37,933 bases of DNA from an uncultured Actinomycetes bacterium (lineage in GTDB: Bacteria; Actinomycetota; CADDZG01; WHSQ01): positions 1-37,933 of the forward strand of contig CALMBW010000024.1 of NCBI GenBank assembly GCA_937863385.1. Direction: 5' to 3'. A program made the position numbers and the translations under genes. The notes beneath the pieces are model-generated. The model was given only the letters and a program-made list of their open reading frames with translations, ran no database searches and had not been told where the DNA came from. Of the stretch, positions 1 through 37,933 are shown piece by piece. Every line of letters starts with the position of its first letter. Position 1 is the stretch's first letter.

Positions 1-1
1 C

Positions 2-136
2 AGAGGGACCAACGGAACCGTGATCTGGTATCGGCCCGACGGCCGTGAATATCTGCCGGGCCCGGAACCACCCGATCGGTTGGCCCTAGAGAACTTTATA
101 GATGATGGCGTCGCCTTGGCCGCCGCCGCCGCATAG
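2..136 (+). CDS. Partial 3' end of a possible DUF222/HNH endonuclease-type protein
   Basis: An open frame enters from the left edge and runs 44 codons to TAG at 134-136. The translated tail contains VIWYRPDGREY followed by a Pro-rich stretch, which resembles the C-terminal tail after the HNH nuclease motif in actinobacterial DUF222/HNH proteins (typically W-x-R-P-D-G-R-x-Y). The HNH core itself lies outside the window, so the family call rests only on this tail. The frame overlaps the last codons of the convergent thiolase gene by about 50 bp, which is a little long, and it ends in an alanine run that is simply antisense to the thiolase. The true stop is in frame, but the gene could be spurious. 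Confidence 0.35.
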   Translation, partial: RGTNGTVIWYRPDGREYLPGPEPPDRLALENFIDDGVALAAAAA

Positions 137-1288
137 GGCTGCTGCACCGATGCCACCGCCGCGTCGCTTGAGTTCGTTCAATAGCGTCACGGTGATACGG
201 GCTCCCGTGCACCCGATGGGGTGGCCCAGTGCTACCGCTCCCCCGTTGACGTTGACCTTGTCGGCGGCGGCGTCATCGCCGTTGTAAAGCATGCGGGTGG
301 CGTGCAGCGACACCGCAGCGAAAGCTTCATTGATCTCGAGTAGATCGACATCATTGGGAGACATCCCCGCTTTCTTCAGCGCCGACTGGATGGCGAGAGC
401 CGGGACCGTGTGGAGGTAGGGAGGCGCGTCCGCGCTCATACCATGGGCAAGGATCTCGGCGATCGGCTCGATCCCAAGTTCCTCGGCGCGCTGAGCACTC
501 ATAACGACGACCGCGGCCCCCCCGTTGCTGATCTGCGAAGCGTTGCCTGCGGTGATGGTTCCGTCCGATTGGAACACCGGCTTCAGCTTGCCCAACGATT
601 CGGCCGTGGTTCCCGGGCGGATGCCCTCGTCGGTATCGAAAACGACGGGATCCCCCTTGCGCTGGGGGATCTCGAACGAGGCGATCTCGTCCTTGAAACG
701 ACCGGCCTCGGTGGCCTCTTGAGCACGCTGGTGGCTGCGTGCGGACCACTCGTCCTGATCGGCGCGGGAGATCTCGAACTCTTTGTTGACGGTGTCGGAC
801 TGGTCGCCCATGTGCACATGGTTGAAGGCATCCCAGAGACCATCGTGGATCATCGAGTCGATCAACTTGCCATCACCCATCCGGTACCCGGTGCGGGCTT
901 TCGGCAACAGGTAGGGAGCCTGATCCATCGATTCCATCCCGCCGGCCACCACTGCCGAGACTTCGCCGGCACGGATCATCTGGTCTGCCATCGCGATCGC
1001 ATTGAGACCGGACAGGCACACCTTGTTGATGGTGATGGCGGGAACCTCTTTCGGGATACCACCCTTCAACGCGGCTTGGCGCGCGGTGATCTGACCCGCA
1101 CCCGCCTGGAGGACCTGGCCCATGATCACGTAGTCGATCTGGTCACCGGAAACGCCGGCCCGTTCGAGGGTGGCTTCGATGGCACGGGCACCGAGGTCGA
1201 CGGCGGGCGTGCCTGCAACGGCACCTCCGAACTTGCCGATCGCGGTGCGGGCGGTCGAAACGATCACGGTTGGGGAGTTGGAAGCCAT
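86..1288 (-). CDS. Acetyl-CoA C-acetyltransferase (thiolase)
   Basis: Cytosolic biosynthetic-type thiolase of 400 residues, the usual family length. It condenses two acetyl-CoA to acetoacetyl-CoA, or runs in reverse. The nucleophilic cysteine is in the motif KVCLSGLNA near residue 91, the second motif NEAFA is near 320, the [10 protein letters not shown] histidine motif is near 355, and the acid/base cysteine is in [10 protein letters not shown] near the C-terminus. The ATG start at 1288 is preceded by a strong ribosome site (AAAGGAG), which can pair in a small 5-bp hairpin (AGGAG/CTCCT) just before the ATG. It is divergent from the CoA-epimerase gene about 90 bp away. With the 3-hydroxyacyl-CoA dehydrogenase and the mutase in this window it fits the entry steps of the ethylmalonyl-CoA pathway or polyhydroxybutyrate synthesis; which one is inference. 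Confidence 0.93.
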
Positions 1289-1366
1289 AGGAGCGACTCC
1301 TTTCGAGGCTCTTGTTTTGCCTACACGTTACCCGCGTCCCCTCCCAAGGGTGGACGGATGAAGCCT

Positions 1367-1372
1367 TAGGGT
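1367..1372 (+). promoter_or_regulatory. Putative -10 box of epimerase gene (leaderless)
   Basis: TAGGGT fits the TAnnnT -10 pattern and ends 7 nt before ATG 1380, where no convincing ribosome site is seen. A transcript starting about 7 nt downstream would begin at or next to the start codon. Confidence 0.4.
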
Positions 1373-1379
1373 GGGCAGC

Positions 1380-1787
1380 ATGTTGAACAAGGTCGAACAC
1401 ATCGCACTTGCCGTAGCCGATCTGGAAGCGGCCATCGATCACTACTCGAAGATCTGGGGGCTCGAAGTCGAGCATCGTGAGCGCGTCGAAGATCAGGGTG
1501 TCGACGAAGCCATGCTGCCGATCGGAGACACATACCTCCAGCTGCTCGGTCCCACCAGTCCAGATTCAACGGTTGGAAAGTTCATCGAGAGGCGAGGCGA
1601 GGGTCTGCACCACATCGCCTACGAGGTCGATGACCTGGAAGCGAGCCTTGCCGACCTGAAGAGCAAGGGAGTTCCTTTGATCGACGAGGCCCCCCGCAAG
1701 GGGGGCCGCGGTCACATGGTCGCCTTCGTCCATCCCAAGGGCAACCACGGGCTGCTTGTCGAGTTGATCCAGGCATCCGATCACTGA
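1380..1787 (+). CDS. mce: Methylmalonyl-CoA/ethylmalonyl-CoA epimerase (VOC family)
   Basis: A 135-residue vicinal-oxygen-chelate protein, typical of the epimerase that interconverts the 2R and 2S forms of methylmalonyl-CoA (and ethylmalonyl-CoA). The expected metal ligands are visible: His in VEHIALAV near the N-terminus, Gln in TYLQLLG, His in LHHIAYEV, and Glu in GLLVELIQ near the C-terminus. The C-terminal HPKGNHGLLVEL block is characteristic of the family. An upstream GTG at 1371 would add three residues; the ATG at 1380 is preferred because the family begins just before the first His strand and a TAnnnT box sits 7 nt upstream. It supplies the mutase encoded at 14.8 kb with the correct stereoisomer and follows the carboxylase in propionyl-CoA metabolism. 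The MFS gene starts about 20 bp downstream. Confidence 0.92.
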   Translation: MLNKVEHIALAVADLEAAIDHYSKIWGLEVEHRERVEDQGVDEAMLPIGDTYLQLLGPTSPDSTVGKFIERRGEGLHHIAYEVDDLEASLADLKSKGVPLIDEAPRKGGRGHMVAFVHPKGNHGLLVELIQASDH

Positions 1788-1809
1788 CCTTGACCAAACC
1801 TCCGCCCAA

Positions 1810-3081
1810 GTGAGTTCGTCCGGGATCGCCGAAGCGCCCTCTCCGATGCAGCGCCCGGAGTTCCGCAAGCTGCTCGCCATCTCCGTAACCGTCGCTCTCG
1901 GATTCGGGATGGTCATCCCGGTGTTCCCTTTGTATGCGAAGAGTTTCGGCGTCTCCCTGGCGGCGGTGGGGCTCGTGCAGCTCGTTTTTGGCCTTACCCG
2001 CTTCTCGTTCGGTTTGGTCGGGGGTCTGGTCGTCGATCGCTTCGGCGAGCGCTTCTGCACCATGGCAGGCCTGTTGATCGTCTCCGCTTCTTCCTATGCG
2101 GCGGGCTTCTCGGACACCTTCGTGCAGTTCGTGTTCGCACGGGGGTTCGGCGGAGCGGGGTCCGCACTGTTCATCGCCGGACTGCAGAACCGCATCCTTC
2201 GCATCATCGAGCCTAGTGCCATGGGTCGCGCGACGGGAGCGTTCCGGTCGAGCTTCCTCGTCGGGATCGGAGCGGGGCCGCTGCTCGGGGGACTCGTGGC
2301 CAAGCATTTCGGGCTCGCAGCTCCGTTCCACTTCTATGCCACCGGCCTCTTGGTCGCCACGGTCATCGCCTACATCGTGATGGGCTCCCGGATCGCGCCA
2401 GAGGTTCTAGCCGAAGAAGGCGCCGATGTTGCAGTGACGCCACCTCGTCGTTCGCCGATGGAAGCTCTGCGCACCGCCCGCCCACTGCTCAAAGACTTCC
2501 GCTTCGTCGTGGCTCTGCTGTCCACCTTCGTCGCATGGTGGACGATCTCGGGACCGGCCCAGGTCGTTGCAGCCCTCTTCGCGGAGGACCGACTCGGTCT
2601 CTCCGAGGATCAGATCGGCCTAGCCGTGACACTGCTTTCGATCGGCGAGATCGTCGTCTTGGTTTTCGCCGGCAAGGCTTCGGACCGCTACGGCCGGCGG
2701 GCGGTGCTCGTCCCCTCACTGCTGGTGGCGACAGCCGGAACCGTTGCTCTGGGTCAGATCGAACCCGCTCCCCTTCTGTACTTCCCCTTGTCGATCTTGA
2801 TCGGCGCCTCTATCGCGGCCGGAAGCACCGCATCCGGCGGGCTGATGGCCGATGCTTTGCCTCCGGGAGGATCAGGTGCCGCCGTCGGGGTGAACCAGAT
2901 GGCAGGGGACCTGGGCTATCTGATCGCGCCGATCTCGATCCTGTGGGTCGCAGAGTCGAGCGGGTTCCCCTTGGCCTACCTCCTTGGAGCGATCCCGGCC
3001 GCAGCTTGCCTGGTGGTCGCAGCGAAACTCCCACGGGGCAGCACCCGAAGCCCGTCCCCCTCGGGTAGCGTGACGGCATGA
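1810..3081 (+). CDS. MFS transporter
   Basis: A 423-residue integral membrane protein with about twelve hydrophobic segments in two halves separated by a central hydrophilic loop (residues about 195-225, rich in Glu and Pro-Arg). The loop 2-3 style motif DRFGER near residue 76 and SDRYGRRAVLV in the second half are the major facilitator motif A signatures. The substrate cannot be read from sequence; drug or metabolite efflux is the commonest role of this subfamily. The GTG start at 1810 lies 22 bp after the epimerase stop and lacks a clear ribosome site; ATG 1846 is an alternative that removes 12 polar residues and leaves the first membrane segment intact. The stop overlaps the purM start as ATGA. 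Confidence 0.88.
   Translation: MSSSGIAEAPSPMQRPEFRKLLAISVTVALGFGMVIPVFPLYAKSFGVSLAAVGLVQLVFGLTRFSFGLVGGLVVDRFGERFCTMAGLLIVSASSYAAGFSDTFVQFVFARGFGGAGSALFIAGLQNRILRIIEPSAMGRATGAFRSSFLVGIGAGPLLGGLVAKHFGLAAPFHFYATGLLVATVIAYIVMGSRIAPEVLAEEGADVAVTPPRRSPMEALRTARPLLKDFRFVVALLSTFVAWWTISGPAQVVAALFAEDRLGLSEDQIGLAVTLLSIGEIVVLVFAGKASDRYGRRAVLVPSLLVATAGTVALGQIEPAPLLYFPLSILIGASIAAGSTASGGLMADALPPGGSGAAVGVNQMAGDLGYLIAPISILWVAESSGFPLAYLLGAIPAAACLVVAAKLPRGSTRSPSPSGSVTA
3066..3071 (+). promoter_or_regulatory. Putative -10 box of purM, inside the MFS 3' end
   Basis: TAGCGT (TAnnnT) followed by exactly 6 nt and ATG 3078; there is no ribosome site. It suggests purM has its own leaderless transcript in addition to read-through from the MFS gene. 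Confidence 0.45.
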
Positions 3082-4166
3082 CCAGTTACGAAGGGTCGGG
3101 GGTACGCGGGCAAGGCGACGCTCTTTCCTCGGTGGTGCGGCACCTAGGTCCAACGATGTCACTACCAGGTTTGGGATCGCTCACGACATTCGGCCAATAC
3201 GCCAGCGTCATCAAGCTGAACGACGAGCTTGCCATCGCCTTCTCCACCGACGGGGTGGGATCCAAGACATTGATCGCCTCGCGCATGGATCGCTACGACA
3301 CGATCGGCTTCGACTGTGTCGCGATGAACGTCAACGACATCCTCTGCGTCGGAGCGAAGCCGATCGCGATGGTGGACTACCTCGGAGTGCATACCTTGGA
3401 CTCACGCATCGCAGATGAGATCCTTCGCGGTCTGGGAGCCGCTGCGAAGGAAGCGTCGATCTCGATCCCGGGAGGCGAGTTGGCCCAACTGCCCGAGGTC
3501 ATCGGCTCCAACGGTAAAGACCCAGGAGACCCGACTGCTTTCGACCTCGTCGGTGCTTGCATCGGCACGCTGCATCCCGACGAGCTCGTGCTTGGGGCCG
3601 ATGTCGCTCCGGGAGATGCGCTGATCGGCATCGGGTCGTCGGGCATACACAGCAACGGCCTAACGCTGGCCCGGCGCGTGTTGTTCGATCGGGCAGGGTT
3701 GGGCCTCAACGACCGGGTTGACGGATCGGACCGGACCTTGGGCGAAGAGCTACTGGAGCCGACCGAGATCTACGTGCGCGCCATCACCTCGTTGTGGGAT
3801 CGCGGCATCCGCCCTCGCGGCATGGCGCACATCACGAGCGACGGTTTCGCCAACCTCTGCAGACTCGAAGCCAAGGTGGGCTATCTCGTCACGGAGCTTC
3901 CGGAGCCTCACGCGATCTTCCGGCTGATCCAGAACGCTGGTGATATCGGAGATGACGAGATGTACCGGGTCTTCAACATGGGAGTTGGGTTCGTCACCGT
4001 CGTGGGTGATGACGAGAAGGACCGAACCCTTGAAGCTTTGATCGGCGCCGGTTACCACGCCTTCCTATTGGGCGAGGTGGATGACCGCGCAGGCGAAGTT
4101 ACGTTAGAACCGGTCGGCCTTGTGGGTCGCATGGAAGACGGAGAGAGCAGCTTCAGGTCCTTATAG
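3078..4166 (+). CDS. purM: Phosphoribosylformylglycinamidine cyclo-ligase (PurM)
   Basis: A 362-residue AIR synthetase, which closes the imidazole ring of AIR from FGAM with ATP in purine synthesis. Recognisable motifs are STDGVGSKT near residue 56, DCVAMNVNDILCVGA near 79-93, PGGELAQLP near 131, and GSSGIHSNGLTLAR near 185. Compared with the usual bacterial enzyme, GGETAEMP is changed to GGELAQLP, and the usual TGGGxxENxPR segment is AHITSDGFANLCRLE followed by LPEPHAIFRLIQ and EMYRVFNMGVGF, a combination I associate with archaeal PurM. The start overlaps the MFS stop by 4 bp. No other purine gene is present, so the gene is not in a pur operon here. It converges on a hypothetical gene with only 5 bp between stop codons. 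Confidence 0.9.
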   Translation: MTSYEGSGVRGQGDALSSVVRHLGPTMSLPGLGSLTTFGQYASVIKLNDELAIAFSTDGVGSKTLIASRMDRYDTIGFDCVAMNVNDILCVGAKPIAMVDYLGVHTLDSRIADEILRGLGAAAKEASISIPGGELAQLPEVIGSNGKDPGDPTAFDLVGACIGTLHPDELVLGADVAPGDALIGIGSSGIHSNGLTLARRVLFDRAGLGLNDRVDGSDRTLGEELLEPTEIYVRAITSLWDRGIRPRGMAHITSDGFANLCRLEAKVGYLVTELPEPHAIFRLIQNAGDIGDDEMYRVFNMGVGFVTVVGDDEKDRTLEALIGAGYHAFLLGEVDDRAGEVTLEPVGLVGRMEDGESSFRSL

Positions 4167-4171
4167 GGACG

Positions 4172-5116
4172 CTATCCGCCGTCACCTTCCGATGCGCCCA
4201 AGGGGAGCTCCCCAACCGGCGTGTTGTCGGTGCCCTGCTTGTCGTCGGACGGCGACGGCTCGGGCGAAGGCGATGGGCCATCCTCCGGTGTGGGCTCCGA
4301 TTGAGGTTGCGCTTCTGCTTCGGTCTCCTGTTCACCTTCTGAGCCGGCGTCCGGCTCCGAAGTTGCCGCTTCCTCTGAGGACTCCATGGCTTCTTCTTCG
4401 GCTGCGGACAAGATCCGCGACGTGACATCTTTCACGTCCCCCTCAGCGCTTGCTACCGCCGAAAGCACGACCTCTTGAACGCGCGCCACGAGGTCCATCG
4501 GAAGGTGCTTGGCGAGGAACTCACGCAGCCCTTCGCTGTCTGCTTGCGCCGCAAGCTGAGAGAACTCGCGTAGCTCAGAACGTGTCAGTTTGAGTCGAAC
4601 GCCGGGAACGATCTCTACGCTACGCACCACCCTCTTCGCGCTGCCGATCTTGAGCGGAGCTTGAGCCACGTCAGCGACGGGAGCACGCACCGCCGGATCA
4701 TCACCAGTGAAGTGACGAGCCAACACCACCCCAAACGCAGAAAAGATGAACATGCTGCCCGACAAGAACGCCGTCGCTACGGATCTCACGATCTTCAAGC
4801 GGCTGATCTGGCGGCGGCGGGAGGCGTCTGCTGCCTTCACTTCGTTGACCGTTTCGATCAGCGCTGCCTCTTCCGTGCGGACTTCCCGAGCCGCTTCCTC
4901 CATCAGACGGTTGGCCTCATCGATCTCGCCGGCGCGCATCATGGTGGCGCTCAGCGACATGGTCTCGTCCACCACCCGCTTGGTCCGGCGTGTGTAGATG
5001 GAGGCCGATCTAGCCAGCTCGAACCGAGCCCATTCTTTGGCGGCGCGATCCGCAGCCGACAGCTCGTCGAGCTGACGGTCGAGTTCCTTCAGGGCGCGAA
5101 CCGGGCGGAGCTTCAT
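4172..5116 (-). CDS. Single-pass membrane protein of unknown function with coiled coil and acidic tail
   Basis: I do not recognise a family. The 314-residue product has an N-terminal charged, Ala/Glu/Arg-rich helical region (residues about 1-105, probably coiled coil), then one hydrophobic segment (about 108-132, VRSVATAFLSGSMFIFSAFGV) and a mixed region with VRLKLTRSELREFSQLAAQ near 175-190. It ends with a long low-complexity tail rich in Glu, Ser and Pro (about 240-314). There is no cleavable signal, so the N-terminal half is expected in the cytoplasm and the acidic tail outside. No clear ribosome site or -10 box is seen before ATG 5116. It is divergent from pccB across 158 bp. A membrane-anchored regulator or scaffold is possible, but nothing in the sequence proves it. 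Confidence 0.75.
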   Translation of the reverse strand: MKLRPVRALKELDRQLDELSAADRAAKEWARFELARSASIYTRRTKRVVDETMSLSATMMRAGEIDEANRLMEEAAREVRTEEAALIETVNEVKAADASRRRQISRLKIVRSVATAFLSGSMFIFSAFGVVLARHFTGDDPAVRAPVADVAQAPLKIGSAKRVVRSVEIVPGVRLKLTRSELREFSQLAAQADSEGLREFLAKHLPMDLVARVQEVVLSAVASAEGDVKDVTSRILSAAEEEAMESSEEAATSEPDAGSEGEQETEAEAQPQSEPTPEDGPSPSPEPSPSDDKQGTDNTPVGELPLGASEGDGG

Positions 5117-5259
5117 GCTCTTGTGGTTCTCCCAACCCGGGGTGTTCCCTTCACCCGTTCGGGGCAGATTTGTCCGTATTTCCAGGCGGTGTTTAGGCCC
5201 GACTGGCCGATGGGTGTCCCGGGATGGCGTCGGTGGGGTACGACAGCCGGGCTGGCCCC

Positions 5260-5265
5260 TACAAT
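5260..5265 (+). promoter_or_regulatory. Putative -10 box of pccB
   Basis: TACAAT, one base from the sigma-70 consensus, ends 9 nt before ATG 5275. The expected transcription start near 5272 would leave a leader of only a few nucleotides, consistent with the lack of a ribosome site. Confidence 0.55.
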
Positions 5266-5274
5266 CGCTGCACC

Positions 5275-6852
5275 ATGGCCATGAAAGAAGAGAACCCCAA
5301 GCGCACGTTGGACCTGAAGATCGAGGAGCTCGAGGCCCTCAAGAGCGAGGCTCGCCTTGCTGGCGGGGAACAAGCTATCGCCAAGCAGCACGACCGCGGC
5401 AAGCTCACGGCTCGTGAGCGGATCGAACACCTCTTGGACAAGGACTCGTTCGTCGAAACCGACATGCTCGTCCGCCACCGAAGTCATGGGTTCGGGATCG
5501 AGAACAAGCGCCCCTTATCCGACGCCGTGGTGACGGGATGGGGAACCATCGATGGGCGAAAGGTGTTCGTGTTCGCTCAAGATTTCACCGTCTTCGGGGG
5601 CAGCCTCGGAGAAGTCATGGGAGAGAAGATCTGCAAGATCATGGACCTTGCCCTCGAAACCGGTGCCCCGGTGATCGGCCTGAATGACTCCGGGGGCGCT
5701 CGCATCCAGGAGGGCGCGGCGAGTCTGGCCGGTTACGGCTACATCTTCGACCGCAACGTCCGGTCGTCTGGAGTGATCCCACAGATCTCGGCGATCATGG
5801 GCCCCTGCGCGGGCGGAGCGGTTTACTCCCCCGCCATGACCGACATCACGTTCATGGTCGACGAGACCTCGCACATGTTCATCACCGGACCCGAGGTCAT
5901 CAAAGCTGTTACGGGTGAAACGGTCACTCAAGAAGAACTAGGTGGCGCTATGAGCCACGCCAGCAAATCCGGGGTTGCCCACGTCGTAGCGAGCAACGAC
6001 GAAGATTGCCTCGATCGCATCCGTTACCTGATGAGCTTCTTGCCGTCGAACAACTTCGAGTCACCGCCCTACTTCTCTCCGACCGACGACCCCGCTCGAT
6101 CTTGCGACTCGCTCAACGACCTGATGCCGGATTCACCGAACATCCCTTACGACATGCATGCTGTCATCAAAGAGGTATTCGACGATGGCGAGTTCTTCGA
6201 GGTCCACGAGCATTGGGCACAGAACATCATCGTTGGGTTCTCACGACTGAATGGGCACCCCGTGGGTATCGTTGCCAACCAGCCCCAGGTTCTGGCCGGA
6301 TGCCTCGACATCGAGTCTTCGACCAAGGGGGCTCGGTTCGTCCGGTTCTGCGACGCGTTCAACATCCCGCTCGTCACGTTCGTTGACGTGCCAGGGTTCC
6401 TTCCGGGGACCGAGCAGGAGTACGGGGGCATCATCCGTCATGGCGCGAAGCTGCTCTATGCCTTCAGCGAGGCCACCGTCCCCCGGTTAACCGTGATCAC
6501 TCGCAAGGCTTACGGCGGTGCCTACGTGGTCATGAACTCCAAGCACATCCGTTCGGACATGTCGTTCGCGTGGCCATCTGCACAGATCGCGGTCATGGGG
6601 GCCGAGGGCGCGGTCAACATCATCCACCGCAAGGAGATCGCGGGGGCCGACGACGCCGAGTCCAAGCGCAAGGAACTGATCGACGACTACACCGAGAAGT
6701 TCAGTAACCCCTACATCGCGGCCGAGCGCGGGTATATCGACGCGGTGATCGAGCCTACGGACACGCGCCGCAAGCTTGGACAGGCGCTGGACATGTTGCG
6801 CTCCAAGCGCGAGTCGATGCCCCAACGAAAGCACGGGAACATCCCCTTGTGA
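5275..6852 (+). CDS. pccB: Acyl-CoA (propionyl-CoA type) carboxylase beta subunit
   Basis: A 525-residue carboxyltransferase subunit that moves CO2 from biotin to propionyl-CoA, acetyl-CoA or a related acyl-CoA. Family landmarks are [14 protein letters not shown] near residue 40, the oxyanion-hole glycines in [10 protein letters not shown] and [14 protein letters not shown] in the N-terminal half, and [25 protein letters not shown] (positions about 6391-6465) plus TRKAYGGAY in the C-terminal half. It is full length. ATG 5275 was chosen over an upstream in-frame ATG (5224) because it gives the usual N-terminus and has a good -10 box just upstream; ATG 5281 is also possible. Its stop overlaps the epsilon subunit start by 4 bp. 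The biotin carboxylase/BCCP alpha subunit is not in the window. Confidence 0.94.
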
Positions 6853-7151
6853 GCCAGAGCGACTTCCACTCGAAGCACACGCCCAGGCTCGAGATCGTTT
6901 CGCTGAAGGGCGCGCCAACTCGAGACGAGCGCGCCGCCCTCGAAGCAGCGTTGGTTCGGATGGTCGAGGAGGAACGACGGATCCGAGCGGCATCGGTATG
7001 GCGGCGTGCGTCGCGTGCCCAGGGGCGCCGCTTAGGGATGCACGACTACAAAGATCGATTCACGCCCGACGATTCCTGGCGGCTGTCGGCCCGCTTCCCA
7101 GCCGGGGGCCGCGAGTATCCAGGGCTCAACGGCCGCGGAGACGCCAAGTAG
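6849..7151 (+). CDS. Acyl-CoA carboxylase epsilon subunit-like protein
   Basis: A 100-residue protein starting with GTG in a GTGA overlap with the pccB stop, so translationally coupled. The pattern [22 protein letters not shown], then Val-Arg-Met, followed by [10 protein letters not shown] and a C-terminal Trp-Arg-x-Ser-x-Arg block matches the short epsilon subunits of actinobacterial acyl-CoA carboxylases. Those subunits bind the beta hexamer and stabilise the holoenzyme or raise its activity. It is somewhat longer than the shortest members because of the [10 protein letters not shown] insertion. The gene position directly after a carboxyltransferase gene supports the call and favours an actinobacterial host. 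Confidence 0.8.
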
Positions 7152-7172
7152 GTGCCTGTTCGGCGATGCTGC

Positions 7173-7928
7173 CTAGCCGGACATGGTCAGGCCACCGCTG
7201 ACCGATAGGACCTGCCCAGTTACGAAACGCGCTTCTTCGTTGGCGAAATAGGACACCGCGTCGGCAACCTCCTCTGGCGCCACCATGCGCTTGAAGGGCG
7301 TCACCATCACCAGGAGATCCATCATCTTCTCGCCCAACTGATCCTGCCTGATGCCTTCGGTCATCGGGGTCTCGGCAGGGCCCGGACACACCGCATTCAC
7401 GGTCACTCTGTCGCGCGCCAGCTCGCGTGCCATCGACTTGGTAAACGCGATGACTGCCCCCTTCGTGGCTGCATAGACGGCCTCACCCATAGAACCAACG
7501 CGTCCGGCATCCGAGGCGATGTTCACGATCCGTCCGAAACCCGTTTCGCGGCATCTCTGGGCGATCGTCGGTGCGATCACATGGGTGCAGTTGAGTACGC
7601 CCTTGAGATTCACTTCGATCAGGTCGTCCCAGAGTTGGGGCTGCGTGTTCAGAAAGAAGTCGGGGCGGTCGAAACCTGCGTTGTTGACCAACACGTCCAC
7701 CACGTCCAACTCCGAGAGAGCTCCTTCGATGGAAGCCCGGTCCGTGACGTCACAGCGCAAGAAGCGCGCCTGTCCACCTGATTCGGCGATCTCGGCAACC
7801 ACCTTCTCGCCACCGGTTTCGTCGATATCCGTGACGGCGACATCGAACCCGTCGGCCGCTAGACGGTGAGCGATGGAGCGGCCGAGCCCGGACCCGGCCC
7901 CCGTTACGAGCGCGATCTTCCTATCCAT
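7173..7928 (-). CDS. Short-chain dehydrogenase/reductase (FabG/BadH-like)
   Basis: A 251-residue classical SDR using NAD(H) or NADP(H) on a hydroxyacyl or hydroxy-ring substrate. Visible motifs are TGAGSGLG (nucleotide binding, residues 9-16), CDVTD, NNAG near 87, the catalytic Ser in NIASDAG, YAATK (catalytic Tyr and Lys), and the CPGPAETPM loop. The C-terminus VTGQVLSVSGGLTMSG is typical. The acidic residues DIDE after beta-2 favour NAD(H). It resembles both beta-ketoacyl reductases and the 2-hydroxycyclohexanecarboxyl-CoA dehydrogenase type; the neighbouring CoA genes suggest an acyl-CoA substrate, which is inference. A TAnnnT box and an 11-bp inverted repeat lie directly upstream of ATG 7928. 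Confidence 0.9.
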   Translation of the reverse strand: MDRKIALVTGAGSGLGRSIAHRLAADGFDVAVTDIDETGGEKVVAEIAESGGQARFLRCDVTDRASIEGALSELDVVDVLVNNAGFDRPDFFLNTQPQLWDDLIEVNLKGVLNCTHVIAPTIAQRCRETGFGRIVNIASDAGRVGSMGEAVYAATKGAVIAFTKSMARELARDRVTVNAVCPGPAETPMTEGIRQDQLGEKMMDLLVMVTPFKRMVAPEEVADAVSYFANEEARFVTGQVLSVSGGLTMSG

Positions 7929-7958
7929 CCAAAGAGACTACTTCCGAAGTCTCTTTGG
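7929..7958. promoter_or_regulatory. 11-bp perfect inverted repeat over the SDR promoter, possible operator
   Basis: The arms at 7929-7939 and 7948-7958 are exact reverse complements (CCAAAGAGACT / AGTCTCTTTGG) around an 8-nt centre that is itself nearly palindromic. It fills the gap between the secreted glycosidase stop (7963) and the SDR start (7928). The putative -10 box of the SDR gene (TAGTCT on the minus strand, 7940-7935) lies in one arm. The size and symmetry suit a dimeric TetR-like repressor; a weak terminator or attenuator is less likely because no T-run follows. Confidence 0.55.
7935..7940 (-). promoter_or_regulatory. Putative -10 box of the SDR gene (leaderless)
   Basis: TAGTCT on the minus strand, exactly 6 nt before ATG 7928, with no ribosome site between. 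It is embedded in the inverted repeat 7929-7958. Confidence 0.45.
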
Positions 7959-7962
7959 ACGT

Positions 7963-9324
7963 CTAGCGCGAGTTGCGGAACACCGCAAGCATGTGGCGGA
8001 GGCCCACCGGCATCCAGGCACCGCGCCGAGCGAAAGCATCAAGCATCCCGCCGGTCGACGCTGGGTCTCGCGCTATCGCCCCCGAGGACCACGATGTCGA
8101 CGGTGTGAGTGGCAAGACGGTGGAAGGCGAGGGTTCTGGCTGAGGCGCTTCACCCGGATCACCACCCGGTAGCAACACCAGCGCGGAAGACACCCCTCGC
8201 TCGACCCTGGTGCCGTCGTCGAGACGGTCGCTGGGACGGTTCACCAAGGATCCGTTCAAAGCGAGTGCCGTAGACCCGCCGCCGTCCAGGTTCAACGCGT
8301 AATCCGCACCAAGGCTGTAGAAGAGCTCTGCGAACTCGCGCAAAGTCATGCCGACCGAGTAGCCGGGTTGCCTTCCGTCAACGGTCGCCAAGATCACCGT
8401 GCCATCGGGCGTGGTGCCGACCCCGGAGCGCGGATGTCTTGAGCAGAACGATCCGCAGCCATCGACGTTCTTGCTGACTATCTGCCCGGCTTCGATCAAG
8501 CTGGGGTTGCCCCCGATGGCGTCGAGCACGCGCGGCCATGTCATCGACCAACCCACCGTCACTTCCTCGTTCACCGTCATGGAAGCCAACGCCAACGCGT
8601 ACTGAGAGTCCAGGGTTGATGCCAGGATCACCCCACCGCGCGGCCTCAGTGAGCGCCCTCCACACTCGACCCGCTCGACGATGAAGTCCTGCTCAACGCC
8701 AGCTTCTGCCGCGGTGTACGGAGGTTCGACCGGCTGCAGCCGAACGAGGCAATGGCCGGCCGGAGCAGGTGCGGCCGACCCTCCCTGGAAAGTGAACAGC
8801 CGCACTTCGGAGGGGTCGAGCGGTGTGTCTGAGAAGTTGACGAGCGAGATGGGGTAGGTCGTTCCGCCATTCGCCTCGTACGCCCAGCCCGTTACCTCCG
8901 GATGTCCGATGTATGTACCCGATCCATCCCAGGTCGTTGCGAAGTTGCGGCCCCAGGACAATGGCGTTTGAGCGAGGTAGCCATCGGACGCGAAGGTGAA
9001 CACGGGCCGCCCATCGCTGCGAGCAAAATCGCCATTGATCGCGGCGATCGCGCCCGTCCGTTGCGCCATCGAAGACGTCGTCTCGAACTTGGGGAGCTTG
9101 TCGTTGGCCAGCACCGTGTCCAACGTTCCGGGTGCCGAGGGATCGATCGTGACGTATCTGATCCGGAATGGTCCGCTCGCGTCGCGCACCACCGTATAGG
9201 TGACACCAGTAGCGATCGCGGTAGTGCGCTCGCGGTATCGCCTGGCGGCTGTGGTTTGCGTGGTAACACTCGCAAGAGCGAAGCAAGCTAGGAGGACTAA
9301 CGCGGTTCGCCTTTTGGTCATCAT
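7963..9324 (-). CDS. Secreted phosphodiester glycosidase family protein (NAGPA domain)
   Basis: A roughly 453-residue exported protein. The N-terminus MMTKRRTALVLLACFALASV is a Sec signal peptide with likely cleavage after TTAA near residue 27. The mature part carries NAGPA (N-acetylglucosamine-1-phosphodiester alpha-N-acetylglucosaminidase-like) marks: AAINGDF, HPRSGVGTTPDG, VDGRQPGYSVGMTLREFAE, and LNLDGGGSTALALNG. Family members are linked to cleavage of sugar phosphodiesters and to exopolysaccharide metabolism. The last 70 residues are a Pro/Ser-rich linker and a basic tail with no clear domain. A -10-like TATACA lies 9 nt before ATG 9324, so that start is preferred over the ATG at 9330. 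A role on the surface polymer encoded to the right is inference. Confidence 0.82.
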   Translation of the reverse strand: MMTKRRTALVLLACFALASVTTQTTAARRYRERTTAIATGVTYTVVRDASGPFRIRYVTIDPSAPGTLDTVLANDKLPKFETTSSMAQRTGAIAAINGDFARSDGRPVFTFASDGYLAQTPLSWGRNFATTWDGSGTYIGHPEVTGWAYEANGGTTYPISLVNFSDTPLDPSEVRLFTFQGGSAAPAPAGHCLVRLQPVEPPYTAAEAGVEQDFIVERVECGGRSLRPRGGVILASTLDSQYALALASMTVNEEVTVGWSMTWPRVLDAIGGNPSLIEAGQIVSKNVDGCGSFCSRHPRSGVGTTPDGTVILATVDGRQPGYSVGMTLREFAELFYSLGADYALNLDGGGSTALALNGSLVNRPSDRLDDGTRVERGVSSALVLLPGGDPGEAPQPEPSPSTVLPLTPSTSWSSGAIARDPASTGGMLDAFARRGAWMPVGLRHMLAVFRNSR

Positions 9325-9344
9325 GAGCATCTCTGTATAAACGC

Positions 9345-9377
9345 AACTACGGCCCCCGGGTTCCGGGGGCCGTAGTT
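9345..9377 (-). terminator. Strong hairpin terminator downstream of the secreted protein gene
   Basis: A perfect 15-bp stem (arms 9345-9359 and 9363-9377) with a 3-nt loop, GC-rich at the apex and A/T at the base. It lies 30 bp past the stop of the minus-strand gene 9408-10946 and just before the start of the next gene. On the minus strand the T-run is broken (GTTGCGTTTA); on the plus strand the stem is followed by TTTT, so it may act in both directions. Confidence 0.75.
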
Positions 9378-9407
9378 TTGAGGCTGTTTAAGCTCGCGTG
9401 CTCTTGA

Positions 9408-10946
9408 TCACCTTCGTTTGGTCTTGATCACCTTGGGCCTGGAGTGCCCGTTCTGGTGAACGGTGTCTTGCTTCGGCCAGGCAGCGTCGAAGACTGCCGT
9501 CTTCCAGTTAGCGATCTGATAGAAGATCGCCCGGCAATCGTCATCGAGGAGCTTCGTGTCCACCTTGACGGCCCGGCTCTTGTACACCCGGCGGAGCTTG
9601 ATCCGGGTTCCGGCCTTGCCGTCACACGGCTCGAGGCGAGCCGTCAGCTTGACCTCCGTGCCCCGCTTGACGGTCTTGCGGCTGGTCTTCAGGCCCACGA
9701 AGGGCTTGACCAAGACGGGCTCGGCCGACGAAGCAACCTGAGCACAGTTCTTGGGGTCGTCCTTGGCGATGAAGGCTACCCACTGGGCGTTGTAGTCAGC
9801 CGTCACGTCGTAGCTGAAACTTCCGTTGGCGTCGGTCTCGACGGTGGCGATGTCAACGAACTTCTCGCCACCCCCAACCTTGTCACGACGGATCGTGACT
9901 GGAACGCCCTCGATGCAGGGGCGAGGGGTCTCGAACTCGGTAGCGGGGGTAACGGAACCGGACAGGTTGAAGACCCGGTCGTAGGTCACGATGCCCTTGG
10001 AAGGCGTCAGGGTCACGTCGCGTGGGTATCCGCCCACAGGTACCTCATCGCCTGCGCACTCGACCTTCGCCTCCGAGTGCCCGACCACGATGTCCTCGGT
10101 AGGCGTCTGGATGTGAAGTGCATTGACCCACACGTGATCGGCACCGTCGGTCACCGAGTTCGTCTCCGGATCCCAGTTCGTCTCCCAGAAGGTGACGGTA
10201 TCCGCCTGCGTCAGGCCGAAACCGGCCGGGTCAAGGGGTTGGTTCGGCCGGCTCGTGTCTCCCACCAGCCCTCCGGTCACGTCTCCGAAGGTCGTCGCGG
10301 TTGCATACTCGGGCGCCGCCCCAACGCAGCGTCCGACCGCCTCGGAGTAGAGCTCCGTGAAGATAAAGGCGTTCACAGACTTCACGAACCCGCGGGCGTT
10401 CCACAGATCGATCGGAGCCTGGCAGGTAGCCGGAGGTTGACCACCCTCGGGAACCTCGGCGTCGCCGTACTCCTCGCACTTGGGGTTGGTGTTGGGATCT
10501 TCCGGCACCGCTGTGCCCGTCGGTGTCAGACAGAAGTCATCGACGCCGTAGCCCTGCGGAGCGTTAGCGGTCTGACGGGGAGGCTCTTGCCCCTCAGGGG
10601 GAGGCTCTTGCCCCAACGCCTGACGGCGGGCCTCATCCATCGTGGCCTGCAGGTTGGCGGCAACGCCACCCTGCATACAAGCATCGGCTGTGGTCTCAAG
10701 GATCTCGACCATGTCGATGAAATCGACCTGGGTGTTCTGGTCATGCTGCGATGTGTTGGGCGGCACCGCCGCGACGGCTTCTGGTGATTTCTGGTCGTTG
10801 AGGACCTCTGCTCCGTAGGCTGAGCCCTTGGCGGAGACCAACTCATCGGCCGCCGGGGCCGGCGCCACGGCGAGCACCGAACCGATCAGGGCGATAGCCA
10901 TCACTACCGTCCACCGGGCCGGGCCTCTGTTCCGCTGCTTGCTCAT
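9408..10946 (-). CDS. Secreted protein of unknown function with Ig-like/carboxypeptidase-regulatory-type repeat
   Basis: A 512-residue exported protein; family not recognised. A Sec signal peptide covers residues about 1-33 (RWTVVMAIALIGSVLAVAPA, cut near APAA-DE). The N-terminal half is rich in Pro, Gln and Cys and contains the duplicated GQEPPP/GQEPPR motif. Residues about 310-400 contain TYDRVFNLSGSVTPA, GVPVTIRR and DANGSFSYDVTA, the pattern of a beta-sandwich domain that defines filler segments in surface proteins (CarboxypepD_reg/SpaA-like). The C-terminal part has a second similar strand-rich unit and ends in a strongly basic tail (RPKVIKTKRR). ATG 10946 has an AGGGGG ribosome site 7 nt upstream. 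It is divergent from the RTX protein gene. A structural or adhesive envelope role is a guess. Confidence 0.75.
   Translation of the reverse strand: MSKQRNRGPARWTVVMAIALIGSVLAVAPAPAADELVSAKGSAYGAEVLNDQKSPEAVAAVPPNTSQHDQNTQVDFIDMVEILETTADACMQGGVAANLQATMDEARRQALGQEPPPEGQEPPRQTANAPQGYGVDDFCLTPTGTAVPEDPNTNPKCEEYGDAEVPEGGQPPATCQAPIDLWNARGFVKSVNAFIFTELYSEAVGRCVGAAPEYATATTFGDVTGGLVGDTSRPNQPLDPAGFGLTQADTVTFWETNWDPETNSVTDGADHVWVNALHIQTPTEDIVVGHSEAKVECAGDEVPVGGYPRDVTLTPSKGIVTYDRVFNLSGSVTPATEFETPRPCIEGVPVTIRRDKVGGGEKFVDIATVETDANGSFSYDVTADYNAQWVAFIAKDDPKNCAQVASSAEPVLVKPFVGLKTSRKTVKRGTEVKLTARLEPCDGKAGTRIKLRRVYKSRAVKVDTKLLDDDCRAIFYQIANWKTAVFDAAWPKQDTVHQNGHSRPKVIKTKRR
10577..10614. repeat. Two direct copies of a 17-bp unit, period 21
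   Basis: GGGGAGGCTCTTGCCCC occurs at 10577-10593 and 10598-10614, in frame in the secreted protein gene, encoding the repeated GQEPP element. It is a small in-frame tandem duplication that could vary in copy number between strains. Confidence 0.8.
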
Positions 10947-11128
10947 CTCGATACCCCCTGTGGTTGCGGATTCACTGTAAGTAGTTATCAGTAACGATTG
11001 CCCAGGTTCTACCTGTCACAAACTGGACAAACGAAAAAAGCTCAAGTCGGTCGCGCTCCGGCCGATATGTCCGGTATGAGCTATCCGGTCGACCCAAAGT
11101 ACGTATGTCCTACGACCTTTGACCTCCC

Positions 11129-11134
11129 TAACGT
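11129..11134 (+). promoter_or_regulatory. Putative -10 box of the RTX protein gene (leaderless)
   Basis: TAACGT (TAnnnT) followed by 7 nt and ATG 11142, where no ribosome site is seen. It helps decide the start of the RTX gene. Confidence 0.42.
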
Positions 11135-11141
11135 CACTTCT

Positions 11142-12998
11142 ATGGGTCGAAGTGCGTTTCCTGCATACATCCGCCGATTTGCCACCTTAGTCTTTTCGGT
11201 CGTGTTGCTGATGTGGCCACTGAGGCCCGTCGAGGCAGGTCAAAGCTGCACGAAACGAGGGACCAACGGTAACGACGTCCTCGTGGGAACAGCGGGACGT
11301 GACGTCCTTTGTGGCTTAGGGGGCAACGATCGTCTCATCGGGCTCGACGGCAACGATGTGCTGCTGGGGGGGCCCGGCAACGACTACCTCACCGCCGGCA
11401 CCGGCGACGACAACGTCAAGGGCGAGGATGGCAACGACTACATCCTGGTCGGGACCGGTACAGATAAAGCCGACGGCGGCGCAGGGCACGACTTCGTCGC
11501 GGCCCCAGGCCAAACGGGAAATAACACGTTGGGCGGAGGCTCCGGCAACGACTACATCTTCGGCGGTGAGGACAACGACACCCTCGCCGGGGGGACCGGA
11601 AACGATCTGCTCGACGGAGGAGGCGGAAACGATCGCCTCGACGGCGGTGACGGAGTGGATTCGGTAGAGGGCGATGAAGGCGACGACAAGGTCAAGGGCG
11701 GCGCTGGCGATGACACCGTCACCGGTGGGCTAGGAGATGACACCGTCGAGGGCGGTACCGGCAACGATTCGGTCAACGGACTCGATGGGAACGATCAGTT
11801 GCTCGGTGGCGACGGTGATGACCGAGTCTTGGGGATGCTCGGTAACGACGACATCTTCGGGGGCCCGGGTAACGACGTATTGATGGGCCAAACGGGCGAG
11901 GACACGATCCGAGGAGAAGCAGACAACGATCTGCTCGACGGTGGAACCGAGCTCGATCGCCTGTTCGGTGATGACGGTGACGACAACATGGCCGGCGGGA
12001 AAGGCGACGACATCATGCAAGGGGGTCCCGGCAATGACGTCCTTGCGGGCCAAGAATCTTTCGATGATCTCTCCGGCGGTGACGGCAACGACTCGTTGTT
12101 CGGAGACGGTGGCAACGACGATCTCGAAGGTGGTCCCGGAGATGACACTCTCCTGGGAGGCGAGAACAGTGACTCGCTGATCGGCGGGACCGGTGTGAAC
12201 ATCTGTTCCAACGAAGGCGATATGCAGGACTGCACCTCGGTCGCCATCGATGTCTTCTTGCCTGGGATCGTCGATGGGGTCAACTGCGACCTCGTGGGAA
12301 CGCCCGGCGACGACTACATCGTTGGGACGGGAACGGGCGACATCATCTGTGGTGGTGGAGGCAACGACGTGCTGGATGGCGCCGGGGGAACAGATCAGCT
12401 CTACGGCGGGGAAGGCAATGACGTCATCTCGGACCTGGGGGGTCAGGACGAGATCCATGGAGGCAACGGCGACGACATGCTCTTTGGTGGAGATGACAAC
12501 GACAGCATGTTCGGCGACGCTGGGAACGACTACTTCGACGGTGGTCCCGGCAACGATGACGCCAGCGGCGGCGAGGGCGACGACACCATCTTCCTGAACA
12601 AGGGCGACGATCAAGGCTCGGGCGGCATCGGTAACGACTTCATCTACGGCGAGACCGAAGACGACCAACTCTCGGGCGATGCCGGCAACGACTTCATCGA
12701 CGGTGGGGGCAGCGACGACAGCATCGGGGGTGGAGATGGCAACGACATCCTCGAGGGCAACATCGGCAAGGACACCCTCAACGGTGGTGGCGACGACGAC
12801 CTGCTCCTAGGCAACGACTCCGATGACAAGACGTTCGGCGATGCTGGCAACGACGCCGTGATCGGGGGGCCGGGTAACGACACCGTCAACGGCGGCGACG
12901 GAAACGATGCCGTGATCGGCGGGTTCGGCAAGGACAAGCGCCAAACCGGTTCCGGCAAGGACGCCTGCCCGGTAGCTCCCGGCGAAACCTGTTCTTAG
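11142..12998 (+). CDS. Secreted RTX-type (hemolysin-type) calcium-binding repeat protein
   Basis: A 618-residue protein built almost wholly of GGxGxDxLx nonapeptides, which fold as calcium-loaded parallel beta-rolls outside the cell. Start ATG 11142 gives a Sec signal peptide (RRFATLVFSVVLLMWPLRPVEA, positions about 11172-11237); longer starts only add a polar leader. Repeats fall in two blocks, about residues 40-350 and 384-607. Each block opens with a Cys pair (C-x-K-R-G-T and VLCGLGGND; GVNCDLVGT and IICGGGGND) and closes with a Cys pair (NICSNEGDMQDC; ACPVAPGETC), suggesting disulfide caps. There is no type I secretion gene nearby and no catalytic domain, so it differs from Gram-negative RTX toxins. 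A structural or calcium-binding surface role is inferred. It converges on the dehydrogenase gene with 13 bp between stops. Confidence 0.85.
   Translation: MGRSAFPAYIRRFATLVFSVVLLMWPLRPVEAGQSCTKRGTNGNDVLVGTAGRDVLCGLGGNDRLIGLDGNDVLLGGPGNDYLTAGTGDDNVKGEDGNDYILVGTGTDKADGGAGHDFVAAPGQTGNNTLGGGSGNDYIFGGEDNDTLAGGTGNDLLDGGGGNDRLDGGDGVDSVEGDEGDDKVKGGAGDDTVTGGLGDDTVEGGTGNDSVNGLDGNDQLLGGDGDDRVLGMLGNDDIFGGPGNDVLMGQTGEDTIRGEADNDLLDGGTELDRLFGDDGDDNMAGGKGDDIMQGGPGNDVLAGQESFDDLSGGDGNDSLFGDGGNDDLEGGPGDDTLLGGENSDSLIGGTGVNICSNEGDMQDCTSVAIDVFLPGIVDGVNCDLVGTPGDDYIVGTGTGDIICGGGGNDVLDGAGGTDQLYGGEGNDVISDLGGQDEIHGGNGDDMLFGGDDNDSMFGDAGNDYFDGGPGNDDASGGEGDDTIFLNKGDDQGSGGIGNDFIYGETEDDQLSGDAGNDFIDGGGSDDSIGGGDGNDILEGNIGKDTLNGGGDDDLLLGNDSDDKTFGDAGNDAVIGGPGNDTVNGGDGNDAVIGGFGKDKRQTGSGKDACPVAPGETCS
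11250..12960 (+). repeat. Degenerate tandem DNA repeats encoding RTX nonapeptides
   Basis: A coding microarray of imperfect 27-bp and 54-bp units, with the 9-mer GGCAACGAC and its close variants recurring throughout. It is interrupted near 12190-12290 by a repeat-free spacer that separates the two RTX blocks. The similarity between units makes slippage or recombination plausible. Confidence 0.7.
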
Positions 12999-13011
12999 GG
13001 AGGGTCCGTAG

Positions 13012-14772
13012 TTAGCGGGCGTAGTCGTAGAAACCGCGGCCCGACTTGCGGCCCAAGTAACCGGCCCGCACCATGTGCTCCAGCAGCGGGGCGGGTGCGT
13101 AGCGCCTCTCCCTGAACTCTTCGTGCAACGAATCGAGGATGGCGTGAGTCACGTCAAGACCGACGATATCCATCAGTTCGAACGGGCCCATCGGGTGCCC
13201 ACAACCGAGTTTCATCGCTGCATCGATGTCCTCAGGACTGCCGTATCCCTCCTCATGCATGCGCACAGCGTCGTTCAGATACGGGAACAACAGGAAGTTG
13301 ACGATGAAACCGGCGCGGTCCCGGCACTGCACCGGGTGCTTGCCGATGGCATCGATCCACGAAGTGCACGTTTCGACGACGTTTTGGGTCGTAGCGACCG
13401 TACGCACCACTTCGACCAGCTTCATGATGGGAGCCGGGTTGAAGAAGTGCAGCCCCAGAACCTTGTCGGGGCGTCCCGTGACGGCGGCCAGGTCAACCAC
13501 GGACAACGACGACGTCGTAGTTGCCAGAACGCATTCGGGCTTCGTGGCGCGGTCTAGCTCTTCGAAGATCGTGGTCTTGATAGCAAGGTCTTCGGCTACC
13601 GCCTCGACGACGACATCGCACTCGGCTAGGTCGGAGAACTCGAGCGTCGTCGTGATGCGGCCAAGGATCTCATCGGCGTTGGCTTGATCCAGCTTGCCGC
13701 GTGACACAGCCTTATCGAGAGACTTCTGCACCGCAGCTTTGGCTTTCTTGATCGAGGCTTCGCTGCGTCCTCGAAGGATCACCTCGTTGCCCGCTTTCGC
13801 TGCAACCTCGGCGATACCCGAGGCCATAAGTCCCGTGCCGACCACACCGATCGTCGAGAAAGGACTCCCGGTCACTCCTCCATCCGGGGTGACGCCGTCG
13901 ACGATCTTCGGAGATTCAGGATGTTCGTATCGATAGAACCCACGGCCACTCTTGCGACCCAGGTATCCGGCAACCACGTACTGTTTGAGCAGGGGCGCCG
14001 GCGCGTCCTGGTCGTCACGGAACTGTCGCCACAGCGCCTCACAGATCTCGTAGCTGGAATCGAGACCGATCAGATCCAGCAGTTCCAATGGCCCCATCGG
14101 GTGTCCGCATCCAAGCTTCATGGACGCGTCGATGTCTTCGCGTGACGCGTAGCCCTGGTCGTACATGCGCGTGGCCGAGTTCAGATAGGGAAAGAGCAAG
14201 AGGTTCGCGATGAACCCGGCCCGGTCGCGGCACGCCACCGCCGTCTTCCCTAAACCCTCAGCGAACAGCTTCGCCGACTCCAAGACTTCGGGGTCGGTCG
14301 CAACCGTGTGCACCAGCTCCACCAACTTCATCACCTGAGCCGGGTTGAAGAAATGGAAACCGACCACACGGTCGGGGCGCTTGGTCGCAACCGCCATATC
14401 GATCACAGGAAGAGACGAAGTGTTAGTAGCAAAGATCGTTTCGGGGCCTGCGACCTCGTCGAGGGCGGCGAAGACTTCCTTCTTGAGGTCGAGATGCTCT
14501 GGGACGGCCTCGATGATCAGGTCACATCCGCCCAGATCGGCCAACGAGGTGGTCGTAGCGATCCGAGCGATCAGGGCATCTGCCTCCGCACGGTCGGACT
14601 TCCCTCGCTCCACCGCGCGATCGACACTGCGCTGGATGCGCTCCTTGCCATGTTCGAGCGCGACATCGCTGATCTCGTGCACGACAACGTCGAATCCGGC
14701 GCGGGCCACGATCTCGCAGATGCCCGAGCCCATCGTCCCGCAACCGACCACGCCGACCTTGCGGATCTCCAC
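13012..14772 (-). CDS. Tandem-duplicated 3-hydroxyacyl-CoA (3-hydroxybutyryl-CoA) dehydrogenase
   Basis: A 586-residue protein made of two complete 3HCDH units: residues about 1-285 and 305-586, joined by a short linker. Each unit is about the length of a free-standing 3-hydroxybutyryl-CoA dehydrogenase. Unit 1 has GCGTMGSG, ATNTSSLPV, GFHFFNPAQVMKLVE, and the C-terminal KLGCGHPMGPLELLD and GYLGRKSGRGFY. Unit 2 has the same order with GTGLMASG, ATTTSSLSV (Asn to Thr) and LHFFNPAPIMKLVE. So catalytic Ser, His and Glu persist in both, but the Rossmann glycine and the Asn are changed in unit 2. It oxidises or reduces acyl-CoA at C3 with NAD(P). The GTG start at 14772 has AAGGAG 8 nt upstream. 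It is divergent from the mutase gene, which fits a shared ethylmalonyl-CoA pathway role. Confidence 0.93.
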   Translation of the reverse strand: MEIRKVGVVGCGTMGSGICEIVARAGFDVVVHEISDVALEHGKERIQRSVDRAVERGKSDRAEADALIARIATTTSLADLGGCDLIIEAVPEHLDLKKEVFAALDEVAGPETIFATNTSSLPVIDMAVATKRPDRVVGFHFFNPAQVMKLVELVHTVATDPEVLESAKLFAEGLGKTAVACRDRAGFIANLLLFPYLNSATRMYDQGYASREDIDASMKLGCGHPMGPLELLDLIGLDSSYEICEALWRQFRDDQDAPAPLLKQYVVAGYLGRKSGRGFYRYEHPESPKIVDGVTPDGGVTGSPFSTIGVVGTGLMASGIAEVAAKAGNEVILRGRSEASIKKAKAAVQKSLDKAVSRGKLDQANADEILGRITTTLEFSDLAECDVVVEAVAEDLAIKTTIFEELDRATKPECVLATTTSSLSVVDLAAVTGRPDKVLGLHFFNPAPIMKLVEVVRTVATTQNVVETCTSWIDAIGKHPVQCRDRAGFIVNFLLFPYLNDAVRMHEEGYGSPEDIDAAMKLGCGHPMGPFELMDIVGLDVTHAILDSLHEEFRERRYAPAPLLEHMVRAGYLGRKSGRGFYDYAR

Positions 14773-14822
14773 CTGTGTGACTCCTTGGATAGACGTACGA
14801 AAGAAGGGGCAAGCCTAAGCCG

Positions 14823-14828
14823 TAGCAT
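14823..14828 (+). promoter_or_regulatory. Putative -10 box of ecm (leaderless)
   Basis: TAGCAT (TAnnnT), exactly 6 nt before ATG 14835, with no ribosome site in between. Confidence 0.48.
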
Positions 14829-14834
14829 TGGGGC

Positions 14835-16811
14835 ATGACCCCACGCGAGAGGGACCGGCCGTGGATGTTCCGCACCTATGCGGGATACGCCACGCCCGAA
14901 GCCACCAACGCCCGCTTCCGCTCCAACCTGGCCAAAGGACAGACGGGCCTTTCCGTCGCCTTCGATCTGCCTACCCAGACGGGATACGACTCCGACCACG
15001 AGATGTCCCGGGGGGAAGTAGGCAAGGTCGGCGTCCCGATCGGCCATCTAGCCGACATGCAAGCGGTCTTCGACGGCATCCCGGTGCGGGAGATGAACAC
15101 GTCGATGACGATCAACGCGACGGCGGTGTGGCTGCTGGCTCTCTACGTGGCTACCGCCGACAGCCAAGGGGCCGACCGCGCCTCACTGGCCGGAACGACA
15201 CAGAACGACATCCTCAAGGAGTACCTGAGCCGAGGAACCCACATCTTTCCTCCCGACCACTCGATGCGCCTCACCACCGATCTGATCACCTGGACGTTGA
15301 ACGAAGTACCGAAGTGGAATCCGATCAACGTTTGCAGCTACCACCTGCAGGAAGCTGGTGCCGGTCCCGTGCTCGAGGTCGCTTACGCGTTGGCCAACGC
15401 GATCGCCGTGCTTGATGCCACGAAGGCCACTGGTCGCGTTCCGGAAGCCGACTTCGGACGACTGGTCGGGCGGATCTCATTCTTCTGCAACGCCGGCATC
15501 CGGTTCGTCGAGGAGACGTGCAAGATGCGGGCGTTCAATCTGCTCTGGGATCAGATCACCAAGGAGCGCTACGGCGTCGATGAAGACAAGTTCCGTCGCT
15601 TCCGGTACGGCGTCCAGGTGAACTCACTGGGACTGACCGCCGTTCAGCCAGAGAACAACGTCTACCGGATCTTCTTGGAGATGCTGGCCGTAACCCAATC
15701 CAAGTCGGCCCGGGCACGTGCCGTTCAGCTCCCCGCGTGGAACGAAGCCCTAGGTCTGCCTCGCGCTTGGGATCAACAATGGTCACTACGCGCGCAGCAG
15801 ATCCTTGCCCTCGAGTCTGATCTGCTCGAGTACGGCGACATCTTCGAGGGAAGCCGGGTTGTCGAGGAAGTAACCGACCAGATCGCCACCGAAGCAAGAG
15901 AGGAACTAGATCGAGTGCTCGAAGCCGGCGGTTCGGTCGAAGCGCTCGGCTACATGAAAGAGCGATTGGTCGCTGCACATGCACAACGTCGTCGCTCGAT
16001 CGAGGCCGGGGAAAGCATCGTGGTCGGACTCAACGAGTATACGACGACCGAACCTTCGCCCCTGGTCGACGGTCTGGACTCATCTGCCTTCGAGAAGGTG
16101 GACCCGGCTGCCGAACAGGATCAGATCGATCGCCTGCAGCGCCATCGGAAAGATCGTGACGATGCGGCTGTCACCGCAGGACTCGACGAACTCAGGCGAG
16201 CGGCTTCGTCGGGCGACAACCTCATGGAAGCGTCGATCGCTGCGGCCCACGCCGGCGTGACCACCGGTGAATGGGCCGATGCCCTGCGGGAGGTCTTCGG
16301 TGAGTACCGGGCGCCGACGGGAACCGGCACGTCGGTAAGCGGGTCTGTGGTCCCGGGCATGGAAGACACGCGTGCCAAGGTCAACGCCGCGGCCGCGCGC
16401 CTGGGCGTAACCAGGTTACGGATGCTGGTGGCCAAGCCCGGCCTGGATGGCCATAGCAACGCCGCCGAGCAGGTAGCGGTTAGGGCCCGAGACGCAGGGT
16501 TCGAGGTCGTGTACCAAGGCATCCGACTGACGCCCGAGCAGATCGCGCTGGCGGCGGTCGACGAAGACGTCCACATAGTTGGGCTCTCGATACTGTCTGG
16601 AGCTCACGGTTGGCTCGTCCCGGACATCATCGAGAGACTTCGGGCTCAAGGTGTGCAACCGTCGGAGGTCCCGGTCGTGGTCGGAGGCGTCATACCCGAC
16701 GACGACGCGGCAAAATTGATCGAGGCTGGAGTAGCGAGGGTGTTCACACCCAAGGATTACGACCTGACCGCAGCCATAGGTGAGATGGCCGATCTGATCG
16801 GTGCTGGTTGA
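14835..16811 (+). CDS. ecm: B12-dependent ethylmalonyl-CoA mutase (Ecm/MeaA type)
   Basis: A 658-residue adenosylcobalamin mutase with catalytic barrel (residues about 1-510) and C-terminal cobalamin-binding domain (about 525-658) in one chain. Ecm/MeaA-type marks rather than methylmalonyl-CoA mutase ones are RPWMFRTYAG, VAFDLPTQTGYDSDH, GEVGKVGVPIGHLADM, NTSMTINATAVWLLALY, GTTQNDILKEYLSRG, and QPENNVYRI; the shorter length also fits. It converts (2R)-ethylmalonyl-CoA to methylsuccinyl-CoA, although related MeaA proteins have been given other roles. In the B12 domain the DxHxxG motif reads D538-G-H540-S-N-A543, so the final Gly is Ala. The downstream GGDEF-like gene begins 3 bp after the stop, implying one operon. 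No crotonyl-CoA carboxylase/reductase is in the window. Confidence 0.88.
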   Translation: MTPRERDRPWMFRTYAGYATPEATNARFRSNLAKGQTGLSVAFDLPTQTGYDSDHEMSRGEVGKVGVPIGHLADMQAVFDGIPVREMNTSMTINATAVWLLALYVATADSQGADRASLAGTTQNDILKEYLSRGTHIFPPDHSMRLTTDLITWTLNEVPKWNPINVCSYHLQEAGAGPVLEVAYALANAIAVLDATKATGRVPEADFGRLVGRISFFCNAGIRFVEETCKMRAFNLLWDQITKERYGVDEDKFRRFRYGVQVNSLGLTAVQPENNVYRIFLEMLAVTQSKSARARAVQLPAWNEALGLPRAWDQQWSLRAQQILALESDLLEYGDIFEGSRVVEEVTDQIATEAREELDRVLEAGGSVEALGYMKERLVAAHAQRRRSIEAGESIVVGLNEYTTTEPSPLVDGLDSSAFEKVDPAAEQDQIDRLQRHRKDRDDAAVTAGLDELRRAASSGDNLMEASIAAAHAGVTTGEWADALREVFGEYRAPTGTGTSVSGSVVPGMEDTRAKVNAAAARLGVTRLRMLVAKPGLDGHSNAAEQVAVRARDAGFEVVYQGIRLTPEQIALAAVDEDVHIVGLSILSGAHGWLVPDIIERLRAQGVQPSEVPVVVGGVIPDDDAAKLIEAGVARVFTPKDYDLTAAIGEMADLIGAG

Positions 16812-16814
16812 TCC

Positions 16815-17321
16815 ATGGTCTCCTCTCTGTACGACCCCCACACAGGGCTCACGAACGCCGATCTGTTCAACGACCGGTTGGTCCACGCTTTAGAGCGCAC
16901 CAAGCGCGACGACCGGATCCTTGGGCTGGTACTGATCGAACTCGATGACTTCGCCCCCGAAACCGACGATGAGCACGACAAGGTCTTGCGGGCCGTCGCT
17001 CAAAGGATCCGCAGTTGCACCCGCAAGGTCGACACGGCCGGACGTATCGACGAAGTGCGCTTCGGCGTGATCGTCGAGGGGGCGACCACCCGGGACCATG
17101 TGACCGAGATCGCCAACAAGGTCGTCCACCAGATGGAGCAACCGTTCGTGTTCGAAGGTGTTCGAGCAGAGGTCTCCGCAAGCATCGGCGTAAGCCTCTT
17201 CCCGTTGGATGCCCAGGATGCCGACCGGATGATCTGGAACGCGGAGACCGCCCTGCTCAAGGCTCGCAACGCAGGGGGAAACCTCTACCGCTTGTTCGAC
17301 GAGGACCACCTCTCCGAGTAG
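16815..17321 (+). CDS. Degenerate GGDEF-domain protein
   Basis: A 168-residue soluble protein consisting of little more than a GGDEF fold: DPHTGLTNADLFNDRL at the start (DxxTGLxNRxxF type), VLIELDDFAPETDDE where the metal-binding Asp motif belongs, RAVAQRIRSCTRKVDTAGRID before the signature, and ASIGVSLFP then AETALLKARNAGGN at the end. The signature itself is D79-E-V-R-F83 in place of GGDEF, so diguanylate cyclase activity is unlikely. It might bind a nucleotide or act as a partner. It lacks sensor and EAL domains. ATG lies 3 bp after the mutase stop and the next gene follows after 12 bp, so it is co-transcribed with B12 and flavin-type metabolism genes, an odd setting. Confidence 0.8.
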   Translation: MVSSLYDPHTGLTNADLFNDRLVHALERTKRDDRILGLVLIELDDFAPETDDEHDKVLRAVAQRIRSCTRKVDTAGRIDEVRFGVIVEGATTRDHVTEIANKVVHQMEQPFVFEGVRAEVSASIGVSLFPLDAQDADRMIWNAETALLKARNAGGNLYRLFDEDHLSE

Positions 17322-17333
17322 AGCAGGGAGCTG

Positions 17334-18374
17334 ATGGCGCTAAAGATCGGTGTTGGGCTGTTCACCGGACAGATCCCTGAAGGCAGCAACCGCACCTTCG
17401 AACGGGAGTACCGCGACTACCTCGATCTGGTGCAGCTAGCCGAAGCCGAGGGTCTCGATTCGGCTTGGGTCTCCGAGCATCACGGCGCCGGTGATGGCTA
17501 CTTGCCTTCACTGCTCCCCATGCTGGCGTCTTTCGCTGCCGTTACTCAACGCATAGAACTAGGCACCGGTGTGGTTCTCGCCCCCTTCCACGATCCCCTG
17601 CGCATGGCAGAGGATCTCGCCGTGGTCGATCAGATATCCGGCGGCCGCTTGATCGCGGGCTTCGGGATCGGATGGCGCGAAGAAGAATTCCGGATGTGGT
17701 CGATCGACATATCGTCCCGGGTGCGCCGGCTCACCGAGATGGTCGAGATCCTCCGCTTGGCGTGGACGATGGACCGGTTCAGCTATCGCGGCTCGCACTA
17801 CTCGTACGAACAGGTGAGCATCACTCCCAAGCCGGCGCGCGTCCCGCCCATATTCGTTGGAGGGTTCGTAGAAGACGCAGTGCGCCGAGCCGGTCGCCTG
17901 GGTGATGGATACCTCTCGTCCCGAGCCGATCCTCAGCGGGTTGCGGCGATGTTCCAACTCGCGGCTGAAGAAAGATCCAAGGCCGGGCACCCCGGGCCGA
18001 TGATGGCCGGGATCCTTCAGAACGCTTGGGTGACCGAGAACCCCGAAGCTGATCGCGCGATGGTCCGTGAGGGCATCGGGCATCAGCTAGGCGTCTATGC
18101 AGGTTGGCGCGACGGCACCGACACCCCCGGGCGGCCTCTGGTGGTAAAGCCTCCCGACGATGACGACATCGACCGCACCACCGCATACGGGACACCCGAG
18201 CAGGTGATCGGATATCTCACCCCGATCGTTCGTGCTCTGACGCCGTATCCCCAGAGCCATCTGATCCTGCGTCTGCACTATCCCGGCATGTCGGTCGAGC
18301 CGGCCGCAGAGGCAACCCGGCTCTTGGCACGGGAGGTCGCCCCAGCGTTGCGCCAGCTTCACGCCGGGGGCTAG
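17334..18374 (+). CDS. Luciferase-like (LLM class) flavin/F420-dependent oxidoreductase
   Basis: A 346-residue TIM-barrel oxidoreductase of the bacterial luciferase superfamily. Supporting pieces are GLDSAWVSEHHGAGDGYLPS near residue 42, LGTGVVLAPFHDPLRMAED near 76, SGGRLIAGFGIGWREEEF near 102, PPIFVGGF near 172, and a GTPEQVIGYL segment near 286. Members use reduced FMN or F420 to oxidise or reduce diverse small molecules; which cofactor is used cannot be told. A ribosome site GGGAG lies just before ATG 17334. It closes the ecm operon and precedes the surface-polymer cluster by about 70 bp. The substrate is unknown. Confidence 0.87.
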   Translation: MALKIGVGLFTGQIPEGSNRTFEREYRDYLDLVQLAEAEGLDSAWVSEHHGAGDGYLPSLLPMLASFAAVTQRIELGTGVVLAPFHDPLRMAEDLAVVDQISGGRLIAGFGIGWREEEFRMWSIDISSRVRRLTEMVEILRLAWTMDRFSYRGSHYSYEQVSITPKPARVPPIFVGGFVEDAVRRAGRLGDGYLSSRADPQRVAAMFQLAAEERSKAGHPGPMMAGILQNAWVTENPEADRAMVREGIGHQLGVYAGWRDGTDTPGRPLVVKPPDDDDIDRTTAYGTPEQVIGYLTPIVRALTPYPQSHLILRLHYPGMSVEPAAEATRLLAREVAPALRQLHAGG

Positions 18375-18443
18375 TGCTCCTGCCAGTACGTCGGTCGATA
18401 GCTCCGTCTCGGATCGACGTCGGTTCCGGTGCAAGATAGGTCC

Positions 18444-20468
18444 GTGTCCGACACCCCTGCACGGCCTCCGCTGCGATCGAAAACCAACCACCATTCCGGG
18501 CTGACCGGCATCGTCGTCCTGATCCTCGGCTTGGCCGGAGTCGTCCTTTGGGGATCGATGCTGCTGGCGCCCTATCGGTTGGCTACCGGCTTGCTCGATG
18601 CGGGCGACCACTTGAGGCGTGCCCAGAAGGCGCTCAGCCGTACCGAACTGAAGGTGGCTCGATACGAGGCACTCGCAGCTCAGGCTTCCGTGGACCGGGC
18701 GAGGAGCGCGTTGCGGACGGGTGGACCGGCGCTGGATCTCGCACGTTGGGTCGGAGTGGTCGACGATGCCCTCGGTGAGGTCCCCCATCTGATCTCAGCA
18801 GCACAGCACTCCACCAACGCCGCGCTTGGGACGCTGGATGTCGCCCAGGACGCCTTGAGGGGGCCGCGATCGATCATCGTCGACGACCCCAACGACGTGA
18901 ACAGAAAAACGGGCAAGCTCGGAAAGAAGATCGACCTCGGCCGGCTGGAAGAGATCGCTGCGACCATCGCCGAGGTTCACGATGAAGTCAGGGCGACACG
19001 GTCCGAGCTAAAGGCCGTCAACCTCGACAACATCCCAAAGCGAGGCCACGACTCGATCCTGGACGCTTTGGAAACGGCTGCGGAAGCGGACAAGACCCTG
19101 AGCGATGCTCAGGCCGGGCTAAAGATCTTGCCCTCCGTGCTGGGCGCGGACGGCGAGCGTACCTACATGATCGGTTTCCAGAACACCGCCGAACAGAGAG
19201 GTACCGGCGGCGCGATCCTGCAGTTCGGGTTCATGCGCATCAACGATGGGGCGCCGAAGCTGGATGAGAAGGTGAACAGCGTCTATGACGTCGACAAGAA
19301 CCGCACGCCGATCACCATCCCACTGACTTCTGAGGACTTCTACGTCCAAGCGATCCCCGATGCGCAACGCTTCGGTAACGCGAACTGGTCGCCCGATTGG
19401 CCTGCCTCCGCGGCTTTGACGGTGCGGTACGCACAAGCCACACCTGCGGACGAGCCGTTGCCCGACATCGACGGTGTGATCGTCGTCGACCCTCTGGCCG
19501 CGCAAGAGCTGATGAAAGGCGTCGGCCAGTTCCAGGTCGCCAACCGTTCGATCTCATCGCAGCGGATCGTCGACTTCATGTTGTACCGGGCGTATTCGCA
19601 GTTCCCGATCCCAGGTCAGCGCCGGGTGGTGCTGAACCTCGTCGTCGACAGGTTCTACGACGGCTTGTTCAACCCATCCAAGCCCACCGACCTGCTCAAC
19701 GGGTTCGGAGATGCGCTGTCCAAGAAGCACGTTCAGATCTACATGTTCGACCCCGCTGAACAAGCCTTCATCGAGCGCATGGATTGGGATGGCGGGATCA
19801 TCTTGCCATCCGAGCTCAAGAAGGATGACTACGTATACGTGGTCGAACAGAACGTCGGGGGCAGCAAGCTCGATTACTTCGACCGCAACCGCAACGAGAT
19901 GCAGGTGTCATTCGAGGGGTCCGACGCGCTGGTATCGACCAAAATGAGCGTCACCAACGGGGTGTTCTTGCCCCAGCCGCGCTACTCGATGGGCGACGCC
20001 CAGCGCTTGAACGGGGCGTGTGCAACGGGAAGGTGCCCCCTGCATAGACCGATGATGAACCTCTACGTGCGCGACGATGCGGAGTTCATCTCGGCGTCTG
20101 TTGAGGGTGACCGGATCGACACGCCTGCTCCGGCCGTGTGGACGGACCCGGCGCGGCCCCCCGAACACTTCGAGCGTGGCAAGAAGGTGTGGTCTGGGAC
20201 TCTGGAGATCCCTCCGGGCGAAACCGCGTCACTGAGCATCGACTACCGGGTTCCGGGCGTGCTTCAGTCCCAAGGGGGACGCTCGGTGTACCGTCTGCAG
20301 GTCCAGCACCAGCCCAAGGTCCAACCCGAGACCTTCGTTCTGAGGATCGCCATCCCCGCGGGAGCGACCGGGGTCAGGGCGCCTGGATTCGAACGTGATG
20401 GCGATGTGCTGGTGTGGGAATCGACGTTGAAGACCGATCTGGTACTGGAGGTTTCGTGGCGAAAGTAA
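18444..20468 (+). CDS. DUF4012 membrane-anchored protein
   Basis: A 674-residue protein with a short polar N-terminus, one transmembrane segment (residues about 19-43, GLTGIVVLILGLAGVVLWG), a helical region and a large exported domain. The segments ERTYMIGFQNTAEQRGTGGAI near 240-260 and NANWSPDWPASAAL near 315 match the DUF4012 family, whose members are extracytoplasmic proteins often next to polysaccharide genes in actinobacteria; their function is not established. GTG 18444 gives MSDTPARPPL; an upstream GTG at 18429 would add five residues and no good ribosome site distinguishes them. The stop overlaps the cytidylyltransferase gene by 13 bp, placing it in the polymer operon. A role in polymer assembly, transfer or anchoring is inferred from context alone. 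Confidence 0.82.
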   Translation: MSDTPARPPLRSKTNHHSGLTGIVVLILGLAGVVLWGSMLLAPYRLATGLLDAGDHLRRAQKALSRTELKVARYEALAAQASVDRARSALRTGGPALDLARWVGVVDDALGEVPHLISAAQHSTNAALGTLDVAQDALRGPRSIIVDDPNDVNRKTGKLGKKIDLGRLEEIAATIAEVHDEVRATRSELKAVNLDNIPKRGHDSILDALETAAEADKTLSDAQAGLKILPSVLGADGERTYMIGFQNTAEQRGTGGAILQFGFMRINDGAPKLDEKVNSVYDVDKNRTPITIPLTSEDFYVQAIPDAQRFGNANWSPDWPASAALTVRYAQATPADEPLPDIDGVIVVDPLAAQELMKGVGQFQVANRSISSQRIVDFMLYRAYSQFPIPGQRRVVLNLVVDRFYDGLFNPSKPTDLLNGFGDALSKKHVQIYMFDPAEQAFIERMDWDGGIILPSELKKDDYVYVVEQNVGGSKLDYFDRNRNEMQVSFEGSDALVSTKMSVTNGVFLPQPRYSMGDAQRLNGACATGRCPLHRPMMNLYVRDDAEFISASVEGDRIDTPAPAVWTDPARPPEHFERGKKVWSGTLEIPPGETASLSIDYRVPGVLQSQGGRSVYRLQVQHQPKVQPETFVLRIAIPAGATGVRAPGFERDGDVLVWESTLKTDLVLEVSWRK

Positions 20469-21202
20469 GAGCAGCGATCCTGGCTGCGGGACGCGGCGTA
20501 AGGATGGGCGGCGAGCGCCCCAAGACCTTGCTCGACCTCGATGGCCGGGGTTCGATGCTCGGCCACATCCTCACCGGACTGCGTGATGCAGGGGTCGAGG
20601 ACCTGATGGTGATCACCGGTTTCAAACCGGCCGAGGTCCAGGACTTCGTATCCCAGAACTGGGGCGAGGCCACCTACGTCCTCAACGCCAGGTACGCATC
20701 GTGGGGCAACTTCCACTCGGTGCGGATCGCCGTCGACCAATCGCCCGGTTTCGATCTGATGATCGTCAACTCCGACATCGTCGTGAGCCCCTCGGTCTTC
20801 AAACGAGTTATCGACAAGGAAGGTGACTTGATCTTGGCCGTTCAGCGCAAACAGCGCCTCGACCAAGAAGACATGCGCGTTCAGCTGAACGGTGACAGGG
20901 TCCTGGCACTGGGCAAGGAACTGAAGATGGCTCGCAGCCATGGCGAATACTGCGGCGTCTCGATGCTTCGTCACCAGGCGCAACGCCTCTACGCGGATGT
21001 CGCAACAGACTGGGAATGGCGATCGAACACCCACGGGTACTACGAGGACGTCTACAACCAGATCACGGGCACGCTTGATGCTCGCGCATCCGAGGTTGCG
21101 GCGGGCGAGTACGCCGAGGTGGACACGCCAGAGGACGTTGCATCGGCCGTCAAGGTGATCGAACGGCACCTATCGGCAGCGACCGCCGATGCCTCTGCCT
21201 GA
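20456..21202 (+). CDS. Nucleotidyltransferase, phosphocholine/inositol-phosphate cytidylyltransferase-like
   Basis: A 248-residue single-domain sugar-nucleotidyltransferase fold enzyme. It begins VRAAILAAGRGVRMGGERPKTLL, the LxxGxGxRxxxxxPK nucleotide-binding loop (positions about 20465-20530). It continues with YASWGNFHSVRIA near residue 75, IVNSDIVV near 102 (metal Asp), GKELKMARSHGEYCGVSML near 150, and EVDTPEDV near the end. The combination is nearest to LicC and CTP:inositol-1-phosphate cytidylyltransferases, which make CDP-alcohols. GTG 20456 was chosen because GGAGG lies 6 nt upstream. The gene overlaps the glycerol-1-phosphate dehydrogenase homologue by 14 bp, so its likely substrate is that enzyme's product, giving CDP-glycerol. 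That specificity is inference; choline-, ribitol- or inositol-phosphate remain possible. Confidence 0.82.
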   Translation: MAKVRAAILAAGRGVRMGGERPKTLLDLDGRGSMLGHILTGLRDAGVEDLMVITGFKPAEVQDFVSQNWGEATYVLNARYASWGNFHSVRIAVDQSPGFDLMIVNSDIVVSPSVFKRVIDKEGDLILAVQRKQRLDQEDMRVQLNGDRVLALGKELKMARSHGEYCGVSMLRHQAQRLYADVATDWEWRSNTHGYYEDVYNQITGTLDARASEVAAGEYAEVDTPEDVASAVKVIERHLSAATADASA

Positions 21203-22223
21203 GGTTTTCCTTTACGATGCTTCGGACTCGGTTTCCGAAGCATCGGCCGACCTTGCCGCCACACTCTCCGAGCTGGGGACGGAGGCTCCTTTCGTCATCG
21301 CTTCGCACCACGGGGCCGTATACGCGCACGCCATCAAGACGGCGAGCGATCCACGAACCCCCGGCCCTCGAGCGGATCAGGACTGGGCGATGGATACCGG
21401 CTCGGCCGCCAAACGGGCCGGGGCGGACTCGATAGTTGCGATCGGTGGGGGCCGCGTTCTGGACCTCGGAAAGCTCGTGGCCGCTCGCGCAGGGTTGAAA
21501 GTCATCGTGGTTCCGACCCAGCTCTCACACGATGGGATCTGCTCTCCCGTCGCCGTCGTGCTCGACGACGACGGGCGCAGCCAGAGCCTCGGCGCGGTAG
21601 AACCGAGCGCTGTCTACCTGCCCATCCCAACCTTGATGAACGCTCCTCTTACCTCCTTCGCCGCCGGGCTTGGCGACCTGATCGCCAACCCACTGGCGTT
21701 ACGGGACTGGCGGCTCGCTGCGGAACACGGTCTGGAAGAGATCGATCAGCCGGCTTGGGACCTCTCTGCCGAGGCGTACTCAATCATCGAGCGATATCTC
21801 GACGAGGACCTCGCCTCTTGCGCTTCGGACCCCGAGTTCGTCAAGCTGTTAGCCCAAGCCCTGATCCTGTCGGGCGAGTCAATGATCGCCTCGGGAGATT
21901 CTCGGCCCGCATCGGGCGCGGAACACGAGATCTCGCACGCCATCGATCACCTCTACGGAGGCCGGGCGCTGCACGGGGAACAGGTCGCCTTCGGCTGCAT
22001 CTTTTCCGTCGCTCTCTACGGAGACGACCCGGCCGGGTTGATGAGCCGTTTGAGGCGCCTTGGGCTGCCCGCCCACCCCACCGATCTGGGCCTCGACGCC
22101 GGCGCCACTGAGGCCGTTCTCTTGGAGGCCCCGGAGACGAGGCCGGGACGCTTCACGGTCCTCGAAGATGCCGACCTCGACCCGAGGTCTGCCCGGGCCC
22201 TCATCGCAAGGATCTGGTCCTGA
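21189..22223 (+). CDS. sn-glycerol-1-phosphate dehydrogenase homologue (EgsA/AraM-like)
   Basis: A 344-residue iron/zinc-type alcohol dehydrogenase-fold protein. The glycine loop AIGGGRVLDLGK (residues 84-95) binds NAD(P), and VPTQLSHDGICSP (108-120) is the segment diagnostic of glycerol-1-phosphate dehydrogenases. Metal ligands are expected at D163 (GLGDLI), H246 (SGAEHEISH) and H262 (LHGEQV). The enzyme reduces dihydroxyacetone phosphate to sn-glycerol-1-phosphate, the stereoisomer used in archaeal lipids and, in some bacteria, by the AraM branch. ATG 21189 overlaps the cytidylyltransferase gene by 14 bp. No prenylglyceryl phosphate synthase is seen, so the product is more likely to be activated by the cytidylyltransferase. 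A related polyol-phosphate dehydrogenase activity cannot be excluded. Confidence 0.85.
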   Translation: MPLPEVFLYDASDSVSEASADLAATLSELGTEAPFVIASHHGAVYAHAIKTASDPRTPGPRADQDWAMDTGSAAKRAGADSIVAIGGGRVLDLGKLVAARAGLKVIVVPTQLSHDGICSPVAVVLDDDGRSQSLGAVEPSAVYLPIPTLMNAPLTSFAAGLGDLIANPLALRDWRLAAEHGLEEIDQPAWDLSAEAYSIIERYLDEDLASCASDPEFVKLLAQALILSGESMIASGDSRPASGAEHEISHAIDHLYGGRALHGEQVAFGCIFSVALYGDDPAGLMSRLRRLGLPAHPTDLGLDAGATEAVLLEAPETRPGRFTVLEDADLDPRSARALIARIWS

Positions 22224-22317
22224 GTCCAAACCCTAGGGAGGAGACCCAGCCCTGGTAAAGAAAGACTCCTGCAGCGTCAGGTGGACGCTTTGTGGGACTC
22301 GGATGGGGACCCCCGGG

Positions 22318-22336
22318 GGCCGGGCTTTGCCCGGCC
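22318..22336. terminator. GC-rich hairpin, possible terminator
   Basis: Perfect 8-bp stem (22318-22325 / 22329-22336) with loop TTT, about 95 bp after the dehydrogenase stop and before the phosphodiesterase promoter. Only a short pyrimidine tract follows, so it may be weak, or simply an RNA structure that separates the two transcripts. Confidence 0.35.
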
Positions 22337-22399
22337 TTCCTCGCGCCCGGCTTCTTGTCGCGCCGAACCTCGGCTGCTCTCAGGGGCTCCCGCCCTGGC

Positions 22400-22405
22400 T
22401 AGGAT
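22400..22405 (+). promoter_or_regulatory. Putative -10 box of phosphodiesterase 1 gene (leaderless)
   Basis: TAGGAT (TAnnnT) followed by 7 nt and ATG 22413. The AGGA inside it could also act as a weak ribosome site; both readings give the same start. Confidence 0.4.
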
Positions 22406-22412
22406 GCCTGGC

Positions 22413-24020
22413 ATGACTCGCAAGGCTGTGGTGATCGGGCTCGATGGGGCCGCATGGCACCTGCTGGACCCGATGATCGACGCCGGGGTGATGCCACGCC
22501 TCGGTGCCCTCAAGGCCCGGGGCTCATCCGGAACGCTAACTTCTACGATCCCCACATACACGCCGCCAGCGTGGACATCGTCGGTCACGGGCGTGAACCC
22601 GGGGCGTCACGGCGTCTACGGGTTCATCGAAGGCAACGCTCAGGCCGAACGCCAAGAGCTGATGCACTCGGGCAAGATCAAGTCGCCGACCCTGTGGGAG
22701 ATCGCCAACGCGCAAGGCGTTCGCTGCGGCATCTACAACCTGCCCCTTACCTATCCCCCGCGGCCCCTCGACGGTTGGATGGTCTCGGGGATGATGACGC
22801 CGGGCTATGGCGAAAGTCAGCGCGACTTCGTCTATCCGGCGGCGCATCAGGAGAAGATCTTGTCGTGGGCTCCGGGCTACGTCTTGGATGTCCATGCCAA
22901 CTACGAGCAGGACTGGCGTGACGACTCGTTGGCGCGCCGCGCTCTTGCGTCCATCGAGCAGCGCTACACCGTCCTCGACCGGCTCCTGCAAGAAGACCCT
23001 GTCGATCTTCTGTTCACCGTCCAGGAAGCTCCTGATCGGATCCAGCACGTCTACTACCGCTACATGGACCCCCGCGACCCTCTCTACGACACCGGCCAAG
23101 GCGCAAGGATGCGCGATGCCGTGCTCGAGTGTTTCGCCAAGATCGATGAGATAGTCGGCCTGCTCGAGGACTGGGCCTCGGCCGATGGCGCCATCCAAGT
23201 GGTGTCCGACCATGGCTTCACGGCTTGGGAAGTAAGCGTCCATCAGAACGCACTACTTCAGCAGTGGGGCTACCTGAGGCTGAAACCCGCGGCACGAGCG
23301 ATGCAGACGGGTTTCGCTCGCAGCCTGGTACCACTTGCCAAGCGGGCTCTGCCCCGCAAGGTGGCGCGGGAGGCCAAGAGCAAAACCTTCGCCGCGATCG
23401 ATTGGGCCAACACACGTGCGTTCGCGTCTCCGATCCCACAGCAAGGCGTCTTCGTCAACCTTGCAGGGCGCGAACGGTTCGGGATCGTTCCGCAAGGCGA
23501 GCTCGAATCGATCAAGGACGATCTGGTCCGTAGATTCCAAGAGCTGCGGGCGCCCGATGGCGGGCCGGCCACGGACAGGGTGTATCGCTCGCAAGAGGTC
23601 TTCTCCGGCCACGCGATCGATGGCGCCCCCGACATCCTTCCGGTGCTGCGCGATCATCGCTTCGAGCTCGACGACGAGCTGTTCCACAAGCAGGCCTTCA
23701 CCGACGTCTCGGACATGCCACGTGGCGTCCATCACCCCGATGGGATCGTCGTCGTGGCCGGGCCGGGCTCGTCAGGCACCAGCTTCGATGCTCACGTCAC
23801 CGACGTGATGCCCACGCTGCTATACCAGGCAGGCCTGAAGGTTCCGGAGGGCCTCGATGGAAAGGTCATGGAAAGCGCGTTCGACCCCGGGCATCTGACG
23901 AGGCATCCGGTGCAGACCACCGCAGCCCTGTCATCATCTTTGAAGGACGAGGAGTCTCCCTACTCGGCGGCTGAAGAGGCCGAGATCGAAGAGGCTCTGC
24001 GGGGCTTGGGCTACCTCTAG
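22413..24020 (+). CDS. Type I phosphodiesterase/nucleotide pyrophosphatase family protein 1
   Basis: A 535-residue alkaline phosphatase superfamily enzyme (Phosphodiest type). Metal and nucleophile residues are visible: D11 in VIGLDGAAW, T50 in TYTPPAWTSSVTG as the Thr nucleophile, DRIQHVYYRYMD with the Asp-His pair near residue 209, SDHGFTAWE near 269, and a final His in GVHHPDGIVVVAG near 440. It has no signal peptide or membrane segment. It is a paralogue of the enzyme at 27136-28749: the whole chain matches, including the end EEAEIEEALRGLGYL. Start ATG 22413 was preferred to longer starts since the beta-strand begins there. The gene lies 10 bp before a sugar-1-phosphate transferase. It may hydrolyse or transfer a phosphodiester in the polymer pathway; the substrate is unknown. 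Confidence 0.85.
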   Translation: MTRKAVVIGLDGAAWHLLDPMIDAGVMPRLGALKARGSSGTLTSTIPTYTPPAWTSSVTGVNPGRHGVYGFIEGNAQAERQELMHSGKIKSPTLWEIANAQGVRCGIYNLPLTYPPRPLDGWMVSGMMTPGYGESQRDFVYPAAHQEKILSWAPGYVLDVHANYEQDWRDDSLARRALASIEQRYTVLDRLLQEDPVDLLFTVQEAPDRIQHVYYRYMDPRDPLYDTGQGARMRDAVLECFAKIDEIVGLLEDWASADGAIQVVSDHGFTAWEVSVHQNALLQQWGYLRLKPAARAMQTGFARSLVPLAKRALPRKVAREAKSKTFAAIDWANTRAFASPIPQQGVFVNLAGRERFGIVPQGELESIKDDLVRRFQELRAPDGGPATDRVYRSQEVFSGHAIDGAPDILPVLRDHRFELDDELFHKQAFTDVSDMPRGVHHPDGIVVVAGPGSSGTSFDAHVTDVMPTLLYQAGLKVPEGLDGKVMESAFDPGHLTRHPVQTTAALSSSLKDEESPYSAAEEAEIEEALRGLGYL

Positions 24021-24030
24021 GAGACAGACG

Positions 24031-25488
24031 TTGGCGCAGGCCACAACCATCACCGAGAACGCGGTGTCGGCGACCCCGATCCGCAAGGGCCGGAGCGCCT
24101 CTCGCATCGCGCTGCGCGTGATCGCGGACGGGATGGCCGTGTCCTCCGCGATGTTCCTTGCCTCTTTCATCCGCTTCGATCTGAGTTCCGAGATCCCCGC
24201 CGCTCGGGGGGTCTCCTACCACTTCGTGACCTTCGTGGGGACGTGGGTGGCGCTCTTTCTGTTCTGGCTCTACGGGCTGTACGAACCTCGTCAAGTACTC
24301 AGTCCCGTCAACGAGTTCAAGCAGGTCTTCCACGCGATCTTCGCCGGCACCGCCCTGATCTTCGTTTCCGATTCGTTGTGGCGGCTCAACCTCGCACGGG
24401 GGTGGGCCTTCATGGTCTTCGCCCTGGGCTTGGTGGTCGTGGGTGGCGAGCGGCTCGTCATCCGAAAGGTCCTGCACTTCTTGCGACGCCGGGGCGGAGA
24501 TGCAACGCGCACGATCGTGCTCGGGTCCAACCACGAAGCCCGGACGGTGGCAAAGACGCTCGAACGAGAGGGATGGCTCGGGTACAAGATCCTCGGCTTG
24601 GTGGACGACGCTCTGCCCAAGGGCACCCAGGTAGAGGAAGGGTACGAGGTGATCGGCTCCGCCGACGAGTTAAAGGAGCTGGTCGTTAGGCACCAGGCGG
24701 GGCTCGTGCTGGTCGCGGCTACGGCGTTCGATGCGACCAGGCTCAACCGGATGCTGTGGGAGCTGCAGGATCTAGACATCGACCTCCAGATCACTTCGGG
24801 CACCGTGGATCTGATGGCTTCACGCATGACCGTCCAATCGGTCGCCGGCGTACCTCTCCTGTATGTCCGGCGCACGGGGATGAACAGGGTTCAGCTGACC
24901 CTCAAGCGTTCTCTCGATGTGTTCGGTTCCGCTCTGGGATTGCTGCTGCTGTCACCGTTCCTCGCTGCGATCGCCTTGTGGATCAAGAAGGACTCGCCCG
25001 GCGGGGCATTCTTCGGACAGGTCCGCTCGGGCCGGGACGGGAAGACATTCAGATGTTGGAAGTTCCGCACCATGGTCGCCGACGCCGAGGCCCGCAAGGC
25101 CGAGCTCGAGCACCTGTCCGAGGGCCCGGGGCTACTTTTCAAGCTCAAGGACGACCCTCGCGTCACCAAGGTGGGCAAGACGCTGCGCCGCTACTCACTC
25201 GACGAGCTCCCCCAGCTCTTCAACGTCTTGAAGGGCGAGATGAGCCTGGTGGGGCCGCGTCCTGCTCTCCCCAGTGAGGTGGAGCAGTACGACGACTGGG
25301 TTCGCAACCGGCTGAAGGTGAAACCGGGGATGACCGGTCTCTGGCAGGTCTCGGGCCGGGCAGAGACGAGTTTCTCGGATTACGTCCGCTTCGATCTCTT
25401 CTACATCCAGAACTGGTCCCTCAGCCTCGACCTGTGGATCCTGTGGCGCACACTACGCGCCGTCACCGAAGCAGAAGGCGCCCACTGA
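24031..25488 (+). CDS. Polyprenyl-phosphate sugar-1-phosphate transferase (exopolysaccharide initiating enzyme)
   Basis: A 485-residue WcaJ/WbaP-type (PNPT-like) phosphoglycosyl transferase that starts a lipid-linked glycan by moving sugar-1-phosphate from a UDP-sugar to polyprenyl phosphate. There are about four N-terminal membrane segments (residues about 30-145), then a Rossmann-like CoA-binding-type region (TIVLGSNHEARTVAK, near 165), and a hydrophobic re-entrant segment near 295-320. The catalytic cytosolic domain follows, with KRSLDVFGSALGLLLLSP, FRCWKFRTMVADAE, SLDELPQLFNVLKGEMSLVGPRP and KPGMTGLWQVSGR. The TTG start at 24031 follows AGGAG by 8 nt; the next ATG would cut into the first membrane helix. 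It sits in the polymer cluster and marks it as a glycan pathway. Confidence 0.93.
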   Translation: MAQATTITENAVSATPIRKGRSASRIALRVIADGMAVSSAMFLASFIRFDLSSEIPAARGVSYHFVTFVGTWVALFLFWLYGLYEPRQVLSPVNEFKQVFHAIFAGTALIFVSDSLWRLNLARGWAFMVFALGLVVVGGERLVIRKVLHFLRRRGGDATRTIVLGSNHEARTVAKTLEREGWLGYKILGLVDDALPKGTQVEEGYEVIGSADELKELVVRHQAGLVLVAATAFDATRLNRMLWELQDLDIDLQITSGTVDLMASRMTVQSVAGVPLLYVRRTGMNRVQLTLKRSLDVFGSALGLLLLSPFLAAIALWIKKDSPGGAFFGQVRSGRDGKTFRCWKFRTMVADAEARKAELEHLSEGPGLLFKLKDDPRVTKVGKTLRRYSLDELPQLFNVLKGEMSLVGPRPALPSEVEQYDDWVRNRLKVKPGMTGLWQVSGRAETSFSDYVRFDLFYIQNWSLSLDLWILWRTLRAVTEAEGAH

Positions 25489-25524
25489 AGACTGGCGGCC
25501 CCTGCAACTAAACGCTCCAAGGAG

Positions 25525-25530
25525 TACGCT
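25525..25530 (+). promoter_or_regulatory. Putative -10 box of the ACT-domain gene (leaderless)
   Basis: TACGCT (TAnnnT) exactly 6 nt before ATG 25537. An AAGGAG overlapping its 5' side is 12 nt from the ATG, too far for a typical ribosome site. Confidence 0.42.
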
Positions 25531-25536
25531 CGAAAC

Positions 25537-25917
25537 ATGCTCGAAGAGATCATCATCGAAGTCGAGAACGATCAGCCGGGAACTCTCGCGGAGATCGGCG
25601 AGCTTCTAGGAAAGAGCGGCACGAACATCGAGAGTCTCGCCTCTTCGAGTCACCTTGGGCGCGGGGTCATCCACCTGGTGGTCGACGATGGCGAAGATGC
25701 CGGTGAGATGCTCAAGGCGAACGGTTTCAAGGTCGCCACCGTCAGACAGGTCCTCGCCACCACTCTTGACGACAAGCCCGGTGCGTTCGGCAATTACTGC
25801 CGGCGTTTGCACGAGGCCGGGATCGATATCTCTGCGTGTTACGTCTCGCGGCGCGGTAACGGCGAGACTGAATTCATCTTCGCCGTAGACGACCTACAGG
25901 CCGCCAAGCACGCTTAG
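25537..25917 (+). CDS. Tandem ACT-domain protein
   Basis: A 126-residue protein holding two ACT-like units: residues about 3-65 (IIIEVENDQPGTLAEIGELLGKSGTNIESL) and about 72-124 (VLATTLDDKPGAFGNYCRRLHEAGIDISACYVS). ACT domains bind amino acids or other small ligands and usually regulate an enzyme; a stand-alone pair is typically a sensor or partner. No catalytic domain is present. It follows the sugar transferase by 48 bp and is convergent with the DUF4383 gene with 6 bp between stops. A link to the polymer locus is not evident. Confidence 0.8.
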   Translation: MLEEIIIEVENDQPGTLAEIGELLGKSGTNIESLASSSHLGRGVIHLVVDDGEDAGEMLKANGFKVATVRQVLATTLDDKPGAFGNYCRRLHEAGIDISACYVSRRGNGETEFIFAVDDLQAAKHA

Positions 25918-25923
25918 GGCCCC

Positions 25924-26337
25924 CTAGTGCCTGTAGGACCGGTGCCCGGCGCCGATCGTCCCAAAGAACACGGAGACGAGGCCCGTCACTACATGAAGCA
26001 GGTTGTCTGCCGCGAACTTGTCTTCGATCGCTAAGAACTCGAGCACCCCGGCGAAACCGGCCAGGGCCACCACGATGAGGACCACCCCCAGCACCAGATT
26101 CACTTGCTTCGCCGTTGCCAGGCGGCTACTCGACATCATCCAGATGAGGCCCAGCGCGATGTGAACGATGTTGTGAAGCGGGTTGAGAGGGAAGACCAAC
26201 AGCTTCTCGGTGAAGACCGCGCTAGCCCACTGGTCGAAGCCGGTCACCGCGAATCCAACCAGACCCACCATCAGATAGACACATCCGAAAGTCAGAGCCA
26301 CCACTTGAGCCGGTGAAAGAGAGCCTTGAGAGATCAT
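25924..26337 (-). CDS. DUF4383 family membrane protein
   Basis: A 137-residue protein with four hydrophobic segments. The motif NPLHNIVHIALGLIW near residue 53 and NLLHVVTGLVSVFFGTIG near the C-terminus are the paired His-containing repeats typical of DUF4383 proteins. The function of the family is not known. A TAnnnT box (TAGTCT on the minus strand) lies 8 nt before ATG 26337. It is the last gene of the minus-strand run after the lipoprotein, 48 bp downstream of it. Confidence 0.82.
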   Translation of the reverse strand: MISQGSLSPAQVVALTFGCVYLMVGLVGFAVTGFDQWASAVFTEKLLVFPLNPLHNIVHIALGLIWMMSSSRLATAKQVNLVLGVVLIVVALAGFAGVLEFLAIEDKFAADNLLHVVTGLVSVFFGTIGAGHRSYRH

Positions 26338-26345
26338 GGGTTGGA

Positions 26346-26351
26346 AGACTA
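26346..26351 (-). promoter_or_regulatory. Putative -10 box of the DUF4383 gene
   Basis: TAGTCT on the minus strand ends 8 nt before ATG 26337 and sits between the lipoprotein stop and this gene. It is the same hexamer as at the SDR and YcaQ-like genes. Confidence 0.38.
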
Positions 26352-26385
26352 ACGGCTAGTGCGCCGTCCCGCTCTGGCACGGGGA

Positions 26386-27117
26386 TTATTTGCGGGATGG
26401 TGCACCAGTGACGGGGACCGTCTCGCACACGAACTCGCCGCTTGCGAACTCTTTGTTGCCGGGCACTTCGATGAATGTCCCGCCACTGAACCTATCGCCC
26501 TCTTTTTCGGGGATATCGATCGGATAGGCCCTCGTGGTGTGTTGGAGGTCCCCGTCCTCATCGAAGATCTCGGCACGGCAGCGCGATCGGAACCCTTCGT
26601 ATGGGATCGGCCCGAGCCACATCGGCGAGCCGATCAAGGCAGCAGAGATCGCCGCTCGCTTGTTCTCGGCCCGCAGACGCACGTTGAGGAATTCGTGCTC
26701 GGCGCCTTCCTCGGAGTCGGGCTCCTCATAGCCGAGCAAGGTGAAACAGGTCTCCTCGTCCACGAGACCATCCACGCTTTCGACCCTCCAGAGGTCGCCT
26801 TCGAGACCCACACGGACCCGGAGCTCCGGATCGAAAACCACCTCGAACCCGCTGTCCACCTCGTCAACCGAGATGTAGTCACGGAAGGTGGGACCCTCAT
26901 CTAGGAAACCAGCAGAACCTCCGGCCCGGATCCCGAAGGTAGCTGCCCTGCGAGCATCTCCACCCGAGAACGACACCTCTTCCTCGAGCGCGCAAGATCC
27001 GGTGGGGTCCTCAGCGGTGATATCGCCGCATGCCGGCAGCACGACGAGAGCGAGCGCGATGACGCCGATGCAACGACTTGCTCTGGATACGTTCGAAAGA
27101 TGCGTGATCATCCTCAT
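26386..27117 (-). CDS. Predicted lipoprotein of unknown function
   Basis: A 243-residue exported lipoprotein: after a short basic N-terminus, VIALALVVLPAC ends in a lipobox with Cys30 (Cys28 if the second in-frame ATG is used). The mature part is acidic, with four or so further Cys (SCALEEE, ETCFTLL, RSRCRAE, FVCETV) that may form disulfides, and strand-like segments. No family is recognised. The ATG lies 18 bp after the stop of phosphodiesterase 2, so it is probably the end of the WecG-to-phosphodiesterase operon. A periplasm-facing or cell-wall-side accessory role in the polymer system is inference. Confidence 0.78.
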   Translation of the reverse strand: MRMITHLSNVSRASRCIGVIALALVVLPACGDITAEDPTGSCALEEEVSFSGGDARRAATFGIRAGGSAGFLDEGPTFRDYISVDEVDSGFEVVFDPELRVRVGLEGDLWRVESVDGLVDEETCFTLLGYEEPDSEEGAEHEFLNVRLRAENKRAAISAALIGSPMWLGPIPYEGFRSRCRAEIFDEDGDLQHTTRAYPIDIPEKEGDRFSGGTFIEVPGNKEFASGEFVCETVPVTGAPSRK

Positions 27118-27135
27118 GAAGTTATCGGCTGGGCA

Positions 27136-28749
27136 TCACAGATACCCGAGGTTCCGAAGGGACTCTTCGATCTGCGCTTCTTCCTCGGCTGAGTATGGGG
27201 TCGCTTCAACCCCCTCACCCGCTAGGGGAAGCTGCATCGCCTCTATCTGCACCGGGTTGGCAGCAACATGAGCTTCGGGGAGGAACTCGGTGAGCACCCG
27301 GCCATCGACTTCCGGGATCTTCAGACCGGCCAGATACAGGGCGGTCGGCATGATGTCGAGCAGCGATGCACGCTCGCCGCTCACCGGCATAACGCCGGGG
27401 CCGGCGACCCCGAAAACACCATCCATGTGATGAAAGCCGCGGGGTAGCTTCGTGTAGTCGTCAAGGATGCCGGGCGAGTAGAGGCCGTCGGAGAGCTCGT
27501 AGCTGTACTCGCGGCATACAGGGAAGAGATCGGGGGCATCGGGCGTCTGGGCACCCGTCAAGATCTCTTCACGCCTGTAGATGCGATCCACGACAGGCTT
27601 GCCGTCGTCGGGATCGGTCAGAGCGGAGAAACGTTCGATGATCTCGTCGCGCACCTTGTCGTAATCGTCTTGCTCCACGATGCCGTTCGGCTCGCGCCCT
27701 TTAAGGTTGATGTAGATGCCTTGCTGCGGGATAGGGGCCGAGAAAGCCTTGGTCTTGGACCAATCGATCGTTCCTTGAGCTTGCTGCTTAGCCTTCTGCC
27801 ACACCGATTTCGGGAGCACCTTCTTGGCCTTACGCGCCAGCTTACGCACCCCGGCGCTCTTGGCTACCGAACCGGCCCCCCCAACCGACAACATCCCCCA
27901 CTCGCGCAGAGCAACATTGACGTTCACGGATTTATCTTTCGGCCCGAAACCGTGATCCGACATCGTGATGATCCATCCGTCATCACCTGCCCAGGCGATC
28001 ATGTCGCCGATCATCTCGTCCATCTCATCGAAGAACTGCCAGGCACGCTCGCGGATCGGAGCTGCTTCAGGTGCGCCGTAGTGGGGGCAGCGCGGATCGA
28101 TGTACTTGTAGTGCACGTGCATCAGCCGGTCGGGCGACTCGATCACCGAGAACAGGATCGGAACGTCGTTCGTCTCGAGGAGATGCCGTTGTGCCACTCG
28201 TTTCGCTGCCAGATTCTTGGAGAGGCGCTCGATGATCGCGGTTGACTTCCAATCCTCGTCGTAATCGACCTCGATGTCGATCTCGTAATGACCGACCTTC
28301 GAGGAGATCTCAGCGCCGAGAGAGTCCGGGTAGGTGAAGTGTTCGGGTGTGGATCCGCCCCCTTCGGGGGTCAGCATCCCGGACACCGAAAAACCGTCCA
28401 CCGCGGGGGCCGGGTAGGTCATGGGGATGTTGAACAGACCGATGCGAGTTCCTTGAGCGTTGGCCGCGTTCCAGATAGCGGGAGCTGTCACCCGGTCGAG
28501 GCGCACCAAGCCTTTCACCTGCTGAACGTTGCCCAGGGTGAAGCCGAAGATCCCGTGCTTGCCGGGGTTGACCCCCGTGAAGATGCTCGTCCACCCCGGA
28601 GGCGTGTAGGGCGGCACCGTCGAAGTGAGATACCCGGATGCGCTCCTATCGAGGAGAGCCTTGTAGTTGGGCATGTGACCTGCTTCGAAGGCAGGGTTCA
28701 AGACGTTGTAGGTGATCCCGTCGATCCCCAGTAAGAGAACTTTGCTCAT
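27136..28749 (-). CDS. Type I phosphodiesterase/nucleotide pyrophosphatase family protein 2
   Basis: A 537-residue alkaline phosphatase superfamily enzyme, a paralogue of the gene at 22413. Key residues are D10 in LLLGIDGITY, T49 nucleophile in PYTPPGWTSIFTG, SPDRLMHVHYKYID near 206, MSDHGFGPKD near 270, and GFHHMDGVFGVAG near 440. It shares the C-terminal element EEEAQIEESLRNLGYL with the paralogue. It has no signal peptide. Start ATG 28749 overlaps the CDP-alcohol transferase stop by 4 bp, with AAGGAG about 15 nt upstream. Longer reading of the frame upstream runs over the neighbouring gene and is rejected. Two copies of this enzyme flanking one locus suggest related but distinct substrates. 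Confidence 0.87.
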   Translation of the reverse strand: MSKVLLLGIDGITYNVLNPAFEAGHMPNYKALLDRSASGYLTSTVPPYTPPGWTSIFTGVNPGKHGIFGFTLGNVQQVKGLVRLDRVTAPAIWNAANAQGTRIGLFNIPMTYPAPAVDGFSVSGMLTPEGGGSTPEHFTYPDSLGAEISSKVGHYEIDIEVDYDEDWKSTAIIERLSKNLAAKRVAQRHLLETNDVPILFSVIESPDRLMHVHYKYIDPRCPHYGAPEAAPIRERAWQFFDEMDEMIGDMIAWAGDDGWIITMSDHGFGPKDKSVNVNVALREWGMLSVGGAGSVAKSAGVRKLARKAKKVLPKSVWQKAKQQAQGTIDWSKTKAFSAPIPQQGIYINLKGREPNGIVEQDDYDKVRDEIIERFSALTDPDDGKPVVDRIYRREEILTGAQTPDAPDLFPVCREYSYELSDGLYSPGILDDYTKLPRGFHHMDGVFGVAGPGVMPVSGERASLLDIMPTALYLAGLKIPEVDGRVLTEFLPEAHVAANPVQIEAMQLPLAGEGVEATPYSAEEEAQIEESLRNLGYL

Positions 28750-29471
28750 CTGGATGCTCTCAATCTCCTTCTGATGGTCAGCAGGATAGCGGTCACGACC
28801 ATGGCTATCCCGGTAGCCAGCGCCGGCACCACCAGACCGGTGAGGGGGCCGAAGATGAAAACGATGGCTTGCACGTCGGGCATACCCGGGTTGGGAAGCA
28901 ACCGGTGACGGCCCAGTGCCGCCGACCACTTACCCCTCGCACCAGTTGCACTGGGGTCCTTCTCGGCCCCCGATATCTCGAGGAAGTAGTAGGCCAGTAC
29001 TGAATACACCAGAGCCCAAAGAACATCTGCCTCGGTCCCGCTCCCCCATCCCCGGCCGTCGGCGCTCCAGAGATAGAGGCCGATCCCGAGACTGCCCGCC
29101 GCACGCCTGCCTCCATCGGCAAGTGCATCGAGCGCCTTGCCGCGCTCGCTCGTTACCTTCAAGGCCCGAGCGAGCTTTCCGTCGACACAATCCAAGACGA
29201 ACGCCACGTAGAACATCAACCCACCGAGCGCCAGGCTCCAGCGGGTTGCGTAACCGAAGCAGAATCCTGCCGCCAGACCTGCAACGAGGGCAAGGATGGT
29301 CACTTGGTCTGGGGTCAGAAGCTTGCGGCGCGCTAGGAACCGGCTCAGTGGGATCGCAACCGGGTCGGTCAGAAGCACCGTGAACCAATAGTCGAGCTTC
29401 TTGGCACCTCGTTCGTCGGCAGCGAAGCCACCTTGCAGAGGCGACCTGAGGTCCTGCGTGGGATCGCTCAC
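28746..29471 (-). CDS. CDP-alcohol phosphatidyltransferase family enzyme
   Basis: A 241-residue integral membrane enzyme. The family signature is intact: D94-x-x-D97-G98-x-x-A101-R102, then eight residues, G111, D115 and D119. These Asp residues hold two metals and displace CMP from a CDP-alcohol with another alcohol. About six membrane segments are seen. GTG 29471 was chosen: it overlaps the GT2 stop as GTGA and gives the usual short N-terminus, while the longer frame lies over the GT2 gene and is compositionally unlike protein. CDP-glycerol made by the cytidylyltransferase and glycerol-1-phosphate dehydrogenase homologue is a plausible donor, but phospholipid synthesis (CDP-diacylglycerol) is an alternative. 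It sits between a glycosyltransferase and phosphodiesterase 2. Confidence 0.87.
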   Translation of the reverse strand: MSDPTQDLRSPLQGGFAADERGAKKLDYWFTVLLTDPVAIPLSRFLARRKLLTPDQVTILALVAGLAAGFCFGYATRWSLALGGLMFYVAFVLDCVDGKLARALKVTSERGKALDALADGGRRAAGSLGIGLYLWSADGRGWGSGTEADVLWALVYSVLAYYFLEISGAEKDPSATGARGKWSAALGRHRLLPNPGMPDVQAIVFIFGPLTGLVVPALATGIAMVVTAILLTIRRRLRASR

Positions 29472-30436
29472 GTGCTGGTTGCCGGGTCGATCAGGCCCCT
29501 GCCGCGCGCCTGCTCGAGGGCGCCCGCGATCATCCCGGTCACCAATCCAGGGTCGCGGGTCTGGGCGGCCTTTCCGATGTTCAGGATGAACAGACCGGTC
29601 AGCGCCCACCAGAGAGCCATGCGATGCCTGAGATCCTGGGGCATGAGCTTGCGGTGCAGGTAGAACTGGTTGGCGATGTTCATCCTCTGCAGGTTGTGGG
29701 AGTTCAAGCGTGCTGCCGGAGCTTTGAGATGATCGCATCGCGCTGCTGGATCTTGCAGCAACGTGTAATGGCGCGACACCCGGTAGCTAAAATCGATGTC
29801 TTCTTTGTATCCGTATCCGGCGAGCTTCTCGTCGAACAGCTCGTGATCGAAGACCTCTCGCTTGTACGACATGAACCACCCGTTGAAGTACTCGACCTTG
29901 CGGATACCCGCCGAGTCCGAGATGCCTTCCGCGTAGAAGCCTGCCCGCACCTTCCCTGAGGACTCCGGCCACCAGCCGCCGATCCCGAACAGCTTTCGGT
30001 ACAGGATCGTGAGGCGGTTCGGGCGCGCAGGCCGCACCGGCGTCGCGCGCACCCCGCCTAAAGGCTTCCCCTTGCCGTTCCAGGAAGTCTCCCATCGTTC
30101 GTACGTAGCGAGGATCCTCTCGTGGCAATCCTTAGCCAGAGCGACATCGTCGTCGATCAAGAACACCGGATCGCCGGTCGTACGAGAGATGCCGATGTTG
30201 CGCTGGATCGTGAGGCCTCGGGGGGCCGGGTGGTGGTAGTCGAGGGCCACCCCCGCCTCGGCGCAAAGCTTCTCGATCTCGGGCCGGGTGCCGGCCTCGT
30301 CCGAGGAGTCAACGATGCACAACTCACGGGGTAAGACCGTCTGGCCCATGAGGCTGGCAACCGTGTCCAGCAGGTCGTCCGAACGGTTCCGGGTCGCGAT
30401 CACGAACGCCGAAGGCGCGGTTTGGGTGTCAGTCAT
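29468..30436 (-). CDS. Family 2 glycosyltransferase
   Basis: A 322-residue GT-A fold glycosyltransferase. It opens with SAFVIATRNRSDDLLDTVASL, has the DxD-type metal motif D95-D-D97 in FLIDDDVAL, and an acidic acceptor motif E212-D213 in YKEDIDFSYR. A hydrophobic patch near residues 275-295 may attach it to the membrane. It transfers a sugar from a nucleotide sugar to a growing saccharide. Neither donor nor acceptor can be read from sequence. The ATG at 30436 lies 50 bp after the lipoprotein phosphatase gene, with a TAnnnT box 11 nt upstream (TACCCT), and it begins the tightly coupled GT2, CDP-alcohol transferase, phosphodiesterase string. Confidence 0.88.
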   Translation of the reverse strand: MTDTQTAPSAFVIATRNRSDDLLDTVASLMGQTVLPRELCIVDSSDEAGTRPEIEKLCAEAGVALDYHHPAPRGLTIQRNIGISRTTGDPVFLIDDDVALAKDCHERILATYERWETSWNGKGKPLGGVRATPVRPARPNRLTILYRKLFGIGGWWPESSGKVRAGFYAEGISDSAGIRKVEYFNGWFMSYKREVFDHELFDEKLAGYGYKEDIDFSYRVSRHYTLLQDPAARCDHLKAPAARLNSHNLQRMNIANQFYLHRKLMPQDLRHRMALWWALTGLFILNIGKAAQTRDPGLVTGMIAGALEQARGRGLIDPATST

Positions 30437-30486
30437 AGCCGCCGTGCAGGGTATCGCCTGAAGGGGGTAAGCGGTTCAGGCTGAGG

Positions 30487-32112
30487 TCAGTTCCGTCCTG
30501 CGCATTCGAGGATCTCGGCCAGGCGGGAGCCGGGGAAAGCTGCTTCGAACACCCGCTCGTCGGCCCGGTCACGGTACTCCTCGGGCAGCTCTTCGCCGTC
30601 GTGGTTCTCTTCGATCGTGTAGGTGAGCACGAAACGCGCAACGTCTTCCATGGTCACGCCCATCTCGGCACCGACCTCCTCATCGAAGAAGATCCCCACC
30701 GCACTAGTGTCCTTGACTAGAGACTTCCCCGAAGGCGTTTCGAAGAAGGCATCGATGTCTTCTTTGAGTTGCCCGTTCGCGATCGCCCAGGCCCCGGTTC
30801 GCTGCGGCGACGGCGTGTGTCCGTGGTCGGCGGTCATAGCGATCACGTAGTCGCCGACCGTTTCATCGAGTAGCTCTATCAGCCGAGCCAGCCCATCATC
30901 CTGCGAGCGGACCGTCGCCTCCATCTCTGGCGAATCCATGGTGTATTGGTGCCCAACGATGTCGCTCATCTTGTAGTTGATGCTCAGGAGGTCTGGGACC
31001 TCGTCGGCGCCGAATCCCTCACCTGAGATCAGCGAGAGCAACACGCCACTCTGGAAGTTCGACCAGGCTGGGTTGTCGTGCATCTCGAGGATGTCGTGCG
31101 ACATCCACTTCCCGTCTACTTCGCCGTCGGACCGGTCGAGCTCGTCGACGGCTTCTTCGAGACCGGGGGCTTCTCGGAGGTAGTCAGGCGTGCGATAGAA
31201 CTCATCATTGCCACCGATCGCGTTCCCTTCTTCGAACAAGGCCAGCACGTCTTTGTCACCACCCGGCCGCGCGCTACCGTGCGAGAACATCCCCATGTGC
31301 CACGAGCGCCACCCGAGCAATCCCACTTTGGGTGCATTCCCAAGCTCGACGTCGATCAGATCACCGAACGTTGCTACGTCCAGAACGGAAGCGTCACGGC
31401 CTTGGAACGCAACACCTACCTCTCCCGAGTCGAGCGTGTACTTGATCCCGGTCACACCATGAGCGCGGGGATAGAGGCCGGTGCCCATCGACGAGTGGGT
31501 CGCCGGCGTGATCGATGGTGATGAGCCGACGACGGCGTCAAGGTAAGAGGTGCCCTCTCGCTCCAACCGGCCGAGGGTTGGCCATGCGTCCGGCCACCGT
31601 TCGAGCACGTTGCGACCGACGCCATCCCACACCAACAAGATCACCAGTTTGGGCGTAGGGGCGCCCGGTTCGATCATCTCCGTGAGAGCACGGCCGGTGC
31701 GCTCGGGAAGGTCGACTCCGGTGAGCTCGCCCATGGTGGGGAAGATGTCCACCACCGAGGCCGGACCGGGGAGCCGTCCGGCGGGCTTGATGATGCCCGG
31801 GCCGTAGAAGATCAGGGGGACGTTCTGCAGGTAGTCCCAGGGACCGGAGTGGTTCGGGACGGCGAAGGTCCCCGAGTAGTTCGGGAACTTGGGCAGCATG
31901 ATGATGTCCTCGGAGCGCTCCTTGTCGTAGCCGCGCCAGATGCGATCGAGCAGTATCGGATCAACCTCGCACCCGAGCCGGACGAGGTCTACCTCGCCAA
32001 CCGCCTCCTCTTTGCGTTGCTTGGTCTCTTCAGGTGAGTCACCCGTGCACGCCACGAGCAACGAGAGCGATAGCACAAGAGCGATAGAACGGACGTGCAT
32101 CCTTGACTTCAC
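30487..32112 (-). CDS. Lipoprotein of the alkaline phosphatase superfamily with permuted motif order
   Basis: A 541-residue exported lipoprotein: the signal ends LLVAC with Cys22. The order of motifs is unusual. The block normally at the C-terminus of phosphatase-type members is near the N-terminus: NHSGPWDYLQNVPLIFYGPG (H88) and VVDIFPTMGELTGVDLPERTG (residues 121-140). Only then come the first metal Asp D163 in LLVWDGVG, the Thr nucleophile T202 in SITPATHSSMGTG, and late metal ligands D384, H388 (MSDIVGHQY) and D429-H430 (TADHGH). The chain then ends without the usual last block. GTG 32112 was chosen because its GTGA overlaps the WecG/TagA stop and AGGA lies 6 nt upstream; ATG 32100 also works. 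It probably cleaves or transfers a phosphate ester outside the membrane; the substrate is unknown. Confidence 0.8.
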   Translation of the reverse strand: MKSRMHVRSIALVLSLSLLVACTGDSPEETKQRKEEAVGEVDLVRLGCEVDPILLDRIWRGYDKERSEDIIMLPKFPNYSGTFAVPNHSGPWDYLQNVPLIFYGPGIIKPAGRLPGPASVVDIFPTMGELTGVDLPERTGRALTEMIEPGAPTPKLVILLVWDGVGRNVLERWPDAWPTLGRLEREGTSYLDAVVGSSPSITPATHSSMGTGLYPRAHGVTGIKYTLDSGEVGVAFQGRDASVLDVATFGDLIDVELGNAPKVGLLGWRSWHMGMFSHGSARPGGDKDVLALFEEGNAIGGNDEFYRTPDYLREAPGLEEAVDELDRSDGEVDGKWMSHDILEMHDNPAWSNFQSGVLLSLISGEGFGADEVPDLLSINYKMSDIVGHQYTMDSPEMEATVRSQDDGLARLIELLDETVGDYVIAMTADHGHTPSPQRTGAWAIANGQLKEDIDAFFETPSGKSLVKDTSAVGIFFDEEVGAEMGVTMEDVARFVLTYTIEENHDGEELPEEYRDRADERVFEAAFPGSRLAEILECAGRN

Positions 32113-32894
32113 CGGCCGTCCTTAGACCGTCCAAAGGCATCACGCGTCACGCGCCAAAGGAACGCGGGGTTGCCCACCACGTATCTGCGCCACAACCTGC
32201 CCGGTTCGAGCACAAGTCGCCAAAGCCACTCGACACCGAGCCGGTTCATCCAGGCAGGCGCTCGGCGCACGCGCTCGGCAGCGAAATCGAAGAACGCTCC
32301 GACGCCAACCCCTAGCAAGCAACCCGTCGCTCGAAGGTTCTCTGCCAGCCACCGTTCTTGCAAGGGGTTGCCCATCGCAACCATCACCACATCGGCGCCG
32401 GTGTGGCGGATCTCTGCGGCCAGGCGAGCATCCTCGGTTCGGGGAAAGAATCCATCGTGCGTGCCGGCCACATCGAGTCCGGGGATCTTGGCCCGCAGCT
32501 TGCCGGCTGCCTGCGAAGCTACACCCGGGTGGCCTCCCAACAGGTAGACGCTCCATCCCCTGCGTGCCGCCAGCTCCAGGAGCTTGGGGTTGAGATCGGA
32601 ACCGTTCAGATTCTCGGGGAACGGCCTCTTTCTCAGACGACCGGCCAGCCCAACACCGGCTCCGTCGTTCAAGACCACATCTGCAGAGCACAGGATGTCT
32701 CGATACGACGGGTCTATGGATGCAAGGTTGAGCGTGTGAGCATTCACGTACGCCACCAGGGCCGGGGGGTGCTCGGTGGCCGCTCTCTCGATCGTCGCGA
32801 GGGCTTGCTGCGAGGAAGCCTGCAGGATCGGAACCCCCAGGATCTCGATGGTCGATAACGGCGGCATGGCGGTGGTCAAGATACACGGGGCCAC
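32109..32894 (-). CDS. WecG/TagA/CpsF family N-acetylmannosaminyltransferase-like glycosyltransferase
   Basis: A 261-residue GT-E family membrane-associated glycosyltransferase. Motifs are YVNAHTLNLA (residues 49-58), LNDGAGVGLA with catalytic-type D77, NLNGSDL, LLGGHPGVA, VMVAMGNPLQERW, GVGAFFDFAAERVRRAPAW, and the basic C-terminus LGVEWLWRLVLEPGRLWRRY. In teichoic acid and enterobacterial antigen pathways this family adds the second sugar (ManNAc or ManNAcA) to polyprenyl-diphosphate GlcNAc. GTG 32894 has GAGGA 10 nt upstream; ATG 32867 is a possible shorter start. It is the first gene of the minus-strand run and divergent from the MOSC gene. With the glycerol-phosphate genes it recalls a teichoic-acid-like linkage unit, which is inference. 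Confidence 0.9.
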   Translation of the reverse strand: MAPCILTTAMPPLSTIEILGVPILQASSQQALATIERAATEHPPALVAYVNAHTLNLASIDPSYRDILCSADVVLNDGAGVGLAGRLRKRPFPENLNGSDLNPKLLELAARRGWSVYLLGGHPGVASQAAGKLRAKIPGLDVAGTHDGFFPRTEDARLAAEIRHTGADVVMVAMGNPLQERWLAENLRATGCLLGVGVGAFFDFAAERVRRAPAWMNRLGVEWLWRLVLEPGRLWRRYVVGNPAFLWRVTRDAFGRSKDGR

Positions 32895-32953
32895 GGACTA
32901 TCGATCCTCGGATATACGCTGGGTATCCACTTGGGTTGGGCAGACTGTTGCTG

Positions 32954-33733
32954 ATGGGTGAAAAGTTCTTTCTCGGGCGGGTCAAGGAGATCTGGCGCTA
33001 CCCGGTGAAGTCGATGCTGGGCGAGCAGGTCCCGCGGGCGACGATCGATCTCGGTGGCGTCGAGGGCGACCGCGTCTACGCGCTGCGCGACGTCCATGAC
33101 TCCAGCCTGATAAGTGCCAAGCGTGTTGCCGAGTTGTTCGGGTTCCACGCGCGGCTGGCCCGTTCCGGGATGCTGGGCATCGAGTTCCCAGACGGTGTCT
33201 TGATGGCGTACGAAGCTCCGGGACTTGACGCCCGGCTTTCCAAGGTGCTCGGGCGGCAGGTCACTCTCGTGCGGCTCGATGACTCGGATGTGGAGCGGAT
33301 CGGCATGGGAGCGACCGCCGATTCCACTGAGGGAGAGGGCTATTTCGAGACCTCAGCCGGTTTCCACGACTCTTCTGACATCCACCTCCTGACCACAGCC
33401 CAGTTAGAGCACGTCAGACCCTTGTACCCACAAGGCGATTGGGATCGGCGGCGCTTCCGCCCGAACCTGCTGATCTCCTCGGCCGAAGATGCACCAGGTC
33501 CCACGCCGGGCACGATCATCCAGGTCGGCGCAGCGGTGTGCTTGGAGGTGATCAAGGCCTGCAGTCGCTGCGTGATGACTACCCATCCACAGGAGGATCT
33601 CCCCCACGACAGGCAGATTCTCGCAACCCTCGCACGTCAGACGTCCAACGCCCTCGGCACTCTGTGCCGCGTGACCGAAGCGGGAGCGATAGCGGCCGGT
33701 GATGAGGTCTGGGTAACCAGCAGCCTCATCTAG
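32954..33733 (+). CDS. MOSC domain protein
   Basis: A 259-residue soluble protein with an N-terminal MOSC beta-barrel (VKEIWRYPVKSMLGEQV, residues about 9-25) and a C-terminal MOSC domain with RRFRPNLLIS near 160 and the active-site region KACSRCVMTTHPQ near 205. MOSC proteins handle molybdenum-cofactor sulfur or reduce N-hydroxylated compounds; the Cys of the CSRC motif is the candidate ligand. Conserved RP/RCVMTT motifs agree with the marC/YcbX-like subgroup. ATG 32954 was preferred to an upstream TTG at 32936. It heads the right-hand plus-strand run, but its role in the polymer is not obvious, and it may simply be a neighbour. Confidence 0.86.
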   Translation: MGEKFFLGRVKEIWRYPVKSMLGEQVPRATIDLGGVEGDRVYALRDVHDSSLISAKRVAELFGFHARLARSGMLGIEFPDGVLMAYEAPGLDARLSKVLGRQVTLVRLDDSDVERIGMGATADSTEGEGYFETSAGFHDSSDIHLLTTAQLEHVRPLYPQGDWDRRRFRPNLLISSAEDAPGPTPGTIIQVGAAVCLEVIKACSRCVMTTHPQEDLPHDRQILATLARQTSNALGTLCRVTEAGAIAAGDEVWVTSSLI

Positions 33734-33802
33734 AAAAGCTATGGTTGACGGTCCGGGCGCCTCACGGTGCCCCATCCCGACAGCTATCAACGGAGGTCTT
33801 GC

Positions 33803-35032
33803 GTGCCCGCGCCGAACGTGCTTTTCCTGGCGATCGACTCCCTAAGAGCCGACGCCATCTTCGGCAACCACATCGAGACACCGAATATCGACTCCTTCGC
33901 TTCGGCAGGAGCCAGCTTCACGCAGTGTGTGTCCACGACCACTTCCACGACTCCGTCCTTCTCCTCGATGCTCACCGGCTGCTACCCACCGAAGCATGGG
34001 GTACGGGGGCTGCAGGGATACCGGCTGCGCTCGGACCTGACGACCTGGGCACAGGCGTTCTCGGAGGCCGGCTACAACACCCACGCCGAGGTGACCGGTC
34101 CACTGCTGCCGGAAACGGGGATCCTGCGCGGGTTCGATGACGCCCGCCACCGCCAGGGCTACAAGGTGCCCTTCTTCAACTGGCGCGATGAGGTCGTCGA
34201 GCGCATGCACTCTTACGTCGATCCATGGTTCATGCTCTTGCACATCTGGGAGGTTCACCGCCCCTACCGCGCCCCCCCAGATTTCACGAAGCGATGGGAT
34301 AGGTCCGGGTACGAGGCTGCCGTCGCGGCAACCGACGAGTGGCTCAAGCCCGTCTTCGACGCCTGCAGCGACAACACCATCGTCGTCATCACCGGAGATC
34401 ACGGCGAGGACTACCCCGACACACCGATGGAGCAGAAGGTGCTGCGCGCGGCTCGCAAAGCCCGTGGCAAGTTCAAGCTGGGGAAGTGGTTCCCATGGCT
34501 CGACAAGAAGCTCTCGGGTCTGGTCGTCGGTCACGGATTCGCCCTCTACGAGCACTTGGTTCGAGTGCCTTTGATCATCGCCGGCCCCGGGGTCAGCCAC
34601 GGCTCCTACTCCCAGCAGGTCCGTCACGTAGATCTGTTTCCAACGATCGCAGATCTCTGTGGGGTTCAAGTACCCGGCGGGATCGACGGGCGCAGCCTGA
34701 AACCGATCATCGACGGCCAGTCGTTGCCGGATGAGCCGGCTTACATGGAGGCGGTCGGAGTCAAGCTCGAAGGCAACCGGATCGAGGGCGTTCGCACCGA
34801 AGACTGGAAGCTTCTGAAGACCGGTTCCAACCGTCCCCAGCTCTTCAAGCTCGACGGCAGCACGGGACCCGACGAGAAACGCAACGTCTACGGCAAGTTC
34901 CCTGAGGTTGCCCGGCCCCTGGAGGAGTTCCTTGCGGGCGTTCGGGCGGGCGAAGTGGTCGCAGAATCTGGGATGACCGAGGAAGAAGAGGCGACGGTCG
35001 AACAGCATCTGCGCGACCTCGGTTACCTGTAG
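33803..35032 (+). CDS. Sulfatase-fold hydrolase with Thr in place of the catalytic Cys
   Basis: A 409-residue sulfatase-family protein: PNVLFLAIDSLRAD with D12, TPNIDSFASAG, TTPSFSSMLTG, ITGDHGEDY near residue 205, GHGFALYEHLVRVPLIIAGPG near 245, and DLFPTIADLCGV. The Cys/Ser-x-Pro-Ser-Arg position reads T49-T-P-S-F53, so the formylglycine modification cannot occur and sulfate ester cleavage is doubtful. Thr is the nucleophile of phosphodiesterases, phosphonate hydrolases and LtaS-like glycerolphosphate transferases in the superfamily. It has no signal peptide. GTG 33803 was chosen because GGAGG is 6 nt upstream. It shares the tail EEEEATVEQHLRDLGYL with the two phosphodiesterases and is followed by a sulfotransferase after 8 bp. 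Confidence 0.85.
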   Translation: MPAPNVLFLAIDSLRADAIFGNHIETPNIDSFASAGASFTQCVSTTTSTTPSFSSMLTGCYPPKHGVRGLQGYRLRSDLTTWAQAFSEAGYNTHAEVTGPLLPETGILRGFDDARHRQGYKVPFFNWRDEVVERMHSYVDPWFMLLHIWEVHRPYRAPPDFTKRWDRSGYEAAVAATDEWLKPVFDACSDNTIVVITGDHGEDYPDTPMEQKVLRAARKARGKFKLGKWFPWLDKKLSGLVVGHGFALYEHLVRVPLIIAGPGVSHGSYSQQVRHVDLFPTIADLCGVQVPGGIDGRSLKPIIDGQSLPDEPAYMEAVGVKLEGNRIEGVRTEDWKLLKTGSNRPQLFKLDGSTGPDEKRNVYGKFPEVARPLEEFLAGVRAGEVVAESGMTEEEEATVEQHLRDLGYL

Positions 35033-35040
35033 GGCGAGAA

Positions 35041-35919
35041 GTGATCGCGCCGTTCTTCATCGTCGCATCGGCTCGCTCGGGTACCACTTTTCTGCGACTG
35101 ACGTTGAACGCGCACCCTCAGGTCGCCGTGCCCCCCGAGTCCCGCTTCATCACCGAGCTGAGCCCCGGCGCGGCAACGATCGGGCGCGATGACTTCCTTC
35201 AGCAGCTTGCAGCACACAAACGCTTCAAGACGTGGGGGCTGCCTATCGACGCCGTCGCCGCAGAGATCGGCGAGCGTGCTGACCTGGCTTACACAGATGC
35301 CATCCGCTGCACCTACGTCGCGTACGCGAAGCGCGACGGTAAGTCTTCGTGGGGGGAGAAGACACCGCGCTACATCGAGAACATCCCCATGCTTGCTGGG
35401 ATGTTCCCCGACGCTCGCTTCATCCACATCGTGAGAGACGGACGCGATGTCGCTCTGTCCTATGCGCATGTCGACTTCGGCCCTCGTACCGTCGCCAAGG
35501 CAGCACAGCTCTGGAGCCGCCGGGTTGCCGCCGGCATCCGAGATGGCCGGCCTCTTGGTCCTCAGCGATACATCGAGATCCGAAACGAGGACCTCGCGAA
35601 CGACACCGAAGCCGAGGTCACCAAGATCTGTAGCTTCCTCGGCATCGAGGCGGATCCGGCGATGTTCGACGAGAAGGCCCGGGCCCGCGGCATCGTCGAG
35701 AAGAGCAAACACAACTTCGATCCTGCCGCCGGCGGACGAAAGCGCATGTCCGACTGGCGTACCGAGATGCGACCTCGCGATATCGAAGTGGTCGAGACGG
35801 TCGCGGGTGATGTGCTGTCGCAGGTGGGCTACGAGCGGCGCTACCCCCAGCCCGGTCCCCGAGCCCGCCTCGAAGCCAAGCTCGCCCTGCTGGGCCTGCC
35901 GCTAGGCCGGATCAAGTAG
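35041..35919 (+). CDS. PAPS-dependent sulfotransferase
   Basis: A 292-residue sulfotransferase. The 5'-phosphosulfate loop VASARSGTTFL (residues 8-18) and the 3'-phosphate motif RDGRDVALSYAH (132-143) are both present, which is the family hallmark. It moves sulfate from PAPS to a hydroxyl or amine on a glycan or lipid. There is no transmembrane segment. It starts with GTG, 8 bp after the sulfatase-fold gene, so the two are probably coexpressed. The acceptor is unknown; decoration of the saccharide built by this locus is the simplest guess. No PAPS-synthesis genes are in the window. Confidence 0.9.
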   Translation: MIAPFFIVASARSGTTFLRLTLNAHPQVAVPPESRFITELSPGAATIGRDDFLQQLAAHKRFKTWGLPIDAVAAEIGERADLAYTDAIRCTYVAYAKRDGKSSWGEKTPRYIENIPMLAGMFPDARFIHIVRDGRDVALSYAHVDFGPRTVAKAAQLWSRRVAAGIRDGRPLGPQRYIEIRNEDLANDTEAEVTKICSFLGIEADPAMFDEKARARGIVEKSKHNFDPAAGGRKRMSDWRTEMRPRDIEVVETVAGDVLSQVGYERRYPQPGPRARLEAKLALLGLPLGRIK

Positions 35920-36007
35920 CCGGTCCGATTCGCGTTTATCTGTCCCACAAGGAACATCCACGGGTGCGGCGAACCTCCAGTACCAGACGAACACACGGAG
36001 GGAACCG

Positions 36008-36484
36008 ATGAAGCGCACGATCGCACTCATAGCCGCTGCAACGATGGTCGCAGCCGCCTTCTCTGCGCCGGCGATGGCCGGCAAGAAAGGCAAGCGCAAG
36101 GCCGTCAAACAGCAGTATTACGGCACGATCATGCTCTCCGCCCCCTACCCAACCGACAACACCTGCTTCTCGCGCCTCGAGAGGCTGATCGCCCTCTACG
36201 GTGTCAACCAAGCAGCAGGCATGGTGGGCGCTCACTTCGACGTCAACCCCAAGACCGCCGGACAGAGCTTCAAGCTCCACTCCCTCACAGACGGCGCCGA
36301 CATGGACCTCATCTACTACGCGGACTACGGCAGTCAGACCGATCCCACCACTGCTCCTGCCTTCGTGGCCTTCGAGACCCGTGAAGCGGGCGGCGAAGAA
36401 GGCACCGTCCCAGCAGGCATGACCAAAGCCATCATCTGCATGGCGTCCGGCCAAGAAGGCGAGTACCACTACACCACCGGCTAG
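36008..36484 (+). CDS. Small secreted protein of unknown function
   Basis: A 158-residue exported protein. MKRTIALIAAATMVAAAFSAPAMAG is a clear Sec signal peptide, cut after AMA. The mature part starts with a basic stretch (KKGKRKAVKQ), then an acidic and aromatic domain with two Cys (NTCFSRLERL and AIICMASG) that could form a disulfide. No family is recognised. ATG 36008 has an excellent ribosome site (GGAGGG) 5 nt upstream. It follows the sulfotransferase by 88 bp, so its expression is probably separate. Confidence 0.78.
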   Translation: MKRTIALIAAATMVAAAFSAPAMAGKKGKRKAVKQQYYGTIMLSAPYPTDNTCFSRLERLIALYGVNQAAGMVGAHFDVNPKTAGQSFKLHSLTDGADMDLIYYADYGSQTDPTTAPAFVAFETREAGGEEGTVPAGMTKAIICMASGQEGEYHYTTG

Positions 36485-36501
36485 CCAGTCACAGCTTCGC
36501 T

Positions 36502-36507
36502 TAGTCT
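36502..36507 (+). promoter_or_regulatory. Putative -10 box of the YcaQ-like gene (leaderless)
   Basis: TAGTCT (TAnnnT) exactly 6 nt before GTG 36514, in the 30-bp gap after the small secreted protein gene; no ribosome site is seen. Confidence 0.45.
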
Positions 36508-36513
36508 CCACCG

Positions 36514-37728
36514 GTGGATAGCGAACTTCGGCTTGATCTGAAGGCGGCGCGGCGGATCGCTCTTGCCGCGCAGGGTTTGGACACCGGCCATCGGGCCACT
36601 ACCGTGATGGAGGCAGCTCGGCTGCTCAACTGCATCCAATTCGATCCTCTCAACGTGATAGCGCGGACCCAGTTGCTGGTGCTGTACTCGAGGCTCGGTC
36701 CGTTCGACCCCGCCGAGCTCGATCGGGCTCTTTTCGACGACCGAGAGTTGTTCCACTACTGGGCACACGCGGCGTCGTTCGTGCTCACCGACGACTTCCC
36801 TCTTTATCAGCGCACGATGAAGAGTTGGCCCGGAAAGAGCGACTGGGCCGTGCGGGTCAACAAGTGGATGTCAGACAACGACAAGCTGCGCCGCACGATC
36901 CTGCGCGGGTTGAAACGCAACGGCACGATGCTTGCACGTGACTTCGGCGACACCGGGTCCGTCGGCTGGACGTCAACCGGATGGACCGAAGGTCAACAGG
37001 TCACCCGCATGTTGGACTTCCTATGGATCCAGGGGAAGGTCATGATCGCCGGCCGCCGGGGCATCCAACGCGTCTGGGCCCACGCGGACGATTGGTTCCC
37101 GGAATGGATGCCGCGCCACACCGTCAGCAAGACCGCCGAGGTTGACAGCATCACATCCAGGAGCTTGCGCGCCTTGGGCGTAGCCACCCCCAAGCACGTA
37201 GCGCACCACTTCGTAACCGTCCCGGTCGCAGAGACCCGTACCTCGCTCGAGCGTCTTCGCAAGCGCGGTGACATCGTGAACGTCGAGGTGGACGGCATCA
37301 AAGGCCCGTGGTTCATGCACCGAAACGATCTGCATCTCATCGATGAGGTCAAGACGGGCTGGCGTGTACCTACGACACCCCTGTCGCCGTTCGACAACCT
37401 GATCCGAGATCGCCAGCGCACCAAGGCCCTGTTCGATCTCGACTTCACCATCGAGATCTACGTACCGGCCGCGAAGCGCCGCTATGGCTATTACGTTCTG
37501 CCGGTCGTCGAGGGAGACAAGATCGTGGCGCTGGCCGACCCCAAGCTGGACCGAAAGAACCAGCTATTGACCATCAATGCCCTTCATGCCGCCGAAGGCT
37601 TCGAGACCAACACCGCCGTGGCCAAGCGCGTCCACCAAAGCTTGTGGAAGCTGGGCAAGTGGTTGGGGGCCACCGACATCACCTATCCCAAGGCTCCCCC
37701 AGCCTGGAAGAAGGTTTTGCCCAAGTAG
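36514..37728 (+). CDS. YcaQ/AlkX-like winged-helix DNA glycosylase family protein
   Basis: A 404-residue HTH_42 (winged helix DNA-binding domain) protein. The catalytic-type motif is Q42-F-D44 in CIQFDPLNVIARTQ, the QxD form found in YcaQ/AlkX-type interstrand-crosslink glycosylases rather than QxQ of AlkZ. Other family marks are ELFHYWAHAASFV near residue 75, PLSPFDNLIRDRQR near 290, and RRYGYYVLPVVEGDKIVALADPKLDR (positions about 37470-37555). The family unhooks DNA crosslinks or excises alkylated bases. The start GTG 36514 gives the expected N-terminus. The activity on a natural crosslinking agent is unknown, and no toxin biosynthesis genes are nearby. Confidence 0.88.
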   Translation: MDSELRLDLKAARRIALAAQGLDTGHRATTVMEAARLLNCIQFDPLNVIARTQLLVLYSRLGPFDPAELDRALFDDRELFHYWAHAASFVLTDDFPLYQRTMKSWPGKSDWAVRVNKWMSDNDKLRRTILRGLKRNGTMLARDFGDTGSVGWTSTGWTEGQQVTRMLDFLWIQGKVMIAGRRGIQRVWAHADDWFPEWMPRHTVSKTAEVDSITSRSLRALGVATPKHVAHHFVTVPVAETRTSLERLRKRGDIVNVEVDGIKGPWFMHRNDLHLIDEVKTGWRVPTTPLSPFDNLIRDRQRTKALFDLDFTIEIYVPAAKRRYGYYVLPVVEGDKIVALADPKLDRKNQLLTINALHAAEGFETNTAVAKRVHQSLWKLGKWLGATDITYPKAPPAWKKVLPK

Positions 37729-37859
37729 CTCCACTTGCCGTGCAGCCGCCAGGGTTGAACGCCATCATCTATCACTATGAAGTTGTCAAAGTGCTGAGTC
37801 TTAGTGCTGTCTTTCGTTGCAGGTTCCAGTCGCTGCCCCGGGGCGAGGGGGCGAGACAC
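37729..37859. other. Intergenic region, nothing supported
   Basis: About 130 bp between the YcaQ-like gene and the possible partial gene at the right edge. I see no open frame of convincing length, RNA gene or strong terminator. Confidence 0.5.
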
Positions 37860-37933
37860 TCATTCACGCTGCTTGGTGCCTCGGGTGCGTTTGGAGCGGG
37901 ACCTAGCACGGCGTGCTGTGGTCTTGGAAGCGT
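37860..37933 (-). CDS. Possible 3' end of a gene encoding a basic C-terminal tail
   Basis: On the minus strand the frame entering from the right edge reads ASKTTARRARSRSKRTRG, then TKQRE, and TGA at 37862-37860. Such Lys/Arg/Ser/Thr tails are common at the C-terminus of nucleic-acid-binding proteins (HU-like, Ku, topoisomerase). Only 23 codons are visible, so this may be chance. Confidence 0.25.
   Translation of the reverse strand, partial: ASKTTARRARSRSKRTRGTKQRE

Follow-up and report, generated by a model that had tools for sequence, protein, structure and literature searches.

Lipoteichoic acid is a polymer of glycerol-1-phosphate (Gro1P) made from phosphatidylglycerol (PMC7086022), which LtaS uses outside the cell. 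Wall teichoic acid is made by TagD-TagB-TagF from CDP-sn-3-glycerol, the pair IPCT-DIPPS, inositol-1-phosphate cytidylyltransferase and di-myo-inositol phosphate synthase, combines a MobA-like cytidylyltransferase with a CDP-alcohol phosphotransferase, and LicC and PntC activate head groups (phosphocholine or 2-aminoethylphosphonate). In Bacillus, a bacterial sn-glycerol-1-phosphate dehydrogenase (G1PDH, EgsA/AraM type) acts with PcrB in the heptaprenylglyceryl phosphate pathway. Debates about LUCA and the lipid divide draw on bacterial G1PDHs as evidence, and Streptomyces is listed there among the bacteria with archaeal-lipid genes (PMC6431249, PMC5059525). In this genus, polyglycerolphosphate lipoteichoic acid was found without any LtaS orthologue, its synthesis being stated as an open question (PMC3196553), and an araM-tagGH syntenic block adjoining hopanoid genes was reported as synteny only (PMC13118837).

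The locus studied here lies in a window of 37,933 nucleotides, the whole stretch of DNA analysed, from an uncultured Actinomycetes bacterium. Gene identities were computed by Pfam, NCBIfam and PDB searches of the window ORFs, and genome-wide questions were addressed by searching the 2.77-Mb host genome one protein family at a time. A sequence-only reading had proposed a surface polymer system based on glycerol-1-phosphate (G1P), and every gene that it named was found:

18429-20468, plus strand: DUF4012 protein (PF13196, 87.8 bits), membrane-anchored by one N-terminal TM helix (28-46), with a large outer domain
about 20456-21202, plus strand: cytidylyltransferase (CyT), MobA-like (PF12804), inferred GTG start after GGAGG
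21189-22223, plus strand: G1PDH (PF13685)
about 22413-24020, plus strand: PDE1, type-I phosphodiesterase fold (PF01663), start inferred from conservation
24031-25488, plus strand: initiating polyprenyl-phosphate sugar-1-phosphate transferase, WbaP/WcaJ type (PF02397, 227 bits; TIGR03025, 440 bits, over cut-off)
25537-25917, plus strand: ACT protein
about 27136-28749, minus strand: PDE2, type-I phosphodiesterase fold, PDE1 paralogue
about 28746-29471, minus strand: CDP-alcohol phosphotransferase (CDP-AP; PF01066), GTG start
29468-30436, minus strand: GT2 glycosyltransferase (PF00535)
30487-32112, minus strand: PafA-like alkaline-phosphatase-fold lipoprotein, predicted secreted (PF01663, 100 bits; PafA model, 111 bits, below cut-off)
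32109-32894, minus strand: WecG/TagA/CpsF glycosyltransferase (PF03808, 206 bits; TIGR00696, over cut-off)
33767-35032, plus strand: sulfatase-family enzyme (PF00884, 114.5 bits), no TM helix predicted
35041-35919, plus strand: sulfotransferase (PF13469, 128 bits)

The CyT and G1PDH genes do overlap, by 14 bp, and the CDP-AP does lie in the facing operon, ~7 kb from G1PDH; overlaps of 4 bp join its GTG start to the GT2 stop and its own stop to the ATG of PDE2. The four alkaline-phosphatase-fold enzymes that had been counted are PDE1, PDE2, the PafA-like protein and the sulfatase. The DUF4012 gene begins at 18429, the previously assigned 18444 being a second in-frame GTG.

We propose, with a probability of about 0.6, that these genes form a CDP-alcohol cassette in which sn-glycerol-1-phosphate is the alcohol, and phosphoglycerol is transferred to a lipid-linked surface glycan. 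The catalytic steps, the stereochemistry and the acceptor that we infer are the following: G1PDH would produce G1P by reducing DHAP; CyT, translationally coupled to it, would convert G1P and CTP to CDP-sn-1-glycerol; and the membrane-bound CDP-AP would move the phosphoglycerol unit to a hydroxyl on the lipid-linked acceptor. In the host's family the latter is probably a polyprenyl-diphosphate-linked oligosaccharide, which the sugar-1-phosphate transferase would start and WecG and GT2 would lengthen; the glycan would then be displayed on the surface, where the alkaline-phosphatase-fold enzymes and the sulfotransferase may trim or modify it.

The locus shares with wall teichoic acid synthesis the WecG/TagA glycosyltransferase and, as predicted here, the CDP-glycerol donor and the lipid-linked acceptor, but its cytidylyltransferase is of another family and its predicted glycerol stereochemistry is opposite. 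The lack of a TagB/TagF-like polymerase, already remarked from the letters of the window, extends to the entire 2.77-Mb genome (PF04464; the control search gave matches in B. subtilis), and argues against a classical teichoic acid. LtaS-type synthesis is similar in its Gro1P units (PMC7086022), but the donor predicted here is CDP-glycerol, used intracellularly, and the window sulfatase has no TM helix, whereas a sulfatase-family enzyme with N-terminal TM helices is the LtaS hallmark. The idea that this stereochemistry is unusual in bacteria was wrong as written, because Gro1P polymers are already known in the form of lipoteichoic acid (PMC7086022); it is the CDP-linked route to Gro1P that would be new. 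From IPCT-DIPPS, whose two partners are matched by the CyT and CDP-AP profiles, the locus differs in that the genes are separate, G1PDH takes the place of inositol-phosphate synthase and glycan genes lie around. The Streptomyces araM-tagGH block has the same core of G1PDH, nucleotidyltransferase, CDP-AP and GT2, but in another gene order and with an ABC exporter and a second CDP-AP/DUF5941.

Co-occurrence of these genes in related genomes, on which the sequence-only reading had made its proposal depend, was strong. G1PDH was present in 15 of 16 genomes of the host's family, across which the cluster is syntenic, and in none of 8 genomes of two sister families. All of the 17 other same-type G1PDH loci examined across the phylum adjoin CyT and/or CDP-AP (each in 15/17; CDP-AP is absent beside G1PDH in L145 and L077, CyT in L142 and L046), and CyT was found in 77 of 80 GTDB G1PDH loci, the remaining 3 being cut by contig ends. 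As for the controls, none of 12 weaker G1PDH/glycerol-dehydrogenase loci had CyT or CDP-AP, and 597 kb of distant flanks gave no CyT match. The adjacency spans several gene orders and separate G1PDH lineages; in Streptomyces, the order is CDP-AP/DUF5941 - CyT - G1PDH - CDP-AP - GT2 - TagGH-like ABC exporter. The arrangement is not due to chance, because it is conserved across the family and adjacency to CyT or CDP-AP recurs phylum-wide and is absent at control loci. In Sulfitobacter, the same CyT and CDP-AP pair lies beside an aminotransferase gene, which suggests that the third gene next to the pair names the alcohol.

The CDP-AP is a multi-TM protein with the signature D-x2-DG-x2-AR-x8-G-x3-D-x3-D (D93...D118), and its profile matched AF2299 (101 bits), PIP synthase (63), DIPP synthase (60) and CPT1 (39). 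Eukaryotic choline/ethanolamine phosphotransferases were matched at 39-36 bits, as would be expected if CDP-sn-1-glycerol were used in a Kennedy-type step on diacylglycerol or another membrane lipid, giving a phosphoglycerolipid and not a glycan; with diacylglycerol the product would be phosphatidylglycerol, with a head group of ordinary handedness. This reading, to which we give perhaps one chance in five, also finds support in the relatives L062 and L063, where the module is accompanied by a GT2 gene only, with no glycan-initiation genes nearby. However, in the host's family the CDP-AP is coupled to GT2 and lies near WecG, the sugar-1-phosphate transferase and DUF4012, WecG adjoins the module in G025 too, the Streptomyces module includes GT2 and an ABC-2 polysaccharide-type exporter, and ordinary lipids are served by three further CDP-APs in the host genome. 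All these points favour transfer to a glycan. As no polymerase was identified and the L062/L063 module has only GT2, the product could as well be a glycolipid, or an acceptor decorated with just one phosphoglycerol, as a polymer. The search of the window revealed no flippase, polymerase or ABC exporter; the rest of the genome encodes one Wzy_C protein as well as three LCP proteins.

The CyT has an NTP-transferase fold with a conserved metal Asp and PK motif; the folds closest to its AF2 model (pLDDT 94.5) were LicC, IPCT and PntC, and its profile matched LicC (101.9 bits), PntC (79.7) and the IPCTs of T. maritima (77.3) and A. fulgidus (64.3). Its nearest solved relatives act on phosphocholine, inositol-1-phosphate or phosphonate, none on glycerol-phosphate, and a literature search on glycerol-1-phosphate cytidylyltransferase or CDP-2-glycerol returned nothing relevant. 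We predict a CTP:phospho-alcohol cytidylyltransferase with sn-glycerol-1-phosphate as substrate. The LicC/PntC systems resemble the locus in this fold and, in Sulfitobacter, in the CyT and CDP-AP pairing, but here the alcohol-making partner is G1PDH. The host genome gave no PEP mutase match, and no choline kinase in it scored above cut-off, which makes phosphonate or choline unlikely; moreover, CyT has an invariant Met at the position of the presumed choline-facing tryptophan of LicC. Inositol-1-phosphate is a possible substrate, because its synthase is encoded elsewhere in the genome, and would be the most plausible choice if CyT activated another phospho-alcohol and G1PDH were a mere neighbour from a separate pathway. 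We consider this improbable: the synthase gene lies on another contig, and the G1PDH-CyT adjacency is nearly universal over deep lineages.

The dehydrogenase scored 207 bits with PRK00843 (the G1PDH model) versus 70 with the glycerol dehydrogenase model, and its profile matched G1PDHs in the PDB at 142-216 bits (top 211-216) versus at most 102 for glycerol dehydrogenases. Its motifs SHDGICS and SRPASGAEH agree with the G1PDH patterns [S/A][H/N]DG..S and SRP.SG.(E/C)H and not with the glycerol-dehydrogenase type, and the invariant D163, H246 and H262 align with the metal-site Asp and two His of solved G1PDHs. The score is below the curated NCBIfam cut-off (413 bits), a narrow one, since 13 of 14 control genomes have matches but just 3 reach it. 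We found no report of an assay on an enzyme from this lineage. The Fe-ADH annotation and the weak homologues sitting in sugar operons elsewhere could indicate a plain glycerol/dihydroxyacetone or sugar-related Fe-ADH in a cluster for ordinary exopolysaccharide; the G1PDH motifs and scores, and the constant CyT/CDP-AP partners, missing from the weaker homologues' loci, make this very unlikely. Archaeal-type ether lipids made in the Bacillus fashion, the only light in which actinobacterial G1PDHs have been discussed (PMC6431249), are the least credible destination of G1P, because the host genome has no GGGPS/PcrB, and 24 relatives gave nothing beyond four short, incomplete matches, of which one, 47 residues long, barely passed the cut-off. 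Here, differently from AraM-PcrB, G1P is predicted to enter CDP-glycerol. The route from DHAP through G1P and CDP-glycerol to phosphoglycerol transfer is thus retained by inference from co-occurrence, the G1PDH motifs and the lack of PcrB, of PEP mutase and of choline kinase above cut-off.

If this is true, the poorly understood bacterial G1PDHs would gain a role other than in archaeal-type lipids. Reading the actinobacterial ones as archaeal-lipid genes needs further proof, because their partners are CyT and CDP-AP, not a prenyl-glyceryl-phosphate enzyme. More tentatively, throughout the Actinomycetota G1PDH might serve a cytoplasmic CDP-sn-1-glycerol pathway to Gro1P-containing glycopolymers, independent of phosphatidylglycerol and LtaS; most actinobacterial 'archaeal-type' G1PDHs would then have this as their true function, and in Streptomyces the pathway would supply the missing route to polyglycerolphosphate lipoteichoic acid. 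The module, present in many culturable Streptomyces, is a testable candidate for LtaS-free Gro1P polymer synthesis in actinobacteria.

As regards the neighbouring genes, DUF4012 immediately precedes CyT in most loci of the family. Its AF2 model (pLDDT 77.6) had no meaningful match in the PDB, and a relationship to LytR-CpsA-Psr proteins found no support (hhalign probability 0.2%; only partial beta-sandwich matches by structure, TM <0.28). PDE1 and PDE2 are about 42% identical, both without signal peptide, and matched the PDB only in part, with phosphonoacetate hydrolase. The PafA-like protein has a lipobox-like LVAC after a hydrophobic N-terminal stretch, and the sulfotransferase gene is syntenic in several relatives.

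The best reading of the module, made up in the window of genes for a cytidylyltransferase (CyT), an sn-glycerol-1-phosphate dehydrogenase (G1PDH) and a CDP-alcohol phosphotransferase (CDP-AP), is a pathway from DHAP through sn-glycerol-1-phosphate (G1P) and CDP-sn-1-glycerol to a phosphoglycerol-glycan, each catalytic step being deduced from family membership and gene company. G1PDH would convert DHAP to G1P, CyT would join G1P and CTP into CDP-sn-1-glycerol, and CDP-AP would move the phosphoglycerol onto a lipid-linked glycan, in turn probably assembled by GT2, WecG and the sugar-1-phosphate transferase. The ORF listing and family scans recovered all the genes named in the sequence-only reading, arranged as follows:

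Plus strand, first unit: DUF4012, CyT, G1PDH, PDE1, sugar-1-phosphate transferase, ACT
Minus strand, unit facing the first: WecG, PafA-like, GT2, CDP-AP, PDE2
Plus strand, beyond the minus-strand unit: MOSC, sulfatase, sulfotransferase

The CyT and G1PDH genes overlap by 14 bp; taking the starts before the conserved N-termini, GT2 and CDP-AP, and CDP-AP and PDE2, overlap by 4 bp. PDE1 (22413-24020) and PDE2 (27136-28749) are paralogues with about 42% identity and a common C-terminus (...LRxLGYL); both have the alkaline-phosphatase fold and a complete active site, and both appear to be cytosolic. The pair is retained across the family, and recycling or transfer are candidate roles. The DUF4012 gene (18429-20468) lies immediately upstream of the module in most of the host family, and a search with its predicted structure gave no convincing solved relative. 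ACT and MOSC look unrelated, with no apparent tie to the pathway. Elsewhere in the window, 10998-12998 encodes a protein of 666 aa that carries about 20 nonapeptide stretches of the RTX calcium-binding type, and 7963-9330 is a NAGPA-type phosphodiester glycosidase gene, also found near the cluster at L039, L040, L042 and L044.

The co-occurrence of the three families was checked across the family and the phylum. Of the 16 host-family genomes, 15 carry G1PDH, versus 0 of 8 in two sister families. Within the host family the whole cluster is syntenic, and CDP-AP is present in all nine genomes with long enough contigs, about 20 kb off in G006. This genome also carries a second G1PDH and CDP-AP pair (L046:8969-11819), preceded by an ATP-grasp gene and followed directly by a gene for a metallo-beta-lactamase-fold protein. 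Phylum-wide, strong G1PDH matches (>270 bits) were set off from the remainder by a clear gap; beyond the main cluster of the host family, CyT adjoins G1PDH in 15/17 of the strong loci, CDP-AP in 15/17 and at least one of them in 17/17, whereas neither was present at the 12 loci with weaker G1PDH/glycerol-dehydrogenase genes. Among 80 GTDB loci picked by the G1PDH profile alone, mostly from Streptomyces and hence not independent, CyT lies within 6 kb of G1PDH in 77, and the remaining three start <200 bases from the contig end; CyT had no match in 597 kb of farther flank, nor in 229 kb of control DNA. Yet the G1PDHs of module loci are spread over several deep tree branches, and four gene orders occur by lineage: CyT>G1PDH with distant CDP-AP; CDP-AP>G1PDH with convergent CyT; CDP-AP/DUF5941>CyT>G1PDH>CDP-AP; and CyT-SpoIID-G1PDH-CDP-AP-WecG. 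A GT2 gene is a repeated companion of the module: the window has one, as do Streptomyces (L003) and L062/L063, and weak matches lie at the expected position in L139, L140, L142, L143, L005 and L113.

The window G1PDH scored 207 bits to the G1PDH model PRK00843 and 70 to glycerol dehydrogenase; the former is below the NCBIfam cut-off of 413 bits, which was passed in only 3 of 14 control genomes, though 13 of them gave a signal. With a profile built from 13 relatives, solved G1PDHs, among them those of M. jannaschii and S. acidocaldarius, scored 142-216 bits, and glycerol dehydrogenases at most 102. The top match (3ce9, 240 bits) clusters by motif with the G1PDHs, despite being deposited as 'glycerol dehydrogenase'. 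The Asp/His/His residues aligned with the metal site are conserved, as are the motifs SHDGICSP and SRPASGAEHEISHA; some glycerol-dehydrogenase controls have DAPxS in place of the G1PDH motif.

The best solved profile relatives of CyT (CYTIDYLYLTRANSFERASE) are LicC (phosphocholine), PntC (aminoethylphosphonate) and inositol-1-phosphate cytidylyltransferases, all of which use CTP to activate small phospho- or phosphono-alcohols, and its confident AlphaFold model (pLDDT 94.5) has these as its nearest folds too. In the host genome PEP mutase had no match and choline kinase nothing above cut-off; inositol-1-phosphate synthase is encoded elsewhere in that genome. The window CDP-AP has a complete catalytic signature, and its profile matches AF2299, phosphatidylinositol-phosphate synthase, DIPP synthase and choline phosphotransferases; it is an extra copy, since the genome encodes three further family members. 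The Streptomyces-type CDP-AP downstream of G1PDH has lost the fourth signature Asp (LDRVGAY/LDRVGHY; L003:12863-13339, L005:10875-11363, L089:10929-11648, L113:10890-11600), and the one upstream of CyT, a DUF5941 protein in L003, retains it. Judging from these signatures, the two may divide the labour, or one may be non-catalytic.

To our knowledge, the only other bacterial use of G1P is heptaprenylglyceryl phosphate, which requires PcrB. None was found in the host genome, and 24 further module or family genomes gave only four short partial matches, one of which (47 residues) was barely over the cut-off. Enzymes of the CDP-AP family transfer a single unit, and a polymerase for the candidate phosphoglycerol product was not identified; TagB/TagF are absent from the host genome, as the sequence-only reading had stated for the window. 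Outside the window this genome encodes three ligases of the LCP type and one protein of the Wzy type.

The module is not of the classical wall teichoic acid kind, nor of the archaeal lipid pathway, nor, judged within the window, of the LtaS system. The earlier interpretation is partly supported and extended: the route from G1P to CDP-glycerol is the best reading, but the claim that this stereochemistry is unusual in bacteria was wrong as written, the lipoteichoic acid of B. subtilis being a glycerol-1-phosphate (Gro1P) polymer (PMC7086022). The novelty would be a CDP-activated route to Gro1P, rather than Gro1P itself. The Streptomyces block has been noted before for its synteny with tagGH and araM (PMC13118837), and we found no proposal or test of its chemistry in the open-licence literature. 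Since Streptomyces has lipoteichoic acid without an LtaS orthologue (PMC3196553), the module would be an attractive candidate for its source; the authors of that study favoured an overlap with tagB/tagF teichoic acid synthesis. In its predicted working the module is like the IPCT-DIPPS and LicC/PntC cassettes, from which it differs in the alcohol. On a Sulfitobacter plasmid (L170:5983-8798), a class V aminotransferase, a CDP-AP and a cytidylyltransferase lie in series, which looks like the same cassette for another alcohol.
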